A DNA stretch of 64,000 nt from Bradyrhizobium icense (lineage in GTDB: Bacteria; Pseudomonadota; Alphaproteobacteria; Rhizobiales; Xanthobacteraceae). The stretch spans positions 2,790,001 through 2,854,000 of the forward strand of contig NZ_CP016428.1 in assembly GCF_001693385.1 (NCBI RefSeq). The letters are read 5' to 3'. Below, in pieces: positions 1 through 64,000 of this stretch (within the stretch, counting starts at the first letter, position 1; each line of letters opens with the position of its first letter). The position numbers and the translations under genes were made by a program. A model generated the notes under the pieces. That model made no database searches, was not told the DNA's origin, and saw only the letters and a program-made list of their open reading frames with translations.

Positions 1-119
1 GATCCCGGTCACTTTCCGGCAAAGACCGGCTTGGTCGCAGGCGAGAAGTGTAACTTGGTTCAATAGACTAAACTTCGAGGACTGGCATTCGGCCTCGATC
101 ATAACCTGGCTCGGGGACG

Positions 120-251
120 TGTGCCTTTTTGCCTCTCGCGGTTGAGGATGTCGTTGGCGGTGACGTCGTCGACGCAGGTCTAGCCGAAGATGAAGTCATC
201 GGCTTCCTCAGTGGAAACGTTGGTGCAGGGCTTTCCGATTGCCGTCCGGCT
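120..251 (-). pseudogene. Remnant of a fumarylacetoacetate hydrolase (FAH) family gene
   Basis: Read on the minus strand, 251 to about 140 translates to a stretch resembling the core of FAH-family hydrolases: AIGKPCTNVSTEEADDFIFG, then a TAG stop (180-182), then TCVDDVTANDILNRE in the same frame. FAH proteins usually carry a tyrosine or similar residue where the stop falls (FGYTC-NDVTA). No start codon, metal-site region or further conserved sequence is recognisable on either side, so this is a fragment with an in-frame nonsense codon. The family match is from memory of the motif. Confidence 0.6.
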
Positions 252-455
252 TAGCAAAAGTCTACCGGGCAGGGGCGATGGGCCCATGCGGCAATGCGGG
301 GATAGCCTCGAATTGGCGTGTCGGCTGTCAATAATCGATCGCGTTTTCGAGTAAAGCGCACACCGGCTCGTCTAAAGAAAACGCTTCGAAACAAGAGGCT
401 AGGGCCTCCTTCTGATTCAATCAGAATCGACAAGGTGCTCAGAACCGATAAGGCT
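252..455. other. Non-coding stretch, nothing recognised
   Basis: Between the FAH remnant and the end of the PanE-like gene I see no reading frame with a ribosome binding site, no convincing terminator and no repeat. Confidence 0.5.
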
Positions 456-1544
456 TTACGTCACTGAGACTGGCGCACCTCGCGGCGCGTCGGATGCTTC
501 CGCCACCGTGCTCTCATTCAGTTTCTGATTGACGATCTGGACCGTGCGGTCGATCTCGGCATTGGGTACGCCAAGCTGATGCGAAATCAGCTTCACCAAG
601 AGGTCGACGCGCTCGATAAACGGCGCGCCACCAGCGACCGCCCGGGCCGCCGAGGAGGGCTTGAGAAGGCTTTCCGCTGCTTTGGCGTATTTCTCGAAAG
701 GTACCTGATCGGTGGGATCGGCGCCCAGACGCTGGGCGATGGCATCGACATGGTCGTAGATCGACTGCGAGAGATTGATATCGCCGTGCACCGCGTCGCG
801 GATCGATTGCGGCTCGTGCTGTGTGATGCAGCGGTAATTCCCGGTCAACAGCATCGACCATTTGGCCAGAGGGACGAACATCGAATCGAACACTTTGAGC
901 TTCACCGGAACGTCCTGGCCATCCAGCTTCACCGCATCGATGTCGGCTTCCAGCTCCCGAAGCAGCAGGTTGTGTTTCTCATCCGCAAATGATGCTGCCT
1001 TGAAGTTGGTCGGCAGGCCGACATGAAGAACATTCGCCGCCTCTTCCGGTGGACGGAAGGCCTGCGGATCGGGGGAGCAGAGCGATACCAGACCGGGCTC
1101 GAACCGTTCCCATACCGCGGCATTGGTATAGGCCTCCTCCAGGTCCATTTTCGCCAGCGCCGGGATCCGTCTGAGATAGGGCAGGGGCGGCATGTTCATG
1201 ATCGAAAGGCAGGGCAGCTTCGTCTCGGCGATCTTGATCATCAGCGCCTGGATCGCATGGTCGGTGTATTGCGGTTCCTGCATCGCAAGACCGACCAGAT
1301 CATAGCGGGAGGGATCGACGTCGGCGGGCTCGACCGCGTCCAGGATCCCAGGCAGGTCGCGCGAAAAGATCGGGCGATGGATCGCCTCGTCGCGCAGCTT
1401 GATGCGAACTTCGGTGCCGTCGCGATTGATGAGTTCTGCCGTCTGCTTCCGGCAAACCAGGGTCACGTTGTGACCCGCCATCAAGAGCTTTGTCGCCAGC
1501 AACGAGCCATACGAGGCTCCAAGGATCAGAATGTTGCGCGCCAT
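456..1544 (-). CDS. PanE/ApbA-like NAD(P)-dependent reductase
   Basis: This 362-residue protein starts MARNILILGAS with a Rossmann fold and a GASYGSLLATKL nucleotide loop, like ketopantoate reductase family proteins. The ATG at 1544 is chosen because upstream sequence in the same frame is low-complexity Arg-rich translation typical of a wrong frame. The substrate is unknown. It is longer than biosynthetic PanE and more likely a catabolic member acting on a 2-oxo or 2-hydroxy acid. It lies 158 bp downstream of the CBS-domain gene on the same strand, so it may be cotranscribed with it and share the TGGYAT-N5-ATGCCA operator control. A second PanE-like gene is at 23369. Confidence 0.8.
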   Translation of the reverse strand: MARNILILGASYGSLLATKLLMAGHNVTLVCRKQTAELINRDGTEVRIKLRDEAIHRPIFSRDLPGILDAVEPADVDPSRYDLVGLAMQEPQYTDHAIQALMIKIAETKLPCLSIMNMPPLPYLRRIPALAKMDLEEAYTNAAVWERFEPGLVSLCSPDPQAFRPPEEAANVLHVGLPTNFKAASFADEKHNLLLRELEADIDAVKLDGQDVPVKLKVFDSMFVPLAKWSMLLTGNYRCITQHEPQSIRDAVHGDINLSQSIYDHVDAIAQRLGADPTDQVPFEKYAKAAESLLKPSSAARAVAGGAPFIERVDLLVKLISHQLGVPNAEIDRTVQIVNQKLNESTVAEASDAPRGAPVSVT

Positions 1545-1702
1545 GCGCCCTCCCACAGATGTTGCTTCCGGCGCGCCACACCTCCGGCGCAAATTTGCGA
1601 GCGCCTGCTTTGCGACAGGAGTTAAGCCGATTTTTTCGGTGCGATACCGTCTTCCCCGGGAGTGCCGCCCCAGAGAATGCCGGCCGAGCTCGAAGCGACC
1701 GG

Positions 1703-2134
1703 TCAGGCCGACGCGACCAGCTTGTAGGGCGTTGCTTCGTCGTCGAACGCGGTCGTGATGTCGCGAATGCTGATGACGCCGATCAGGCTGTAATTGTCGA
1801 TCACCGGCACGTGGCGGATGTGGTGCTTGCTCATGAGGTGACGGACGTGCTCGAGCGTATCCGTCGACGTGCAGGAGACGAGCTGCTGCACCGAAATGAA
1901 TTGCGAAACGCGCATATTCACGCCGGCTGCGCCGTACTGGGCAATCGCGCGCACCACGTCGCGTTCGGTGAACATGCCGACCGCCGTGTTGCCTTCGGTA
2001 CGGACGACATCCTTGACGACCAGCGCGCTGATATTGCCCGAGCGCATCAGTTGCGCGGCAATGGCGACGGTCTCGTTCATGCGGACCGTTGCGACACGGG
2101 CGGCTTTCTTGCGCAGAATATCTCCGACTTGCAT
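1703..2134 (-). CDS. CBS-domain pair protein
   Basis: The 143-residue protein MQVGDILRKK... consists of two tandem CBS domains (about 8-65 and 75-130) with the usual GMFTERDVVRAI and GVISIRDI endings of each unit. Such stand-alone CBS pairs bind adenine nucleotides and sense energy state. The ATG at 2134 is preceded by CAAGGAGGTTGCC, a strong Shine-Dalgarno, which rejects a longer frame starting at 2185. The gene sits directly behind a TTGACA box and two copies of the putative oxalate operator (2168 and 2311), so it is probably a member of the oxalate regulon. Its partner is not evident. Confidence 0.88.
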   Translation of the reverse strand: MQVGDILRKKAARVATVRMNETVAIAAQLMRSGNISALVVKDVVRTEGNTAVGMFTERDVVRAIAQYGAAGVNMRVSQFISVQQLVSCTSTDTLEHVRHLMSKHHIRHVPVIDNYSLIGVISIRDITTAFDDEATPYKLVASA

Positions 2135-2167
2135 GGCAACCTCCTTGGGGTGAAACTGTTGCCAGTC

Positions 2168-2184
2168 TGGTATACATAATGCCA
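2168..2184. promoter_or_regulatory. Putative GntR operator upstream of the CBS gene
   Basis: TGGTATACATAATGCCA matches the consensus TGGYAT-N5-ATGCCA shared by seven sites in the window. On the minus strand it begins 2 nt after a TTGACA box (2187-2192) and lies 34 bp before the CBS start codon, a position suited to repression. Confidence 0.7.
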
Positions 2185-2310
2185 AATGTCAACATGCGGA
2201 GGGTTGAATTCTCGCAGCCGAGATCGCGATAAATAGGCAGTATTGCTGACGTTTCTGGAAAGCGCCGTGACATTCCAGGAAGAGAGGGTGTCACTTTTGT
2301 CTGTCTCATA

Positions 2311-2327
2311 TGGCGTCAGGTATGCCA
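2311..2327. promoter_or_regulatory. Second putative GntR operator between CBS gene and oxlT
   Basis: TGGCGTCAGGTATGCCA differs from the consensus TGGYAT-N5-ATGCCA at one arm position. It lies 127 bp upstream of the 2168 site, between the CBS gene and the oxlT terminator, and may serve as an auxiliary site. Confidence 0.45.
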
Positions 2328-2343
2328 GAGCTTCCGCCCCCCC

Positions 2344-2378
2344 AAAAGAAAACGCGCCCACCCGGAGGGTGAGCGCGT
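2344..2378 (-). terminator. Rho-independent terminator of oxlT
   Basis: The stem 2352-2378 (ACGCGC-n-CACCC / GGGTG-n-GCGCGT, loop GGA) is followed on the minus strand by TTTTCTTTTG. It lies 28 bp beyond the oxlT stop codon. Confidence 0.85.
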
Positions 2379-2406
2379 CTCTTTCGGTAAAGCGATGGTG
2401 TCGCGA

Positions 2407-3702
2407 TCAGGCCGACACTTGCGATTTGGCGACCACGACCCTGCGCCAGGGCTTGAGCACCGCGATCGCCAGCAGCGAGGCCAGGATATTCGCGCCGGCC
2501 GCGACGATGAACACGGCGTCCCAGGTGCCCGACGACTGTTGCATGTAGTTCGCCACCGGCACCAACAGCGCCGCGGTGCCCTTTGCCGTGTAGAGCAGGC
2601 CGGCATTGGTGGCCGCGAACTTTGCGCCGAAAGTGTCGGTGCAGGTCGACGGGAAGAGGGAATAGATCTCACCCCAGGCGAAGAACACGAAGCCGGACAA
2701 GAGCACGAACCACACCGGATCGTGGCCCAGCATGTACAGGCCCCAGATGCCGATGCCTTCCATGCCGAACGCGATGAACATGGTGTTCTCGCGGCCGATC
2801 ATGTCGGATATCCAGCCGAAGAAGGGACGTGTCAGGCCGTTGAGGACGCGATCGATGGTGGCTGCGAACGTCACCGCCGTCATCGTCACCGCCATCAGCG
2901 TCACGGGCACGCTGTCGACCTTCCAGTCCACCGCGATCGGCTTCAGATTGGCGGTCACCATCAATCCGCCGGCACCGACGATCACGAACATGAAATACAT
3001 CAGCCAGAAAATCGGCTGACGGATCACCTCGGTCGGCTGATAGTTGCGCCGGGTCTGGATCACGTTGGCGTTCTGCGTCACCACAGGAACCTGTCCCGCC
3101 TTGGGCGAGAACATCAGGAAGGCGAGGATGACGATGATGATGCCTTGCCCGAGACCGAAATAGAGGAAGGTGGTCTGGAAGCCGGAGTCCCTGATCATCG
3201 CCTGGATCGGCGCGACCGTCAGCGCCGAGCCTGCGCCGAATCCGGCGGCGGTGATGCCGGCCGCAAGGCCGCGCTTGTCGGGAAACCATTTCAGCGCATT
3301 GCCGACGCAGGTGCCGTACACGCCACCCGCGCCGATGCCTGCGATGATCATGCCGAGATAGAAGCCGTTGAGCGTGGTGGCGTGAGCGTTGATGGCCCAT
3401 CCGATGGCGCAGAGAATGCCGCCGATGAGGACGACGATGCGCGGGCCGTATTTGTCGACGAACCATCCCTCGACCGGCACCAGCCAGGTCTCGAACAGCA
3501 CGAACAGCGTAAATGCCCACTGGATCGAGGCGCGATCCCATCCGAATTTCTGCTGGATGTCGGGGACGAAGAACGTCCAGCCATATTGGTAATTGGCGAT
3601 CATCACCATCGCGAGCACACCGATGGCTAATTGCGTCCAACGGTAGGTGTCGCTGACGCGAGCCGCCACAGGGGCCGCCGCTCCTTGCACTGTGTCCGTC
3701 AT
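2407..3702 (-). CDS. oxlT: MFS oxalate/formate antiporter, OxlT family
   Basis: This 431-residue major facilitator has twelve predicted membrane segments. Its N-terminal half, with YQYGWTFFVPDIQQKFGW, GWFVDKYGPR and an AGIGAGGVYGTCVGNALKWF segment, is characteristic of OxlT-type carriers that exchange oxalate for formate. It acts in the cytoplasmic membrane and would feed oxalate to Oxc/Frc and export formate. The ATG at 3702 follows TAGGAGGAAAG. An operator-like repeat lies at 3754 and a terminator at 2344, so it appears to be a single-gene transcript. Gene context (oxc, frc) supports the substrate, but other dicarboxylates cannot be excluded. Confidence 0.88.
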   Translation of the reverse strand: MTDTVQGAAAPVAARVSDTYRWTQLAIGVLAMVMIANYQYGWTFFVPDIQQKFGWDRASIQWAFTLFVLFETWLVPVEGWFVDKYGPRIVVLIGGILCAIGWAINAHATTLNGFYLGMIIAGIGAGGVYGTCVGNALKWFPDKRGLAAGITAAGFGAGSALTVAPIQAMIRDSGFQTTFLYFGLGQGIIIVILAFLMFSPKAGQVPVVTQNANVIQTRRNYQPTEVIRQPIFWLMYFMFVIVGAGGLMVTANLKPIAVDWKVDSVPVTLMAVTMTAVTFAATIDRVLNGLTRPFFGWISDMIGRENTMFIAFGMEGIGIWGLYMLGHDPVWFVLLSGFVFFAWGEIYSLFPSTCTDTFGAKFAATNAGLLYTAKGTAALLVPVANYMQQSSGTWDAVFIVAAGANILASLLAIAVLKPWRRVVVAKSQVSA

Positions 3703-3753
3703 CTTTCCTCCTAAGGCTGCTTCTAATCGATACCCGACAGCTGCGGCGGAGTG

Positions 3754-3770
3754 TGGTATATGTTATGCCA
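3754..3770. promoter_or_regulatory. Putative GntR operator upstream of oxlT
   Basis: TGGTATATGTTATGCCA matches the TGGYAT-N5-ATGCCA consensus exactly in both arms and lies 52 bp upstream of the oxlT start codon. Confidence 0.7.
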
Positions 3771-3840
3771 GTAGACAAGGATAAATTTGCATCCATTCCA
3801 GGATTTCGTAGCCGGCGCGAACGCGGCGCGAACAGGCACA

Positions 3841-3870
3841 AAAGAAAAAGGGCCGCGCAGTGCGCGGCCC
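3841..3870 (-). terminator. Rho-independent terminator of the tctC-tctB-tctA operon
   Basis: A perfect 9-bp stem GGGCCGCGC / GCGCGGCCC (3850-3870, loop AGT) is followed on the minus strand by CTTTTTCTTT. It lies 47 bp after the tctA stop codon. Confidence 0.88.
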
Positions 3871-3916
3871 CCAATTTTCTAAGCTGTTGCTCCGTAACGG
3901 CTTAACGCTACACCGC

Positions 3917-5416
3917 TCAGGCTACCGCAGACCGCAACCGGGTATATCCTTCCTGGATCACCGACCAGAACAACGCGATCAAGCCCAGGATCATGATCGT
4001 GCTGACCAGCGGGTTGGACAGGAATACGCCAAGCGATCCCTGGGATCCCAGAAGCGACTGCCTGAAGGCCTCTTCCGCCTTGTCGCCGAGCACGATGGCG
4101 AGCACCAGCGGGGCGAGGGGATAGTTGCACTTCTTGAGCAGATAGCCGATCACGCCGAACACCAGCATCAGCATGACGTCAAACGTGCTGCTGTGGACCG
4201 AATAGGCACCGATCGCGCATAGCACCAGAATAAGGGGGGCAATGATGCTGAAGGGCACGCGCAGGATAGCTGCGAAAATCGGTACGCAGGTGAGCACGAC
4301 GAGCAGGCCGACGATATTGCCGAGATACATCGAGGCGATCAGGCCCCAGACGAATTCTTTCTGTTCGACAAACAGCATCGGACCGGGCTGCAGGCCCCAG
4401 ATCAACAGGCCACCGAGCAACACTGCGGCCGTCGGAGAGCCCGGCACGCCGAGCGAGAGCATCGGCAACAGGGCCGCCGTGCCCGCGGCGTGCGCCGCGG
4501 TCTCCGGCGCAACGACGCCCTCGATCTCACCTTTGCCGAAATTTTTGCCGTTCTTGGCCACGCGCTTGGCGATGCCGTAACTCATGAAGGAAGCCGGAGT
4601 AGCGCCCGCCGGCGTAACGCCCATCCAGCAGCCGATGAAGCAGGAACGCAGCGAGGTCATCCAGTATTTGGGCAATTCCTTCCAGGTCTGCAGCACGACC
4701 CGCAGATTGATCTTGGCGTTACCGCCGCGGAAGGCGAGCCCTTCTTCCATCGTCAGCAGGATCTCGCCAATGCCGAACAGTCCGATCACGGCGATGAGGA
4801 AGTCGAAACCGTTCAGCAATTCGGTAAAGCCGAATGTCAGTCGCAACTGGCCTGTGATGGAGTCGAGTCCAACAGCGGCAAGCGCAAAGCCGATCATCAT
4901 TGCCGCAATGGTCTTGAAAGGCGGCTCCTTGCTCAATCCGACGAAGCTGCAGAACGCCAGGAAATATACCGCGAATTTCTCTGCGGGCCCGAATTGCAGG
5001 GCAAAGCTCGCGACCAGAGGCGCGACCAGCGTGATCATCGCCACGGCGAACAGCGCGCCGACGAAGGATGAGGTGAAGGCAGCGGTAAGTGCTTCGCCGG
5101 CCTTGCCCTGCTGCGCCATCGGATAGCCGTCGAACGTCGTGGCCACCGACCATGGCTCGCCGGGTATGTTGAAGAGAACCGAGGTGATCGCTCCGCCGAA
5201 CAACGCTCCCCAATAAATGCAGGACAGCATGATAATGGCCGATGTCGGCGGCATCGAGAATGTCAGCGGCAACAAGATCGCAACGCCATTGGCGCCGCCG
5301 AGTCCCGGCAGCACGCCGATGATGACGCCGAGCACGATGCCGAGGACCATCACCATGATGTTGAACGGCTGCAGCGCGACCGCAAAGCCGTGAAAAAGAT
5401 TGACGAGTTCTTCCAT
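3917..5416 (-). CDS. tctA: Tripartite tricarboxylate transporter large permease, TctA family
   Basis: This 499-residue membrane protein has about twelve membrane segments and the hallmark N-terminal segment GVIIGVLPGLGGANGVAILL plus a second GVPGSPTAAVLLGG repeat in the C-terminal half, the two inverted halves of TctA permeases. It forms the channel of a cation-driven, binding-protein-dependent carboxylate importer with TctB and TctC, which lie directly upstream in the order tctC-tctB-tctA. The substrate is unproven. The operator shared with oxlT, oxc and frc suggests oxalate or a related small carboxylate. Confidence 0.93.
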   Translation of the reverse strand: MEELVNLFHGFAVALQPFNIMVMVLGIVLGVIIGVLPGLGGANGVAILLPLTFSMPPTSAIIMLSCIYWGALFGGAITSVLFNIPGEPWSVATTFDGYPMAQQGKAGEALTAAFTSSFVGALFAVAMITLVAPLVASFALQFGPAEKFAVYFLAFCSFVGLSKEPPFKTIAAMMIGFALAAVGLDSITGQLRLTFGFTELLNGFDFLIAVIGLFGIGEILLTMEEGLAFRGGNAKINLRVVLQTWKELPKYWMTSLRSCFIGCWMGVTPAGATPASFMSYGIAKRVAKNGKNFGKGEIEGVVAPETAAHAAGTAALLPMLSLGVPGSPTAAVLLGGLLIWGLQPGPMLFVEQKEFVWGLIASMYLGNIVGLLVVLTCVPIFAAILRVPFSIIAPLILVLCAIGAYSVHSSTFDVMLMLVFGVIGYLLKKCNYPLAPLVLAIVLGDKAEEAFRQSLLGSQGSLGVFLSNPLVSTIMILGLIALFWSVIQEGYTRLRSAVA

Positions 5417-5449
5417 CCCGATAATCCAATCCTGACTGTGCGTCGTTGT

Positions 5450-5947
5450 TTAGATGCCGAGCCACTCTTCCACGGGTCCCTTTGGAAGCGGAACCATGAA
5501 CCAGCGCTCGAAAATGAAGTAGGTGACGATAGGCATGCCGAACGCCACCGCCAGAACGGTGAGCCAGCGGTATTTGCCCAGCCATCGCATGAACCATGCG
5601 ATGAAGATGATGGAGGCGACGTAGAGCCCGATGAATGGCATGGCGCCGACATAGATGGCGGTCGGAATGACGACGCTCAGAACCTGACGAAGCTGTCCCC
5701 ACTCGGCGAACAGTCGGTCATTGCCTTCGCGCATCCCGTTCCACAGATTGATCGCGCTGGAAGCGACGATGAAAAGTCCGATATAGAACGGGAAGAACCC
5801 GGCGCGGGGACCCTCAGCGCCCCAATTGATCCCCGCCTTGAGGCTGCCGACGATCACGATCACTCCGAACAGAGCGATCAGTAGGGTGACGCCTGCTTCC
5901 ACCAGTTTGTGGGTCGGGCCGGTGTTGCTCGAACTGCCTGTTGTCAT
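5450..5947 (-). CDS. tctB: Tripartite tricarboxylate transporter small permease, TctB family
   Basis: This 165-residue protein has four predicted membrane helices, as usual for TctB (DUF1468). The start MTTGSSSN at 5947 is preferred over an in-frame start upstream because GGAG lies 7 nt before it. It sits 33 bp upstream of tctA and 80 bp downstream of tctC. It is the poorly conserved small membrane subunit that couples TctA to the binding protein. Confidence 0.88.
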   Translation of the reverse strand: MTTGSSSNTGPTHKLVEAGVTLLIALFGVIVIVGSLKAGINWGAEGPRAGFFPFYIGLFIVASSAINLWNGMREGNDRLFAEWGQLRQVLSVVIPTAIYVGAMPFIGLYVASIIFIAWFMRWLGKYRWLTVLAVAFGMPIVTYFIFERWFMVPLPKGPVEEWLGI

Positions 5948-6027
5948 CGAAACTCCATGCGCAATCAAGCCCGCGGAAACCGAGCCCGCCGTCTGCGTCG
6001 CTACCCCAATAGATCAGTGCTTCTCGG

Positions 6028-7038
6028 TCAGTTGCTCGGAGCGAGGAAACCGGCCTCTTTCATCAGAGTCTGATGACGCTTTTCCTCGGCCTCGACCCAT
6101 TTGGCGTACTCTGCGCCGGTCAGGAAGGTCGTGTTGAATGCGCCGCTCTTCATGAATTCCTGCCACTCCGGAGTGGCGCGGATCTTCTTGAACAGCTCGA
6201 CGTAGTATTCGACCTGGTCCTTGGTGGCCCTCGGCGCCATGAAGATGCCACGCAGCATCAGATATTCCATGTCGAGACCTGCCGACTTGCAGGTCGGAAC
6301 GTCCTTCCAGCCCTTGCCGTCCGCGATCGGCTCGTCGTAGGCCATCGGCTTTGAGTCAAAAACGCAGAGCGGACGCAGCTTTCCGCCGCGCCATTGCGCG
6401 ACCGCCTCGATCGGATTGTTGACGGTGGAATCGACGTGGTTGCCGACGAGTTGAACGGCGACTTCGCCGCCGCCCTTGTAGGGAATATAGGTGAACTTGG
6501 TGCCGACCGCCTTTTCCACGGCGACAGTGATGATCTGATCTTCCTGCTTCGAGCCGGTGCCGCCCATCTTGATCGAGCCGGCGGGAGCGGCCTTCACTGC
6601 GTCGACGTAGTCCTTCACCGTCTTGTACGGCTTGTCGGCGTTCACCCACAGCACAAATTCATCCAGTGCCAGCATCGCGACCGGCGTTAGATCCTTCCAG
6701 TTGAAGGGAATTCCGGTTGCAAGGGGGGTCGTGAAGAGGTTGGAGAGCGTGATGATGATCTTGTGCGGATTTCCGCCCGATCCCTTGACATCGAGGAAGC
6801 CTTCGCCGCCGGCGCCGCCCGACTTGTTGATGACGACCAGCGGCTGCTTCATCAGATTGTGCTTGGTGACGATGCCCTGGATCGTGCGCGCCATCTGATC
6901 TGCGCCGCCGCCGGTGCCGGCGGGGACGATGAATTCGACGGGCCGCACTGGTTCCCACGCCGCAATTGCAGGAGCCATGACGCTGCTTGCGCACAGCGCT
7001 GCAATCGTCCCTAACGCAAGTTGTGTAGAACGCCTCAT
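6028..7038 (-). CDS. tctC: Periplasmic binding protein of the TTT family (TctC/Bug)
   Basis: This 336-residue protein has a Sec signal peptide ending near AIAAW. The Bug-type fold signatures follow: PVEFIVPAGTGGGADQMAR near the N-terminus and KMGGTGSKQEDQI in the middle. These proteins bind small carboxylates in the periplasm. The ATG at 7038 has GGGAG 8 nt upstream. A GTG at 7047 would sit directly on that Shine-Dalgarno. It is the first gene of the tctCBA operon. The nearest operator-like repeat is 337 bp upstream at 7375, which implies a long leader or another promoter. Confidence 0.92.
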   Translation of the reverse strand: MRRSTQLALGTIAALCASSVMAPAIAAWEPVRPVEFIVPAGTGGGADQMARTIQGIVTKHNLMKQPLVVINKSGGAGGEGFLDVKGSGGNPHKIIITLSNLFTTPLATGIPFNWKDLTPVAMLALDEFVLWVNADKPYKTVKDYVDAVKAAPAGSIKMGGTGSKQEDQIITVAVEKAVGTKFTYIPYKGGGEVAVQLVGNHVDSTVNNPIEAVAQWRGGKLRPLCVFDSKPMAYDEPIADGKGWKDVPTCKSAGLDMEYLMLRGIFMAPRATKDQVEYYVELFKKIRATPEWQEFMKSGAFNTTFLTGAEYAKWVEAEEKRHQTLMKEAGFLAPSN

Positions 7039-7374
7039 TTGCTTCACTCCCGTCGAACTGTGGTTACGCCGTTCTTCGCCGGCTTATTAAGTTCATTCCC
7101 GATCAAAAGATCGAGTCTTCATGCACCCATGATCGTCGCGCCGCAATGGTTGCCTCAACGCGACTCCCGCAGATTCGAATTGTACGAGGGGCCTGATCGG
7201 GCGGCATACGCTCCTTTCGGCCAATAGTGAATCTGAGAAGCGCAAGAAGCGGGGGAAGGCACGCTCGCGCTGCCTGTTCCTTGCGATATCGCCTTCGCTG
7301 TCCCTTGCGGACTGCACGGCCTGGCTCCCCCCTGGTAATGCGCCCTTGTTTTGGTATGAGCGTTTTCAGTATTG
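7039..7374. other. Long leader or intergenic stretch upstream of tctC
   Basis: I find no convincing gene here. Open frames on the minus strand have Arg-rich, low-complexity translations and no ribosome binding sites. If the site at 7375 controls tctC, this is a 5' leader of more than 300 nt. Confidence 0.45.
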
Positions 7375-7391
7375 TTGTATATGATATGCCA
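7375..7391. promoter_or_regulatory. Putative GntR operator upstream of the tctCBA operon
   Basis: TTGTATATGATATGCCA differs from the TGGYAT-N5-ATGCCA consensus at one position. A lone TGGTAT half-site lies 23 bp away at 7352. It is in the only long intergenic region upstream of tctC. Confidence 0.6.
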
Positions 7392-7475
7392 CCATGCAAA
7401 TGGTTTTTGGTTTCGATGGAAGACTAGGCCAATTTGTCGCAGGTGGCGCCCTGACGGGCAATTGGCGAGCGGAGA

Positions 7476-7505
7476 ACGAAAACGGCCCCGGAAACCGGGG
7501 CCGTT
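7476..7505 (-). terminator. Rho-independent terminator of the 45-residue gene
   Basis: A perfect 11-bp stem AACGGCCCCGG / CCGGGGCCGTT (7481-7505, loop AAA) is followed by TTTTCGTT on the minus strand, 73 bp after the small gene ends. Confidence 0.8.
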
Positions 7506-7578
7506 GATCGAAATACAACCGAAGATTGCTACTGGATTTCGCGAGCTGCCGCGTAAAAAAGCCCTTATTGTAGAAGCG

Positions 7579-7716
7579 TCAGAGACCGAAGGGGGGAAGG
7601 TCGCCGTTGCGAACCGCAATGCGGCTGCTCGCGATCAGCAAGCGGTCAATGGAAGCCATCAGGCGGCCGAACAGGGTGCCGGAGGGCAGGAGGCCGATGG
7701 ATGCAGTCTTGGACAT
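7579..7716 (-). CDS. 45-residue protein under the putative oxalate operator
   Basis: The frame reads MSKTASIGLLPSG... and ends RNGDLPPFGL. It has AGGGGAC 5 nt before the ATG, an operator-like repeat at 7774 and its own terminator at 7476, so it is a well-delimited small transcription unit. The C-terminal half (RLLIASSRIAVRNGDLP) has an amphipathic, Arg-containing pattern faintly like DUF1127 proteins of rhizobia, but I cannot assign a family or function. It lies between the TTT operon and a broken frc copy. Confidence 0.65.
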   Translation of the reverse strand: MSKTASIGLLPSGTLFGRLMASIDRLLIASSRIAVRNGDLPPFGL

Positions 7717-7773
7717 GGATGTCCCCTTTCTGAAGTGGCGGAGAAGCTCCGCTTTCGTGATAGGGGATAGTTT

Positions 7774-7790
7774 ATGTATACCAGATACCA
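7774..7790. promoter_or_regulatory. Putative GntR operator (half-conserved) upstream of the 45-residue gene
   Basis: On the minus strand the sequence is TGGTATCTGGTATACAT. One arm is perfect and the other departs from ATGCCA at three positions. It lies 58 bp upstream of the 7716 start codon. Confidence 0.45.
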
Positions 7791-7873
7791 CTAAACAACG
7801 GCATTGTTTGCATAGCAGCAATCGGACGTTTGCATTGCAGCAATAGGTCGACGTGCTGGCACTCCAGAATAAA

Positions 7874-7900
7874 AAAGGCCGCCGGAAGCCGGCGGCCTTT
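7874..7900 (-). terminator. Terminator copied with the frc fragment
   Basis: A stem AAAGGCCGCCGG / CCGGCGGCCTTT with loop AAG is followed by a run of T on the minus strand. It is the counterpart of the true frc terminator at 15976-16002, showing that the duplicated segment included the terminator. Confidence 0.75.
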
Positions 7901-7922
7901 GTATTCCAGAATCCCAGACTGC

Positions 7923-8144
7923 TCATTCGCCGCCTGCTTGCGCGGAGGCTCAAGCGCGCCGGAAATCGTGGATTTCGGCGACCTGGTGATCGCTGAAGCC
8001 GAGAACCTGGCGGAGGATTTGTCGGTGTGCTCGCCGAGCAGAGGCGAGCGGGTCACTTCGCTCGGTGAGTCCGACAGCTTGATCGGATTGCCGACCGAGA
8101 TGTACTTGCCGCGGGTCGGTGATCGACCTCGACCACGGTGCCGG
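7923..8144 (-). pseudogene. Decayed duplicate of the 3' end of frc
   Basis: About 220 bp match the last 73 codons of the intact frc (16023-16242) with scattered substitutions. One frame reads [18 protein letters not shown] as in Frc, then a base insertion and a deletion shift the frame before it returns at [13 protein letters not shown]. Homology stops at 8144, where the intact gene continues. There is no start. It is a non-functional leftover of a duplication or rearrangement that also carried the terminator. Confidence 0.88.
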
Positions 8145-8181
8145 ACAAGGAATGTTGGTAAGATTTGCCGAGGTGCGAACC

Positions 8182-8197
8182 ACACCCGAACGGGTGT
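8182..8197. promoter_or_regulatory. Inverted repeat upstream of the secretion cargo gene
   Basis: ACACCCG-AA-CGGGTGT is a perfect 7-bp inverted repeat 140 bp before the first cargo gene. It could be an operator for an unidentified regulator. No second copy was found in the window. Confidence 0.3.
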
Positions 8198-8337
8198 AAC
8201 TGATATCGTGTCTATCGCCCGAACGTTTGCGATCCGAATTGACGACTCGGCTTCTGGCTTGCCGAGGTGACATTCTCTCTCGAGTGAGGGAGGCGTCCGC
8301 CCGGTCGGCGCGAGGCAATTTCGGTAGGGCAACAGTC

Positions 8338-9579
8338 ATGGATCATCGGAGTGTAACGGACCCTGTTCACAGCGTTCCCCTCGGCCGCAAGGATCTGCTC
8401 GGGCACGATCTGCCAGGCTCGTTGTGGCTTTCCGCGGATTCATGGTCACGCTTCCCGATCCACACGGGAGATAACAGCGCCGGCGATGGCGGCAGAGGTT
8501 ATTTTGCCGGGAGCCTGATCCATAGCAGCTACGCTGGTTTCGAGCCGCTCAACGTCGCGTGGCCGGGCGTCCATGCGACAGCCCTCGCTCATCAGACGAA
8601 CATCGCGTATTTTGATCAGTCCGCAACCCAGATCGCGGGAGTTGGCGGTGATGGCGGCAATTGGAATGCCGCATCGGGCGGAGGCGTCGGCGCGTTCGGG
8701 CCCCCCGGCTTTGGCGCGATCGCCACCGGTGGCAACAGCGCCGGCAATGGTGGCGATGGCTACTTCTTCGGAGCGATGGTGCATGCTCCTGTCGCGGTCT
8801 ATGCACCGATCAACATTGCAGTCGCGGGATATAATTCCAGTGCCCACGCCGATCAGACAAACAATGTGGTGCTCGATCAGTCCGCGTTTCAGATGGCCGG
8901 CGTCGGGGGTGATGGCGGGAGCGGCAATGCCGCGATCGGTGGAGGTGTGTCGGTCGTCGGAACTGGCCAGGGCCCCCACCAGCCCATCGGCTGGTCAGGC
9001 CTCGCCCACGGCGGGATGGGCTCCAATGTGATCGCGAGCGGCGATAACGACGCAGGCAACGGCGGGGACGGGTACTTCTATGGGGGCATCGTTCACGCGT
9101 CGTTTGCATTGTACTACCCGATCAACATCGCGGTGGCGGGATACAATTCCACCGCCAACGCCGAACAGACAAACAACGTGGTGTTCGATCAATCCGCGTT
9201 TCAGATGGCCGGCGTCGGGGGCGATGGCGGCAACGGCAATCACGCGATTGGCGGAACTGTGGACATTCTCTCTTCGATCTTCGACTTGATCGGCTCTGAC
9301 GTCATCGCGACCGGCAACAACAGCGCTGGCAATGGCGGCAACGGCCATTTCTCGGGAAGCATGATCGACATCGACGTGGCGATCTACGTCCCGATCAACA
9401 TTGCAGTCGCCGGCTACAACTCAACAGCCGAGGCTCATCAGAGCAACAATGTCGTGTTCGATCAGAGCACGATACAGATTGCCGGAACCGGTGGTGACGG
9501 CGGCCACGGCAACGCTGCGCTTGGCGGCGATTTCGCCATGCAACTGTTGTCGGACCTTCACTTGCTGGATCACGCCTAG
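8338..9579 (+). CDS. Gly/Asn-rich four-repeat protein, probable type I secretion cargo
   Basis: This 413-residue protein has no signal peptide. After about 42 residues it consists of four units of roughly 85-105 residues. Each unit opens with TGxNSAGNGGDGYF, passes through PINIAVAGYNS and QTNNVVFDQSAFQ, and closes with AGVGGDGGNGNxAIGG. The Gly-Asp/Asn blocks resemble, but do not fit, the canonical RTX nonapeptide. A beta-solenoid or amyloid-like fold is plausible. The ATG at 8338 has GGTAGGG upstream and an extension to 8227 is Arg-rich noise. The gene precedes a second repeat protein and an ABC/HlyD exporter pair on the same strand, so export by that system is inferred. No named family is recognised. 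Confidence 0.8.
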   Translation: MDHRSVTDPVHSVPLGRKDLLGHDLPGSLWLSADSWSRFPIHTGDNSAGDGGRGYFAGSLIHSSYAGFEPLNVAWPGVHATALAHQTNIAYFDQSATQIAGVGGDGGNWNAASGGGVGAFGPPGFGAIATGGNSAGNGGDGYFFGAMVHAPVAVYAPINIAVAGYNSSAHADQTNNVVLDQSAFQMAGVGGDGGSGNAAIGGGVSVVGTGQGPHQPIGWSGLAHGGMGSNVIASGDNDAGNGGDGYFYGGIVHASFALYYPINIAVAGYNSTANAEQTNNVVFDQSAFQMAGVGGDGGNGNHAIGGTVDILSSIFDLIGSDVIATGNNSAGNGGNGHFSGSMIDIDVAIYVPINIAVAGYNSTAEAHQSNNVVFDQSTIQIAGTGGDGGHGNAALGGDFAMQLLSDLHLLDHA

Positions 9580-9675
9580 AGCCTCGCCGTTTCGATCTAT
9601 CGAAACGAAGCGCTGGATTCTCTATTTGACGCGTTTTCCTTCACGCGAACCGCTATCCCACTTCGTTTGAAAACG
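9577..9675. repeat. Probable dispersed intergenic repeat element
   Basis: The stretch after the first cargo gene contains a small palindrome (GTTTCGAT near 9589 and ATCGAAAC) followed by TTTGACGCGTTTTCCTTCAC and then GAAAACGCT. From memory this resembles a multi-copy intergenic element of Bradyrhizobium and Rhodopseudomonas genomes. No second copy occurs in this window. Confidence 0.35.
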
Positions 9676-9850
9676 CTCGGCCGGCATTGGAGCTCACGGG
9701 GCTCGGCAACAAGCGGTAGCACTTCGGGCGTACACGGTTCGAAAAGGGTGGCATCAGCTTTGGCGGCTAGACCAATCCGGCATCGAAATCCAAAACTCGT
9801 GCTGTCCACATTGGGACACACAGTGTGCAAACCAGCTCAGGGAGACTGAC

Positions 9851-10366
9851 ATGGCAAAGGCAAAGGCATTGTTTCCTTCCGACACGATCGCGCTGAAGGT
9901 TTCGACCGGCGGCAACAGCGCAGGAAACGGTGGAGACGGCGTGAATACAGGTGACATCACTAGCAAGCCCAGTATCGAGTTTAACCCGTACAACAAGGCT
10001 GACGGCGCCGATGTGTACGTCAAGACCGGCGATCAGGTTCATCAGAAGGCCTACTGGGACGCCGGGGGCGCGAATGCGAAGGCGGAGAAGCATTCGAAAG
10101 CAGAGGGCGGCAAAGCCGTATCGAATGGCGACCAGGAATCGGACAGCGGCCACAATAAGTCCGACGTGGATGCCAACACTTCGGCCTACCAGAAGAACTA
10201 CCTCTCTGCGGATATGAGTCAGAACGTGTGGGCCGGCATTGGCGGCGATGGCGGAAACCACAACAAGGCAGAAGGCGGGGACGTTGACATCAAGATCCTG
10301 AACGACTCGCTCAACAGCCACGAAACCTACCATATCGACGATTCAGGCATGTTGGCGCACGGCTGA
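9851..10366 (+). CDS. Second Gly/Asn-rich protein, probable type I secretion cargo
   Basis: This 171-residue, very hydrophilic protein lacks a signal peptide. It carries near its start STGGNSAGNGGDG and near its end AGIGGDGGNHNKAEGGDVDI, the same two signature blocks that bracket each repeat of the 413-residue neighbour, with a Lys/Glu/Ala/His-rich middle part (residues about 70-120). It therefore looks like a diverged single-repeat paralogue. GGGAG lies 6 nt before the ATG. A strong hairpin separates it from the exporter gene 118 bp downstream. Function unknown. Secretion is inferred from position. Confidence 0.78.
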   Translation: MAKAKALFPSDTIALKVSTGGNSAGNGGDGVNTGDITSKPSIEFNPYNKADGADVYVKTGDQVHQKAYWDAGGANAKAEKHSKAEGGKAVSNGDQESDSGHNKSDVDANTSAYQKNYLSADMSQNVWAGIGGDGGNHNKAEGGDVDIKILNDSLNSHETYHIDDSGMLAHG

Positions 10367-10386
10367 TCGGCGACTCTGGAGGGGCA

Positions 10387-10416
10387 GAGAACCGGCGGCG
10401 GGGGCTGCCGGTTCTC
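10387..10416 (+). other. Hairpin between cargo and exporter genes
   Basis: A perfect 10-bp stem GAGAACCGGC / GCCGGTTCTC with a 10-nt G-rich loop lies 21 bp after the cargo stop codon. There is no T-run, so it is not a standard terminator. It may partly terminate transcription or stabilise the cargo mRNA, setting more cargo than exporter. Confidence 0.6.
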
Positions 10417-10484
10417 ACTTCGCCGCAAGGTCGGCGAACAATGGTCCGGGAAGGGTCGGACCTCAGAACTCTGGCGGGAACGCA

Positions 10485-12278
10485 ATGCTGACGCCACCGC
10501 TTCGGCTGCAAACAATGTCACCAGCGCGGATGCCGTTGAAAGCGGCCTTGCGGGCCTGCGCAGGATCGCTCGGGCTCGTTTTCGCGTATAGCTGCAGCTA
10601 TAATCTTCTTCTCCTCGCGCCTTCGATCTATCTGCTTCAGATCTATGATCGGGTCCTGTCGAGTCGCAGCGGCGCTACGCTCCTGATGCTGACGTTGATC
10701 GTTGCGTTTACCGTCGTGGTTGGCGGCGTGCTTGACGCACTGCGCCGCGCTGCATTGGGCCGGATGGGCGAGTGGCTTGAAGAAGAACTCCATCCGGCAG
10801 CGCTCTCCGCGTGCTTCAAATACGCCTATGAGGCCGATCGGGCGCGGGCGTCGGAAGCCTATCGCGATCTTACGACCTTGCGTCAGTTCGCACAGTCTGG
10901 AGCATGCTCTACGCTGCTTGACGCGCTCTGGACGCCGCTTTTCCTCGGCGTTCTCTTCCTCGTGCATCCCTTGCTGGGCGTAATCGGCACACTCAGCGCG
11001 TTGGTCCTGCTCGCTCTAGGGCTTGCCGGAGACCGGCTCACGCAAGGCCCGCTGGCGCGATCGGCTGCTGCGCTGACGAGGAGTCACGGATGGTTCGGAA
11101 CGGCCGTCGGAAACCTCCAAATGATCAGAGCCATGGGGATGCTCGACGGCGCCACACGCCTGATCCGTCAGGCTGCGCAGGATGCTCGGAGCGAGCAAGA
11201 GATGGCGCAGCGCCGCCACGAAACCATCATGCTGATCTCCAAACCCGTGCGGGCGCTGACGCAGGTCGTGATCATGGGCACTGCCGCCTGGCTCGTTCTC
11301 GAGCAGGACAGAAATCCCGCCATCATCTTTGCCGCGAGTATGCTGTTCGGACGCGCGCTCCCGCCCATTGAAGGGGCGATTGCGGGCTGGAAGGCGTTCG
11401 AGATGGCTCTCGCCGCCTACCGCCGGCTCAATGACATCATGTCCGCAGTCACCCCGGCTGCAAGCGTCAGGACTCTCCCGGACAGGCCGAAGGGCGACCT
11501 CATCGTCAACAATGTCGGCGCCGTTCTGCCGGGATCGAACCATCTGTTCGTGAAGGGCGTGTCGTTTCGCCTCGCGCCAGGTGAATGTCTTGGCATCATC
11601 GGTCCATCGGGCTCCGGCAAATCCACGCTCGGCAAGATCATCGCTGGAATCTCGGCTCCAGCGGCAGGTTCGGTGCTGCTCGATGGCATCGACATTTCAG
11701 CCGTGCGCGATTTTGGCGGCGGGCGGCGGCTTGGATATCTGCCGCAGGATATCGAACTCTTCGGAGAAACCGCAAAGGACATCATTGCACGGCTGGACGA
11801 TGCCGATTTGCAGAAGGTCATTGAAGCAGCAAAGCTGGCCGGCATTCACGAGACGCTCATCCGGCTGCCGCAGTCGTACGACACGGTCGTCGTTGGCGGA
11901 GGCGCCAATCTGCCGCGCGGGTTTCGCCAGCGCCTTGGCCTTGCACGGGCGTTCTTTGGCGACCCGCACCTCGTGGTCCTCGACGAGCCTAACTCCAGCC
12001 TCGACGCGCTCGGCGAGCGCATGCTGTTCGACGCTATTGAATGGATGAAGGCCACCAATACGACTGTCATCATCATCACTCACCGGATCGGGATTCTCGG
12101 CGCAACGGACAAGATTGCCATCATGCAGGACGGTGCTGTCAGCGCATTCGGCGACAGCAGGGAAATTTTCGAGAGGTGCCTGGCCCGTCCCCAGGTCGCC
12201 ACACAACCCGTGCCCGGTCGTTCCGACCAGAAATGCGAAGGCGGCGTCGGCGCCTGGCCGCGGCCGAGCTTGCCATGA
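10485..12278 (+). CDS. Type I secretion ABC transporter, PrtD family
   Basis: This 597-residue protein has an N-terminal membrane domain (about 1-300) and a C-terminal ATPase. Walker A is GPSGSGKST (K379), the Q-loop is GYLPQDIELFG, Walker B is VVLDEPNSSLD and the H-loop is IITHR. It would form the inner-membrane motor of a type I secretion system. The signature motif is unusual: where LSGGQ is expected it reads LPRGF (residues 476-480), confirmed in the DNA as CTG CCG CGC GGG TTT. It is followed 50 bp later by the HlyD adaptor. The outer-membrane TolC partner is not in the window. The start is uncertain: ATG codons at 10485, 10515 and 10530 are possible. Confidence 0.9.
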   Translation: MLTPPLRLQTMSPARMPLKAALRACAGSLGLVFAYSCSYNLLLLAPSIYLLQIYDRVLSSRSGATLLMLTLIVAFTVVVGGVLDALRRAALGRMGEWLEEELHPAALSACFKYAYEADRARASEAYRDLTTLRQFAQSGACSTLLDALWTPLFLGVLFLVHPLLGVIGTLSALVLLALGLAGDRLTQGPLARSAAALTRSHGWFGTAVGNLQMIRAMGMLDGATRLIRQAAQDARSEQEMAQRRHETIMLISKPVRALTQVVIMGTAAWLVLEQDRNPAIIFAASMLFGRALPPIEGAIAGWKAFEMALAAYRRLNDIMSAVTPAASVRTLPDRPKGDLIVNNVGAVLPGSNHLFVKGVSFRLAPGECLGIIGPSGSGKSTLGKIIAGISAPAAGSVLLDGIDISAVRDFGGGRRLGYLPQDIELFGETAKDIIARLDDADLQKVIEAAKLAGIHETLIRLPQSYDTVVVGGGANLPRGFRQRLGLARAFFGDPHLVVLDEPNSSLDALGERMLFDAIEWMKATNTTVIIITHRIGILGATDKIAIMQDGAVSAFGDSREIFERCLARPQVATQPVPGRSDQKCEGGVGAWPRPSLP

Positions 12279-12328
12279 TCCGCGGCAAATATCCTCACCA
12301 TCGCTTTGCCTGAGGGGAATGGGATCTC

Positions 12329-13837
12329 ATGAGAATTTCATTCGCTCACCTCTACATCCGGGCGGTTCAACGGTGGGTGAGAGCGGCGGCGCCAGCGTTC
12401 TGCGACAGGCTTGGCGGTGTCACCTCGATCCGTATCTGGCATTTCCAGGGTCTCCTGGCCCGAAGAGGGCGGGATCGTCTGAAAGCTGCAATCGCTCACG
12501 CCGAGATCTGGCAGGTCCCGCGGTGGTTGAGATCGGCGCCGCCGGCGCTCCGCGACCGGCTTCGCGGCATCACCTGGACAGGAAACGTGCTGGCTTTCGG
12601 CTTTGTCGTTGGTCTCGGTACCTGGTCAACCTATGCTCCCCTCGAGAGCGCCGCGATTGCTGTCGGCACCGTCGAATCCGAGTCGAGCCGCAAGACGATT
12701 CAGCACCTTGAAGGTGGCATCATCAGGGAGATTCTGGTCGCGGACGGCGACGTTGTCCGCGCCGGACAGACGCTGATCTCGCTGGAAGACACCAAGGCTC
12801 GCGCCGAAGCCCAGAGTCTGCAAGGCCAGTTGTGGGAAGCGGTGGCACGAGAGGCGCGGCTGCAGGCGGAACAGCAGGGCGACTGGCGGGTGTCATTCCC
12901 GCCCAGATTGGAGACGGCGCAGAATGCCAGTCCGTCGGTCGCGGATGTGCTTGCGGGCCAGCAAGCCATTTTCGAAACCCGTCGGCAGGTCTTTCAATCG
13001 CAAGCGGCCGTAATTCGGGAAAAAAGGTCGCAGGTAGAAAAAGAGATCGAGGGCCTCAGGGCGCAGGAAAGCGCGGCCTCAAGGCGCATCGAAATCGTCC
13101 GCGAAGAAGCGACGACCGTCGCCATGCTCGTTAACAGGGGACTTGAGCGGCGTCCGCGGCTTCTGAACCTTGAGCGGGAGATGGCTGACATCGAGGGGCG
13201 GCGGGGTGAGGTTGTCGCGCAGATATCGCGCGCCGGGCAGGTTATCAACGAATCGCAGGCAACTCTTCTCAAACTCGAGAACGATCGCCAGAACGAGATC
13301 GCGCAGTCGCTGCGCGAGGTGCAAAACCAGATTTTTCAGATACGCGAACGACTGCAGGCGGCCGACGACCAACTGTCACGAACGGCGGTCAAGGCACCCC
13401 AGGATGGCGTGGTAACGGACCTGAGGATTCATACTCCAGGCGGCGTCATTGGCGCCGGCGCACCTCTCATGGATCTGGTTCCTCGGCAGGATCGACTCAT
13501 CGTGATTGCGCGTGTCAGGCCCGAGGACATCGACGTGGTCCGCCCCGGACTGAGCGCCGACGTGAATCTTCTGCCCTACAACCAGCGCCGCGTACCACGG
13601 CTCCAGGGGACTGTGACGCACGTTTCTGCCGACCGTCTGGTCGACAAGCGTACCGATCAGCCCTACTACGCAACGAAGATTCGGGTGCAGGACCCGGCAA
13701 GCACCGGGATCGATGGTGTCCAGATTGTTCCGGGAATGCCGGCCCAGGTGTTCATCAAGACGGGCCGCGGCACCGTCGCGCTCTACGCTCTCCGGCCCCT
13801 GCTCGACAGCTTCCACGGCGCGTTCCGCGAGGATTGA
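12329..13837 (+). CDS. Type I secretion membrane fusion protein, HlyD family
   Basis: This 502-residue adaptor has an N-terminal cytoplasmic part of about 85 residues, one membrane segment (NVLAFGFVVGLGTWSTYAPL), a split lipoyl-type domain (HLEGGIIREILVADGDVV and later TAVKAPQDGVVTDLRIHTPGGV), a long coiled coil between them and a C-terminal beta domain with MPAQVFIKTG. It bridges the ABC exporter and an outer-membrane channel. The N-terminal extension is longer and more Arg-rich than in typical HlyD/PrtE proteins. It is the last gene of the secretion unit and converges on the regulator gene. Confidence 0.92.
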   Translation: MRISFAHLYIRAVQRWVRAAAPAFCDRLGGVTSIRIWHFQGLLARRGRDRLKAAIAHAEIWQVPRWLRSAPPALRDRLRGITWTGNVLAFGFVVGLGTWSTYAPLESAAIAVGTVESESSRKTIQHLEGGIIREILVADGDVVRAGQTLISLEDTKARAEAQSLQGQLWEAVAREARLQAEQQGDWRVSFPPRLETAQNASPSVADVLAGQQAIFETRRQVFQSQAAVIREKRSQVEKEIEGLRAQESAASRRIEIVREEATTVAMLVNRGLERRPRLLNLEREMADIEGRRGEVVAQISRAGQVINESQATLLKLENDRQNEIAQSLREVQNQIFQIRERLQAADDQLSRTAVKAPQDGVVTDLRIHTPGGVIGAGAPLMDLVPRQDRLIVIARVRPEDIDVVRPGLSADVNLLPYNQRRVPRLQGTVTHVSADRLVDKRTDQPYYATKIRVQDPASTGIDGVQIVPGMPAQVFIKTGRGTVALYALRPLLDSFHGAFRED

Positions 13838-13869
13838 GCTGCGACCAGAACTGCGAGCTCGGGCAGCTC

Positions 13870-14643
13870 TCAAGAAGACCGCACGCGTGAGGGCTGCGCA
13901 TGACCGTTGGCTCGCCGGCTCCAGCGAACGACCGCCTCGGTGCGATTATGCGCGGAGCATTTTCGCATGATACGTTGAATATGCATTTTTACAGTGTTTT
14001 CCGAAAGGTTGAGCCTGACGGCAATCAACTTGTTCGGAAGGCCGAGCTGCAACGCCTCCAGCACATGTTGTTCGCGTGGCGTAAGGTCGACCATCGCCTT
14101 CTCCGGCACAATCCTGGTGCCGCCGTTATCCTCGTTCGTTACGATTGGTTCGGACGCGTCGGGGCATCCCGATATCGCCTTCGACGCTCCATTTTGCCCA
14201 ACGATCGGTAACGGTCGGTAGACCCCACCGGCAAGGACCAGGCGTAATCCGGCAATAGCGACTTCGACCGGGATCGATGTCGGAAAGAAGCCACGCACTC
14301 CGCGTTGCATCGCAGCCGAAGCCGTCGCATCGTCGTCGCGATTTGACAACACGGCAACGAACGCTTTAGGGCAGGTTTCTGCAAGCAGGGCGAGGCTCGC
14401 CTCGATCGAAGGGTCAGTGATCTGCTTGTGCCCGATATTCAGCGCAATCAAGCGGATGTCTCTGCCGGATAGCCAGTTCAGGCCACCAGTCGTTGCCATC
14501 TCGACGATCTCGAATCCAGTGAGTTCTCTCTTGAGGATATTGAGGATGCACGTACGCGCCAGGACATGTTGCTCGATGATCACGAGCACCGGCGAGTTTT
14601 GTGATACCAAGGCGAGTTCTGCGGGATTAGAAAAATCGTCCAT
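13870..14643 (-). CDS. NarL/LuxR-type regulator with a non-canonical receiver domain
   Basis: This 257-residue protein has an N-terminal receiver-like domain (about 15-135) and a C-terminal LuxR helix-turn-helix (LTPREQHVLEALQLGLPNKL... about 185-240). At the expected phosphoacceptor position the third strand reads IRLIALNIGHK, giving Asn69 instead of Asp, and the acidic pair after strand one is Glu24-Gln25. It is therefore probably not controlled by aspartyl phosphorylation, like atypical orphan response regulators. No sensor kinase is adjacent. It converges on the secretion genes and is a candidate regulator for them, but that is only positional. Confidence 0.88.
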   Translation of the reverse strand: MDDFSNPAELALVSQNSPVLVIIEQHVLARTCILNILKRELTGFEIVEMATTGGLNWLSGRDIRLIALNIGHKQITDPSIEASLALLAETCPKAFVAVLSNRDDDATASAAMQRGVRGFFPTSIPVEVAIAGLRLVLAGGVYRPLPIVGQNGASKAISGCPDASEPIVTNEDNGGTRIVPEKAMVDLTPREQHVLEALQLGLPNKLIAVRLNLSENTVKMHIQRIMRKCSAHNRTEAVVRWSRRANGHAQPSRVRSS

Positions 14644-14670
14644 GATGTTCCCGAATTCAGAGATTAGCTG

Positions 14671-14856
14671 TCACTCCACAAGTTTTGATTTCCATTTTCC
14701 ATGGAGCAAATCTGCCCCACACACTCTGCAGCGAATTTGCTGCTGATCGCGACGTTGCTTCCGACTTTCGAATTCGTGGAACGTCGTCAGAGGACCTTCT
14801 GGTCCGTCGCAACAGATCTTGGCAGCGGTTCTGTCGTTCCAGGCTAACTGCTGCAA
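14671..14856 (-). CDS. Possible CxxC-containing small protein
   Basis: A frame of 61 codons starting at TTG 14856 overlaps the end of the lipoprotein gene by 13 nt. It contains an ICCDGPEG pair and a CRVCGADL pair, a pattern compatible with a small zinc-binding protein, with a plausible composition (FHEFESRKQ). There is no ATG and no strong ribosome binding site, so it could be translationally coupled, a remnant or not real. Confidence 0.3.
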   Translation of the reverse strand: MQQLAWNDRTAAKICCDGPEGPLTTFHEFESRKQRRDQQQIRCRVCGADLLHGKWKSKLVE

Positions 14857-15452
14857 ATATTGCGATAGGCGCTCGCCGCCGCTGAATTCGCGGGACCATC
14901 GACGACGAATGCTTCATCTTCCGTCACGAGATATAGAAACGGCCTATCGCCGGTATCTTCGCCCGACGGCTTTTTACCTTTGACACGGCCGCAAATGGTG
15001 TCGACGGACTGCCCGAGCGTATTTTTGCGGATGGCCCGTTTCATCTCACCGAACTCGGCAGACGCCGGCTCCTCCAATTTCGCGGCAATCGTGGTCTTCG
15101 CCTTGATAATGACCGGATCGGACGTCGCAGCGGGCCGACCAGATGCCGGAGCTTCGACTTTCGCTTCGACCGTGGTGGACTTCGCCTTTTTCTCAGCGAG
15201 TTGAGACTTGTCGCGGACGTGGGCAATCGTCGGCTCTTGCGTCTTCGTCGCGATCGTGGCCTTGACTTTTGTTGTTGCGGAATTGGTTTTGGATGGGGCT
15301 GACGCGGGCTCAATCGGCCGGCTGGCCGCCATCCCGTTGAGACAGCCGGACCCACTCGCGTCCGTGCATGCTTCCATGCTTGCTTGCGGCGGTAAGAGGC
15401 AGCTACAGCCAACCAGGGTCGCAGCCAGAACACCAATGAGAAGCGTTCTCAT
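14844..15452 (-). CDS. Ala/Lys/Thr-rich putative lipoprotein
   Basis: This 202-residue protein begins MRTLLIGVLAATLVGCSCLL with an LVGC lipobox (Cys16), so it should be exported and lipidated. Residues about 45-140 are a low-complexity stretch with repeated KAKTTIAAK-type words, likely extended. The C-terminal 60 residues (TICGRVKGKKPSG... YLVTEDEAFVVDG) form a compact, conserved-looking domain with two cysteines. GAGGG lies upstream of the ATG. No function can be assigned. Confidence 0.75.
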   Translation of the reverse strand: MRTLLIGVLAATLVGCSCLLPPQASMEACTDASGSGCLNGMAASRPIEPASAPSKTNSATTKVKATIATKTQEPTIAHVRDKSQLAEKKAKSTTVEAKVEAPASGRPAATSDPVIIKAKTTIAAKLEEPASAEFGEMKRAIRKNTLGQSVDTICGRVKGKKPSGEDTGDRPFLYLVTEDEAFVVDGPANSAAASAYRNICSS

Positions 15453-15975
15453 GCTAATCCCTCATAAAAGGGGCCTGAGGTCCGCTCGCAATTCTTGCGG
15501 CGATCTAAGATGTTGCGCTGGTTGTCTATCATTCGCGCAAAAGTCTTAACTGCTTGTTAAACGCCCATCCTTCGCCGCAGCGCGCTCCAGCATCGTTAAT
15601 TCCGGAGCAACGCAGTTTCGCGGTGGGTGGGCGTTGCGATGATGGAGAGCGTTGCCGGTCCCAAGAGATAGCTGGGAGCGCCGTCATCGATTCGTATGTC
15701 GCATGTCCGCCCCTGGGCCCATAGCCGACCTTGCTCTGCTATCCCCGACATCCGCTTGCCGACGTAAAGCTGTCAGTCCTTCAAAGGGCCAAGGATAGAA
15801 TCGATGGGGCAAGTCTGCGGGCCGTCTGTTGCGGGTCCTTCGCAACCACCACCAAAAGCTGAACAACATTCAGAAGCTCATCTGTACCGCATCTTCGATG
15901 CGACTTCCCTGCAAGCGGAAGTGCGGCGGGTGGCCGCCGTACCGACTCAACCTGATTTCCTCTCGCCCAAACAAA
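15453..15975. other. Intergenic stretch with one structured palindrome
   Basis: No gene is supported between the lipoprotein start and the frc terminator. The only structure seen is the nested inverted repeat at 15560-15635. Confidence 0.5.
15560..15635. other. Nested inverted repeat, possible structured RNA or cruciform
   Basis: The outer arms AACGCCCATCC and GGGTGGGCGTT pair over 10 of 11 bases, a CGCCGC/GCGGTG pair lies inside, and a GCTCC/GGAGC helix closes the centre. The layout suggests a branched hairpin of about 76 nt. There is no T-tract. Transcription is unknown. Confidence 0.3.
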
Positions 15976-16002
15976 AAAGGCCGCCGAAAACCGGCGGCCT
16001 TT
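15976..16002 (-). terminator. Rho-independent terminator of the gntR-oxc-frc operon
   Basis: A perfect stem AAAGGCCGCCG / CGGCGGCCTTT with loop AAAAC is followed by TTT TGTTTG on the minus strand, 20 bp beyond the frc stop. Confidence 0.85.
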
Positions 16003-16022
16003 CGTGTGTTCGGATGGCGTCG

Positions 16023-17300
16023 TTATTCCGCCGCCTGCTTCCGCGCCGGCTCGAGCGCGCCGGAATCGTGGATTTCGGCGACCTGGTGATCGCTGAAGCC
16101 GAGAACCTGGCGCAGGATCTCGTCGGTGTGTTCGCCGAGCAGCGGGGAGCGGGTCACCTCGCTCGGTGAGTCCGACAGTTTGATCGGGTTGCCGACCGAG
16201 ATGTACTTGCCGCGGGTCGGATGATCGACCTCGACCACGGTGCCGGTCGCGCGCAGCGACTGATCCTCGATGATCTCCTTCATCGACAGGATCGGGCCGC
16301 AGGGGATATCGTCTTTGTTGAGAATTTCCATCGCCTCGAACTTGGTCTTGGTCATCGTCCACTGCTCGATGCGTGCGAAGATCTCGTTGAGGCGCGACAG
16401 CCGGGCCGGCGGCTTGGCGTAATCCGGATGGGTCTTCCAGCCGGGTTCGCCGATCACGTCGCAGATCTTCTCCCACACCGGCGCCTGGGTGATGAAGTAG
16501 AGATAGGCGTTGGGATCGGTCTCCCAACCCTTGCACTTCAGGATACGGCCGGGCTGGCCGCCGCCGGAATCGTTGCCCGCGCGCGGCACGGCGTCGCCGA
16601 ACGGAATGCCTTCGCCATACTGGCTGTATTCCTTGAGCGGGCCATGGGCGAGGCGCTGCTGGTCGCGCAGTTTGACGCGCGCAAGATTCAACACGCCGTC
16701 CTGCATCGCTGCGGTGACGCGCTGGCCCTTGCCCGAGTGGGTGCGCTGATAGAGCGCGGTGACGATGCCGAGCGCCAGATGCAACCCGGTGCCGCTGTCG
16801 CCGATCTGCGCGCCGGTGACGAGCGGCAGCCCGTCGCGGAAGCCGGTGGTCGAGGCGGCGCCGCCGGTGCACTGCGCGACGTTCTCATACACCTTGCAGT
16901 CTTCATACGGGCCGGGACCAAAGCCCTTGATCGAGGCCACGATCATCTTCGGGTTGATGCTGTGGATCTTCTCCCAGGGGAAACCCATGCGGTCGAGCAC
17001 GCCGGGGCCGAAATTTTCCACCAGCACGTCGCAGCTCTTGATCAGCGCGGTGAGGACTTCCTTGCCCTTCGGGTTCTTGGTGTCGAGCGTGATCGAACGC
17101 TTGTTGTGGTTCAGCATGGTGAAATACAGGCTGTCCACATTCGGGATGTCCTGCAACTGACCGCGCGTGATGTCGCCGACGCCGGGGCGCTCGACCTTGA
17201 TCACGTCGGCGCCGAACCAGGCCAGCAATTGCGTGCAGGTCGGGCCCGACTGAACGTGGGTGAAATCGAGAATGCGAACGCCCGTGAGCGCCTTTGTCAT
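16023..17300 (-). CDS. frc: Formyl-CoA:oxalate CoA-transferase
   Basis: This 425-residue class III CoA-transferase moves CoA from formyl-CoA to oxalate, giving oxalyl-CoA and formate in the cytoplasm. The catalytic aspartate is Asp168 in [17 protein letters not shown], matching Asp169 of the Oxalobacter enzyme. Gln17 (THVQSGPTC) and the Gly-rich [13 protein letters not shown] and NDSGGGQPG loops are also present. Length is as in the family. It lies 59 bp after oxc and just before a strong terminator, as the last gene of gntR-oxc-frc. A broken copy of its 3' end lies at 7923. Confidence 0.96.
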
Positions 17301-17359
17301 CGTCTTTGCTCCGTACTGTGTCTGTACTGCGTGATGCAGGATGAATGGATTGAACTCGG

Positions 17360-19090
17360 TTATTTCTTTTTCAGAACGCTTTGCGGGTTGAGGTTGCCGA
17401 TGCGGCCGCTCTCCGAGCCTGCCGCCGGATCGATCACGGCGTTGATCAGCGTCGGCTTGCCGGAATCCATTGCCTCGTTGACGGCACGCTTCAGCTCGTC
17501 GGGCGAAGTGGCGTTGATGCCGACGCCGCCGAAGGCTTCCATCATCTTGTCGTAGCGCGAGCCCTTGACGAATACCGTCGTCGCCGGATCGGAACCGCCC
17601 GTGTTGACGTCGGTGCCGCGATAGATGCCGTCATTGTTGAAGATGACGATGCAGACCGGAAGCTGGTAGCGGCAGATGGTCTCGATCTCCATGCCGGAAA
17701 AGCCGAACGCCGAGTCGCCCTCGACCGCGAGCACGGGCTTGCCGGTTTCGACGGCCGCTGCAATCGAATAGCCCATGCCGATGCCCATCACACCCCAGGT
17801 GCCGACGTCGAGCCGCTTGCGCGGCTTGTACATGTCGATGACGCCGCGGGCGAGGTCGAGCGTGTTGGCGCCTTCGTTGACGAGGATGGCGTCCGGCCGT
17901 TCCTTGATGATGGTGCGCAGTGCGCCGAGCGCGCCGTGATAGTCCATCGGGGAAGCGTTGCTCATCAACTTCGGCGCCATCTTGGCGACGTTGTCGTCAC
18001 GCTTCTTGTTGACGGTCGAGACCCAGTCGGCTGGCGCGGCCGGCCAGTTGCCGCCCATGCCCTCGAGCAGAGCGGACACGCAGGAGCCGATATCGCCGAC
18101 CACGGGGGCCGCGATCTCGACGTTGGAATCCATCTCCTTCGGTTCGATGTCGACCTGGATGAATTTCTTCGGCGCATCGCCCCAGGTCTTGCCTTTGCCG
18201 TGCGACAACAGCCAGTTGAGGCGGGCGCCGATCAGCATCACGACGTCGGCGTCCTTCAGCACGGTCGAGCGCGCGGCACCGGCCGACTGCGCATGCGTGT
18301 CGGGCAGCAGGCCCTTGGCCATGCTCATCTGCAGAAACGGTGCGCCGGTCTTTTCGACCAAGGCGCGGATCTCGTTGTCGGCCTGCGCGTAAGCTGCGCC
18401 CTTGCCGAGAATGATGAGGGGACGCTTTGCGCCCTTGAACACGTCGAGCGCGCGCTTGACCGCCGACGGGCTAGGGATCTGGGCGGGGGCTGCGTCAATC
18501 ACCTTCACCAGCGACTTCGCGCCCGCGCCGGCGTCCATCACCTGGCCGAAAAGTTTCGCCGGCAGGTCGAGATAGACACCGCCTGGGCGTCCCGACACCG
18601 CTGCGCGGATCGCGCGGGCGAGACCGATGCCGATGTCGGCGGCATGCAGCACGCGGAAGGCTGCCTTGCAGAGCGGCTTGGCGATCGCAAGCTGGTCCAT
18701 CTCTTCATAGTCGCCCTGCTGCAGGTCGACGATCTCGCGCTCGGAGGAACCCGAGATCAGGATCATCGGGAAGCAGTTGGTGGTGGCGTGAGCCAGCGCT
18801 GTGAGGCCATTGAGAAAGCCGGGCGCCGAGACCGTGAGGCAGACGCCTGGTTTCTTGGTGAGAAAGCCGGCGATCGAGGCCGCGTAGCCGGCGTTCTGCT
18901 CGTGGCGGAACGACAATACACGCATGCCCGCGGCCTGCATCATGCGTCCGAGGTCGGTGATCGGGATGCCCGGCACACCATAGATAGTATTGATGCCGTT
19001 GAGCTTGAGCGCGTCGATGACGAGATGAAAGCCATCCGTCAGCTCTTGCTCGGTGCCCGGTGCTTCGGACTTGGTCGCGGTATTCAGCAT
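17360..19090 (-). CDS. oxc: Oxalyl-CoA decarboxylase
   Basis: This 576-residue ThDP enzyme converts oxalyl-CoA to formyl-CoA and CO2. It shows the catalytic glutamate in [12 protein letters not shown] (about residue 62), the central NAD/ADP-like domain, and the ThDP/Mg motif [20 protein letters not shown] with IFNNDG near residues 455-485. The start at 19090 is preferred because GGGAG lies 9 nt upstream. An ATG at 19099 would abut that Shine-Dalgarno. It lies 66 bp after gntR and is followed by frc, giving the complete oxalate decarboxylation cycle. Confidence 0.96.
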
Positions 19091-19156
19091 GGGCTTCATC
19101 TCCCTGATCGTTTTGGTTCGGACGATTTTTCGTCGTCTTCTGGTGCGAAGGTTCGT

Positions 19157-19888
19157 CTAGCTAAAAAGTTCCTGCCCGTGCGCTTCAACGTAGGCGGCAA
19201 GGCCCAGCGTGTGGTCCCGCGCGCGCTTCTCGGCGAGTTCGGTGTCGCGTGCTTCCAGCGCTTCGATGATGGCAAGATGCTCGGGCAGCGAGGTCGCGGT
19301 GCGGTCCTTCCGCCCGATGGTCAATTGCCGATAGCCGCGCACATGCAGCAGGAGATCGTTGGTCAGATCGACCAAGACCGGCGATTCCGAAAGCGAGATC
19401 AGCGCCTGATGGAACGCGATGTTGGCCCTGGAGTATTCCTCGACATGATCCTGCGGCAGCCGGTCCTTGCCAAAGTCCTTGAAGAAATCGCGCAGCGCGG
19501 TGATGTCCTTCTTGCGCGCGGTGGTCGTGATCAGGCGTGCTGCCATGCTCTCGAGCGCGGCCCAGGCGCGGATCATGTCGACGATTTCGGTCTTGGTGCG
19601 GCGGACCACGACGATGCCGCGACGCGGCACGGTTTTGACGAAACCGTCCTGTTCCAGCATCGCGATGGCTTCGCGAATAGGGGTGCGGCTGACGCCGAGG
19701 CGTTCGGACAGCGCGCGCTCATCGAGCATCACCTGCTCGGGTGTCGCATAGATATCCATCTTGAGAATAGCTTCCTTCAAGGCCTCGTAGGCCTTGTTCT
19801 TGAAGCTCGTCTCAGGCGCAATCCGGACGATTGCGATATCTGCCTCAGCCATGACAGGCGGCGCCTTGGTTTGTTTACGTGCGGGCAC
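19157..19888 (-). CDS. GntR-family regulator, FCD subgroup, of the oxalate cluster
   Basis: This 243-residue protein has an N-terminal winged helix (about 28-95, with LSERLGVSRTPIREAIAMLEQDGF) and an all-helical FCD effector domain (about 105-225). The GTG start at 19888 follows GGAG with a 7-nt spacing. It is the first gene of gntR-oxc-frc and is divergent from the acyl-CoA ligase gene. Two near-identical inverted repeats (19949, 20030) lie between them, and further copies lie before oxlT, the CBS gene, tctCBA and a small gene. I infer that it is the repressor that binds these sites and that a CoA thioester or carboxylate relieves it. Confidence 0.92.
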   Translation of the reverse strand: MPARKQTKAPPVMAEADIAIVRIAPETSFKNKAYEALKEAILKMDIYATPEQVMLDERALSERLGVSRTPIREAIAMLEQDGFVKTVPRRGIVVVRRTKTEIVDMIRAWAALESMAARLITTTARKKDITALRDFFKDFGKDRLPQDHVEEYSRANIAFHQALISLSESPVLVDLTNDLLLHVRGYRQLTIGRKDRTATSLPEHLAIIEALEARDTELAEKRARDHTLGLAAYVEAHGQELFS

Positions 19889-19948
19889 GACTCGTCTCCT
19901 CCCTGTTTTGGAGACGTCTTCTTAGCAGAAGAAACACCCGAAGATTTT

Positions 19949-19965
19949 TGGCATACCAAATACCA
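19949..19965. promoter_or_regulatory. Putative GntR operator in front of gntR-oxc-frc
   Basis: TGGCATACCAAATACCA is one base from the perfect repeat at 20030. On the minus strand it begins 3 nt after TTGACA (19969-19974) and lies 61 bp before the gntR start codon, as expected for autoregulation. Confidence 0.75.
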
Positions 19966-20013
19966 GTATGTCAAGATGCCCGTGTTTTCGCTGTTTCCGC
20001 GCGATAGTTTGTC

Positions 20014-20046
20014 TTGACAATCTAATCTCTGGCATACCAAATGCCA
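20014..20046 (+). promoter_or_regulatory. Promoter with putative GntR operator before the acyl-CoA ligase gene
   Basis: TTGACA at 20014-20019 is followed 10 nt later by TGGCATACCAAATGCCA (20030-20046), the best example of the repeat. The operator would cover the spacer and -10 region. The -10 hexamer itself is not clear. CAGGAGGAAGCCA follows as ribosome binding site. Confidence 0.75.
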
Positions 20047-20071
20047 TAAAACTAGCCCCAGGAGGAAGCCA

Positions 20072-22237
20072 ATGTCAAATTCTGCAGATGCGGCCCGCAA
20101 GATCGCCGAGCCCAGCGCCCAAGAGGCTGTCCGCCGGGTGCTCGATACGGTGAAAGCCGAGAAGCGCACCAGCCTCACCGCGCCGGAAGGCAAGGTGGTG
20201 TGCGATGCCTATGGCATCCCGGTTCCTAAGGAAGGCGTGGCCAAGTCTGCCGCTGATGCATCCAAGATCGCATCCAGCATGGGCTTCCCGGTGGTGATGA
20301 AAATCGTCTCGCCGGATATTCTCCACAAGACCGAAGCCGGCGGCGTCATGGTTGGCGTCAAGACCGCGGCCGATGCCGAGAAGGCCTATGACACCATTCT
20401 CGCCAATGCGAAGAAGTATAAGGCCGATGCCAAGATCGAGGGCATCCAGGTCCAGCAGATGCTGGCTGGCGGCACCGAGGTCATTGTCGGCTCGATTACC
20501 GACGGCTCGTTCGGCAAGCTGGTGGCATTCGGCCTCGGCGGCGTGCTGGTCGAAGTGCTGAAGGATATTACCTTCCGTCTCGCGCCCGCGACCAAGGACG
20601 ATGCGCTGTCGATGCTCGACGGCATCCAGGCCCACGACATGCTGAAGGGTGTGCGCGGCGGCGATCCGGTCAGCCGCGATGCGCTGGCGGACGTCATTGT
20701 CAAAGTGTCGCAGCTCGTCAGCGACTTCCCCGAAATCGTTGAACTCGACCTCAATCCGGTGTTCGCCACCAAGAAGGACGCGATTGCCGCCGACGTGCGC
20801 ATCGTCGTCGACTTCGATTACAAGCCGCGTCCGGCGCCGCGCCCGACCGAAGAAATCGTCGCGGCCATGAACCGCATCATGCAGCCGAAGGGCGTTGCCG
20901 TGATCGGTGCCTCCGCCGAGGACGGCAAGATCGGCAACTCCGTGATGAAGAACCTGATCAACGGCGGCTACAAGGGCGAGATCTATCCGATCCACCCGAA
21001 GGCGGCCGATATTCTCGGCTATAAAGCCTACAAGAGCGTCAAGGACGTGCCGGGCGTGATCGACACCGCGGTGTTCGCGATTCCCGCAAAGTTCGTTGCG
21101 GGTGCGCTCGCCGAATGCGGCGAGAAGAAAATTCCCGGTGCCGTGCTGATTCCGTCCGGCTTTGCCGAAGCCGGCGCGCCTGAATTGCAGGCCGAGATCG
21201 TCGAGGTCGGCAAGAAGTACAACGTCCGCCTGATGGGTCCGAACATCTACGGCTTCTACTATACATGGTCGAATCTCTGCGCTACCTTCTGCACCGCCTA
21301 CGACGTCAAGGGCCATGCGGCTTTGTCGTCGCAGTCCGGCGGCATCGGCATGGCGATCATCGGTTTCTCGCGCTCGGCGAAAATGGGTGTTTCGGCGATC
21401 GTCGGGCTCGGCAACAAGTCCGACATCGACGAGGACGATCTGCTGGCGTTCTTCGAGCAGGACCCCAACACCAACCTGATCGCCCAGCACTGCGAAGACC
21501 TGAAGGACGGCCGGGCGTTTGCGGAAGCCGCCAAGCGGGTCTCCAAGAAGAAGCCGGTGGTGGTACTGAAGGCGGGCCGCACCTCGGCCGGCGCGAAGGC
21601 GGCCTCGTCGCATACCGGCGCGCTCGCCGGCAACGACAAGATCTACGAAGACGTCTTCAAGCAGTCGGGCGTGATCCGCGCCCGGTCCTTGCGGCAATTG
21701 CTCGAATTCGCACGCGGTATGCCGGTGCTGCCGACGCCGAAGGGCGAGAACGTGCTGATCATCACCGGTGCCGGCGGTTCGGGCGTGCTGCTGTCGGACT
21801 CCTGCGTCGACAACGGCCTGTCGCTGATGTCGATGCCGCCGGATCTTGACGCCGCGTTCCGCAAGTTCATCCCGCCGTTCGGCGCGGCCGGAAATCCCGT
21901 GGATATCACCGGCGGCGAGCCGCCGATCACCTACATCAACACGGTGAAGCTCGGCCTGTCGGATGAGCGCATCCATTCGCTGATCCTCGGCTACTGGCAC
22001 ACGATCGTCACCCCGCCGATGGTGTTCGCCCGCAACATGGTCGAGGTGAAGAAGGAGATGGAGGCGAAGGGCTTTGTGAAGCCGATCGTCGCCTCGCTCG
22101 CCGGCGACGTCGAGGTCGAAGAGGCCGCCGAATATCTCTACCAGAACGGTATCCCGGCCTATGCCTATTCGACCGAACTGCCGGTGGAAGTGCTCGGCGC
22201 CAAATACAAGTGGGCGCGCGGCGCGGGCTTGCTCTAA
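20072..22237 (+). CDS. ADP-forming acyl-CoA ligase (acetate-CoA ligase family) of the oxalate cluster
   Basis: This 721-residue fusion has its domains in beta-alpha order: an ATP-grasp domain at about 15-245 (GFPVVMKIVSPDILHKTEAGG), then a CoA-binding Rossmann domain (GVAVIGASAEDGKIGNSV) and the succinyl-CoA-ligase-like domain. The phospho-histidine is His514 in ASSHTGALAG. Such NDP-forming ligases make acyl-CoA from acid, ATP and CoA, or run in reverse. Placement opposite gntR-oxc-frc under the best operator suggests it primes or drains the oxalyl-/formyl-CoA pool. The substrate is not shown by sequence. A strong Shine-Dalgarno supports the ATG at 20072, and a terminator follows the gene. 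Confidence 0.9.
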   Translation: MSNSADAARKIAEPSAQEAVRRVLDTVKAEKRTSLTAPEGKVVCDAYGIPVPKEGVAKSAADASKIASSMGFPVVMKIVSPDILHKTEAGGVMVGVKTAADAEKAYDTILANAKKYKADAKIEGIQVQQMLAGGTEVIVGSITDGSFGKLVAFGLGGVLVEVLKDITFRLAPATKDDALSMLDGIQAHDMLKGVRGGDPVSRDALADVIVKVSQLVSDFPEIVELDLNPVFATKKDAIAADVRIVVDFDYKPRPAPRPTEEIVAAMNRIMQPKGVAVIGASAEDGKIGNSVMKNLINGGYKGEIYPIHPKAADILGYKAYKSVKDVPGVIDTAVFAIPAKFVAGALAECGEKKIPGAVLIPSGFAEAGAPELQAEIVEVGKKYNVRLMGPNIYGFYYTWSNLCATFCTAYDVKGHAALSSQSGGIGMAIIGFSRSAKMGVSAIVGLGNKSDIDEDDLLAFFEQDPNTNLIAQHCEDLKDGRAFAEAAKRVSKKKPVVVLKAGRTSAGAKAASSHTGALAGNDKIYEDVFKQSGVIRARSLRQLLEFARGMPVLPTPKGENVLIITGAGGSGVLLSDSCVDNGLSLMSMPPDLDAAFRKFIPPFGAAGNPVDITGGEPPITYINTVKLGLSDERIHSLILGYWHTIVTPPMVFARNMVEVKKEMEAKGFVKPIVASLAGDVEVEEAAEYLYQNGIPAYAYSTELPVEVLGAKYKWARGAGLL

Positions 22238-22252
22238 GCTTATCAACAACAA

Positions 22253-22286
22253 ATGCCGCTCCGGAAGCCTCCGGAGCGGCATTTTC
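22253..22286 (+). terminator. Rho-independent terminator of the acyl-CoA ligase gene
   Basis: A perfect 13-bp stem ATGCCGCTCCGGA / TCCGGAGCGGCAT with loop AGCC is followed by TTTTCT, 16 bp after the stop codon. Confidence 0.88.
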
Positions 22287-22359
22287 TCCAAAGAATAGCA
22301 AGCGGAAATCCGCCGTTCGACGCGCTGGCACTCTGACTGATTGATGGATGCAGGTCGCG

Positions 22360-23208
22360 ATGAAGAGAGACGTGATCCGGCGGAAGGCCATCGAGCCGAG
22401 ATCCAGTGCAGACCAGGAGGAGAATGCCCGCGACAGCGGCGTCCAATCCGTCGATCGCGCGCTGTCGATCATCGAGACTCTGGCTGAAGACGACGAAGGC
22501 TATCGCCTGAGCGACCTCGCTATCCGCACGGGACTTTCGACCTCAACCGTGCATCGCCTGCTGGGCACGCTGGAAAGCCGCCGCTTCGTGCAGTTCGACC
22601 GCACTGAATCGAAATGGCATGTCGGCGCGCGCGCCTTCACGGTGGGAGCGACGTTCGCCCGGCGGCGCAATTTCACGGCACAAGCGATGCCATACTTGCG
22701 GAAGCTGCGCGACCTGACGCGCGAGACTGCCAATCTCGCCGTTGTCGACGATGAATTCATCATCGTGCTGACGCGCATGGAGAGCCGCGAGATCATGCGT
22801 TCGCTGACCAAGGTCGGCGGCCGCGTCGCCATGGTGGCGTCCGGCGTCGGCAAGGCTGTGCTGGCGACCTATTCGGATGCTGACGTCAGCGCGATCATCC
22901 ATCATCACGGCATGCCACGGTTGACCGAAAAGTCGATCGTGCGGCCGAGCGACTTGTTCAAGGAGCTCGAAAAAACCCGCCGCCAGGGCTTTGCTGTTGA
23001 CAACGAGGAGGCCTGCATGGGCCTGCGCTGCATCGCCGCCGTGATCTACAACGACTGCGCCGAGCCCTTAGCCGCGATCTCCGTCTCCGGCATGACCAGC
23101 CGCCTGACCGACGAGCGGCTGCCGCAACTCGGGCAGACGGTGCGGGAAGTGGCGGCGGAGCTGACGGTGGCGCTTGGCGGCGTGATGCCGGCGGCGAAAA
23201 CGGCCTGA
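22360..23208 (+). CDS. IclR-family transcriptional regulator
   Basis: This 282-residue protein has an N-terminal winged helix (about 30-90, with VQSVDRALSIIETL and TGLSTSTVHRLLGTLE) and a C-terminal IclR effector domain (about 105-270). The ATG at 22360 with AGGT upstream is preferred over 22348. The next gene on the same strand, a PanE-like reductase 160 bp away, is the most likely target. The effector is unknown. Confidence 0.9.
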   Translation: MKRDVIRRKAIEPRSSADQEENARDSGVQSVDRALSIIETLAEDDEGYRLSDLAIRTGLSTSTVHRLLGTLESRRFVQFDRTESKWHVGARAFTVGATFARRRNFTAQAMPYLRKLRDLTRETANLAVVDDEFIIVLTRMESREIMRSLTKVGGRVAMVASGVGKAVLATYSDADVSAIIHHHGMPRLTEKSIVRPSDLFKELEKTRRQGFAVDNEEACMGLRCIAAVIYNDCAEPLAAISVSGMTSRLTDERLPQLGQTVREVAAELTVALGGVMPAAKTA

Positions 23209-23368
23209 CTCTCTCCGCGTCGTGCGAGCGAAGCCATCTATGATTATCGGCATGGCACGGCTCCGCTTTTGCCACAAAGCGACCGGTTGGCGCGATGCTC
23301 CGATCCGCTAGACTGCCCTCCAACGGACACGCGGACGCAGTTGTGTCGCAGAAGATTCAGGGGGAAGC

Positions 23369-24430
23369 ATGGGCCGGAAGATAGCGATCGTCGGAGCGGG
23401 CGCCGTCGGTGGGTATGTCGGCGCCCATATGGTGCAGGCTGGCGAGGATGTCACCTTCATCGATCCCTGGCCCGAGCATGTCGAGCATATGCGCAAGTAC
23501 GGGCTGCGCGTCACCCACGCGATGGATGTCGCTGAGTTCTCGGTCCCCGTGCGCACGCTTCACATCACGGACGCGCAGCAGCTCGCCAAGGAGAAGCCGG
23601 TCGACATCGCCTTCGTTTGCATGAAGTCCTACGACACGGCCTGGGCGACCATGCTGATCGAGCAATATCTGGCGCCGGACGGCTATGTTGTGTCGCTGCA
23701 GAACTGCATGAACGAGGAGACCATTGCCGGCGTCGTCGGATGGGGCAAGACGCTGGGCTGCATCGCCAGCAGCATCACCGTAAACCTGCCCGAGCCCGGC
23801 CACATCCACCGCGGCGCCGGCAAGGGCGGGGCGGCGCACACGGTGTTTCGCGCCGGCGAGGTGCACGGCCGCATCACGCCGCGGGCGGAAGAAGTTTGCC
23901 GTCTGGTCGGCTATTCCGACAGCGCCAAGGTGACGGAGAATCTCTGGGGCGAGCGCTGGTCGAAGCTGGTCGCCAACGTCATGGGCAACGGGCTCTGCGC
24001 CTGCACCGGCCTGCCGGGCGGAGAAATTCTGCAGAGCGATCCGCTGCGCCGTTTCTCCACGCGGCTCGGCAGCGAAGCGATCCGTGTCGGACAGGCGCGC
24101 GGTTATCGACTGGAGGAGATATTGCATCTGCCTCCGGAGACGATCGCACGCGCCGGCGAGGGCGACGAGGAAGCCATGCGCGTCTGCGACGAGCAGCGCT
24201 TCAAGGACTCAAAGCGCACCTCCGCCCAGCAGCGCCCCTCCATGGGACAGGACGTGCAGAAGGGCCGGCGCACCGAGATCGAGTTCCTCAACGGCTTTGT
24301 CGTGCGAGAGGGCGAAAAGCTCGGCCTTTCCTGCGCCGCAAACGCTGTGCTGACCGACATCGTCAAACGCGTGGAGTGCGGTGAGTTGAGACCGGACCCG
24401 CGGCACATCACCGAATTGCGGATGAATTGA
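23369..24430 (+). CDS. PanE/ApbA-family reductase
   Basis: This 353-residue protein begins MGRKIAIVGAGAVGGYVGAHM, a perfect dinucleotide-binding loop, and continues with a catalytic-lysine region (ENLWGERWSKLVANVMGN) of ketopantoate reductase-type enzymes. A C-terminal all-alpha domain includes KRTSAQQRPSMGQDVQKGRRTEIEFLNG, the ketopantoate reductase signature segment. A catabolic role under the upstream IclR regulator is as likely as pantothenate synthesis. It converges on the APC permease gene with 8 bp between stops. Confidence 0.85.
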   Translation: MGRKIAIVGAGAVGGYVGAHMVQAGEDVTFIDPWPEHVEHMRKYGLRVTHAMDVAEFSVPVRTLHITDAQQLAKEKPVDIAFVCMKSYDTAWATMLIEQYLAPDGYVVSLQNCMNEETIAGVVGWGKTLGCIASSITVNLPEPGHIHRGAGKGGAAHTVFRAGEVHGRITPRAEEVCRLVGYSDSAKVTENLWGERWSKLVANVMGNGLCACTGLPGGEILQSDPLRRFSTRLGSEAIRVGQARGYRLEEILHLPPETIARAGEGDEEAMRVCDEQRFKDSKRTSAQQRPSMGQDVQKGRRTEIEFLNGFVVREGEKLGLSCAANAVLTDIVKRVECGELRPDPRHITELRMN

Positions 24431-24438
24431 GCGGGCCT

Positions 24439-25857
24439 CTAGTTCACTGGCCCGCCGCGACCTAAATGTTCCATATCTGGCTCGACTCGCTTCAGCCCGG
24501 TCATCCGGTTGACCATGATCGTGATGAGCCAAAGAACGATGCCGACCCCGATCAGGACACCGGCGACCCGGTACTGAACTGTGTCTCGGCCGGTCCAGGG
24601 ACTGGCGAGGAAAGCGCAAAACAAGGCGCCCAGGATCGGCAGAATGGTCGGCGTGCGGAAATGCTGGTGACTTACAGAATCGCGCCGAAGCACCAGCACC
24701 GCAACATTCACGACCGTGAACACGCATAGCAAAAGAAGCGCAGTGGTGCCTCCGAGTGCCGGCACCTCACCGACGAACGTGATCAGGGCAAACGCCAGCA
24801 AGGTCGTGAAGCCGATGGCGACGTAAGGCGTCCGCCGCGTCCTGTGTACCTTCCCGAGGGATGGCGGAAGCACATGCTCGCGGCTCATGCCGTACACGAG
24901 GCGACTGGCCATGAGCATGTTGATGAGCGCGCTGTTGGCCACGGCGAACATGGTGATGAATCCGAAGATCCAGATCGGAAAATTTGGCGCGCCCTGTTGG
25001 ACGACTTTCAGAAGGGGAGTTTCGCCTTCGCCCAATTGCTCCGGGGCCACCAGCGTGATCGCCGAGACCGAGACGAGAACATAGATGAGGCCGGTAATCA
25101 CGAGGCCTGCGAGCAGCACCTTTGGAAAGTGACGGGTTGGATCCTTGCATTCCTCGGCCATGTTGACCGAATCCTCGAAGCCTACCATGGCAAAGAATGC
25201 GAGCGTGGTCGCGGCAATCACCGGCCAGAACACGCTGCCGTCCGCGGTAGAGCGAAACTGAACGACACGCGAGACATCGCCTTGGCCCAACCCGATCGCC
25301 CAAAGGCCGATCACAATGATGATCAGCAGTCCCGTCAGCTCCACGCAGGTCAGAACGACATTGGCTTTCACGCTTTCGCCAACACCGCGGAAATTGACCG
25401 CCGCAACGACAGCCATGAAAGCGAGACCGGTAATCGTAATGGCAAAGGCCGATAGGTTAAGGTCCATTGCGTTCGACATGTTCGCGGCGAAAGCCCGGGA
25501 AGCGGTCGATGCCGAGGTGATACCTGAGCACATCACCGCAAATGCAACGATGAACGTGACAAAGTGGATGCCAAAGGCCTTGTGGGTGTAGAGAGCCGCG
25601 CCGGCCGCTTTCGGATATTTCGTGACCAGTTCGAGATAGCTGAACGCAGTCACGAGAGCGACCACGAAGGCAACCACAAAGGGCAGCCATACGACACCGC
25701 CGACCTGCTTCGCCACTTGGCCTGTGAGCGCGTAGATGCCAGTGCCGAGAATATCGCCGACGATGAAGAGCAAGAGCAGCCAGGGGCCCATCACCCTACG
25801 AAGGCTCGGTTCAGCGCTGCTTGAGTGAATGCCGGCGTTCAGGGGGACATCGGTCAT
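24439..25857 (-). CDS. APC-superfamily amino acid permease
   Basis: This 472-residue protein has about twelve membrane segments and the APC signature GDILGTGIYALTGQVAK in the first helix region, with FFAMVGFEDSVNMAEECKDPTRHFP between helices 6 and 7. It imports an amino acid or related amine by proton symport. The ATG at 25857 follows GAGGACGCGCG. Upstream in-frame sequence to 25986 is not protein-like. Substrate unknown. No operon partners. Confidence 0.88.
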   Translation of the reverse strand: MTDVPLNAGIHSSSAEPSLRRVMGPWLLLLFIVGDILGTGIYALTGQVAKQVGGVVWLPFVVAFVVALVTAFSYLELVTKYPKAAGAALYTHKAFGIHFVTFIVAFAVMCSGITSASTASRAFAANMSNAMDLNLSAFAITITGLAFMAVVAAVNFRGVGESVKANVVLTCVELTGLLIIIVIGLWAIGLGQGDVSRVVQFRSTADGSVFWPVIAATTLAFFAMVGFEDSVNMAEECKDPTRHFPKVLLAGLVITGLIYVLVSVSAITLVAPEQLGEGETPLLKVVQQGAPNFPIWIFGFITMFAVANSALINMLMASRLVYGMSREHVLPPSLGKVHRTRRTPYVAIGFTTLLAFALITFVGEVPALGGTTALLLLCVFTVVNVAVLVLRRDSVSHQHFRTPTILPILGALFCAFLASPWTGRDTVQYRVAGVLIGVGIVLWLITIMVNRMTGLKRVEPDMEHLGRGGPVN

Positions 25858-25972
25858 CGCGCGTCCTCTTCCATTCTCGGTGGCGCCAGGGCAGTCTACT
25901 GGTAGTTGAAGGTCTTGTGCAATAATTCTGCCAAGGGGGTTGGGCAGTGAAGCAGCGAATTGGCTGAAATGC

Positions 25973-25997
25973 GGAACCATTGCCAAGCGCAGGCATT
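25973..25997 (+). promoter_or_regulatory. Possible EcfG (general stress) promoter
   Basis: GGAAC, a 16-nt spacer and CATT end 40 bp before the small secreted protein gene. The -10 differs from CGTT at one base. Confidence 0.4.
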
Positions 25998-26036
25998 CAA
26001 CTGGCTAGCTCGGCCCTCTCACAGGAGGACTTGATC

Positions 26037-26288
26037 ATGCGAGTGGTTACATCTAGCGCGATACTGGCTCTATCGGTGCTTCCTGCGCTCGCCGACCGCG
26101 CGGTCACTGAAGACGAGCGCGCAAAGCTTGTCGCTGCGGTCCAGGCCGAGGGATGCTCAGGCGGCGAGTTCGAAATGGATGAAGACGACCAGCAGTTCGA
26201 GGTCGATGACGCTGTCTGCGCGGACGGCAAGAAGTATGACCTCAAGTTCGATATGCAAGTGAAGTTGAAGCGAAAGAACTTGGACTGA
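26037..26288 (+). CDS. Small secreted PepSY-like protein
   Basis: This 83-residue protein has a short signal peptide (VTSSAILALSVLPALA, cleavage before DRAV). The acidic mature part has two cysteines (EGCSGG and AVCADG), with EFEMDEDDQQFEVDDAVCAD then YDLKFDMQVKLK, the alternating pattern of PepSY-type domains. GGAGG precedes the ATG at 26037. It stands alone between the permease and gcl. The role is unknown, and a periplasmic stress or binding function is only a guess. Confidence 0.75.
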   Translation: MRVVTSSAILALSVLPALADRAVTEDERAKLVAAVQAEGCSGGEFEMDEDDQQFEVDDAVCADGKKYDLKFDMQVKLKRKNLD

Positions 26289-26544
26289 GTTTTCCGACCT
26301 CGGCGCAGCAATGGATTGCTTCCGCCTTCGTTCTTCGAGCTATGGGCGGGCACGTCGTCGCTATCGCTGTTCGCAATGACGGTATTGTCGGATTTCCATC
26401 GCGTGCATGAACCAACCGCCTGTTTTGTCGTGACTTTCGCCAATCCCTTCCACTCCGCGGGAAATAAAATCACCCGCGTTGAGATCGCACCTCGCCGCCG
26501 CGAAGATCGCTGCCAGAGCCAACACTGTTTGAGCGAGGCGCGAC

Positions 26545-28344
26545 ATGGCGAAGATGCGGGCGATCGATGCGGCTGTGCGGATCCTGGAGAAGGAGGGCGT
26601 GACCATTGCCTTCGGTGTTCCCGGCGCTGCGATCAACCCGCTTTACTCCGCGCTGAAGAAGCGCGGCTCGATCGGGCACATCCTGGCGCGCCATGTCGAG
26701 GGCGCTTCCCACATGGCCGAGGGTTATACCCGCGCCAAATCAGGCAATATCGGCGTCTGCATCGGCACCTCGGGGCCGGCCGGCACCGACATGATCACGG
26801 GGCTTTATTCGGCGATCGCGGATTCGATCCCGATCCTGTGCATCACTGGGCAGGCGCCGCGCGCGCGGCTCTACAAGGAAGACTTTCAGGCGATCGATAT
26901 CGAATCCATTGCCAAGCCGGTGACGAAATGGGCGGTGACCGTGCGCGAGCCGGCGCTGGTGCCGCGCGTGTTCAGCCAGGCGTTTCACATCATGCGTTCC
27001 GGGCGTCCGGGGCCGGTGTTGATCGACCTGCCGCTCGACGTGCAGCTTGCGGAAATCGAATTCGACGACGAGACCTATGAGCCGCTGCCGGTCTACAAGC
27101 CCGCGGCGAGCCGCAAGCAGATCGAGAAGGCACTCGACATGCTCAACGCGGCGGAGCGGCCGCTGATCGTGGCGGGCGGCGGCGTCATCAATGCTGACGC
27201 CTCTGAACTGCTGGTGCAGTTCGCCGAGACGGTCAACGTTCCCGTGGTGCCAACCCTGATGGGATGGGGCGCCATTCCCGACGATCACGTGTTGATGGCC
27301 GGCATGGTCGGACTGCAGACCAGCCACCGCTACGGCAATGCGACCATGTTGCAATCCGACTTCGTGCTCGGCATCGGCAACCGCTGGGCCAACCGGCACA
27401 CCGGCTCGATCGAGACCTACACCAAGGGCCGCAAATTTGTGCATGTCGATATCGAGCCGACGCAGATCGGACGCGTCTTCAATCCCGATTTCGGCATCGT
27501 CTCCGACGCCAGGGCGGCACTGGAGTTGTTCGTTTCGGTTGCCAGAGAGTGGCGAAAAGCTGGCAAGCTGAGAGAGCGGCAGGCGTGGCCCGCGGCGTGC
27601 CATGACCGCAAGCGTACGATGTTGCGCAAGAGCCATTTCGACGACATGCCGATCAAGCCGCAGCGCGTCTATGAGGAGATGAGCAAGGCATTCGGACGCG
27701 ACACCTGCTATGTCAGCGTGATCGGATTGTCGCAGATCGCCGGCGCGCAATTCCTCGGTGTCTACGGCCCGCGCAACTGGATCAATGCGGGGCAGGCCGG
27801 TCCGCTCGGCTGGACGTTGCCGGCGGCGCTAGGCGTTCGCGCGGCCGATCCGTCGCGCCAGATCGTCGCGCTGTCGGGCGACTATGACTTCCAGTTCCTG
27901 ATCGAGGAGCTCGCGGTCGGCGCCCAGTTCAAGCTGCCCTACATCCACGTCGTCGTGAACAACTCCTATCTCGGATTGATCCGTCAGGCGCAGCGCGGTT
28001 TTGACATGGACTATCACGTCCAGCTCTCCTTCGAGAACATCAACGCCCCCGAGATCGGCGTCTATGGCGTGGACCATGTCGCGGTTGCCGAGGGACTCGG
28101 CTGCAAGGCGATCCGCGTCACCGATCCGAACCACGCGCAGGCGGCGTTCGCCACCGCGCGCGAATGGATGGCGGAATTCAAGGTGCCTGTCGTCGTCGAG
28201 TTTATTCTCGAGCGCGTCACCAACATCTCGATGGGCACCGAGATCGACAACATCATTGAGTTCGAGGAGGTGCTCGATCTGCCGCTGGACGACACGCCGG
28301 CCAAACCGAGCGCGCCGCAATCCGGCATGCTGCTGCCGGCGTAA
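26545..28344 (+). CDS. gcl: Glyoxylate carboligase (tartronate-semialdehyde synthase)
   Basis: This 599-residue ThDP/FAD enzyme joins two glyoxylates to tartronate semialdehyde and CO2. It aligns throughout with E. coli Gcl ([54 protein letters not shown]). It keeps the Gcl hallmark Val51 ([14 protein letters not shown]) where other ThDP enzymes have the catalytic glutamate, unlike the nearby Oxc. The ThDP motif is [15 protein letters not shown]...NNSYLG. It starts the operon gcl-hyi-glxR (gaps 15 and 27 bp). Confidence 0.97.
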
Positions 28345-28359
28345 AGGGAGAATCTGACC

Positions 28360-29145
28360 GTGCCGAAATTTGCTGCCAACCTCACCATGCTGTTCGGCGA
28401 GCAGCCGTTCCTCGATCGCTTCGCCGCCGCCAAGACGGCCGGCTTCGCCGGGGTCGAATATCTATTCCCGTATGATTTCGACAAGGCCGATCTGCGCGAG
28501 CAGTTGCACCAGCACGGCCTGACCCAGGTGCTGCACAATCTCCCTGCCGGCAACTGGTCAGCCGGCGAACGCGGCATTGCCATCCTGCCTGATCGCGTCG
28601 ACGAATTTCGTGACGGCGTCGGACGCGCCATCGATTACGCCAAGGCGCTCGATTGCCGTCAGCTCAACTGCCTCGTCGGCATCGCGCCTGACGGTGCTGA
28701 TGCGACCGATCTCAACGAGACATTGATCGGCAATCTGCGCTTCGCGGCGGATGCGCTCGCGAAGGAGAAGATCAAGCTTCTGATCGAACCGATCAACACC
28801 ATCGATATTCCCGGGTTCTTCCTGAACAGGACCGAGCAGGCGCTTCAGCTCATTGCCGACGTGCGCTCGAGCAATTTGTTCGTGCAGTACGACATCTACC
28901 ACATGCAGGTGATGGAGGGCGACATCGCACGAAGCCTGCAAAAGCATCTGCCGCGCATCGCCCATGTCCAGCTCGCCGACAATCCCGGCCGCAACGAGCC
29001 GGGTACGGGCGAGATCAACTATCCCTTCCTGTTCAGACATCTCGACGCTATTGGTTATCGCGGCTGGATCGGCTGCGAATACAAGCCGAGGACGACGACG
29101 GTCGAGGGCCTCGGCTGGCACGCGGCGCTGACCGCCGATACCTGA
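28360..29145 (+). CDS. hyi: Hydroxypyruvate isomerase
   Basis: This 261-residue TIM-barrel enzyme interconverts hydroxypyruvate and tartronate semialdehyde. It shows the family segments FAANLTMLFGE, LIEPINTIDIPGFFL, QYDIYHMQVMEGD and HVQLADNPGRNEPGTGEINY, which contain the metal-binding Glu, Asp, His and Gln. The start is GTG at 28360 with AAAGGGAG upstream. Its position between gcl and glxR is the classical one. Confidence 0.95.
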   Translation: MPKFAANLTMLFGEQPFLDRFAAAKTAGFAGVEYLFPYDFDKADLREQLHQHGLTQVLHNLPAGNWSAGERGIAILPDRVDEFRDGVGRAIDYAKALDCRQLNCLVGIAPDGADATDLNETLIGNLRFAADALAKEKIKLLIEPINTIDIPGFFLNRTEQALQLIADVRSSNLFVQYDIYHMQVMEGDIARSLQKHLPRIAHVQLADNPGRNEPGTGEINYPFLFRHLDAIGYRGWIGCEYKPRTTTVEGLGWHAALTADT

Positions 29146-29172
29146 ACAAGAATCGAAATAAGGGGAGTTGAA

Positions 29173-30060
29173 ATGATCGATATCGGCTTTATCGGCCTCG
29201 GCACCATGGGGCGCCCGATGGCCGGCCATCTGCAGGCCGCTGGCCATCGCCTGTTCCTGCACGACGTCGCGCCGATTGCACCGGAGCTCGTTGCGGAGGG
29301 AGGTGTTGTCTGCAAATCCGGCAAGGAGGTCGCCGAGCAGGCCGACGCCGTCATCATCATGGTGCCAGATACGCCGCACGTGGAGGCGGTCTTGTTCGGG
29401 CCCGGCGGCGTCGCCGAGGGGCTCTCCAAGGGGCAGATCGTCGTCGACATGAGTTCGATCTCGCCGCTCGCCACCAAGGAGTTTGCAAGGAAGGTCGAGG
29501 CGCTCGGCGCCGATTATCTCGACGCACCGGTCTCCGGTGGCGAGGTGGGCGCCAAGGCGGCGAGTCTCACCATCATGGTCGGCGGACCGGAACGCGCGTT
29601 CAGCGCGATGAAGCCGGTGTTCGACAAGATGGGCAAGAACGTCACCCTGGTCGGCGCCAATGGCGACGGGCAGACGACAAAAGTCGCCAACCAGATAATC
29701 GTGGCGCTGACGATCGAGGCGGTGGGCGAGGCGCTGTTGTTTGCATCGAAGGCCGGCGCGGATCCGGCGCTGGTGCGCCAGGCGCTGATGGGCGGCTTTG
29801 CATCGTCGCGGATTCTCGAAGTGCATGGCGAGCGCATGGTGAAGCGCAATTTCGAGCCGGGCTTTCGTATCGAGCTGCACCAGAAGGATCTCAATCTGGC
29901 GCTGGAGGGCGCGCGTGCACTCGGCCTTTCCTTGCCGAGCACGGCTTTGGCTCAGCAATTGTTCAGCGCCTGCACCGCGCATGGCGGCAAGGCATGGGAC
30001 CACTCAGCAATGGTGCGCGCGCTCGAAATGATGGCGAGCCACGACATCGCCAAAGCCTGA
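29173..30060 (+). CDS. glxR: Tartronate semialdehyde reductase (2-hydroxy-3-oxopropionate reductase)
   Basis: This 295-residue beta-hydroxyacid dehydrogenase reduces tartronate semialdehyde to D-glycerate. It has the N-terminal NAD(P) loop IGFIGLGTMGRPMAGHL, the substrate loop DAPVSGGEVGAKAASLTIMVGG and the catalytic lysine in GDGQTTKVANQIIV. It closes the gcl-hyi-glxR operon before a terminator. Confidence 0.95.
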   Translation: MIDIGFIGLGTMGRPMAGHLQAAGHRLFLHDVAPIAPELVAEGGVVCKSGKEVAEQADAVIIMVPDTPHVEAVLFGPGGVAEGLSKGQIVVDMSSISPLATKEFARKVEALGADYLDAPVSGGEVGAKAASLTIMVGGPERAFSAMKPVFDKMGKNVTLVGANGDGQTTKVANQIIVALTIEAVGEALLFASKAGADPALVRQALMGGFASSRILEVHGERMVKRNFEPGFRIELHQKDLNLALEGARALGLSLPSTALAQQLFSACTAHGGKAWDHSAMVRALEMMASHDIAKA

Positions 30061-30085
30061 TCTTTGTTTCTCCCTGTGACTGGAA

Positions 30086-30115
30086 CCGCGCCGAAATTTC
30101 GGCGCGGCCCTTTTT
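30086..30115 (+). terminator. Rho-independent terminator of gcl-hyi-glxR
   Basis: A perfect palindrome CCGCGCCGAAA / TTTCGGCGCGG (30086-30107) is followed by CCCTTTTT, 25 bp after the glxR stop. Confidence 0.85.
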
Positions 30116-30132
30116 GCTGCCGCATTGGAACC

Positions 30133-30158
30133 GGAACCTTCTCACGCCTCCCGTGGTT
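30133..30158 (+). promoter_or_regulatory. Possible EcfG promoter upstream of the DUF1236-like gene
   Basis: GGAAC, a 17-nt spacer and GGTT end 31 bp before the ATG at 30190. The -10 departs from CGTT by one base. Confidence 0.4.
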
Positions 30159-30189
30159 GAGATACATCATCAATTTACTGGAGCATGTG

Positions 30190-30573
30190 ATGAATAATCG
30201 TTTGGCCGTTTCACTGATTGCGGCTTCGTTGCTGACCTCTGGCGCGGCATTCGCTCAATCGACGACCGCGCAAGGCGCGGCGGACGGCGCCGCCGCCGGC
30301 GCTGAAGTCGGTGGCCCGGTCGGCGCGATCGTCGGCGGCACGGTGGGTGCTGCACTCGGCGCGGCCGTGGAAATTCCGAACGCCGTGATCAATTCAGTCC
30401 CACGCGACCGTTCTGTCGTGGTTCGTGAGCGGGTGGTGGTGGGCGAGCCGTTGCCACCGACCGTCGAACTGCGCACGGTGCCGCGGCACACTGAATACCG
30501 CTATGCCGTGGTCAATGATCGCCGCGTGATCGTGGAGCCGCGCACACGCAGGGTCGTCAGGATCCTCGACTAA
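30190..30573 (+). CDS. Secreted DUF1236-like protein
   Basis: This 127-residue protein has a signal peptide ending AAFAQS. A Gly/Ala-rich segment follows (QGAADGAAAGAEVGGPVGAI...) that resembles glycine-zipper membrane-associating sequences. The C-terminal domain contains PRHTEYRYAVVNDRRVIVEPRTRRVVRIL, the DUF1236 pattern common in rhizobia. Role unknown. The ATG at 30190 has GGAG upstream, and the gene has its own terminator. Confidence 0.82.
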   Translation: MNNRLAVSLIAASLLTSGAAFAQSTTAQGAADGAAAGAEVGGPVGAIVGGTVGAALGAAVEIPNAVINSVPRDRSVVVRERVVVGEPLPPTVELRTVPRHTEYRYAVVNDRRVIVEPRTRRVVRILD

Positions 30574-30600
30574 TTTAACGAACGCAGCTCTTACTGAGCC

Positions 30601-30635
30601 ATCCTCGCGGGCAATCATCCCGCGAGGATTTTCTT
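30601..30635 (+). terminator. Rho-independent terminator of the DUF1236-like gene
   Basis: The stem ATCCTCGCGGG / CCCGCGAGGAT with a 7-nt loop is followed by TTTCTT. It also lies at the 3' end of the convergent VanZ-like gene. Confidence 0.82.
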
Positions 30636-30636
30636 G

Positions 30637-30990
30637 TCACGATGCGCTATGGCGCGGTCGCCTGATCTTCCAGTCGAGAACCGCCGCAGCCGCAAGCCCG
30701 ACGGATGCCGCCAGCGCGTCGACCACGAAGTCCTCCAATCGAGCATGCCGGCCCGGCGCCCAGAACTGCAGGATTTCGATCAGGCCGGTGAAGCCGATGA
30801 CGAAGGCCGCCGTGTGCAAGCGGTTACGCGCGTGGGCCAATCCGAAAGCGAGGCCAAGGAGCACGAAGGCAAGCGCATGCTCCCCGTTCTGTCCAAGGTT
30901 TGAATGCGGCCGTTGTTCCGCCGGCCCGAGCGTCGCGAAGGCGATTGCCGCAGCAAGGCCCCAGGCGAATAGTCGAAGGATGATCGTCAT
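30637..30990 (-). CDS. VanZ-like small membrane protein
   Basis: This 117-residue protein has four hydrophobic segments and the VanZ-family pattern GENGEHALAF-like (NGEHALAFVLLGLAFGLA) followed by FTGLIEILQFWAPGRHARLEDFVVDALAA. The family is widespread with mostly unknown function. The ATG at 30990 is chosen by homology of the N-terminus. An ATG at 31029 is possible and no good Shine-Dalgarno is present for either. Confidence 0.82.
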   Translation of the reverse strand: MTIILRLFAWGLAAAIAFATLGPAEQRPHSNLGQNGEHALAFVLLGLAFGLAHARNRLHTAAFVIGFTGLIEILQFWAPGRHARLEDFVVDALAASVGLAAAAVLDWKIRRPRHSAS

Positions 30991-31066
30991 CGGAATGGCA
31001 TAGCACGATTTAAGCGCTTGCCATCCCATGCCCGCGGAACTGGCGATGTCTGTGGTTAATCGCCTT

Positions 31067-31687
31067 TCAGAGCGGCTCCCGTACGCTCATACCGTGCATG
31101 AAGCGCTCCCGGATCTGCACGGGATCGCGGCGGGTGGTGCCGACGCCCGGCTTGTCGTCGATGCGGACGCCGATCAGCGTCGGCCCCGCGGCCGACATGG
31201 ACTGCTCGATCAGGCGTTCGAAATCCTCCTCGTCCGCCGCCCAGGCGCTGTTGGCGAGCCCGCTCGCGACCGCGATAGCGACGATGTCGGCGACGGCCGC
31301 ACCCGGCGTCGGTTGCGCGCCGGTGATCTGGTAGATGCCGTTGTCCATTACCACCATGGTGAGGTTTTTCGGCGCAAGCGTCGCGATCGTCGACAGCGAC
31401 CCCAGTTGCATCAACAGCGAGCCGTCGCCTTCGAGCGCGAATACGCGGCGTTCCGGTTGCGCGAGCGCGACGCCGAGCGCGATCGGGAAGGCGAGTCCCA
31501 TGCTGCCGAGCATGTAGAAATTCTGCGGCCGGTGGCCGGCGGCCCACAGGTCGAAATTGGTGTTGCCGATGCCGCCGATCACGGCTTCCTCGTTCTTCAG
31601 CTTCGCCACCAGCCGCGAGGTGAGATCAAAGCGGTTCATGACCTTGGTATTGCGGGCAGGGGTCTCGTTGGTCATGGGATCGCTCAC
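31067..31687 (-). CDS. ThDP-binding subunit of a two-subunit 2-oxoacid decarboxylase (ComE-like)
   Basis: This 206-residue protein is the C-terminal (pyrophosphate) half of a ThDP decarboxylase: GIGNTNFDLWAAGHRPQNFYMLGSMG, then EGDGSLLMQLGSLSTIA and VMDNGIYQITG, the GDG...N motif. It overlaps the PYR-domain subunit by 4 nt, so the two are translated together. The family includes sulfopyruvate and phosphonopyruvate decarboxylases. Near gcl and hydroxyacid dehydrogenases, a 3-carbon 2-oxoacid substrate is plausible but unproven. Confidence 0.85.
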   Translation of the reverse strand: MSDPMTNETPARNTKVMNRFDLTSRLVAKLKNEEAVIGGIGNTNFDLWAAGHRPQNFYMLGSMGLAFPIALGVALAQPERRVFALEGDGSLLMQLGSLSTIATLAPKNLTMVVMDNGIYQITGAQPTPGAAVADIVAIAVASGLANSAWAADEEDFERLIEQSMSAAGPTLIGVRIDDKPGVGTTRRDPVQIRERFMHGMSVREPL

Positions 31688-32238
31688 TTGTCAAAAACCT
31701 TGCCGCCGGTCAGAAGCGGCGAGAGGATCAGCGCCACCGGCGCCTGCGTGGTGATGGCCTGCTTGATGGAGCGGTCGACGATGAATTCGAACTCGTCGAG
31801 CCTTGTCGCGGTGTGGTGCTCCATCGCCAGCGAATCCAGCACCGGTCGCATGGTGCGGCAGACCAGCGACTGGCCGTAGTTGAATTCGCCGAGCGTGCCG
31901 CGTTCGGACACGAACATGATCAGCGGGATCTGATAGGGAATCGCCAGTGACGCCAGCACGTTCGCCAGCGTCGCAAATCCCGAAGTCTGCATCAGTACCG
32001 CGCCACGCATGCCGCCCATCCAGGCGCCGGAGACGATGCCGACCGCTTCTTCCTCGCGCGCCGTGGGGAAGGTCGTGAAGAAGGGATCGGCGTGCAGGTT
32101 CCTGATCAGCGTCGTCAGGACGCGATCGGGCACGTAGGGGACCAGGCGGATATCGTTGCGCTTGAGGGTTTGCAGCACGATGCCGTGCCAGCTCATTTCA
32201 GAGATTTCGGGCGAGGTTTTTTCCTCCGCAGCCGCCAT
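31684..32238 (-). CDS. PYR-domain subunit of a two-subunit 2-oxoacid decarboxylase (ComD-like)
   Basis: This 184-residue protein is the N-terminal half of a ThDP decarboxylase, with VPYVPDRVLTTLIRNL, the cofactor-activating glutamate in TAREEEAVGIVSGAW and LMQTSGFATLANVLASL. It is upstream of and overlaps its partner at ATGA (31684-31687). AAAGGAGA precedes the ATG. A divergent promoter region of about 320 bp separates it from the dehydrogenase gene at 32560. Confidence 0.85.
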   Translation of the reverse strand: MAAAEEKTSPEISEMSWHGIVLQTLKRNDIRLVPYVPDRVLTTLIRNLHADPFFTTFPTAREEEAVGIVSGAWMGGMRGAVLMQTSGFATLANVLASLAIPYQIPLIMFVSERGTLGEFNYGQSLVCRTMRPVLDSLAMEHHTATRLDEFEFIVDRSIKQAITTQAPVALILSPLLTGGKVFDK

Positions 32239-32559
32239 TTTGGTCTCCTTTAGCCGCGACGTCTTTCGTTCGCGCTGATCCCTGGAGCGGCGAACTTGAC
32301 GCCGTTAGCGGGATTGTCAACATGTCCCGATCGTAGCTGGCTCTGCGCCCCGCGGCGCTACACTTGGCATGGGACGATGTGAGATAAGTAAGAAAGATTT
32401 CGGGAGGGGGTGCGCCATGGCTGGATATGTCCGGATTGCTGCCGACGTCGCGGCGCTCGCTGCCGCATCTACGCCGCTTTCGCTGAGACCCATTCCCTGA
32501 TCGGCTTCCGCCGAACAAGACAAGCTCTACGCCTCCCGAACTGAAAGTTGCCAAGGAAA
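32239..32559. other. Divergent promoter region
   Basis: This 321-bp gap must hold the promoters of the decarboxylase pair (minus) and the hydroxyacid dehydrogenase (plus). No operator repeat of the oxalate type was found. A 27-codon frame at 32417 with GGGAGGGGG upstream is present but not convincing. Confidence 0.45.
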
Positions 32560-33609
32560 ATGACCGTCAACAACAAGCGCGTGTTCTATGTCAAATACCT
32601 CGCCCACGAGATCTACGTCGATATCATGAAAGCGCGCGCCGACGTGCGGCTCGACCGGCTGGAGAATGAGAGCCCGGATGCAGTCGCAGCGCCGATATTG
32701 TCAGCGGCGCATGCCTATCAGGTCGGCGCGGCGCGCGACGAGATCGCGCGGCACTTTCATGTCGACCAGGATCTGTTGCGGCGGGCGCCGAACCTTCTGA
32801 TCGTGTCCTCGAACGGCGCGGGCTTCGATCCCGTCGACGTCGATGCCTGCACGGCGGCGGGCGTGCTCGTCGTCAACCAGTCCGGCGGCAACGCCAATTC
32901 GGTCGCCGAGCATGCGCTGGGGATGATGCTGACGCTGTCCAAGCGCATCCTCGAATCCGACCGCGCGCTGCGTCGCCAGGCCAATGTCAATCGTAACACG
33001 CTGATCGGCAACGAAGTGCAAGGCAAGACGGTCGGCATCGTCGGGATCGGCAATGTCGGCCGCCGTGTCGCCGAGCTCTGCAACGGCCTGCTGCATATGA
33101 AGGTGATCGCTTACGATCCTTATCTAAGCGCGGAAGAAATCGCAGCCCGCGGCGGCGAAAAGGTCGAGCTTCACGATCTGATGCGCCGCTCGGATTTCGT
33201 CTCGATCTCCTGCCCCCTGACCAAGGACAATCGCCGCATGATCGGCGCCCGCGAATTCGCGCTGATGCAGCCGCACGCCTTCTTCATCACCACGGCGCGC
33301 GGCTTTATTCACGATGAGGAAGCGCTGTACGAGGCGTTGCGCGACAAGCGGATTGCGGGAGCCGGCCTCGACGTCTGGGACAAGGAGCCGCCGCCGCCGG
33401 AGCATCCGCTGCTGCAGTTCGACAACGTGCTGGCCAGCCCACATACGGCCGGTGTGACGAAGGAAGCGCGGGTGAATATGGGCAAGATCGCCGCCGAGCA
33501 GATTCTCGAAGCGCTCGACGGCAAGCGGCCGCCGCGCATCGTCAATCCCGAGGTGTGGCCCGACTACGCCAGGCGGTTCGAACGGACGTTCGGATTCGCG
33601 CCGAAATAG
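32560..33609 (+). CDS. D-isomer-specific 2-hydroxyacid dehydrogenase
   Basis: This 349-residue NAD-dependent dehydrogenase has GKTVGIVGIGNVGRRVAEL as cofactor loop, the catalytic Arg in FITTARGFIHDEEAL, the Glu in LDVWDKEPPPPEHPL and the His in ASPHTAGVTKEA. It belongs to the phosphoglycerate/glyoxylate-type dehydrogenases that reduce 2-oxo acids. The ATG at 32560 follows AAGGAA. A TTG at 32548 is an alternative. An alpha/beta hydrolase gene follows 31 bp later, probably cotranscribed. Confidence 0.9.
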   Translation: MTVNNKRVFYVKYLAHEIYVDIMKARADVRLDRLENESPDAVAAPILSAAHAYQVGAARDEIARHFHVDQDLLRRAPNLLIVSSNGAGFDPVDVDACTAAGVLVVNQSGGNANSVAEHALGMMLTLSKRILESDRALRRQANVNRNTLIGNEVQGKTVGIVGIGNVGRRVAELCNGLLHMKVIAYDPYLSAEEIAARGGEKVELHDLMRRSDFVSISCPLTKDNRRMIGAREFALMQPHAFFITTARGFIHDEEALYEALRDKRIAGAGLDVWDKEPPPPEHPLLQFDNVLASPHTAGVTKEARVNMGKIAAEQILEALDGKRPPRIVNPEVWPDYARRFERTFGFAPK

Positions 33610-33640
33610 GCCATCACCTCCGCGGGAAAGACGGGCCACG

Positions 33641-34519
33641 ATGGTCGAACCGGACGATCGCTTTTACGAGTCGCAAGGGCTGCGGTTGCATTATGTCGAC
33701 TGGGGCAACGTATCAGCGCCGCCTTTGATCCTTGTCCATGGCGGCCTCGATCATTGCCGCAACTGGGATGCGATCGCGCGAGCACTGCAGCCGCATTTCC
33801 ATATCATGGCGCCGGACTTGCGTGGCCATGGCGATTCCGAATGGGCGAAGGGAAGCAGCTACAGCCTGTCGGACAACGTCTATGACCTCACCCGGCTGAT
33901 GCGCTTTGCGGGGCTGCAGGAGGCGGCGATTGTCGGTCATTCGATGGGCGGCATGGTCGCGTTGGCCTATGCCGGTACCTATCCGGAAAGAGCGTCGCGC
34001 CTCGTCGTGCTGGATGGCGCGTTCCTGTCGGGCTCGCAGCCCGCGCCGGTCGCCGAGCAGATGTCGCGCTGGATCGACCAGCTCGACCGCATCTCGGAGC
34101 ATCAAGAGAGCACGTTCCGGACGATCGAGGAGGCGGCGAAGCGGCTGTCTGCGCGCAACAAGCGGCTGACAGCGGCGCTGGCGCTTCATCTTGCCAGCCA
34201 TGGCGTTCGGAAAGGTGCCGACGGCCTCTATCGCTGGAAATTTGATCATTATCAGCGGGCGAGGGCGCCATACCGGCTGTCGCCGGATGATTATATCGGC
34301 TTGTGGTCGCGCATCACTTGTCCGACGCTATTGATGTGGGGCGACGAAAGCTTTCTCCCCGATCCCGAGGCTGCCGGCCTGCTCGCGCGTTTCAGACAAG
34401 CCGAGGTGCAGAAGATCGCCGGTGCCGGGCACTGGCTTCATCATGATCGGCTCGATGTGGTTCTGGCGTCGCTGCGACGGTTTCTCGGGGCGCCACAGGC
34501 TGCAGAAGCCGCGAAGTGA
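33641..34519 (+). CDS. Alpha/beta hydrolase
   Basis: This 292-residue hydrolase has the oxyanion loop LILVHGGLDHCRNW, the nucleophile elbow GHSMGGMVA (Ser), the acid region LLMWGDESFLPDPE and the catalytic His in IAGAGHWLHHDRL. No signal peptide. Substrate unknown. Probably in one transcript with the upstream dehydrogenase. Confidence 0.9.
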   Translation: MVEPDDRFYESQGLRLHYVDWGNVSAPPLILVHGGLDHCRNWDAIARALQPHFHIMAPDLRGHGDSEWAKGSSYSLSDNVYDLTRLMRFAGLQEAAIVGHSMGGMVALAYAGTYPERASRLVVLDGAFLSGSQPAPVAEQMSRWIDQLDRISEHQESTFRTIEEAAKRLSARNKRLTAALALHLASHGVRKGADGLYRWKFDHYQRARAPYRLSPDDYIGLWSRITCPTLLMWGDESFLPDPEAAGLLARFRQAEVQKIAGAGHWLHHDRLDVVLASLRRFLGAPQAAEAAK

Positions 34520-34527
34520 GGCAGGAA

Positions 34528-34599
34528 ATGTCAGACAGAATTCGCGTCTACATCAACGCTCAGACATTGGCGGTCGATAGCGGCATCACCGGGCTCTGA
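34528..34599 (+). pseudogene. Short frame, possibly a truncated gene start
   Basis: AGGCAGGAA precedes an ATG opening MSDRIRVYINAQTLAVDSGITGL and a TGA. The sequence looks like a genuine N-terminus with a good Shine-Dalgarno, but stops after 23 codons inside a perfect hairpin (34589-34612). It may be the left end of a gene cut by a rearrangement. No family identified. Confidence 0.35.
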
Positions 34600-34612
34600 G
34601 CTCAGAACCCGG
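34589..34612. repeat. Strong short palindrome
   Basis: CCGGG-C-TCTGAG abuts CTCAGA-A-CCCGG, pairing over 11 of 12 positions. No T-run follows on either strand. Confidence 0.5.
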
Positions 34613-34983
34613 GAGAAAAATTCATCCGCCGGTGGGTCGATTGCGGCAATAATTCCACTGCAGGACGGCCTCCGGACGAAGCGGGCATTGCTATTTTCTC
34701 TGACATCTCGACTGGTTTGCCGCTTGGGACCATTTTCCCTGTGCGCCTTGCCCCCCGGCGCACATGGAAGACGAAGATATGCGACAGGTTCGTTCATTCC
34801 TGAGCAGAGCCTCCTCCCGGATCGGGCGGCGGCTTTCCCAGATCGTGGCCATCGCCGCCGCCAGCCTGCCGGCCGCCGGCGCCTGAGGCGCGGGCGTCCT
34901 TCATTGCTTCAACATTACGTCCAAGTCTGTCAGAGCCTGATCGAGGTCCTGGACGAGCAGCTCCGCGTGCTTCCAGCAATCGT
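34613..34983. other. Intergenic stretch, nothing recognised
   Basis: Frames here on both strands have Arg/Pro/Gly-rich translations without ribosome binding sites. No RNA gene or repeat was recognised. Confidence 0.45.
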
Positions 34984-35919
34984 TCAATAGCCCCGTTGGC
35001 GGTTGATCGAGTGCGGTGGGCGCCGGCCGGCCCGTATCGCTTCCGCCGTCGCCCGAAACGTCGCGCCGATCGCCTCCACGCTGACCTCGCAGGCATCGTG
35101 CGGCGTGACGACGATGCGAGGATGCCGCCAGAACGGATGGCGCGGCGCCAGCGGCTCGGTTGCGAAGACGTCGAGCGCAGCGCCGGCCAGTTGGCCGTCC
35201 TCCAGCGCGGCGAGCAGATCGACTTCGACCAGATGCTCGCCGCGGCCGACTTGGATCAGGTAGCCGCCGCGATACATTCGGGCAAATGTCTTGCGGTTGA
35301 GAATGCCTCTTGTCTCCGGCGTCAGCGGCAGCAGGTTCACGAGAACCTCGGTCTGGCCGAGCATGGCATCGAGGCCCGCCGCACCATGGAAGCTGCGCAC
35401 GCCTTGTAGCGCTGGCTTTGCAGTCCGGCTCCACGCCATCACCGGAAAACCAAGCAAAGCGAGATCGGCGGCGACCCGGCGACCGATCTCGCCAAAACCC
35501 AAAATGCTGACCGGCACGTCCTGTGCCCGGCGCTGGCCAAGACGCTGCCAGCGTTCCTCACGCTGCTGCGCCTGATAGGTCGCAAAGCGCCGCTGATGGC
35601 CGATGACGTGCCAGGCAACGAAGCCCGACATCATCTGTGCCTGCGCCGGATCGACGACACGGATCACGTCCACGTCGGGCCGCAGGCTGGGACACGCCAA
35701 AATGTTGTCGACGCCGGCGCCGATCGAGCAGACCGCCTGCAGGTTGGGGTAGCGTTCGAAGGCGTCATCCGGTGGGTGCCAGGCCACCGCCAGCCGCACG
35801 TCCATTGCCGGACCTTCGTGCGGATGGCTGACGATTTCGATACGGTCGGCAGCGCGCATGAATTGCGGGCCGAGATAGAAGCGAAGATCGAGGCTCTTGC
35901 TAACCAGGACGCAGCGCAT
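34984..35919 (-). CDS. Glyoxylate/hydroxypyruvate reductase A-like dehydrogenase
   Basis: This 311-residue 2-hydroxyacid dehydrogenase resembles GhrA: an N-terminal VAWHPPDDAFERYPNLQAVCSIGAGVDN, the cofactor loop SILGFGEIGRRVAADLALLG, and the active-site Arg, Glu and His in IQVGRGEHLVE, LDVFATEPLAPRHPFW and VVTPHDA. It would reduce glyoxylate or hydroxypyruvate with NADPH. It is the last gene of the minus-strand ABC transporter unit (15 bp after the ATPase gene), so it may act on the imported compound's breakdown product. Confidence 0.88.
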   Translation of the reverse strand: MRCVLVSKSLDLRFYLGPQFMRAADRIEIVSHPHEGPAMDVRLAVAWHPPDDAFERYPNLQAVCSIGAGVDNILACPSLRPDVDVIRVVDPAQAQMMSGFVAWHVIGHQRRFATYQAQQREERWQRLGQRRAQDVPVSILGFGEIGRRVAADLALLGFPVMAWSRTAKPALQGVRSFHGAAGLDAMLGQTEVLVNLLPLTPETRGILNRKTFARMYRGGYLIQVGRGEHLVEVDLLAALEDGQLAGAALDVFATEPLAPRHPFWRHPRIVVTPHDACEVSVEAIGATFRATAEAIRAGRRPPHSINRQRGY

Positions 35920-35934
35920 TGTTCACGGTCTCGT

Positions 35935-37542
35935 TCATGCCGCCTTCGACGACGAGGTTTGCCCGGGTACGGCGGAAAGCAGCTCGCGCGTGTAGGCGTG
36001 CTCGGGGGCCGCGAACAGGAGCGAGGCGGATTTGAGCTCGACGATTGAGCCGCGCTGCATCACGGCGATGCGGTCGCAGATCTGCGCGGCTACGCGCAAA
36101 TCGTGGGTGATGAACAGCATCGACAGGCCCAGCCGCGCCTTCAAGTCTTCCAGCAGGTGCAGGACCTGCGCCTGAACGGAGACGTCGAGCGCAGAGACGG
36201 CTTCGTCGGCGACCAGGATCTCCGGATCGAGCGCCAGCGCTCGCGCAATTCCGATGCGCTGGCGCTGCCCGCCGGAGAATTCATGCGGAAAGCGCTCCAT
36301 CGCACTGGCATTGAGGCCGACGAGGCTGAGCAACTCGCCGGCCCGCTTTCGCGCTGCCGCCGGATCGGCGCCATGCGCGACCGGTCCGTCGGTGATGATG
36401 TTCCCGACTTTCCGGCGCGGATTGAGCGAGGCGAACGGATCCTGGAACACCATCTGGATGCGGCGGCGCTGCTCGCGCAGCGCCTTGCCGCCGATCGAGG
36501 TGAGATCGACATCGCCGATACGCACGGTGCCGGCATCGGGTTCGATCAGGCGCATGACGAGGCGGGCGACGGACGATTTTCCGGAACCGGATTCGCCGAC
36601 CAGGCCGAGCGTTTCGCCGCGGTAGATGTCGAAGCTGACGTCCTTTGCCGCTTGCACGCGCCGCTCGCTGCGAAACCATCCGCCGCCGCTGACATAGGTC
36701 TTGCCGAGGCCGATTACTTCCACCGCCTTGCTGCGATCGGGTAGCGGCGTCCGCTGCGGCGGCTGCAGCGTGGGAACGGCGGCGAGCAACGCGCGGGTGT
36801 AGGGATGTTGCGCGCGGAGCAGCACGTCGTCGGCAGTGCCCTGTTCGACGACCTTGCCGTGTTGAAGCACGACCACGCGATCGGCAATTTCGGCGACGAC
36901 GCCGAAATCGTGGGTGATGAACATAACAGCCATGTTGCGGCGACGCTGCAGGTCGCGGATCAATTTGAGGATCTGCGCCTGCGTCGTGACGTCGAGCGCG
37001 GTGGTCGGCTCATCCGCCACCAGCACGGCGGGTTCGAGCGCCAGCGCCATCGCGATCATGGCGCGCTGGCGCTGGCCGCCGGACAGCTGATGGGGATAGG
37101 CGCGCGCCGCGCGCTCGGGATCGGGCAGGCCGACTTCGCGGATCAAGGCGAGGGCTTTCTGCTGCCGCTCCTTCGGCGTCAATAGGCCATGCGCTTCGAA
37201 CATCTCGGCGATCTGCTCGCCGATCCGCATCAATGGATTGAGCGCCGTCATCGGCTCCTGGAACACCATCGCGATGCCGCGGCCACGGAACGCCAGCCAT
37301 TCCGCCGCGCTCAGCGACAAGAGGTTCTTTCCTTCGAACAGAATCTCTCCGGATTCGGCCGCCACCGTATCCGGCAGCAGCCCCATCAGGGCATGGGCGC
37401 ACATCGACTTGCCGGAGCCGGATTCGCCGACCACGCAGAGGATTTTTCCGGCTGATAGTTCGAACGACACGCCATCCACGGCGTAAGCGCGGTCACCGCC
37501 CGGCGGCAGCGCCAGCTTCAGGTTCTTGATCACGACGGTCAT
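35935..37542 (-). CDS. Dipeptide/opine-type ABC transporter, fused twin ATPase
   Basis: This 535-residue protein joins two ATPase domains in the DppD-DppF order. The first (about 1-250) has GESGSGKSMCAHALMG, LSGGQRQRAMIAMALA and LVADEPTTALD. The second (about 275-525) has GESGSGKSSVARLVMR, FSGGQRQRIGIARALA and LVADEAVSALD, where Ala replaces the usual Pro after Glu. Each has the C-terminal oligopeptide-transporter extension (HPYTRALLAAVP and HAYTRELLSAVP). The ATG at 37542 follows GGGAGG within the end of the permease gene. Confidence 0.94.
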   Translation of the reverse strand: MTVVIKNLKLALPPGGDRAYAVDGVSFELSAGKILCVVGESGSGKSMCAHALMGLLPDTVAAESGEILFEGKNLLSLSAAEWLAFRGRGIAMVFQEPMTALNPLMRIGEQIAEMFEAHGLLTPKERQQKALALIREVGLPDPERAARAYPHQLSGGQRQRAMIAMALALEPAVLVADEPTTALDVTTQAQILKLIRDLQRRRNMAVMFITHDFGVVAEIADRVVVLQHGKVVEQGTADDVLLRAQHPYTRALLAAVPTLQPPQRTPLPDRSKAVEVIGLGKTYVSGGGWFRSERRVQAAKDVSFDIYRGETLGLVGESGSGKSSVARLVMRLIEPDAGTVRIGDVDLTSIGGKALREQRRRIQMVFQDPFASLNPRRKVGNIITDGPVAHGADPAAARKRAGELLSLVGLNASAMERFPHEFSGGQRQRIGIARALALDPEILVADEAVSALDVSVQAQVLHLLEDLKARLGLSMLFITHDLRVAAQICDRIAVMQRGSIVELKSASLLFAAPEHAYTRELLSAVPGQTSSSKAA

Positions 37543-37544
37543 GC

Positions 37545-38384
37545 TCAGCGTCCTCCCTTGGCGAGGCGAGGGTTGAGCGCGTCGTTGAGGCCTTCGCCGA
37601 TCAGGTTCAGTGCCAGTACCGAAAGCAGAATGGCGATGCCGGGGAATACCGTGATCCACCAGGCCTGACGGATCACGGTGCGGCCGGCGCCAACCATGTA
37701 GCCCCACGACATCAGGTTGGGATCGCCGAGGCCGAGAAAGGAGAGCGACGATTCCAGGAGGATCGCGGTCGCGACCATCAGCGAGGCCAGCACGATGACG
37801 GGCGACAGCGCATTGGGCAGGATCTCGCGCCAGATGATCCACCAGTTGGTCTGGCCGGTTACCACCGCCGCCTGGACATATTCGCGCGTGCGCAGCGACA
37901 GCACCTCACCGCGCACCAGCCGCGCCACCGGCGGCCAGCTTACGATGGCGATGGCGGCGACGATCGAGACGATGGACGGCTGCATGATCGCGACCAGCAC
38001 GATTGCCAGCGCAAAGCTCGGAACGGTCTGGAAAAACTCCGTGAACCGCATCAGCGCGTCATCGATCTTGCCGCCGAAATATCCGGCTGTCGCGCCGAGC
38101 GGGATGCCGACCGCGAGCGAGGCCAGTGTCGAGATCAGGCCGACCAGCAGCGAGACTCGCGCGCCGTAGATGATGCCGGCCATCACGTCGCGGCCGAGCG
38201 CATCGGTGCCGAGCGGAAAGCCGGCCAGCGTGAACGGCGGCAGGAACGGCCGCTGCACCATGCGCCAGGGCGAGGTCGGAAACAGCAGGGGTCCAATCAG
38301 CGCCACGGCGACCGCGATGACGAGGATCGTGATGCCGATCATGCCGCCGGGATTGCGCAACAGCATTCGCGAAACCTGTTTCAT
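37545..38384 (-). CDS. Peptide/opine-type ABC transporter permease, DppC-like
   Basis: This 279-residue permease begins with a membrane helix (GITILVIAVAVALIGPLLF), followed by GTDALGRDVMAGIIYGARVSL, the hallmark of DppC/OppC permeases. It has the EAA-like loop EYVQAAVVTG...REILPNALSPVIV. The ATG at 38384 overlaps the upstream permease by 4 nt. A longer in-frame extension is Arg-rich and rejected. Confidence 0.93.
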   Translation of the reverse strand: MKQVSRMLLRNPGGMIGITILVIAVAVALIGPLLFPTSPWRMVQRPFLPPFTLAGFPLGTDALGRDVMAGIIYGARVSLLVGLISTLASLAVGIPLGATAGYFGGKIDDALMRFTEFFQTVPSFALAIVLVAIMQPSIVSIVAAIAIVSWPPVARLVRGEVLSLRTREYVQAAVVTGQTNWWIIWREILPNALSPVIVLASLMVATAILLESSLSFLGLGDPNLMSWGYMVGAGRTVIRQAWWITVFPGIAILLSVLALNLIGEGLNDALNPRLAKGGR

Positions 38385-39352
38385 GCGGCGAACTCGATGC
38401 GCGGATCGACGGAGCGATAAACGAGGTCCGTGATCAGGTTGAAGGCCAGCACCATGGCCGAGCAGACGACGAAGACGCCGAGCAGCAGATTGTAGTCGCG
38501 CTGCAGCAGCGCCTCGTACATCAGGCGGCCAATGCCGGGCCAGGCGAACACGGTTTCGGTCAGCACGGCGCCGCCGACGAGCGTCCCGGCCTGCAGGCCA
38601 GCCAACGTGACAACCGGCAATAGCGCGTTGCGCAGCACGTGACGGCGCTGGATCACAGCATCCGACAGGCCCTTGGCGCGCGCGGTCTTGACGAAGTCGA
38701 GCCGGCTTACCTCCAGCATCGAGGCGCGCGTCATGCGGGCGTAGGTCGCCATGAAGAACAGCCCGATCGTCGTCGCCGGCAGGATCAGATGAGCGGCGAC
38801 GTCGAGGACATGGGCAAGGCCGGTGTAGCCTGCGCCTACCGTCTCGTAACCAAAACTCGGCAGCCAATCCATCGTGACCGAAAACAACAGGATCGCCATC
38901 AGCGCGACCCAGAACAGCGGCGTGGCGTAGAAGATCAGCGCGGCCACCGTAATCGCGGTGTCGGCCCAGGTGCCGGCAAAGCGCGCCGCCAATGCGCCGA
39001 ACAGGATGCCGAAGGCGAGCGAGATGGCGAATGCCGTGCCCGTCAGCAACAGCGTCGCCGGCAGCCGATCGAGGATCAGCTTCGAGACCGGCATCTGCTG
39101 GCGAAACGAAAATCCGAGATCGAGGCTGAGGATGCCTTTGACATACAGGAACAGTTGCACCGGCAGCGGCTGGTCGAGGCCGAACTTCTCGCGCAGTTGG
39201 GCGATGAAAAGCTGGTCTCCCGCGCCGGCTTCGCCTGCCATCACCACCGCCGGATCGCCCGGCGCCATCCGGATCAGGAAGAAGTTCATGACGACAAGCG
39301 CGAGAAGAACGACGATAGCTTTCGCGATCCGCTGGGCGATGAAGGAGATCAT
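38381..39352 (-). CDS. Peptide/opine-type ABC transporter permease, DppB-like
   Basis: This 323-residue permease begins MISFIAQRIAKAIVVLLALVVMNFFL and has the DppB-type PGDPAVVMAGE motif near residue 35, six membrane helices and the EAA loop DFVKTARAKGLSDAVIQRRHVLRNALLPVV. It pairs with the downstream DppC-like permease (4-nt overlap). No clear Shine-Dalgarno is visible at the ATG. Confidence 0.93.
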   Translation of the reverse strand: MISFIAQRIAKAIVVLLALVVMNFFLIRMAPGDPAVVMAGEAGAGDQLFIAQLREKFGLDQPLPVQLFLYVKGILSLDLGFSFRQQMPVSKLILDRLPATLLLTGTAFAISLAFGILFGALAARFAGTWADTAITVAALIFYATPLFWVALMAILLFSVTMDWLPSFGYETVGAGYTGLAHVLDVAAHLILPATTIGLFFMATYARMTRASMLEVSRLDFVKTARAKGLSDAVIQRRHVLRNALLPVVTLAGLQAGTLVGGAVLTETVFAWPGIGRLMYEALLQRDYNLLLGVFVVCSAMVLAFNLITDLVYRSVDPRIEFAA

Positions 39353-39426
39353 GGGCTGTCGCTTGCGTTGGAGACGCGGGGTAGCCGGGCGTCAGACTTG
39401 CGGCCTGACGCCCGATGAGGCGGCGA

Positions 39427-40980
39427 TTACTTCTCGATCCAGGCGTCGCGGAAACCGTCGTTGACGCCGATGCCGGTCGTGATCAGGTTCTTGACGCTGC
39501 AGCGGGTGATGGTCGGGAACTGCAGTTCGAGCATCCACGCCACAGGCACGTCCTCGACCAGGATCTTTTGCGCCTTGGCGTAGATCTCTTCACGCGCCTT
39601 GTCGGGGAAAGCGACCGCGCCGTCGGCGAACAGCTTGTCGATCTCGGGATTCGAGTAGCCTTCGACATTGTTGAACGGCGAGCCCTTGGCGATCTGGCTG
39701 GAGACATAGTTGCGGCCGACGCCGAGCGCGGGATCGCCATACTGGTAGAGATAAGTGAACGCGATGTCGTAGTCCCACTCGGAGACCTTCTGATTCCAGC
39801 CGGGGACATCGGTCGCGATCATCTCGACGTTGATCCCGACATCCTGCAGGTTCTGGCGAACCATCTCGGCCCAGCGCTGCCAGGTCTCGCCATAGGGCAG
39901 CGGCAGCATGCGAACCTTCTCGCCCTTGTAGCCGGCCTCCTTGAGCAAGGCCTTCGCCTTGGCCGGATCGTAGTCGTATTTCGGCACCGCGCTGGTGTAG
40001 TACTTGATTGCCGAGCCCGACGGACCGGTCGCGATCTTGCCGAGGCCGTTCCAGACCACGTCCTTGGCCATGTTGCGATCGATCGCAAACATCAGCGCCT
40101 GGCGGAATTTCTTGTTCGCGGTGGGACCGGAGCGGTTGTTAAGCCAGAGCCAGGAATGCGGGCTGAAGAACTCCCAGCCCGTGCCGGTGACGCAGGTGTT
40201 TTTCAGCTTGCTCAGGCGCGGGACGTCGAAGTTCTCGACCGAGCCGCCCGGCAGCACGTCGACCTTGCCGGTCTCATACGCGACCGAACGCGCGGCAGCG
40301 TCCGGGATGACGTGCCAGTAGATTTCGTCGATGTTGGGCTTGCCCTTGACGTGGTAGTTCGGATTCTTGACGAGGCGGATGAACGAGCCCTTCTGCCATT
40401 CCCTAAACATGAAGGGACCGGTGCCGACAGGCGTGTTGTTGGCCGGGTTGGTCTTGAAATCGGTACCTTCGTAGATGTGCTTCGGGATCATCGGCAGCGA
40501 GCCGACTTCGAAGATGCCAATGAAGGGGCCGAACGGCTGCTTCAGCGTGAAGACAACGGTCGAATCATCCGGCGCCTCGACCTTGTCGAGTTGCACGAGA
40601 TTGCCACGCGCACGCGCATGGGTCTGTTTCAGGAATTCGATCGAGAACAGGACGTCGGCCGATGTGAACGGCTTGCCGTCATGCCAGGTCACGCCCTTGA
40701 CGAGCTTGAAGGTGTACACCTTGGCGTCCTCGCTGATCGACCAGCTTTCGGCGAGGCCGGGCAGCGGATCGAGCTTGGGGCTGTAGCGCAGCAGGCCTTC
40801 ATAGATATTGCCGGCCACCATCTGCGTCGGACCGTTCTGTACGAGACCGACCATCAGGCTCGGCGGCTCGGGTTGGATCACCGCATTGACGACGCCGCCT
40901 GCTTTCGGTCCCTCGGCCACCGCCGCGGTGCTCAGCATGCACATCGCAGCAAAGCTCATCAAAATCTTACGCTTGGACAT
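39427..40980 (-). CDS. Extracellular solute-binding protein, family 5
   Basis: This 517-residue protein has a signal peptide (SFAAMCMLSTAAVA, cleavage before EGPKAG) and the family 5 architecture: LAESWSISEDAKVYTFKLVKGVTWHDGKPF near residue 90 and KFRQALMFAIDRNMA near residue 285. It delivers peptides, opines or similar solutes to the permease genes downstream. GAGGTATGCG precedes the ATG. Substrate unknown. Confidence 0.93.
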   Translation of the reverse strand: MSKRKILMSFAAMCMLSTAAVAEGPKAGGVVNAVIQPEPPSLMVGLVQNGPTQMVAGNIYEGLLRYSPKLDPLPGLAESWSISEDAKVYTFKLVKGVTWHDGKPFTSADVLFSIEFLKQTHARARGNLVQLDKVEAPDDSTVVFTLKQPFGPFIGIFEVGSLPMIPKHIYEGTDFKTNPANNTPVGTGPFMFREWQKGSFIRLVKNPNYHVKGKPNIDEIYWHVIPDAAARSVAYETGKVDVLPGGSVENFDVPRLSKLKNTCVTGTGWEFFSPHSWLWLNNRSGPTANKKFRQALMFAIDRNMAKDVVWNGLGKIATGPSGSAIKYYTSAVPKYDYDPAKAKALLKEAGYKGEKVRMLPLPYGETWQRWAEMVRQNLQDVGINVEMIATDVPGWNQKVSEWDYDIAFTYLYQYGDPALGVGRNYVSSQIAKGSPFNNVEGYSNPEIDKLFADGAVAFPDKAREEIYAKAQKILVEDVPVAWMLELQFPTITRCSVKNLITTGIGVNDGFRDAWIEK

Positions 40981-41039
40981 CGCATACCTCGTTCAAGGAA
41001 AAGGGTTTCGGCGCTCTCAAACGGTCGAGGGCGGGTTTG

Positions 41040-41828
41040 TCAGTTGGCAAAGTCGGGATCGGTCCGCTCAAGCATTCGCTTGAAGGCGGCCCATTCGCTG
41101 TCGGGCACGCCGTTTGTTTCAATCGCGTCGTAGAAGCTTGCGTACTGACCGGCCGTCTTGCAGGCCACGGCTGCAGATAGCTCGATGACCTCAGCCCCCG
41201 ATGACTGGATTGCCAGTTGGGCGCGGCAGGAGCGCTCCAGATTGTGCATCAGCTTGAAGGCTTCGGCGACCGAGCGCCCGCAGGTCAGCATGCCGTGATT
41301 GCGCAAGACCATTGCGAATTTGTCGCCGAGATCGGCGACCAGACGCGAACGCTCATCGAGATCGAGCGCGATGCCTTCATAGTCGTGATAGGCGAGGCAA
41401 TCGGTAAATTGCAGCGACCATTGATTGAGCGGCAGCAGCCCTCGCTTCTGACAGGCGACGGCGATGCCGGCGACCGTGTGCGTGTGCAGGACACAGATCG
41501 CATCATGCCGCGCGGCATGGATCGCACTGTGAATCGTAAAACCTGCCGGGTTGATGCCGAGCCCCGTGGGATCGTCGACGACGTTGCCGTCGAGGTCGAC
41601 CGTCACCAGGTTGGACGCCGTGACTTCCTCGAAACGCAAGCCGTAGGGGTTGATGAGAAAGCGGTCTTGCCGGCCCGGAAGCCGGACGGAGATGTGGGTG
41701 TAGATGCTGTCGTCGAGACCAAGCCGGTGAATCAGCCGGTAGGCCGCCGCGAGGTCGATCCGGATTTGCAGGGTCTGGTCGTTCGCCGCCGGCCAGGCGT
41801 TTGCGGTGTTGTGTGCTGCGCTTGTCAT
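41040..41828 (-). CDS. Class II aldolase/adducin family protein
   Basis: This 262-residue protein has the class II aldolase fold with metal histidines in HTHTVAG and LRNHGMLTCG, and IYTHISVRLPG near the N-terminus. Characterised relatives cleave phosphorylated sugars, but non-phosphorylated acids are also used. It is the first gene of the minus-strand transporter unit, 59 bp upstream of the solute-binding protein. AAGGCGGAA precedes the ATG. Confidence 0.88.
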   Translation of the reverse strand: MTSAAHNTANAWPAANDQTLQIRIDLAAAYRLIHRLGLDDSIYTHISVRLPGRQDRFLINPYGLRFEEVTASNLVTVDLDGNVVDDPTGLGINPAGFTIHSAIHAARHDAICVLHTHTVAGIAVACQKRGLLPLNQWSLQFTDCLAYHDYEGIALDLDERSRLVADLGDKFAMVLRNHGMLTCGRSVAEAFKLMHNLERSCRAQLAIQSSGAEVIELSAAVACKTAGQYASFYDAIETNGVPDSEWAAFKRMLERTDPDFAN

Positions 41829-41888
41829 TTCCGCCTTAATCCAATTTCAACTTTTTCAGCTTGCGTGCGGCGCAGCATCTGGGCAAGA

Positions 41889-41914
41889 TTAAAGTGTCGA
41901 CAATCGACGATTAA
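41889..41914. promoter_or_regulatory. Candidate operator in the divergent aldolase/gntR region
   Basis: TTAA flanks an imperfect inverted repeat with the perfect core GTCGA-CAA-TCGAC (41896-41908). It sits between the divergent aldolase and GntR genes, the expected place for the GntR binding site. It is unrelated to the oxalate operator. Confidence 0.45.
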
Positions 41915-41946
41915 AAGATAACCACGGACTGGCGCGGGTTTAGCCG

Positions 41947-42693
41947 ATGCGTCCTATGTCTCTTCCGGTTGGATTACCGGCACTTGCTGACAGCGATCTG
42001 GTCGGCCAGATCGCTCGAATCCTGATGCAGGCCATCGTTCAGGGGCGGCTGCCTCCTGGCTCGAAGGTGGTGGAGGCAGGCGTTGCCCGGGAATTAGGCG
42101 TCAGCCGCGCGCCCGTGCGCGAAGCGGCGCGCCTTCTGGAGAAGCAGGGGCTGCTGGTCGCGAGCCCGCGACGCGGCTTTTTCGTCCGCAAGCTCGAAAT
42201 CAGAAACATCGACGAGATCTACGATTTGCGTCTTTGCATCGAACGGCATGCCAGCGTGCTGGCGGCGCGGCGGCTCACTCCGGAGTCGCGCGACATGTTG
42301 CGCCGGCAAATCGATGTTCTGCACCGGACCGCCGATCTCGACGACCCCGCCCGGCAGGTGGAAGAGGATTATCGCTTTCACCGGCTGATCTTTGAAATCG
42401 CGGATAACCGCCGTTTGCTGCGGCTATTCGACGATCTCGCAGCAGAGCTGCGCATGGTCATCGGCCTGATCGGCCGCCTCTATGACGACCCGCATGAGAT
42501 CGCGCGAACCCACGAGCCGCTGCTGGCCGCAATCGAAGCCGGTCATCCCGAGCGCATCACGGCGCATGTCGACTACCATATCGGCCACGCCTGGCGCGAA
42601 GTCGGCAGGCTGGTGCGAGAGCTCACGCCGCCCCTCGGCAATGCCGCTGAACCGAGCAGCATCCTGTTTCCAACCAACGGAGTGTCCGTGTGA
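41947..42693 (+). CDS. GntR-family regulator, FCD subgroup
   Basis: This 248-residue protein has a winged helix (about 20-85, GVARELGVSRAPVREAARLLEKQGLL) and an FCD domain (about 95-220). It is divergent from the transporter unit and overlaps the HDAC-family gene by 4 nt, so it probably controls both. The start could be the ATG at 41947 or the in-frame ATG at 41956. No strong Shine-Dalgarno is present. Confidence 0.9.
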   Translation: MRPMSLPVGLPALADSDLVGQIARILMQAIVQGRLPPGSKVVEAGVARELGVSRAPVREAARLLEKQGLLVASPRRGFFVRKLEIRNIDEIYDLRLCIERHASVLAARRLTPESRDMLRRQIDVLHRTADLDDPARQVEEDYRFHRLIFEIADNRRLLRLFDDLAAELRMVIGLIGRLYDDPHEIARTHEPLLAAIEAGHPERITAHVDYHIGHAWREVGRLVRELTPPLGNAAEPSSILFPTNGVSV

Positions 42694-43715
42694 AGGCCGT
42701 CTACACCGAACTGCATCGAAGCCACGATCCGCAATTCTTCTTGGTCCGCGGCGTCATCAAGCGCACCACCGAGCAGCCCGAACGCGCCGACCGGTTGCTG
42801 GCCGGGCTGAAGGCCGGCAACCACACCCTTGTCGAGCCGACGGAGTTCGGCCAGGGCCCGCGCGCCCGCGTTCACAGCGCCGAATATCTGCGTTTTCTGG
42901 AGGAAGCCTGGGACGCCTGGGTCGCGCTCGGCGATTCCGGTTCGGAGATGATCGCCAACATCCACCCGGTTCGCTATCGAGCGACATACCCAACCCATAT
43001 CGTCGGCCGCCTCGGCTGGCACGCGGCGGATACGGCAGCTCCGATCGGCAAGGGCACCTACGCCGCCGCCTGTGCCGCAACCGATGTCGCCACGACTGCG
43101 GCGCAACTCGTCATGGACGGCGAAGATGCTGCCTATGCGCTGTGCCGGCCGCCGGGCCACCATGCCTATGCCGACATGTCGGGCGGCTTCTGTTTCTTCA
43201 ACAACAGCGCGGTGGCAGCGGCGCAGCTTCGGCTGCAGCATGAGCGCGTGGCGATCCTGGACGTCGACGTGCACCACGGCAACGGCACGCAGGGCATCTT
43301 CTACGAGCGCTCCGACGTGCTGACGGTGTCGATCCATGCCGATCCCGTCTTCTTCTATCCCTTCGTGTGGGGATATGCGCATGAGCGCGGCGCCGGTCCG
43401 GGCCTTGGCGCCAATTTGAACATCCCGCTGCCGAAGGGCACCGGAGATGACGATTACATCAAGGCCCTCGGCGACGCCGAAAAAACCATCCGGGCCTTTG
43501 CGCCCGGCGCGCTGGTAGTGGCGCTCGGTCTTGATGCCTCGGAGCACGATCCGCTCGCTGGGCTTGCGGTGACCACGGCCGGCTTCCGGCGCATCGGCGC
43601 TGCGATCGCGCGGTTTGGCTTGCCGACGGTTTTCGTTCAGGAGGGTGGTTATCTCTCCGATATTCTCGGCGCCAATCTCACCGCTGTGCTCGGCGGCTTC
43701 GAAGAGGCGCGTTAG
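42690..43715 (+). CDS. Histone deacetylase-superfamily amidohydrolase
   Basis: This 341-residue zinc enzyme carries the family motifs CRPPGHHAYADMSGGFCFFNN (His-His pair) and ILDVDVHHGNGTQ (zinc Asp and His). Bacterial members deacetylate acetylpolyamines or other N-acyl amines in the cytoplasm. The GTG start at 42690 overlaps the gntR stop. With a peptide/opine-type importer next door, hydrolysis of an imported N-acylated compound is a reasonable inference. Confidence 0.92.
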   Translation: MKAVYTELHRSHDPQFFLVRGVIKRTTEQPERADRLLAGLKAGNHTLVEPTEFGQGPRARVHSAEYLRFLEEAWDAWVALGDSGSEMIANIHPVRYRATYPTHIVGRLGWHAADTAAPIGKGTYAAACAATDVATTAAQLVMDGEDAAYALCRPPGHHAYADMSGGFCFFNNSAVAAAQLRLQHERVAILDVDVHHGNGTQGIFYERSDVLTVSIHADPVFFYPFVWGYAHERGAGPGLGANLNIPLPKGTGDDDYIKALGDAEKTIRAFAPGALVVALGLDASEHDPLAGLAVTTAGFRRIGAAIARFGLPTVFVQEGGYLSDILGANLTAVLGGFEEAR

Positions 43716-43742
43716 CGGGTCCGCCCATACGCTGTGCCGCGG

Positions 43743-44612
43743 CTACTCGATGACGATACGTGGCGGTGGCCGGTGCGCTGCGCCGGTTACGACCGCGGTC
43801 CAGACTTCGCTGGCAATGCTGATGTAATGCTTCGCGTGGACACCGTCAGGCTCGACGGCGACGATCGGGCGGCCCTCGTCGGAGGTCTGTCGGATCTGCA
43901 TGTCGAGCGGGATCTCGCCGAGATAGGGAATGCCGCGGCGTTCGGCTTCCGTCCGCGCGCCGCCGTGACCGAAGATCGGCGTGACGTGGTTGCAGGTCGG
44001 GCAGCAGAAGCTCGACATGTTCTCGATCAGGCCCAGGATCGGAATGCTCACCTTTTGAAACATGGCGATGCTGCGCCGCGCGTCGATCAAAGCGATGTCC
44101 TGCGGCGTCGAGACGATGATCGCGCCGGCCAGCGGCGCCTGTTGCGCCATGGTGAGCTGCGCATCGCCGGTGCCGGGCGGCAGGTCGACGACGAGAATAT
44201 CGAGATCGTCCCATGCGACTTCGCGCAACATCTGCGTGATGGCCGAGATCACCATCGGCCCGCGCCAGATCATGGCGTTGTCTTCCTCGACCAGAAAGCC
44301 GATCGACATCACCTTGACGCCGAAGCGCTCCAACGGCTCCAGCATGCGCGGGCCGAGTTGGCGTGGCTTGCCGCGCAGTCCGAACAATTTTTGTTGCGAC
44401 GGACCGTAGATATCGGCATCGAGAATGCCGGTCTTCAGTCCGAGCGCGGCGAAGCCGAGCGCGAGGTTGCACGAGGTGGTGGATTTTCCGACGCCGCCCT
44501 TGCCGGAAGCGACCGCGATGACGTGCTTGACGCCGGGAATGCCGGCGGCTTTCGACGTCGCGCGGGCCTTGAGATCCGAAGAGGTGGCGGGCACAGGCTG
44601 CTCACGATCCAA
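43743..44612 (-). CDS. Mrp/ApbC-family Fe-S cluster carrier ATPase
   Basis: This 289-residue P-loop protein has the deviant Walker A ASGKGGVGKSTTS, ILDADIYGPSQ, DLPPGTGDAQLT and the C-x2-C cluster site SFCCPTCNH. It lacks the N-terminal MIP18-type domain of longer Mrp proteins. It would carry an Fe-S cluster to apo-proteins, here plausibly the formate dehydrogenase or its Fe-S partner. The start is TTG at 44612 with GGA 8 nt upstream, overlapping the end of the Fe-S protein gene by 11 nt, which implies coupling. Confidence 0.88.
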   Translation of the reverse strand: MDREQPVPATSSDLKARATSKAAGIPGVKHVIAVASGKGGVGKSTTSCNLALGFAALGLKTGILDADIYGPSQQKLFGLRGKPRQLGPRMLEPLERFGVKVMSIGFLVEEDNAMIWRGPMVISAITQMLREVAWDDLDILVVDLPPGTGDAQLTMAQQAPLAGAIIVSTPQDIALIDARRSIAMFQKVSIPILGLIENMSSFCCPTCNHVTPIFGHGGARTEAERRGIPYLGEIPLDMQIRQTSDEGRPIVAVEPDGVHAKHYISIASEVWTAVVTGAAHRPPPRIVIE

Positions 44613-46641
44613 GCGGATCGTCCTTCTTCACTTCGCGCGCGCGCAAATAATCTTCGGTCGACATGACCGGCGGGCGCTGCCGCACCGCATGCGGATCGAA
44701 ACTTTCGTTCACCACGGCTTCGACACGGCAATCCGCGCACATCTTGATGACGTCGAGCCGCCTGGCATTGGCGCCCTGGAACATCCAGTGCCTCTCGCCG
44801 CCGAGTTTGGCCAGCACGCGATCGATCGAGCTCTTGGTGCCGAACGGTTTGCCGCAGGCGATGCAATTGAAAGGCTCTTCCTCTTTCAGCACGCGTTGCG
44901 GCGTGTTCCAGGCCTCGAAGTCGAGGCGGGGCTCGATGCTGATGACCTTCTCGGGGCAGGTGGATTGACAAAGCCCGCACTGCACACAGAGGCTTTCGGT
45001 GAAACGCAGCATCGCGCGATCAGGGTTGTCCGACAGCGCCCCGGTCGGGCAGGCGGTCACGCAGGCATGGCACAGCGTGCAGCCGTCGACATTCAGGTTC
45101 ACGGTGCCGAAGGGAGCGCCCGGCGCCAGCGGAACGACTTCGACCGGCGTGGGGGCCGCGAGGTGCAATTCGCGAAACGTCGTTTCGAGTACGCCACGTT
45201 TCGCCCCGCGTGGCACAAAGCCGGCGGGCTTTTGCGTTGCGACGCCGCGTGGGGCGGCGTCCAGCATGGCGCGCAGTTGGTCTGGATCGTCAGTCTCGAC
45301 GATCTGGATGATGCCGGCACCGAAGCCGAGCGCGCCAACGATCCGATCCGAGGTCTCGACCGCGCGGCGAAGCGCCGTGATGTCGTGACGTGGCTTGGCG
45401 CGCGTCAGCAGCGCCACGCCGCTGCCGCCGTAAGCAAAGACGGATGCGATGATCTCCGGTCCGACCTGCGTCACTTCGTTGACGCGCAGCGGCAGTACGT
45501 TGGCCGGCAAGCCTTCGCCGAACCGCGCCAGGGCATCGATGATGTCCTCGCCATGCTCGCCGTCGTGAAACAAGACCATGGCGTCGCGGCCGCCGGCCTT
45601 GCGGTAAGTCTGCAGCAGCGTGCGCAGCCGTCGCATCAGCGCGTCCGCGCTCGGCAATGCATAGGACGCCGCCCCGGTCGGACATACCGACGCGCAGGAG
45701 CCGCAGCCGGCGCAGACATTGGCGTCGATCGCGACGGCGTTGCCGTTCGGCGCGATCGCGCCGGTTGGACACAGGTCGAGACAACGCGTGCATCCGGTAA
45801 TGGACGAGCGCGAATGCGCGCAGAGCGACGGCTCGAAATTGACAAAGCGCGGCTTGTCGAACGTGCCGACCAGGCCGCCGGCGTCTGCGATCGCGCGCTC
45901 GACGGCGGCCTTATCCCGTGGATCGGCGCGCAGATAGCCGGGGCGGAGTTCATGCGCGGGGAACAACGGCGTGCCACCGGAGAGATCGAGGATCAGGTCG
46001 CAGGTCGACGTCGCGCCGTTACGCGAAGGTCCGAACACGAGCTTCGCGCGCGATGAGGGGGATGGTAGCGCGTAGTCGTCGATCGCAAGCTCGAATCGGC
46101 CGAGATGGCCGCGAGCGTTGCGTATGGTGCCTTTGAGCACGGGAAATTCGTTGGTCCGGCGTGGGATCACATCGCCGGGCTTTGTCAGCAGCACGGTAAT
46201 GTCCAAACGATCGGCGAGACGCTGCGCCGCCTCGATGGCAATCTCGTCGTGGCCATAGATCAGTGCAACGCCGCCGCTCTCAAGCGTCACCAGCGAGAGC
46301 GGAGGCATGTCTTCTTGGGCCGCAGCAATCAGCGCTGCGGCTTTCGGACCGGCCGCCGCGGCGTCTTTCGACCAGCCGCCGGTCTCGCGGATGTTGACGA
46401 AGGTGAGCTGGGCTTGCGGGGAGCTTTCCGCCACTTCCCGAAACAGCGGCGCTTCCTGTGTGCAGGCAACCGTGACCGGCGTGGCTTCGGCGAGCGCTTC
46501 CTTGAAGCGATCGAGATCGAGCCCGCAAAGCTGGTTTGCCTGCGTGACCCTGGCCGGGCAGCCACGGCCGATCGCTTCCGCATCGAGCGGAATGGTCTTC
46601 TCGCAACTGCAAATCAGGAGGCGAGACGTCGCCGCACTCAT
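44602..46641 (-). CDS. Multi-cluster 4Fe-4S protein of the formate dehydrogenase region
   Basis: This 679-residue cytoplasmic protein has four 4Fe-4S motifs in two ferredoxin-like pairs: CTRCLDLCPTG with CAGCGSCASVCPTG, and CTLCHACVTACPTG with CVQCGLCQSTCPEK. A C-terminal CIACGKPFG and CADCR look like a zinc or rubredoxin-like site. The N-terminal part (LLICSCEKTIPLD...VACTQEAPLF) resembles HdrA-like segments. It may pass electrons from, or help mature, the formate dehydrogenase. The ATG at 46641 has AAGG upstream. A longer frame to 46671 is possible. It is divergent from the accessory gene row. Confidence 0.85.
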   Translation of the reverse strand: MSAATSRLLICSCEKTIPLDAEAIGRGCPARVTQANQLCGLDLDRFKEALAEATPVTVACTQEAPLFREVAESSPQAQLTFVNIRETGGWSKDAAAAGPKAAALIAAAQEDMPPLSLVTLESGGVALIYGHDEIAIEAAQRLADRLDITVLLTKPGDVIPRRTNEFPVLKGTIRNARGHLGRFELAIDDYALPSPSSRAKLVFGPSRNGATSTCDLILDLSGGTPLFPAHELRPGYLRADPRDKAAVERAIADAGGLVGTFDKPRFVNFEPSLCAHSRSSITGCTRCLDLCPTGAIAPNGNAVAIDANVCAGCGSCASVCPTGAASYALPSADALMRRLRTLLQTYRKAGGRDAMVLFHDGEHGEDIIDALARFGEGLPANVLPLRVNEVTQVGPEIIASVFAYGGSGVALLTRAKPRHDITALRRAVETSDRIVGALGFGAGIIQIVETDDPDQLRAMLDAAPRGVATQKPAGFVPRGAKRGVLETTFRELHLAAPTPVEVVPLAPGAPFGTVNLNVDGCTLCHACVTACPTGALSDNPDRAMLRFTESLCVQCGLCQSTCPEKVISIEPRLDFEAWNTPQRVLKEEEPFNCIACGKPFGTKSSIDRVLAKLGGERHWMFQGANARRLDVIKMCADCRVEAVVNESFDPHAVRQRPPVMSTEDYLRAREVKKDDPLGS

Positions 46642-46773
46642 GTTGAAATACCTTGAACCCGATCTACCCAAGCGGGGCGGTTGCTTCGCCCTGCGGTTCT
46701 GCGGTAACCGCTCGGGCGGATATCTGCAAGTTATTCAGGCTGCTCGTGCCACCGGCTTGTGCGGGATAGCGTA

Positions 46774-46788
46774 CACAGGCTGCCTGTG
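46774..46788. promoter_or_regulatory. Perfect palindrome in the divergent region of the formate dehydrogenase genes
   Basis: CACAGGC-T-GCCTGTG is a perfect 7-bp inverted repeat 46 bp before the next gene. A related repeat CATAGGC-GAG-GCCTATG occurs at 50429. Confidence 0.5.
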
Positions 46789-46833
46789 AAGCAGTGAGGG
46801 ATATAGTACTTCGTGATCGCTCGTACAGGGGAC

Positions 46834-47568
46834 ATGGAACAGACGCTCGATCTGCCGCCCGGTTATACTTTGGTCGCGTTGCGCGAGCTCGGCGACGCCT
46901 TCGCCCATGCTTGCGAGATTGCGGCGGAGGCGGGGGCCGGAACGCTTACCTGGGTGCGCCGCTACGATCTGGTCGAGTTTGCGGTGGTGCTTGAACCCGA
47001 CGAGCCACTCAGCTCGGCAAGGCGGGCGTTCTTTGCCGGCATGAATGCGCTGGCGGATGCGATTGCTGCCCATTGTCCGCCGGAGCGGGAGGTTGAGTTC
47101 GACTGGCCTGACGCGATCCGCTTCGACGCCGGACTGCTCGGCGGCGGGCGGCTTGCCTGGCCCGCGGATTGCGCCGAGGACGAGGTGCCGCCATGGCTCG
47201 TTTTCGGCGTGATCCTGCGCGCGGCCGCCATGGCGCATGTTCCGGAGGTGCAGGCGGCCTCGGGCGTGTCCCTGCTGAGCGAAGGTTTCGAGATGGTCGA
47301 TACCGATGCCATCATCGAAAGCTTTGCCCGGCATTTGATGACCGCGTTCGATCGCTGGAAGGAGCGCGGCTTCGAGGCGATCGCGCGGGACTATCTGGAA
47401 CGGCTTCCCAAGGGCAAGGCCGGTGAGCGCCGGGGCATTGACGTGAACGGCGATCTTCTGGTGAGCCTGCCGGGCGGTAGTGGAGCGCCGGAGCGGAACA
47501 GCCTTGTGGATGCGCTGGCAAGAGCCAATTGGTATGATCCGCAGGCGCGGGGTCCGAAATTCGAATGA
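46834..47568 (+). CDS. Biotin/lipoate protein ligase-like protein
   Basis: This 244-residue protein resembles BPL/LplA-type proteins with a C-terminal DUF4444-like part: LPPGYTLVALRELGDAFAHA, then FDWPDAIRFDAGLLGGGRLAWP, which matches the substrate-loop region of biotin/lipoate ligases, and PPWLVFGVILRAAAM. The usual catalytic lysine pattern is not obvious. It starts the plus-strand row of formate dehydrogenase accessory genes. The ATG at 46834 or a GTG at 46813 may be the start. Confidence 0.8.
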   Translation: MEQTLDLPPGYTLVALRELGDAFAHACEIAAEAGAGTLTWVRRYDLVEFAVVLEPDEPLSSARRAFFAGMNALADAIAAHCPPEREVEFDWPDAIRFDAGLLGGGRLAWPADCAEDEVPPWLVFGVILRAAAMAHVPEVQAASGVSLLSEGFEMVDTDAIIESFARHLMTAFDRWKERGFEAIARDYLERLPKGKAGERRGIDVNGDLLVSLPGGSGAPERNSLVDALARANWYDPQARGPKFE

Positions 47569-47575
47569 GACGGAC

Positions 47576-48151
47576 ATGCTGAAATTTCCGCGAACCATCA
47601 GGCTGGACCCGTCCGACACCTTCGTCTTCGACCGGGCGGCGGAACCCGGCGAATGGGCGGTTTCCGGCGCGTTCGTTTTTTGGAACCGGGATCCGGCCAC
47701 GCTCGGTCAGAAGCAGCGCGTGGCGCTGCGCTCGGGCTTTCTCGGAATCGACAGTCTCGGATGGTCGACGCTTGCGGTCGTCACCGAAGCCAGCGAAGCG
47801 GAGCGGGAGGCGATGATCGAGCGGCTTGCAAGCCAGTTGCTGGAGAAATTCGGGGCGCCCGATGCGGACGCCGCTCGTCTCGCCGCCGAGGAAGAGATCG
47901 CATTCGCAGCCTCGCTCTGCGAACATCCGCCGCAGACCCTGCTCGCTGTGCAGCGCAGCGTCGAAAACGGCGAAATCCGCGAACGCTTTCGGACCCTCAA
48001 GCCGCGCGCGGTTGCCGCGGATGCCGACCGGTTGCACGCCCATGCCAGCGCCTTTACCTTCCATGAAGTCGAAGGCGATGCTGAACCTGCCGAAGAGGTC
48101 GATCTTCTCGGGCTGATCAGGACCAACGCCAGGACGACGGATCGTACATGA
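47576..48151 (+). CDS. DUF6505-like formate dehydrogenase accessory protein
   Basis: This 191-residue soluble protein begins MLKFPRTIRLDPSDTFVFDRAA, the pattern I associate with DUF6505. It has no signal peptide or known catalytic motif. It lies 7 bp after the ligase-like gene and overlaps the next gene by 4 nt, so it is part of a tight operon. Function unknown. Constant association with formate dehydrogenase genes in related bacteria is from memory. Confidence 0.8.
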   Translation: MLKFPRTIRLDPSDTFVFDRAAEPGEWAVSGAFVFWNRDPATLGQKQRVALRSGFLGIDSLGWSTLAVVTEASEAEREAMIERLASQLLEKFGAPDADAARLAAEEEIAFAASLCEHPPQTLLAVQRSVENGEIRERFRTLKPRAVAADADRLHAHASAFTFHEVEGDAEPAEEVDLLGLIRTNARTTDRT

Positions 48152-49170
48152 GAGAATTTTGGGTCGCCTCGGGCCATCACCTCACGCGCCGCGCCGGTCA
48201 CGGCGGGCTGGTTGCGACGCCCGAACTCATCATGGCCTATCTGGCGCGGCCCGAATTGCTGCCGCCGGCCGATGCCTGCGAGGCCGAGCGCCATCTGCAT
48301 GCGAGCCTGATGGCCGATCCGCTGCGCGCGGTCTCAAGCGGTGATATCGCCGCGCTGGCCGACCCTGACGCGCGCGAAAACTGGTCCTTCATGATGAATT
48401 TCCGCGACCGGCTGATGGCAGCGCCGTCACTGGAGGCGGTTTATGTCGCACTCGCCCGCAAGGGGGCCGGCGACCTGCCGCCGATCTTCCTGTCGCAATT
48501 GTGCCACCTGATCCTGCGCAATGCGCTCGAAGGCTGCGACGACCCTTATGTATTGCGTTCCGCGGAGCTGTTCTATCGTGGCCAACTGGCCGCCATTCAC
48601 GAAGGCACGTTGCTGCTGGCCGATGCGGAAGTCATCGAGGCGGAACAGCTTGCCCAGCACGACCTGCATTCATCGCCGCTGACGGCCATGCTGCAGCAGC
48701 CGAAGTCTTTCGGCGAGATGGACGTGATGGACGACGAAAACGCCTGGACCTACTGGTCGCGGTCGGACGCGCATGCGATGGTGATGAATATCGGCGGCAA
48801 CAAAAAAGCGCGCGCCGGGCTGTGCCGGGTCATCGAGCGCTGGATTGGCCACCTGCTTGGCGTTACCGTCAGCGTCGAAACGGTACCCTCGATCGAGGAC
48901 CGCGACTGGCGCTGGTTCATCGGTCTCGACAGCGAGGCGACTCGGATCGGCAATGCGTTGTGGCGCGGCGACCGGCTGGAGAATGTCGTTGCTGAACGGA
49001 TCGTGGCCTTGATGCGCCTGACCTTCGAAGACGTGCGGCTGGTGGATGAGCGGGTCGGCGACAAGCCGGTCTACCTCATCCTCGCCATGGGCGCGGACAA
49101 GGTAGTGAGGCTAAAGCCGCAAAATCTGATCGCGGGCTTGCCGCTGGCCGCAGCCGCGACTGTCACATGA
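48148..49170 (+). CDS. DUF6352-like formate dehydrogenase accessory protein
   Basis: This 340-residue protein begins MREFWVASGHHLTRRAGHGGL and has no signal peptide or membrane segment. The pattern fits DUF6352. It overlaps the DUF6505-like gene by 4 nt (ATGA). No catalytic motif is recognisable. A maturation or assembly role is inferred only from its place. Confidence 0.8.
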   Translation: MREFWVASGHHLTRRAGHGGLVATPELIMAYLARPELLPPADACEAERHLHASLMADPLRAVSSGDIAALADPDARENWSFMMNFRDRLMAAPSLEAVYVALARKGAGDLPPIFLSQLCHLILRNALEGCDDPYVLRSAELFYRGQLAAIHEGTLLLADAEVIEAEQLAQHDLHSSPLTAMLQQPKSFGEMDVMDDENAWTYWSRSDAHAMVMNIGGNKKARAGLCRVIERWIGHLLGVTVSVETVPSIEDRDWRWFIGLDSEATRIGNALWRGDRLENVVAERIVALMRLTFEDVRLVDERVGDKPVYLILAMGADKVVRLKPQNLIAGLPLAAAATVT

Positions 49171-49191
49171 TCCACCGAATGGAGGTGCGAC

Positions 49192-49710
49192 ATGGCAATG
49201 AATGAGGCATCCCGCGAGGTCGGCGTGGTGGTGCGGCGCCGTTCGATCGACAATCCCTGGATCGACCAGCTCTGGTCGCCGGCGATGATTCTGGACGAAG
49301 TGCCCGCGACCGCGCCGTGGACTGCGCTGTCCACCGAAGCCGATGCGACGACTTATTACGCCGGCTCGGCCAGCATCGATCTCTTCAGCTCGGAGACGGC
49401 GAACTATCGCGACAACCTTGCCGATGGCGCGCCGCGGATCTGGGTCGCGTTGCGGCGTCAGGACGGTGGCAATGAACTGGAGCTGACGAAAGTGACCGCC
49501 GACCCGACCGAAGGGGAGGCGATGTTCGAAAGCGGCTGCGACGTGATCGGCACCGTGCCGATGCCGCCCGAGATCGCGTCATGGATTGCAGCCTTCGTCG
49601 ATCGATTCCATGTCGAGCGCGTGTTCCACAAGCGCAAGCGGGATCGCGCCAGCGGCGATCGGCCGCGCGTGCCGGGCGGCGGGCCCGACGAGAGGATGGG
49701 TCGCAAATGA
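49192..49710 (+). CDS. DUF3305 protein
   Basis: This 172-residue protein, with EVGVVVRRRSIDNPWIDQLWSP near the start and WIAAFVDRFHVERVFHKRKRDR near the basic C-terminus, matches DUF3305, a family found beside formate dehydrogenase genes. GGAGGTGCGAC precedes the ATG. The following DUF3306 gene overlaps by 4 nt. Confidence 0.85.
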   Translation: MAMNEASREVGVVVRRRSIDNPWIDQLWSPAMILDEVPATAPWTALSTEADATTYYAGSASIDLFSSETANYRDNLADGAPRIWVALRRQDGGNELELTKVTADPTEGEAMFESGCDVIGTVPMPPEIASWIAAFVDRFHVERVFHKRKRDRASGDRPRVPGGGPDERMGRK

Positions 49711-50411
49711 GCGGTCAGGACGAGGCCGATCGAGAGAAGGGCTTTCTGGCGCGATGGTCGCAGCGCAAGCAGGAAGCAAAACAGACCGAGCCGAAGCAGG
49801 ACACGCCGGCTGCCGAAACCGGCGATTCGCCAGCTCCACCGCCAGCGCAAGCCGAAGCGGTCGAGCCGGAGTTCGATCTCTCGACGCTGCCAAAGCTCGA
49901 GGAGCTGACGGAGACCACCGATATCACCGCCTTTCTTCGCAAAGGCGTTCCTGAACATTTGCGGAATGCGGCTTTGCGAAAGTCCTGGGCGCTGGACCCC
50001 GCGATTCGCAACTACGTCAGTCCAGCACTTGAATATGCCTATGACTGGAACGCGCCGGGCGGGGTGCCCGGCGGTGGCGAACTCGGCGCAGGCGTCGACG
50101 TGGCCCGGCTCGTCGCGCAAATCATGGGCGAGCCCGCCGCCGAAATTGCGAACTCCAACGCAAATTCCGGAACAGGGACAGCTGGTCCTTCGCCGCAGTC
50201 CGCTGAACGCCAGCTCTCGGCAAAATCGCAGGAAGACCTTTCTGACGCGTCTTTGCGACCGCCTGATGAACCCGTAACGGAAACGGAACCCGTTTCAGAC
50301 GCGAAACGGGACACAGGGGAATCCGCGTCGTTGGGCGAATCTGAGGCAGCGAAATCTGTTGCATTGCAGCAACGAGTGCGACGCCATGGCACCGCAAAAC
50401 CGATTGTTTAG
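49707..50411 (+). CDS. DUF3306 protein
   Basis: This 234-residue protein begins MSGQDEADREKGFLARWSQRKQEAK. Its conserved core is LPKLEELTETTDITAFLRKGVPEHLRNAALRKSW, characteristic of DUF3306. The C-terminal 80 residues are low-complexity Ser/Glu/Ala-rich. DUF3305 and DUF3306 occur as pairs near formate dehydrogenase. No activity is known to me. Confidence 0.87.
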   Translation: MSGQDEADREKGFLARWSQRKQEAKQTEPKQDTPAAETGDSPAPPPAQAEAVEPEFDLSTLPKLEELTETTDITAFLRKGVPEHLRNAALRKSWALDPAIRNYVSPALEYAYDWNAPGGVPGGGELGAGVDVARLVAQIMGEPAAEIANSNANSGTGTAGPSPQSAERQLSAKSQEDLSDASLRPPDEPVTETEPVSDAKRDTGESASLGESEAAKSVALQQRVRRHGTAKPIV

Positions 50412-50428
50412 ACAAAAGTATTTGCGGA

Positions 50429-50445
50429 CATAGGCGAGGCCTATG
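50429..50445. promoter_or_regulatory. Inverted repeat upstream of the HTH-TorD gene
   Basis: CATAGGC-GAG-GCCTATG, perfect 7-bp arms, 91 bp before the start codon. It resembles the palindrome at 46774. Confidence 0.5.
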
Positions 50446-50458
50446 CTACAAATTCTCT

Positions 50459-50473
50459 CTGGAATAATTCCAG
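50459..50473. promoter_or_regulatory. Second inverted repeat upstream of the HTH-TorD gene
   Basis: CTGGAAT-A-ATTCCAG has perfect 7-bp arms. A third, GTGCCT-N7-AGGCAC, follows at 50485-50503. These are candidate operators for the gene's own HTH domain. Confidence 0.45.
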
Positions 50474-50535
50474 TTCTAAAGTGTGTGCCTGAATAAGAGG
50501 CACGCGGGCGCGGGCGGGGAGAAATCGGTAGCACC

Positions 50536-51324
50536 ATGCGTGATGCCGGACTGGAACTAGCAATCAAGGCAGCAGGTGGCGTCGGATCGCTGGCGCGAGG
50601 GTTAGGCATTGCGCAGCCCTCTGTCTCCGCATGGTCGCGCATTCCCGCCGAGCGGGTTCTTGCCGTCGAGGCGCTGACGCAGGTCGACCGTCTCGCCCTG
50701 CGTCCCGATCTCTACGGATCGTCCGAGGATCAGGTGACATCGAAATCCGAAATCGACGAGATCGACCAACTGCGTGCCGCGGAGTACGGCCTGTTGTCGT
50801 TGCTGCTCGGCAAGGCGCCAGATGCGGAAACGCTGCAACGGGTTGCGACGCTGAAGGGCGATGGATCGGATCTCGGCATGGCGCATCTCGAACTCGCGTC
50901 CGCCGCTGCGGCGGCGGGCGATCGCGCCGTCAGCAAGGAGTTCTTCGATCTCTTCGTCGGGCTCGGCCGCGGCGAACTGCTGCCCTATGCCTCCTACTAT
51001 CTGACCGGCTTTCTTCACGAGCGTCCGCTGGCGCGGGTGCGCGAGGATCTGCGTGCGCTCGGAATCGAGCGCGCAGGCCCTTCGCGTGAGCCGGAAGATC
51101 ACATCGCCATCCTGCTTGAGGTCATGGCGGGTCTCGCACGCGGCGACTTCGAGGCTGAGTTCGCCGAACAGGCGCGTTTTTTCGAGCGTCATCTCAAGCC
51201 GTGGGCGGCGCGGATGTTCGCCGATCTCGAAATATCGCAATCGGCGCGCTTCTACCGCGCCGTCGGCCGCACCGGCCGTGTCTTCATGGAATTGGAATCA
51301 GAGGCCTTCACGCTGTCCGAGTGA
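50536..51324 (+). CDS. YdaS-type HTH fused to a TorD-family chaperone
   Basis: This 262-residue protein has an N-terminal Cro/YdaS-like helix-turn-helix (about 5-62, AIKAAGGVGSLARGLGIAQPSVSAW, then PAERVLAVEALTQVDRLALRPDLYG). A TorD/DmsD-like domain follows (about 75-255, YASYYLTGFLHERPLARVREDL and EPEDHIAILLEVMAGLARG). TorD proteins bind Tat signal peptides and protect molybdoenzymes until cofactor insertion. It immediately precedes the Tat-dependent formate dehydrogenase genes. The DNA-binding domain suggests that the chaperone also regulates transcription, perhaps sensing free Tat precursor. Confidence 0.9.
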   Translation: MRDAGLELAIKAAGGVGSLARGLGIAQPSVSAWSRIPAERVLAVEALTQVDRLALRPDLYGSSEDQVTSKSEIDEIDQLRAAEYGLLSLLLGKAPDAETLQRVATLKGDGSDLGMAHLELASAAAAAGDRAVSKEFFDLFVGLGRGELLPYASYYLTGFLHERPLARVREDLRALGIERAGPSREPEDHIAILLEVMAGLARGDFEAEFAEQARFFERHLKPWAARMFADLEISQSARFYRAVGRTGRVFMELESEAFTLSE

Positions 51325-51358
51325 TGGCGGTGAGGCAACGTGACAAGGGGAGAATGCA

Positions 51359-51568
51359 ATGAGCAAGCCATCTGACACTAAGTCACGAACCACAGGCGTG
51401 GATCGGCGCAGCCTGTTTCTGATGGGCGGTTCGGCAGTTGCTGCAGCCGCCGTCGTGCCGCTTGCCGGTAGCGAGGCGGCCGCGGACGAGTCGCAGGCCG
51501 AGCGCGTCAAGGCGCGCTACAAGGAAACCGATCACGTCAAGAACTTCTATCGCGTCAACCGCTATTGA
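51359..51568 (+). CDS. Small Tat-signal protein preceding the formate dehydrogenase large subunit
   Basis: This 69-residue protein has a Tat-type motif (VDRRSLFLMGGSAVAAAAVV) and a short polar tail ending NFYRVNRY. A gene of this kind regularly precedes FdhA in related bacteria. It might be a small periplasmic or membrane-anchored subunit or an assembly aid. AAGGGGAG lies upstream. The large-subunit gene starts 13 bp after its stop. Confidence 0.82.
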   Translation: MSKPSDTKSRTTGVDRRSLFLMGGSAVAAAAVVPLAGSEAAADESQAERVKARYKETDHVKNFYRVNRY

Positions 51569-51581
51569 TGGGACCACGCAC

Positions 51582-54548
51582 ATGTTGATGAAGCGAAAAG
51601 ATGGATCCGCGGGCAAGGCGCGTTTGCAGGGTATCGCCGCCGGCCTCGCGTCGGGAGTTCTCGACCGCCGTACGTTCCTACGGCGGTCCGGTCTGGCAGC
51701 GGGCGCGGGCGCTGCGATCGGCCTGATGCCGCTCGGCTCGGTGCGCAAGGCGCAGGCGGGGCCAGAGAAGGTCGGCGCACCGACCGAAATCAGAAAGAAC
51801 ATCTGCACGCATTGCTCGGTCGGTTGCACCGTGATCGCCGAAGTGCAGAACGGCGTCTGGGTTGGCCAGGAGCCGGCCTGGGACAGCCCGATCAACCGCG
51901 GCTCGCATTGCGCCAAGGGCGCCGCGGTGCGTGAACTCGTGCATGGTGATCGCCGGCTGAAATATCCGATGAAGCTGGTTAACGGCGAGTGGCAGCGGAT
52001 CTCCTGGGATCAGGCCATCAACGAGATCGGCGACAAGATGATGGAAATCCGCGCCAAGTCCGGCGCCGATTCCGTCTATCTGCTCGGCTCCGCGAAATTC
52101 TCCAACGAGGGCGGCTATCTGTTCCGCAAATTCGCGGCGTTCTGGGGCACCAACTCGATCGATCACCAGGCCCGCATCTGTCATTCGACCACCGTCGCCG
52201 GCGTCGCCAATACCTGGGGCTACGGTGCGATGACTAATTCCTACAATGACATGCGCAACTCGAAGACGATCGTCTTCATGGGCTCGAATGCCGCCGAAGC
52301 CCATCCGGTGTCGTTGCAGCACATCCTCTCCGGCAAGGAGCTCAACCGAGCCAACGTGTTTGTGCTCGATCCGCGCTTCACCCGCACCGCGGCGCACGCC
52401 ACCGAATATGTCCGCTTCCGCGGCGGCACCGACATCGCCGTCATCTGGGGCATGCTGCACCACATCTTCGCCAATGGCTGGGAAGACAAGCAGTTCATCC
52501 AGCAGCGCGTCTACGGCATGGACCAGATCCGCGCCGAAGTCGCGAAATGGACGCCGGAAGAAGTCGAGCGCGTCACTGGTATTCCCGGCGAGCAGCTCAA
52601 GAAGGTCGCGGAGACCTTCGCAAAGCAGAAGCCATCGACCATTGTCTGGTGCATGGGCGGCACCCAGCACACCGTCGGCACCGCCAACGTTCGCGCTTAT
52701 TGCAACCTGTTGCTGGCGACCGGCAATGTCGGCTCCTTCGGCTCGGGCGCCAACATCTTCCGTGGCCATTGCAACGTGCAGGGCGCGACCGATATCGGGC
52801 TCGATATCGTGACGCTGCCGCTCTACTACGGTCTGGTCGAAGGCGCCTGGAAGCACTGGGCGCGGGTCTGGGAAGTCGAATACGATTATCTGCAGTCGCG
52901 CTTCGACGAAGTTCCGGCAAAGGCGGGCCGACCGGCGCGCACCCGCAAGCAGAACATGGAGCTGCCGGGCATCCCGTGGACCCGCTGGTTCGATGCGACG
53001 CTCGCCAATCCTGACGACGTCGATCAGCGCGATGCTGTGAAGGGCGTCGTCGTCATGGGTCACGGCGGCAATACCGTGCCGCGCATGACGGAGATGGTGA
53101 AGGGCCTCGAAAAACTCGAACTGCTGGTGGTTGCCGACCCGCATCCGACCACGTTCGCCGCGATCTCTGAGCGCAAGAACGGCACCTATCTGCTGCCGGC
53201 CTGCACCCAGTTCGAGACCTCGGGCTCGCGAACCGCCTCCAACCGCTCGCTGCAGTGGGGCGAGCAGATCGTTAAGCCGATCTTCGAAGCGAAGGACGAC
53301 TACGAGATCATCTACCGGCTGTCGACCAAGCTCGGGTTCGCCGACAAGATGTTCAAGAACATCAAGGTCGAGAACAACCGTCCGGAGCCGGAGGATCTGT
53401 TGCGTGAAATCAACCGCGGCGGCTTCTCGACCGGCTATTCCGGCCAGTCGCCGGAGCGGTTGAAGGCGCACATGAAGAACCAGGGCAAATTCGACCTGGT
53501 GACGCTGCGCGCCAAGGCGGACGAACCCGAGATCGGCGGCGACTATTACGGCCTGCCGTGGCCGTGCTGGGGCACGCCGCAGATCCGGCATCCGGGCACG
53601 CATACGCTCTACAACACCAACCTGCACGCCAAGGATGGCGGCGGCACGTTCCGCGCGCGCTTCGGCGTGGTCTACGAAGAGAAGCAGCCGGACGGCTCGG
53701 TCAAGAAGGTCAACCTGCTGTCCGAAGGCTCCTACAGCAAGGGGTCGGAGCTCACCGACGGTTATCCCGAGTTCACCTACGGCGTGCTCAAGAAGCTCGG
53801 CTGGGACAAGGACCTCACCGAAGCCGAACTCGCGACCATCAACAAGATCGGCGGCAACAATCCCGACGGCGTCGGCTGGGCGGTCGATCTTTCCGGCGGC
53901 ATCATTCGCGTCACGCTGGAGCATGGCGTGATGGCCTATGGCAACGGCAAGGCCCGCGCGGTGGCGTGGAATCTGCCGGATCCCGTGCCGGTGCATCGCG
54001 AGCCGATCTACACGGCGCGGCCCGATCTGGTCGCGAAGTACCCGACGCGTCCGGACGGGCGTCAGTTCCGCATGGCCAATCTCGGCTTCTCGCTTCAGAA
54101 GGCCGCGGTGGAGAAGGGGCTTGCCAAGCAATTCCCGATCATCCTGACCTCCGGCCGTCTGGTCGAATATGAAGGCGGCGGCGAAGAAACCCGGTCGAAC
54201 AAATGGCTCGCCGAATTGCAGCAGGACATGTTCGTCGAGGTCAACACGTCGGACGCCGCCGAGCGCGGCATCAAGGACGGCGGCTGGGTCTGGGTGTACG
54301 GCCCGGAAAACAGCTCGAAGGCCCGCGTCAAGGCGCTGGTCACCGACCGCGTCGGCAAGGGGGTGGCGTTCATGCCATTCCACTTCTCCGGCTGGTTCCA
54401 GGGCGTCGACCAACGCAGCAAATATCCGAAGGGCAACGACCCGATCGTGCTGGGTGAAAGCGTCAACACGATCACGTCCTACGGCTACGACCCGGTCACC
54501 GGCATGCACGAGGGCAAGGTGACCCTGTGCCAGATTCAAGCGGCGTGA
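51582..54548 (+). CDS. fdhA: Formate dehydrogenase alpha (catalytic) subunit, Tat-exported
   Basis: This 988-residue Mo/W-bis-MGD enzyme oxidises formate to CO2 in the periplasm. It has a Tat signal (DRRTFLRRSG, about 28-37), a 4Fe-4S motif C75-x2-C78-x3-C82 with C110, and the active-site position Cys200 in DHQARICHSTTVAG, with Cys rather than selenocysteine. MPT-binding and C-terminal molybdopterin dinucleotide domains follow. The ATG at 51582 has GGGA upstream. An in-frame extension to 51438 overlaps the previous gene and is rejected. It forms a unit with fdhB and fdhC and would consume formate made by Frc. Confidence 0.96.
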   Translation: MLMKRKDGSAGKARLQGIAAGLASGVLDRRTFLRRSGLAAGAGAAIGLMPLGSVRKAQAGPEKVGAPTEIRKNICTHCSVGCTVIAEVQNGVWVGQEPAWDSPINRGSHCAKGAAVRELVHGDRRLKYPMKLVNGEWQRISWDQAINEIGDKMMEIRAKSGADSVYLLGSAKFSNEGGYLFRKFAAFWGTNSIDHQARICHSTTVAGVANTWGYGAMTNSYNDMRNSKTIVFMGSNAAEAHPVSLQHILSGKELNRANVFVLDPRFTRTAAHATEYVRFRGGTDIAVIWGMLHHIFANGWEDKQFIQQRVYGMDQIRAEVAKWTPEEVERVTGIPGEQLKKVAETFAKQKPSTIVWCMGGTQHTVGTANVRAYCNLLLATGNVGSFGSGANIFRGHCNVQGATDIGLDIVTLPLYYGLVEGAWKHWARVWEVEYDYLQSRFDEVPAKAGRPARTRKQNMELPGIPWTRWFDATLANPDDVDQRDAVKGVVVMGHGGNTVPRMTEMVKGLEKLELLVVADPHPTTFAAISERKNGTYLLPACTQFETSGSRTASNRSLQWGEQIVKPIFEAKDDYEIIYRLSTKLGFADKMFKNIKVENNRPEPEDLLREINRGGFSTGYSGQSPERLKAHMKNQGKFDLVTLRAKADEPEIGGDYYGLPWPCWGTPQIRHPGTHTLYNTNLHAKDGGGTFRARFGVVYEEKQPDGSVKKVNLLSEGSYSKGSELTDGYPEFTYGVLKKLGWDKDLTEAELATINKIGGNNPDGVGWAVDLSGGIIRVTLEHGVMAYGNGKARAVAWNLPDPVPVHREPIYTARPDLVAKYPTRPDGRQFRMANLGFSLQKAAVEKGLAKQFPIILTSGRLVEYEGGGEETRSNKWLAELQQDMFVEVNTSDAAERGIKDGGWVWVYGPENSSKARVKALVTDRVGKGVAFMPFHFSGWFQGVDQRSKYPKGNDPIVLGESVNTITSYGYDPVTGMHEGKVTLCQIQAA

Positions 54549-54562
54549 GAGGAGAATAGATC

Positions 54563-55159
54563 ATGGCTCGCGTCAAATTTCTTTGTGATGCCGACCGTTG
54601 CATCGAGTGCAACGCCTGCGTGACGGCCTGCAAGAACGAACATGAAGTGCCGTGGGGCATCAATCGCCGCCGCGTCGTCACCATCAATGACGGCAAGCCC
54701 GGCGAACGCTCGGTCTCCATGGCCTGCATGCACTGCACGGATGCCCCGTGCGCCGCGGTGTGCCCGGTATCGTGTTTCTACACCACCGCCGATGGCGTCG
54801 TGCTGCACTCCAAGGATCTGTGCATCGGTTGCGGCTACTGCTTCTACGCCTGTCCGTTCGGTGCGCCGCAATATCCGAAGGTCGGCAACTTCGGCTCGCG
54901 CGGCAAGATGGACAAGTGCACCTATTGCGCAGGCGGGCCGGAAGCCGACTCGACGCCGGCAGAATACGCCAAATACGGCGCCAACCGTTTGGCCGAAGGC
55001 AAGCTGCCGATCTGCGCCGAGATGTGCTCGACCAAGTCGCTGCTCGCCGGCGACGGTGCGATCATCGCCGAGATCTACAAGGAGCGGGTGATGAAGCGCG
55101 GTTACGGCTCGGGCATGTGGGGCTGGAAGACCGCCTACAGCGATTCACCGACCGGCTGA
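54563..55159 (+). CDS. fdhB: Formate dehydrogenase beta (iron-sulfur) subunit
   Basis: This 198-residue protein has sixteen cluster cysteines in four 4Fe-4S motifs, starting CIECNACVTACKNEHEV (C13-C23), then CMHCTDAPCAAVCP, CIGCGYCFYACPFG and CTYCAGG with CAEMCSTKSL. It carries electrons from FdhA to the cytochrome b subunit. It lacks the C-terminal membrane helix of FdnH. GAGAGGAG precedes the ATG. It lies 14 bp after fdhA. Confidence 0.96.
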   Translation: MARVKFLCDADRCIECNACVTACKNEHEVPWGINRRRVVTINDGKPGERSVSMACMHCTDAPCAAVCPVSCFYTTADGVVLHSKDLCIGCGYCFYACPFGAPQYPKVGNFGSRGKMDKCTYCAGGPEADSTPAEYAKYGANRLAEGKLPICAEMCSTKSLLAGDGAIIAEIYKERVMKRGYGSGMWGWKTAYSDSPTG

Positions 55160-55226
55160 TGCAACGGCCGCCGCGCTCCGCGCGGCGGCATCAGGGTAAT
55201 TCCGATAACCGAAAGGCGTTGTGCAA

Positions 55227-56252
55227 ATGCCAGGCTCTCTTTCAAATCTCAAATTCGCTGTTTTCAAGCCGCTGCTTGCCGCGCTCGCGCTGTTGTTCGT
55301 GTTCGCACAGCCCGCGGCCGCGCAGATTTCCTTCAAGCCGACCGCCGAGGCCGTTCAGGAAGACAAGCTCCTGAACGCACTGAAGGAGGGCGACAAGATC
55401 TCCGGGCGCGTAACGATCCCCGACGGGATGGCTGCCAGCCTGATCCAGCCCGCCGGGCGCGACTGGCGCGACTTCCAACGCAGCAAGCTGCCGTGGATTG
55501 GCGGCATTGCCATCCTCGGCATGCTGGCTGTGCTCGCGATCTTCTTGATGGTGCGCGGCCGGATTCGCATCGAGGACGGGTTTTCGGGCAAGACGATGCT
55601 GCGGTTCGCCAGCTTCGAACGCTTCACCCACTGGCTGACGGCAAGCTGTTTCATCGTTCTGGCGCTCTCGGGTCTGAACGTCAGCTTCGGACGCACCCTG
55701 ATCCTGCCGCTGTTCGGCGCGGACGCCTTTGCGGCCATGTCGGCCTGGGCCAAGCTTGCGCACAACTACCTGGCATTCCCGTTCATGCTGGGGATCGCGA
55801 TCATGTTCGTGATCTGGATCAAGGACAACATCCCCGGGAAGCTCGACCTGCAGTGGATCAGGGAAGGCGGTGGCTTCTTCTCCAGGGGACATCATACGCC
55901 GGCCAAGCGCTTCAACGCCGGACAAAAAGGCATCTTCTGGATCGTGATCATCGGCGGCGTGCTGATGTCGGTGTCCGGCTGGTTCCTGCTGTTCCCGTAT
56001 CTTCCGGGCAACGTCACGGCGCTCCAGTTCTGGACGGTGATCCACGCCGTGATCGCGATGCTCTTCATCGCCGCCATGCTGGCGCACATCTATATCGGCT
56101 CGATCGGCATGGAGGGGGCGTTCGACGCCATGGGAACCGGAGAGGTCGATCTCAACTGGGCCAAGGAGCATCACGCGATCTGGGTCAAGGAACAGCAGGC
56201 AAAGGGCGAAGCTCCATCGGACAGCCCGGCCCGCGCAGTGCCGGCCGAGTGA
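55227..56252 (+). CDS. fdhC: Formate dehydrogenase gamma (cytochrome b556) subunit
   Basis: This 341-residue membrane protein has a cleavable signal (VFAQPAAAQ), a periplasmic stretch and about five membrane helices, with haem-ligand histidines in FASFERFTHWLTAS, KLAHNYLAFP and TVIHAVIAMLFIAAMLAHIYIG. It passes electrons to quinone. The start is ATG 55227 (AAAGG 10 nt upstream) or GTG 55221. It is the last structural subunit, followed by a small membrane protein gene. Confidence 0.94.
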   Translation: MPGSLSNLKFAVFKPLLAALALLFVFAQPAAAQISFKPTAEAVQEDKLLNALKEGDKISGRVTIPDGMAASLIQPAGRDWRDFQRSKLPWIGGIAILGMLAVLAIFLMVRGRIRIEDGFSGKTMLRFASFERFTHWLTASCFIVLALSGLNVSFGRTLILPLFGADAFAAMSAWAKLAHNYLAFPFMLGIAIMFVIWIKDNIPGKLDLQWIREGGGFFSRGHHTPAKRFNAGQKGIFWIVIIGGVLMSVSGWFLLFPYLPGNVTALQFWTVIHAVIAMLFIAAMLAHIYIGSIGMEGAFDAMGTGEVDLNWAKEHHAIWVKEQQAKGEAPSDSPARAVPAE

Positions 56253-56287
56253 TGTGGCGCGGCTCAAGTCAAACGTGAGGAAGTGAC

Positions 56288-56443
56288 ATGAAATCCTTTG
56301 TTGCGGCTCTGGCGTTTGCCATCGTCGCTGCCGTCGGCGTCGCGATGGTGCTCAACAACGTTCAGGAGTCGAGCTCCGTCGCCTTTACGACCACGGGCGC
56401 CAGGGTTGGCGATCCCGGCCATAATCTGATCGGCCCGAGCTGA
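56288..56443 (+). CDS. 51-residue membrane protein next to formate dehydrogenase
   Basis: GAGGAAGTGAC precedes an ATG opening MKSFVAALAFAIVAAVGVAMVL, a single N-terminal hydrophobic helix, then NNVQESSSVAFTTTGARVGD and a polar end. It lies 35 bp after fdhC and 8 bp before the next gene. It may be a small accessory subunit of the membrane complex. No family identified. Confidence 0.7.
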   Translation: MKSFVAALAFAIVAAVGVAMVLNNVQESSSVAFTTTGARVGDPGHNLIGPS

Positions 56444-56451
56444 CGCCGGCG

Positions 56452-56838
56452 GTGGGCGCGCCTGACGTCAAGCTGGCGTGGCCGGTCGAAATCCGCCTGC
56501 CGAAGGATCGTCGCACCTTGCGCGTTGCCTTCGACGATGGCCGCATATGCGAGCTCTCCGCCGAATTGCTCCGGGTCACCAGCCCGTCGGCCGAGGTGCA
56601 GGGGCATTCCGAGGCCGAGCGCAAGACCGTCGGAGGCAAGCGTAATGTCACCATTCTTTCGGTCGATCCTGTCGGCAATTATGCCATCAGAATAGGGTTC
56701 GACGACATGCACGCGACCGGCATCTACTCCTGGGCGTTCCTGCGCGATCTCGGTGAGAATGCCGAGCGGCGCTTTCAGGATTACCTCGACGACCTGCAGG
56801 CCAAGGGGCTCGACCGCGACAGGCCGGGCGTACGCTGA
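56452..56838 (+). CDS. DUF971 protein
   Basis: This 128-residue protein matches DUF971, the domain also found at the N-terminus of gamma-butyrobetaine hydroxylases (LPKDRRTLRVAFDDGRICELSAELLRV... GNYAIRIGFDDMHATGIYSWAFLR). Stand-alone members are found with Fe-S and Mo enzyme genes. The start is GTG 56452 with weak upstream signal. It is probably cotranscribed with the fdh genes. Confidence 0.88.
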   Translation: MGAPDVKLAWPVEIRLPKDRRTLRVAFDDGRICELSAELLRVTSPSAEVQGHSEAERKTVGGKRNVTILSVDPVGNYAIRIGFDDMHATGIYSWAFLRDLGENAERRFQDYLDDLQAKGLDRDRPGVR

Positions 56839-56850
56839 GGGCCCGCGGGA

Positions 56851-58185
56851 ATGGCATCGAGGGATTCGGCGAAAGCTTCATGTCGCAAGGGAGGCGGATC
56901 AGCGCTTCTGGCGCTTGCAGCCGTGTTGATCGCGCTACCGATCGGTGCAACGTCCGCCGTCGCACAACTGCGCGGGCATGGCGGGCCGGTTCGGGCGCTG
57001 GCGATCTCGGCCGACGGTCAAAGCGCCATCTCCGGCAGCTTCGATTCGACCGTGATCCGCTGGTCGCTGACGCGCAATACGGCCGAGCAGGTGCTTCGTT
57101 TCCATTCCGATGCGGTCAACGCGGTCGCGCTGCTCGGCGAGGGACGTACCGCGACCGCCGGCGCCGACGGCCGCATTGCACTCTGGACCCTTGGGAAGGC
57201 AGAGCCGGACGCGGTACTCGAGGGCCACACCGCGCCGATCGTGGCGCTCGCCGTATCGCCTGATGGCGCGACGCTCGCGTCGGCCTCATGGGATCACACG
57301 GTGCGGCTCTGGCCGCTCGCAGGCGGCGCGCCGCGCGTGCTCGATGAGCATACGCAAAATGTCAACGGGGTGGCGTTCACCGCCGATGGCCGCGCCCTGG
57401 TCAGCGTCAGCTACGACCTCAGCGTTCGCATTTGGCCGCTGTCGGGCGCGCAAACGCCGACCGTCGTTCCGATGCCGACACCGCTCAACGCCGTGGCCGC
57501 AGGCGCTGACGGTGAAATCGCGGTCGGCGGCGCCGACGGCAAGGTTTACTTCCTGACCGCCGGTGGCGTGCGGACCGGCGAGGTTGCGGCAGGGTCAAGA
57601 CCGGTGATCTCGATTGCGATTTCACCTGACGGCGCGCATGTGGCCGCGGCGGGCATCGGTGGCGCGGTCGGGGTGATCGATCGCAAGGCGCGTACGCTCG
57701 CGCGCACGCTGGTCGGCCCCGGCCTTCCGGTCTGGTCGGTCGTATTCTCGCGCGACAGCCGCACGCTGCTCACGGGCGGCGCGGATAACATCATCCGGCG
57801 CTGGAACGCCGCGACGGGCGAGCCGGTCGATCCGCTTCTCGTGGAAACGGCAGGCGATCCGCTCGCCGCCTATGCCGGCGATCGCGGTGCCGAGGTGTTC
57901 CGTGCCTGCGTCGCCTGCCATACGCTCGGCGCCGATCAGGCCAACCGCGCTGGCCCGACGCTCGCCGGCATCTTCGGCCGACGGATTGCAACCGCGCCCG
58001 GCTATAATTTTTCCGAAGCGCTCAAGCGCCTCGATATCGTCTGGACGCCGGAGACGGTTTCCAAACTGTTCGAAGTAGGGCCGCAGGCCTACACGCCCGG
58101 CACCAAGATGCCGGAGCAGCGTATCGGCTCGGAGCAGGACCGCGCCGCGCTGGTGCAATTCCTCGAGCGGGCGACGAAACGATAG
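56851..58185 (+). CDS. Periplasmic WD40 repeat protein fused to cytochrome c
   Basis: This 444-residue protein has a signal peptide (ALAAVLIALPIGATSAVAQ) and then about seven WD40-like repeats (RGHGGPVRALAISADG, EGHTAPIVALAVSPDG and so on, about 38-335). A C-terminal class I cytochrome c domain has C353-VA-C356-H357 and distal Met420 in PGTKMPEQ. The haem requires periplasmic location. It lies 12 bp after the DUF971 gene and may be an electron carrier of the formate dehydrogenase region. The fusion is uncommon. Confidence 0.9.
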   Translation: MASRDSAKASCRKGGGSALLALAAVLIALPIGATSAVAQLRGHGGPVRALAISADGQSAISGSFDSTVIRWSLTRNTAEQVLRFHSDAVNAVALLGEGRTATAGADGRIALWTLGKAEPDAVLEGHTAPIVALAVSPDGATLASASWDHTVRLWPLAGGAPRVLDEHTQNVNGVAFTADGRALVSVSYDLSVRIWPLSGAQTPTVVPMPTPLNAVAAGADGEIAVGGADGKVYFLTAGGVRTGEVAAGSRPVISIAISPDGAHVAAAGIGGAVGVIDRKARTLARTLVGPGLPVWSVVFSRDSRTLLTGGADNIIRRWNAATGEPVDPLLVETAGDPLAAYAGDRGAEVFRACVACHTLGADQANRAGPTLAGIFGRRIATAPGYNFSEALKRLDIVWTPETVSKLFEVGPQAYTPGTKMPEQRIGSEQDRAALVQFLERATKR

Positions 58186-58217
58186 GGCCGATCGACGCTG
58201 TGATTATCCCGCCTTCG

Positions 58218-58430
58218 TCAATGCTTCGTCGGGGCCGAAAAGACCAGCGACATATCCTCATACTCCTCGATCGGAAGCTTGGTGACGCCCGCGGAGGCCG
58301 GAGATTTCTTCGACAACGCCACGCCAGTGGTTACCGTAGGACGTTCGTTGGAAATTGAATACGAGCGCAATGTGGTTGCGACAGCGAGCAGGGCGACTGC
58401 CACGAATCCGGAAATCAACAGATGCTTCAT
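58218..58430 (-). CDS. Small secreted or membrane-anchored protein
   Basis: This 70-residue protein begins MKHLLISGFVAVALLAVATTL, a hydrophobic signal or anchor, followed by a polar tail ending DMSLVFSAPTKH. GGAG precedes the ATG at 58430. No family or function recognised. It converges on the WD40-cytochrome gene. Confidence 0.6.
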   Translation of the reverse strand: MKHLLISGFVAVALLAVATTLRSYSISNERPTVTTGVALSKKSPASAGVTKLPIEEYEDMSLVFSAPTKH

Positions 58431-58654
58431 GGAAAACTCCGTTGGTTCGATATGCAATGTGGCTGGCACCACTGCACTACGACCAACGATCACGCGCGAA
58501 TGTGGTCTGTATCACCTATCACGATCTTGTTTTTAGCGAAGTGCCTTGAGTTCCATCGCGCGCCGCGGGGCGAAGCTTCCACGCTGTGTGAATTGAGTCT
58601 CGCAAATTGTGACGGCAGCGCGCCTCTCATGAATTGCGCCTGAAGCGAATTTGC

Positions 58655-58882
58655 TTACGGGGTCGGGCGACGACCGGTCCGGGGGTTGAGCGGACCCGTT
58701 GGCCGGCGCCGCAGCGCTTCCGGGAGGAACTCTTCGCCTGAATCGGGAGCGGCGCTGGCGCGGACGTCTGCTGCGGACTGGGCGCGTTCGTGTGGCGTCT
58801 GGTTGTCGTTGAATCTTCGCTTCACGTCGACGCCGTCAACGGGATCGTTGACGCCATGCTGAGTGTCTCTGAAGTCACTCAT
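58655..58882 (-). CDS. 75-residue hydrophilic protein of the stress island
   Basis: The protein MSDFRDTQHGVNDPVDGVDV... is highly polar and probably disordered, ending in GRRPTP. GGGAGGATTCG precedes the ATG, and a perfect EcfG-type promoter lies 38 bp upstream, so it is very likely expressed in the general stress response. Function unknown. Confidence 0.72.
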   Translation of the reverse strand: MSDFRDTQHGVNDPVDGVDVKRRFNDNQTPHERAQSAADVRASAAPDSGEEFLPEALRRRPTGPLNPRTGRRPTP

Positions 58883-58919
58883 CGAATCCTCCCGACACCT
58901 TCACGCTCTGCAAGCCGGC

Positions 58920-58944
58920 AACGCTAACTGGAGAACCGTGTTCC
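58920..58944 (-). promoter_or_regulatory. EcfG-type general stress promoter
   Basis: On the minus strand GGAAC is followed after 16 nt by CGTT, the exact consensus for alphaproteobacterial EcfG, ending 38 bp before the 58882 start codon. Confidence 0.7.
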
Positions 58945-59041
58945 CCTACGTCCGCCCAGAAACCCGGTCAAATTGAAGCACCAGGTGGAACTGGCAGTGC
59001 CGCGCCCGATTTGACTCAAGTACAGCGAGATGGAGCGCCAG

Positions 59042-59386
59042 ATGAGCGACAGCACCGTCAAGAAAGTGTCCAGCAAGACTGCCCCGAAAGGGGACATGGG
59101 CCAAACCTATCTCGTTTCCGGCAAGCGCCTCTCGATGCGCTTATGGGAAAACGAGAAGCCGCAAACCGACGTATCAAACCGGAGGGATTATGAAACGGTG
59201 GGATACGTCATGAATGGACGTGCTGAACTTGTCATCGAGGGCCAGACCATAAAGCTGGAGCCGGGCGATTCCTGGCTGGTGCCTGCGCATGCCGAACACA
59301 GCTATCGCATCCTCGAGCCGTTCACGGCCGTGGAGGCAACCGCGCCGCCCGCGCAGGTGCATGGCCGCGACGAAGCTAAAGCGTAG
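59042..59386 (+). CDS. Cupin-domain protein
   Basis: This 114-residue protein is a single cupin barrel: YVMNGRAELVIEGQTIKLEPGDSWLVPAHAEHSYRIL gives the G-x-E...PGD-x-x-x-x-P-x-x-x-x-H metal pattern. The ATG at 59042 has GGAG 6 nt upstream. Role unknown. The neighbours suggest stress. Confidence 0.86.
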   Translation: MSDSTVKKVSSKTAPKGDMGQTYLVSGKRLSMRLWENEKPQTDVSNRRDYETVGYVMNGRAELVIEGQTIKLEPGDSWLVPAHAEHSYRILEPFTAVEATAPPAQVHGRDEAKA

Positions 59387-59418
59387 CCGGGCACACAACA
59401 GGAATTTGGGAGAACGTG

Positions 59419-59568
59419 ATGGGACTCGAAGCAGTCTATTTCATCGGAGCGTTCGTGCTTCTTACCGCGCTGATCTATGGGACGCTGAGCTATCGTTACC
59501 GCAACAGGGCTGCGACGCGGGCCGGCGATGAAATCGTGAAGCAGCGGTATCGGGAGAACCAGGGCTGA
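59419..59568 (+). CDS. 49-residue single-helix membrane protein
   Basis: GGGAG precedes an ATG opening MGLEAVYFIGAFVLLTALIYG, one membrane helix followed by a basic tail (SYRYRNRAATRAGDEIVK). It lies 32 bp after the cupin gene on the same strand. No family recognised. Confidence 0.68.
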   Translation: MGLEAVYFIGAFVLLTALIYGTLSYRYRNRAATRAGDEIVKQRYRENQG

Positions 59569-59700
59569 GCTTTGCAGACAAGGAGTGACGGCTTCGTACC
59601 CCCGGTGAGGCAACGGGTCGCGCGATGCGCGCCCGATGGCTCATTCGGGCTATGATTCTATATCCCCACATCGCCTGCGCCGGACTGGGGATCGCATCAA

Positions 59701-59928
59701 TCACTGGACGCCTTGCGAGTCCTTGGCGCCGAGTGCGGTCTTGTTGCCGGCGTCGCGACCGGGGACGCTGACATGAATCTCGTGCCCTTGGCGGATCGCC
59801 AGCGACGCGGCCGCGACGGCCGCTTCGAAGGCTGCTTCCTTCGTATCGTATCTGTGCGGCGCGTTGCCGTCATGGAGGACCGTCCAGCCGTCCGGCTCGG
59901 AGACGATCATGTATTCGGCCAATCCCAT
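59701..59928 (-). CDS. Small DUF2188-like protein
   Basis: This 75-residue protein, MGLAEYMIVSEPDGWTVLHDG... with KEAAFEAAVAAASLAIRQGHEIHVSVPG, has the pattern of small DUF2188-like proteins. AGGGAGG precedes the ATG and an EcfG-type promoter lies 28 bp upstream. Confidence 0.78.
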   Translation of the reverse strand: MGLAEYMIVSEPDGWTVLHDGNAPHRYDTKEAAFEAAVAAASLAIRQGHEIHVSVPGRDAGNKTALGAKDSQGVQ

Positions 59929-59955
59929 TTGAGCCTCCCTATTGTTCGCAAGGGC

Positions 59956-59981
59956 AACGTGGATACCCGTTGCCGGGTTCC
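59956..59981 (-). promoter_or_regulatory. EcfG-type general stress promoter
   Basis: GGAAC, 17-nt spacer and CGTT on the minus strand, 28 bp before the 59928 start codon. Confidence 0.65.
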
Positions 59982-60057
59982 GATCCAGTGGCCGTTGGCA
60001 GCGCGTCACGCGCGCACGCAAGTACAGGCTACGGGGCTAGCCTGGCTTGTAGGTTGC

Positions 60058-60252
60058 TCAGGTTTTCGGGGGACGTCCACGCTTGGCGAATGTCAGCCCC
60101 TGCATGTCGGCCGCGTTCTGCAGGAGGCCTGCGCGCTTCAAGGCTTCGCTTCGCGCAGGACCATGAGGCATGGCCCGTGCCCGCTCCAGCGCAGCCAGCG
60201 CTTCCATATGCAGGTCCTGCTGGGGCCGATCTTCGACCTTCTTTTTGTCCAT
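60058..60252 (-). CDS. Small hydrophilic protein
   Basis: This 64-residue protein, with MEALAALERARAMPHGPARSEALKRAG and a basic end KRGRPPK, has a protein-like composition and a helical pattern. I recall similar small hypothetical proteins in Bradyrhizobium. The Shine-Dalgarno is weak. Function unknown. Confidence 0.55.
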   Translation of the reverse strand: MDKKKVEDRPQQDLHMEALAALERARAMPHGPARSEALKRAGLLQNAADMQGLTFAKRGRPPKT

Positions 60253-60329
60253 TCGGAGAGCTTAAGAGGCTGGAACCCCAGCTGTCTGCACGGTTCTAGA
60301 CGTTGGAACCCAGTGTCCACCGATTCATC

Positions 60330-60354
60330 GGAACTAAATCCCGCGCTTTCCGCT
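60330..60354 (+). promoter_or_regulatory. Probable EcfG-type promoter
   Basis: GGAAC, 16-nt spacer and CGCT, one base from CGTT, ending 21 bp before the 60376 start codon. Confidence 0.5.
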
Positions 60355-60375
60355 TCCCATTATGGAGGTGTCCAA

Positions 60376-60525
60376 ATGAGCAAGCCCACCGATGATCCGC
60401 GCCAGCAGACCGACTGGGGATCGCATAAGCAAACTGACAAGCCGTGGAAGGAGAAGCCTGAGAAGGACCAACGGTCGTCGTCAAAAATCGACTTGGAAAA
60501 ATGGCATGAGACCAACACCCATTAG
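60376..60525 (+). CDS. 49-residue hydrophilic stress-island protein
   Basis: GGAGGTG precedes an ATG opening MSKPTDDPRQQTDWGSHKQT, and the frame ends in a Lys/Glu-rich tail. The composition is typical of small disordered stress proteins. An EcfG-like promoter lies just upstream. The next small gene follows after 17 bp. Confidence 0.7.
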   Translation: MSKPTDDPRQQTDWGSHKQTDKPWKEKPEKDQRSSSKIDLEKWHETNTH

Positions 60526-60542
60526 CCCGGGCCGCGGGATGG

Positions 60543-60728
60543 ATGGAAATGCTGCAGATGCTTGAAGAGAAACTGAAGGAAGCAATCGTAGCTGAGCTGA
60601 AACGGCAAGCGGCGAATAATCCGCAGTCGCTGAGAATCGAGGACTCCGAAGATCTCGTCGTCAAGGGCAAGATCGATCTGGACGACCTGGCGATGGTGAT
60701 TGCGGGAGCTGTGGCAGGAGGGCCGTGA
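60543..60728 (+). CDS. Small protein of unknown function
   Basis: The 61-residue frame, MEMLQMLEEKLKEAIVAELK... then RIEDSEDLVVKGKIDLDDLAMVIAGAVAGG, looks like a compact alpha/beta protein. No strong Shine-Dalgarno is present, so it may be translated by coupling. An ATG at 60549 is an alternative. Confidence 0.55.
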   Translation: MEMLQMLEEKLKEAIVAELKRQAANNPQSLRIEDSEDLVVKGKIDLDDLAMVIAGAVAGGP

Positions 60729-60810
60729 GCGCATCAGTGACGGCCTCCTCCGCTACTGCAGGAACGGAGATTGCTGCCGGGCGTTCTTCCAGAAATGGTT
60801 GGATGCAAAG

Positions 60811-61047
60811 ATGACGGAACCACTGCCCCTGTTGATAGAGAGTTCGATTGAAATCGCCTGGGACTATCTCGAGCGGACGGGAGAGCTGGGCGATGCGATG
60901 GTGGCCGGGCGCTTCCTCAGTGACACGATAGAATTGATGGTGCGGCGTGGCGAGCGGCGGCGGTTGATGCTGGCCAACAAGGCGATCACGGCCTATCAGC
61001 AATTCAGGCGGCACCAGTCCGAACATCCGGTGCTTGCCTCGGCCTGA
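60811..61047 (+). CDS. Small helical protein of unknown function
   Basis: This 78-residue protein, MTEPLPLLIESSIEIAWDYLER with LSDTIELMVRRGERRRLMLANKAITAY, is predicted to be all-helical. Homologous-looking small proteins occur in rhizobia (from memory). An in-frame extension to 60700 overlaps the previous gene. The ATG at 60811 is preferred. Confidence 0.65.
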   Translation: MTEPLPLLIESSIEIAWDYLERTGELGDAMVAGRFLSDTIELMVRRGERRRLMLANKAITAYQQFRRHQSEHPVLASA

Positions 61048-61137
61048 TGACGCTCGTTGTTCGTATCGGCGAGCGCAGGTTAAGGAGTCGCTTCAACCAA
61101 AGGCGCTTCTGGGGCAGGCAGGCTTCGATCGTTCACA

Positions 61138-61308
61138 TCATGCCCGGTGCTCTGCGGCTTTGCCCCGAAGCTCCTCGATCATCTGCTGGGCACCCGAGCG
61201 AGTCAGCAATTCACCGGATTTGTCGGGAATGTCAGCGGCGTCGCAGAGGCGCTTAATTTCTTTCCTTTGCTCTTCCGTCATCGGATCGGTATGGGCATTC
61301 AGAACCAT
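61138..61308 (-). CDS. DUF3072-like small protein
   Basis: AAAGGAGGTCACC, an ideal Shine-Dalgarno, precedes an ATG opening MVLNAHTDPMTEEQRKEIKR. The 56-residue frame continues ADIPDKSGELLTRSGAQQMIEEL. The pattern matches DUF3072, small proteins of unknown role. An EcfG-like promoter lies 24 bp upstream. Confidence 0.8.
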   Translation of the reverse strand: MVLNAHTDPMTEEQRKEIKRLCDAADIPDKSGELLTRSGAQQMIEELRGKAAEHRA

Positions 61309-61331
61309 GGTGACCTCCTTTATGTCTGACT

Positions 61332-61356
61332 AACCTGGAGGATGGAGGCACGTTCC
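61332..61356 (-). promoter_or_regulatory. Probable EcfG-type promoter
   Basis: GGAAC, 16-nt spacer and GGTT on the minus strand, 24 bp before the 61308 start codon. One -10 mismatch. Confidence 0.5.
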
Positions 61357-61447
61357 GGTCTCTGCGTCGCGGATGGCGGACGCAGACAGTTGGTCGCGCG
61401 CTGGCGGCGGCTGGGGATCGAAGTCTGATCAACAGCGTTTAGAGTCC

Positions 61448-62041
61448 ATGAAAATGGACGGCGAGACCGTGCGCATTTGCGACGTCGAGACCATTGCTCA
61501 GGAGAAGGGCAGACTGATCCGCGTAAGCTACGAGCAGAGCAGACGCGACGGTGAACAACAACAGCGCAAGCGCGATATTTACGACAACGGCAATTCAGCC
61601 ACCATTCTGCCCTACGATCCCGACCGCAAGACCGTGCTGCTCACCCGGCAATTGCGGCTGCCGGTATTTTTGCGGGACGGCATGGAGCGAACCGTGGAGG
61701 CGTGCGCCGGCAAGCTCGATGGCGAGGAGGCCGAACGGCGCATTGTGAAAGAGATGCAGGAGGAACTCGGTTACAAGATCACGAATGTGCAACGATTGTT
61801 CGAGCTTTATGTGAGTCCAGCCGCGATCATGGAAAAGGTCGTGTTCTTCACCTGCGCCTATTCACCGGCGAACAAGGTGTCCGACGGCGGCGGCCTCAAG
61901 GAAGAGGGGGAAGATATCGAGATAGTCGAGACCACGCTGGAAGAGGCTGCTGCGATGATCGCGACCGGGGAAATCGTCGACGCAAAGACGGTCGTTCTCA
62001 TCCAATATTTGAGCAGCCGCATTCAGGATATCCCCGGCTAA
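61448..62041 (+). CDS. Nudix hydrolase, NudK-like
   Basis: This 197-residue protein has a Nudix box of the form GKLDGEEAERRIVKEMQEEL with Lys replacing the usual Arg of RE, as in GDP-mannose pyrophosphatase NudK. The flanking segments NGNSATILPYDPDRKTVLLTRQLRLP and VSPAAIMEKVVFFTCAY also fit. It would hydrolyse a nucleoside diphosphate sugar. The ATG at 61448 is chosen because the extension to 61373 is Ser/Gly-rich noise. Confidence 0.87.
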   Translation: MKMDGETVRICDVETIAQEKGRLIRVSYEQSRRDGEQQQRKRDIYDNGNSATILPYDPDRKTVLLTRQLRLPVFLRDGMERTVEACAGKLDGEEAERRIVKEMQEELGYKITNVQRLFELYVSPAAIMEKVVFFTCAYSPANKVSDGGGLKEEGEDIEIVETTLEEAAAMIATGEIVDAKTVVLIQYLSSRIQDIPG

Positions 62042-62086
62042 GCCTAAGCCGCGACAGCGAGCACCGGCCGTGCGAGCGTTCGCTCA

Positions 62087-62944
62087 TTACAGGAAGGGCT
62101 TTCCGCCAGTCACTGCGATGGTCGCACCGGAGACGTAGCTGGAGAGCGGATCAGCCAGCATGACATAGGCGGTCGCCAATTCGACAGGCTGGCCCGGGCG
62201 CTTCATCGGAACCTGCTTGCCAAAATTCTTCACGGAGTCCTCAGGCAGGGTCGAGGGGATGAGCGGTGTCCAGATCGGCCCGGGCGCGACCGCATTGGCG
62301 CGAATGCCCTTCTCGGCCAGCATCTGCGCCAGCCCTGCCGTGAAATTGTGGATCGCTCCCTTGGTCGTTGCATAGGCCAGCAGGCTTGGGTTGGGCACAT
62401 CTGAATTGATCGACGCAGTGTTGATGATGCAGCTTCCCGGTTTCATGAGGGGGACGGCCGCCTTGGTGAGATAGAACATCGCGTGGATGTTGACCTTGAA
62501 GGTCAACTCCCATTCCTCGTCGCTGATATCCTCGATGGACTTGAAGCTGGCCTGATGTGCGGCGTTGTTGACGAGGATATCGATGCCGCCGAACTCCGAT
62601 ACGGCTTTCGCGATCACAGCCTGGCACTGATCAGGGTTCTGGATGTCGCCCGGAAGAAGAACGGCCTTTCTGCCGGCTTCCGTCACCAGCCGTTCGGTTT
62701 CGCGAGCATCGTCGTGCTCCTCGAGATAGGAGATCAGGACGTCGGCTCCCTCCCTGGCGAACGCAATAGCGACCGCGCGGCCAATGCCGCTATCGCCCCC
62801 GGTGATGACCGCTTTCTTACCGTTGAGCCGGCCGCTGCCTTTGTAAGAAGTTTCGCCATGGTCAGGCAGCGGATTCATCGCGCCGGTGGTGCCCGGCATC
62901 GGCTGATGCTGGCTGGGAAAAGGTGGGCGTGGATAGTGCAGCAT
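62087..62944 (-). CDS. Short-chain dehydrogenase of the YhdF/YdaD (general stress) type
   Basis: This 285-residue SDR has the cofactor loop VITGGDSGIGRAVAIAFAREGAD, the active-site region INTASINSD with YATTK, and an N-terminal extension (PFPSQHQPMPG...DHGETSYKGSG) diagnostic of the stress-induced YhdF-type SDRs. GGAGAGAG precedes the ATG at 62944. It follows the CsbD gene on the same strand by 50 bp, so both may use the EcfG-type promoter at 63208. Confidence 0.92.
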   Translation of the reverse strand: MLHYPRPPFPSQHQPMPGTTGAMNPLPDHGETSYKGSGRLNGKKAVITGGDSGIGRAVAIAFAREGADVLISYLEEHDDARETERLVTEAGRKAVLLPGDIQNPDQCQAVIAKAVSEFGGIDILVNNAAHQASFKSIEDISDEEWELTFKVNIHAMFYLTKAAVPLMKPGSCIINTASINSDVPNPSLLAYATTKGAIHNFTAGLAQMLAEKGIRANAVAPGPIWTPLIPSTLPEDSVKNFGKQVPMKRPGQPVELATAYVMLADPLSSYVSGATIAVTGGKPFL

Positions 62945-62994
62945 CGTATCTCTCTCCAGAAAGCGGCTCCGGCGCCGCAGCCTTGGCGCCATGG

Positions 62995-63174
62995 CTAGGT
63001 GAGGCGGTGGAGGTTTCCCAACGGATTGAGGTAGCTGGGTTCCTTGTCCTCATCTTCGCTCTTGCGCTGTTCTGCCTTGGCTTCCTCTTGCAACTTACCG
63101 TCGCCGACGACTTCGGCGATGGCTTCCTTGGTCTTCCCCGCAACTCGGCGGGTCGTCCGTTTAATGGTACCCAT
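62995..63174 (-). CDS. CsbD-family stress protein
   Basis: This 59-residue protein, MGTIKRTTRRVAGKTKEAIAEVVGDGKLQEEAKAEQ..., has the CsbD pattern of small, acidic-basic helical stress proteins. The ATG at 63174 is preferred over a longer frame. An EcfG-like promoter ends 34 bp upstream. Confidence 0.85.
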   Translation of the reverse strand: MGTIKRTTRRVAGKTKEAIAEVVGDGKLQEEAKAEQRKSEDEDKEPSYLNPLGNLHRLT

Positions 63175-63207
63175 AATCGTGACCTGCGATGTGGTAGGGC
63201 CTAGATC

Positions 63208-63232
63208 AATGTGCGACCGCCGCCTTCGTTCC
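63208..63232 (-). promoter_or_regulatory. Probable EcfG-type promoter of csbD-SDR
   Basis: GGAAC, 16-nt spacer and CATT on the minus strand, 34 bp before the CsbD start codon. One -10 mismatch. Confidence 0.5.
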
Positions 63233-63286
63233 TGTACGTACTGGATGCCGATGTCCCCATCGCAGCCGGCACGTAGGAACGTTGCG

Positions 63287-64000
63287 ATGCTCATCCTGCT
63301 TGGTTCGCCAGGGAGAACGCTGAAGGTGGTGCCAAGAGTTGAACCCGGAGGCCTTGATGCGCTGATCGTTGGCGGTGGACCGGCGGGATTGACCTGTGCG
63401 ATCTATCTGGCGCGGTATCGGCGCAAAGTTGTCGTCGTCGATAGCGGGAAAAGCCGGGCAGCGCTGATTCCGGAGACGCACAACTATCCTGGGTTCGCGG
63501 ATGGAGTTACCGGCACAAGCCTGCTTGAAGCGCTCACCTTGCAGGCGAGGACCTACGGCGTCGAGATCATCGGTGACCGGATTGCGGAGCTGCAACGCGT
63601 TGAGGGTGGCTTCGAGGCGAGATATTCCCGGGGAATCATCGGAGCAAAGCGGGCCGTGATAGCAAGCGGATTGGTCGATCGCGACCTCGGCGATCCCGAT
63701 CTGCGAGAGGCCGTCGGCCATGGGCTGGTTCGATACTGTCCGATATGCGACGGGTTCGAGGCAACGGACCTGCGCATCGGTGTGCTAGGCAGCGCTAATG
63801 ACGCGGGTGCGAAAGCGCTGTTTCTGCGCACCTTTTCCAGACAGATCACGCTGCTGACGCTGGACGGCAAGGACTGCGGCGAGCCGCTCTCCCGCGAGTT
63901 GTCGGAAGCAGGCATTCGCTTGCCCAAGGCCCGCGCGGTAGGCTTCCGCAGGCAGGACAAGCAAATGATCGTGTCCCTGAGCGATGGAACAGTCGAAGCG
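63287..64000 (+). CDS. Thioredoxin reductase-like FAD oxidoreductase (cut by window end)
   Basis: The frame reads DALIVGGGPAGLTCAIYLARYRRKVVVV (FAD loop, about residues 25-50), then HNYPGFADGV and the redox pair RYCPICDGFEA, typical of the TrxB-like family. 238 codons are present and the gene runs off the window. The ATG at 63287 has AGGA upstream. GTG codons at 63326 and 63329 are alternatives. The second nucleotide-binding loop reads IGVLGSANDAG and lacks the usual GxGxxG glycines, so NADPH use is uncertain. Confidence 0.85.
   Translation, partial: MLILLGSPGRTLKVVPRVEPGGLDALIVGGGPAGLTCAIYLARYRRKVVVVDSGKSRAALIPETHNYPGFADGVTGTSLLEALTLQARTYGVEIIGDRIAELQRVEGGFEARYSRGIIGAKRAVIASGLVDRDLGDPDLREAVGHGLVRYCPICDGFEATDLRIGVLGSANDAGAKALFLRTFSRQITLLTLDGKDCGEPLSRELSEAGIRLPKARAVGFRRQDKQMIVSLSDGTVEA

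Follow-up and report, generated by a model that had tools for sequence, protein, structure and literature searches.

The metal site of FCD domains is formed by an Asp/His3 ligand set, and one FCD-type GntR protein, VanR, bears a name that points to vanillate genes, not to oxalate. Three of the described proteins closest to the regulator discussed here share its fold. PmiR of Pseudomonas aeruginosa (PDB 7xp0, 7xp1) is the closest solved relative by sequence profile (E 2.8e-46); it is 26-27% identical to the model of our regulator, and no link of PmiR to oxalate genes was seen here. VanR (Atu1419) of Agrobacterium fabrum (PDB 6z74, 6za3, 6za7) ranks with the top Foldseek matches (E 1.7e-9) at about 25% identity; this FCD-type GntR protein is described as a repressor in its PDB entries, and one of the structures is on palindromic DNA. 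TM0439 of Thermotoga maritima (PDB 3sxy, 3fms) is a metal-binding FCD regulator. For a neighbouring C2-acid pathway, the accessible part of one report (PMC11323563) describes the FadR-subfamily GntR protein GlcR of Paracoccus denitrificans, which together with BhcR controls glycolate and glyoxylate genes; oxalate strengthened DNA binding by BhcR in vitro, and that P. denitrificans strain did not grow on oxalate. In the open literature searched, including the available portions of PMC5996035, PMC12981067, PMC7486775, PMC11323563, PMC8305402 and PMC5987411, we came across no GntR regulator of oxalate catabolism and no described regulator for the oxc-frc route; subscription papers and RegPrecise lie outside that scope. 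Judged by sequence comparison, the locus presented below would hold a new regulator and a new regulon within the known FCD-type GntR class, and an earlier description is still possible.

Plants and fungi supply oxalate, which serves as a carbon source in soil and root nodules. The stretch of DNA analysed here (the window) comprises 64,000 nucleotides of the Bradyrhizobium icense genome and carries genes of oxalate breakdown, all but one of them on the minus strand. The regulator gene gntR (19157-19888) is followed by oxc, for oxalyl-CoA decarboxylase (17360-19099; TIGR03254, 1022 bits against a cut-off of 739), and frc, for formyl-CoA transferase (16023-17300; TIGR03253, 747 bits against 504). 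Divergent from these, on the plus strand, lies the gene of an NDP-forming acyl-CoA ligase (20072-22237) with matches to PF19045, PF13549 and PF13607 that passes no NCBIfam equivalog cut-off. This conserved enzyme may start the cycle by making formyl-CoA, oxalyl-CoA or another CoA donor. The window also encodes the oxalate/formate antiporter OxlT (2407-3702; TIGR04259, 655 bits against 335), and a tripartite transporter is encoded by tctCBA (3917-7047), in which TctA and TctC are recognised by Pfam and tctB (5450-5968) by its position and by tblastn in relatives. Further members are a CBS-domain protein (1703-2134; PF00571), the PanE/ApbA-like protein encoded behind it (456-1544; a weak PF02558 match above the cut-off) and a 45-residue protein (7579-7716), an open reading frame with no Pfam match and 639 relatives at E ≤ 0.001. 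The 45-residue gene is conserved in the genus, encodes a C-terminal FGL and has its own putative operator. Relatives of the PanE/ApbA-like protein at 54-66% identity occur in three oxalate clusters. In Cupriavidus necator, according to the accessible part of PMC7486775, deletion of apbA2 slowed growth on oxalate, from which the authors infer a CoA-acylating glyoxylate dehydrogenase; this result makes oxalyl-CoA reductase a candidate role for the gene at 456-1544, and by analogy a fair guess. The locus is bordered by the gene of a BhcR-like IclR protein (22348-23208).

The regulator itself is of the class first proposed for it. Its N-terminal winged helix matches PF00392 (49.9 bits against a cut-off of 27) and its C-terminal all-helical FCD domain matches PF07729 (78.9 bits against 24.3), and its gene lies next to two of the sites described below, at 19949 and 20030. 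An AlphaFold2 model (pLDDT 84.8) has helices in the FCD part and matches FCD GntR structures in Foldseek; a PADLOC scan returned a weak helix-turn-helix match only. In the FCD pocket, His160, His204 and His226 align with the histidines of TM0439, but Asn156 takes the place of the TM0439 aspartate, as it does in 26 of 26 rows of the clade and 3 of 6 outgroup rows. A further histidine, His182, is shared by all 26 rows of the clade and missing from all six of the outgroup. These residues would fit a small dianion such as oxalate.

Seven copies of a 17-bp inverted repeat, all of them real, had been reported before these genes in a preliminary description under the consensus TGGYAT-N5-ATGCCA, which is better written TGGYAT-N5-ATRCCA. 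Against the latter form four sites have no mismatch, two have one and one has two; with the stricter form the 19949 site is perfect on the minus strand only, and the 7774 site falls beyond a limit of two mismatches. The perfect putative operators stand before the CBS/PanE-like gene pair (2168-2184), oxlT (3754-3770, with sites in the same place in relatives), gntR-oxc-frc (19949-19965) and the acyl-CoA ligase gene (20030-20046). One mismatch each is found in a second, weaker site before the CBS gene (2311-2327, TGGCGTCAGGTATGCCA) and in a site about 330 bases before tctC (7375-7391, TTGTATATGATATGCCA), for which several loci of the genus have similar sites, 297-334 bases upstream of that gene. 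The variant before the 45-residue gene (7774-7790, ATGTATACCAGATACCA) has two mismatches and is kept as TGGYATCTGGTATACAT in 8 of the 9 loci of the genus examined. The statement that the window holds no other copy is correct at up to one mismatch and fails at two, where several extra matches exist. With up to two mismatches allowed, the window gives 27 strand-matches, against a mean of 6.9 in 100 shuffled sequences (largest value 19, so that 27 was never reached).

We propose, with a probability of roughly 0.8 and on the strength of sequence comparison, that this motif is the operator of the GntR protein encoded at 19157-19888, which would act as a local repressor of the oxalate genes and also of two distant targets, fdhBA and sucC, and would be released by oxalate or its CoA thioester. 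What is observed of this model is the sites, their positions, their conservation, the company of genes in which they are found and their co-occurrence with the regulator.

The whole genome was scanned by pattern searches (the consensus with mismatches), the reversed pattern serving as control. The single-contig genome of 8.32 Mb holds six perfect TGGYAT-N5-ATRCCA sites, four of them in the window. The other two, which were invisible to a reader of the window alone, stand 55 bp before a formate dehydrogenase operon and between mdh and sucC. The operon consists of a fused NuoE/NuoF-like gene followed by the alpha gene (TIGR01591, 719 bits against a cut-off of 666). A scatter across the genome unrelated to oxalate genes, which would have spoken against a regulon, is thus not what is seen: all six perfect sites lie upstream of oxalate, formate or succinyl-CoA genes. 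Ten related genomes hold 4-8 perfect sites each; the control pattern is absent from seven of them and occurs once in each of the other three. When up to one mismatch is allowed, the B. icense genome has 46 sites, and the reversed pattern gives 13. Six of the 46 belong to the window, another overlaps the sucC site and 39 are others; two of these 39 are the fdhB and sucC sites themselves, 21 lie inside genes predicted by codon usage and 16 outside. Most one-mismatch sites beyond the window look like chance. The predicted proteins flanking 10 of the 16 non-genic sites were read, and further targets of the regulon may be present among the 16.

The motif accompanies relatives of the regulator well beyond this genome. 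In 76 loci around such relatives (the window, L024-L090 and eight stretches of the genus), the pattern TGRYAT-N5-ATRYCA, with no more than one mismatch, gives 205 sites and its reversal gives 7, a difference for which we claim no p-value because the loci, many of one genus, are not independent. Regions upstream of pathway genes of the reference panel make up 12.4% of the sequence and contain 168 of the 205 motif sites and 1 of the 7 reversed ones. At least one upstream site is present in 65 of the 76 loci; its lack in the other 11 counts against the regulon. Named loci whose GntR is 92-98% identical to that of the window are mostly from Bradyrhizobium. Around more distant GntR proteins (19 loci, L091-L109) the counts are 27 for the motif and 10 for the reversed pattern, which shows that weak matches also arise in unrelated, often AT-rich DNA.

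Relatives of this GntR in Phyllobacterium, Azospirillum, Cupriavidus and further bacteria are found in oxalate clusters with the motif before the same gene families. For example, a Phyllobacterium plasmid carries frc, a thiamine-pyrophosphate enzyme, a 45-residue gene, oxlT, the ligase gene, sucC, sucD and gntR. The thiamine-pyrophosphate enzyme occupies the place of oxc and is only 25% identical to the Oxc of the window. Five intergenic sites with up to one mismatch precede the thiamine-pyrophosphate gene, the 45-residue gene, oxlT, the ligase gene and gntR. The small gene of this cluster, which has its own putative operator, is also of exactly 45 codons (L024:3413-3550), and its product ends in PFGL. 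In Azospirillum, tctCBA, a TerC gene, a CBS gene and gntR are together, with one site, before tctC. The sites might instead be bound by another regulator, such as the BhcR-like IclR protein, whose gene adjoins the locus here and lies beside sites in L187 and L188; against this, the clusters L024, L031 and L038 have sites and no detected bhcR-like gene, and gntR is the locus-defining gene throughout. From such clusters we judge binding by the BhcR-like protein very improbable.

As a separate observation, two other genomes of the genus (G108 and G015) have perfect sites before a bhcR-like IclR gene itself (L187:7896-8022 and L188:8430-8641), in the company of CBS and oxlT-like genes in L187 and of a second sucCD in L188, hinting that oxalate control reaches glyoxylate genes in these two genomes.

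The distribution of the regulator follows that of the pathway. Among 249 genomes of the host's order, 49 have oxc and 65 have this GntR (E at most 1e-50); the regulator is found in 47 of the 49 genomes with oxc against 18 of the 200 without it, a comparison for which the Fisher test treats related genomes as independent. As to the two exceptions, G265 has a 43% homolog next to oxc, and in G271, a genome 76% complete, sucC is still preceded by a perfect site and oxc by one with a single mismatch. Within the genus the GntR is present in 192 of 195 genomes and in all 183 of the nearly complete ones. This co-occurrence and the motif in the relatives' oxalate clusters bear out, at the level of comparison, the link between regulator and sites put forward in the preliminary description. 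Eight stretches around gntR relatives were sampled from genomes without oxc. Three of them (L192, L195 and L196) carry no gene of the reference panel besides gntR, nor a site before any panel gene. The remaining five retain frc, tct, ligase or sucCD genes: L193, L198 and L199 have, beyond doubt, a site with at most one mismatch before gntR or a pathway gene, and L194 has a one-mismatch site before tctC. L197, in which gntR, frc, the ligase gene and fdhBA are together, has no detected site, and this also counts against the regulon.

The position of the sites relative to promoters suggests how they might work. Three sites of the window lie 2-10 nt behind a TTGACA box, as first noted: the gaps are 2 bases at 2168 (in gene orientation), 3 at 19949 and 10 at 20030. 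For a wider count we took sites from -30 to 400 bases from the start of a reference gene with full flanks (222) and merged identical contexts, which left 204; sites without a reference gene were dropped beforehand, and the 204 distinct sites include many orthologous sites of one genus. An exact TTGACA starts 9 bases before the site in 23 cases, 16 bases before it in 12, and 8 and 17 bases before it in 5 each (45 of 204); no other single offset accounts for more than 4. The fixed spacing comes mainly from the genus of the window and its near relatives (38 of the 45 cases). Where a TTGACA stands directly before the site, the operator falls between -35 and -10. This position points to a repressor that blocks RNA polymerase, and repression would be the likeliest sign of regulation. 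At fdhB, the site overlaps a plausible promoter, TTGGCA-N17-TAGAGT, as read by eye.

The consensus of sigma-54 (-24/-12) promoters is TGGCAC-N5-TTGC, with an invariant GC at -13/-12. It is resembled by TGGCAT-N5-ATGC, and the GG-GC spacing fits in the TGGCAT-N5-ATGCCA form, but the motif is symmetric, and we consider it almost inconceivable that it is such a promoter. This candidate was rejected on base counts: read in gene orientation, 91 of the 204 sites have the required GC at -13/-12 and 90 have AC there. That the GntR binds the sites and activates, or acts both ways, when holding its inducer is unlikely: some sites do lie 200-400 bases from the gene start, and other FadR-subfamily regulators, e.g. 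GlcC, activate (PMC11323563, accessible part), but TTGACA, where found, is mostly directly before the site, where a bound dimer would sit on the promoter.

Under the repressor model, a GntR dimer without inducer would cover TGGYAT-N5-ATRCCA on or just behind the -35 box and block transcription. Its local targets would be its own operon gntR-oxc-frc, the divergent acyl-CoA ligase gene, oxlT, tctCBA, the CBS/PanE-like pair and the 45-residue gene; in this genus it would also act at a distance, on the formate dehydrogenase genes fdhBA and the succinyl-CoA synthetase gene sucC. The protein would be released from DNA by oxalate or by a CoA thioester derived from it, and our guess is that the inducer is oxalate itself, in the FCD pocket. 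Binding by this GntR, repression and the identity of the inducer are what we infer in this model. The presence of fdhBA and sucC among the targets would also suit a genuine regulon that answers to glyoxylate, formate or another C1/C2 metabolite and not to oxalate or its CoA esters. Frc and Oxc of Bradyrhizobium diazoefficiens were more abundant in a cytoplasm-enriched fraction on arabinose, the breakdown of which passes through glyoxylate (PMC5996035, accessible part). However, the site-bearing clusters examined mostly contain frc, oxc, oxlT, tct or ligase genes, and no glyoxylate-only cluster was seen among them, so that we think such a signal rather improbable.

Most genomes of the genus that were examined have the oxalate operator on the mdh-linked sucC. 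Of 30 sucC loci compared within the genus, 28 have a perfect site, one has a site with a single mismatch and one has none (no match within three mismatches in 200 bases), while the bases around the site vary. The genus exception, G015, has a second sucCD copy with a one-mismatch and a perfect site upstream. Four genomes of other genera with two sucC copies (G452, G459, G492 and G497) have a one-mismatch site before only one of the two, the copy that lies within 10 kb of gntR. In another genus, G424 has a perfect site at its one listed sucC copy. The fdhB site, in 30 related loci, is perfect in 18 and has one mismatch in 7 and two in 5. Elsewhere these genes are close to the regulator, fdhBA inside the gntR cluster in L197 and sucCD beside gntR in several lineages. 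On balance, we lean slightly towards the view that an oxalate-sensing repressor captured a TCA-cycle gene, and that its operator tracks whichever succinyl-CoA synthetase serves oxalate activation, tying the supply of succinyl-CoA and CoA donors to oxalate. Second sucC copies near gntR in G474, G476 and G505 have no detected site, which speaks against such tracking. In a family-wide test, sites with up to one mismatch were found in 6 of 47 sucC upstream regions of gntR-positive genomes and 0 of 13 of gntR-negative ones, a difference that is weak evidence by itself; the test covered 60 of 82 sucC places, with a region of only 222 bases for L260 and the second sucC place of G437 left out.

The operator offers a ready definition of the oxalate regulon from alpha- to gammaproteobacteria. 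It points to candidate parts of the pathway (the acyl-CoA ligase, tctCBA, the CBS protein, the PanE-like candidate oxalyl-CoA reductase and the 45-residue protein) and adds two enzymes to it, formate dehydrogenase and one of the TCA cycle. If binding is as proposed, the GntR protein could be used as an oxalate sensor.

Two minor features of the locus may be added. Between the tct genes and frc, at 10485-15452, are genes for a type I secretion pair (ABC transporter and HlyD) and for a protein whose C-terminal helix-turn-helix is of the LuxR/NarL type; no link of these genes to oxalate was seen here. Before the 45-residue gene, beyond its putative operator, TGCTGCNATGCAAAC occurs in two tandem copies on the minus strand, 22 bases apart (7807-7843). 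No copy is present at the Phyllobacterium locus L024; one or two precede the 45-residue gene in eight other loci of the genus and its relatives, and it is possible that a second regulator acts through these repeats.
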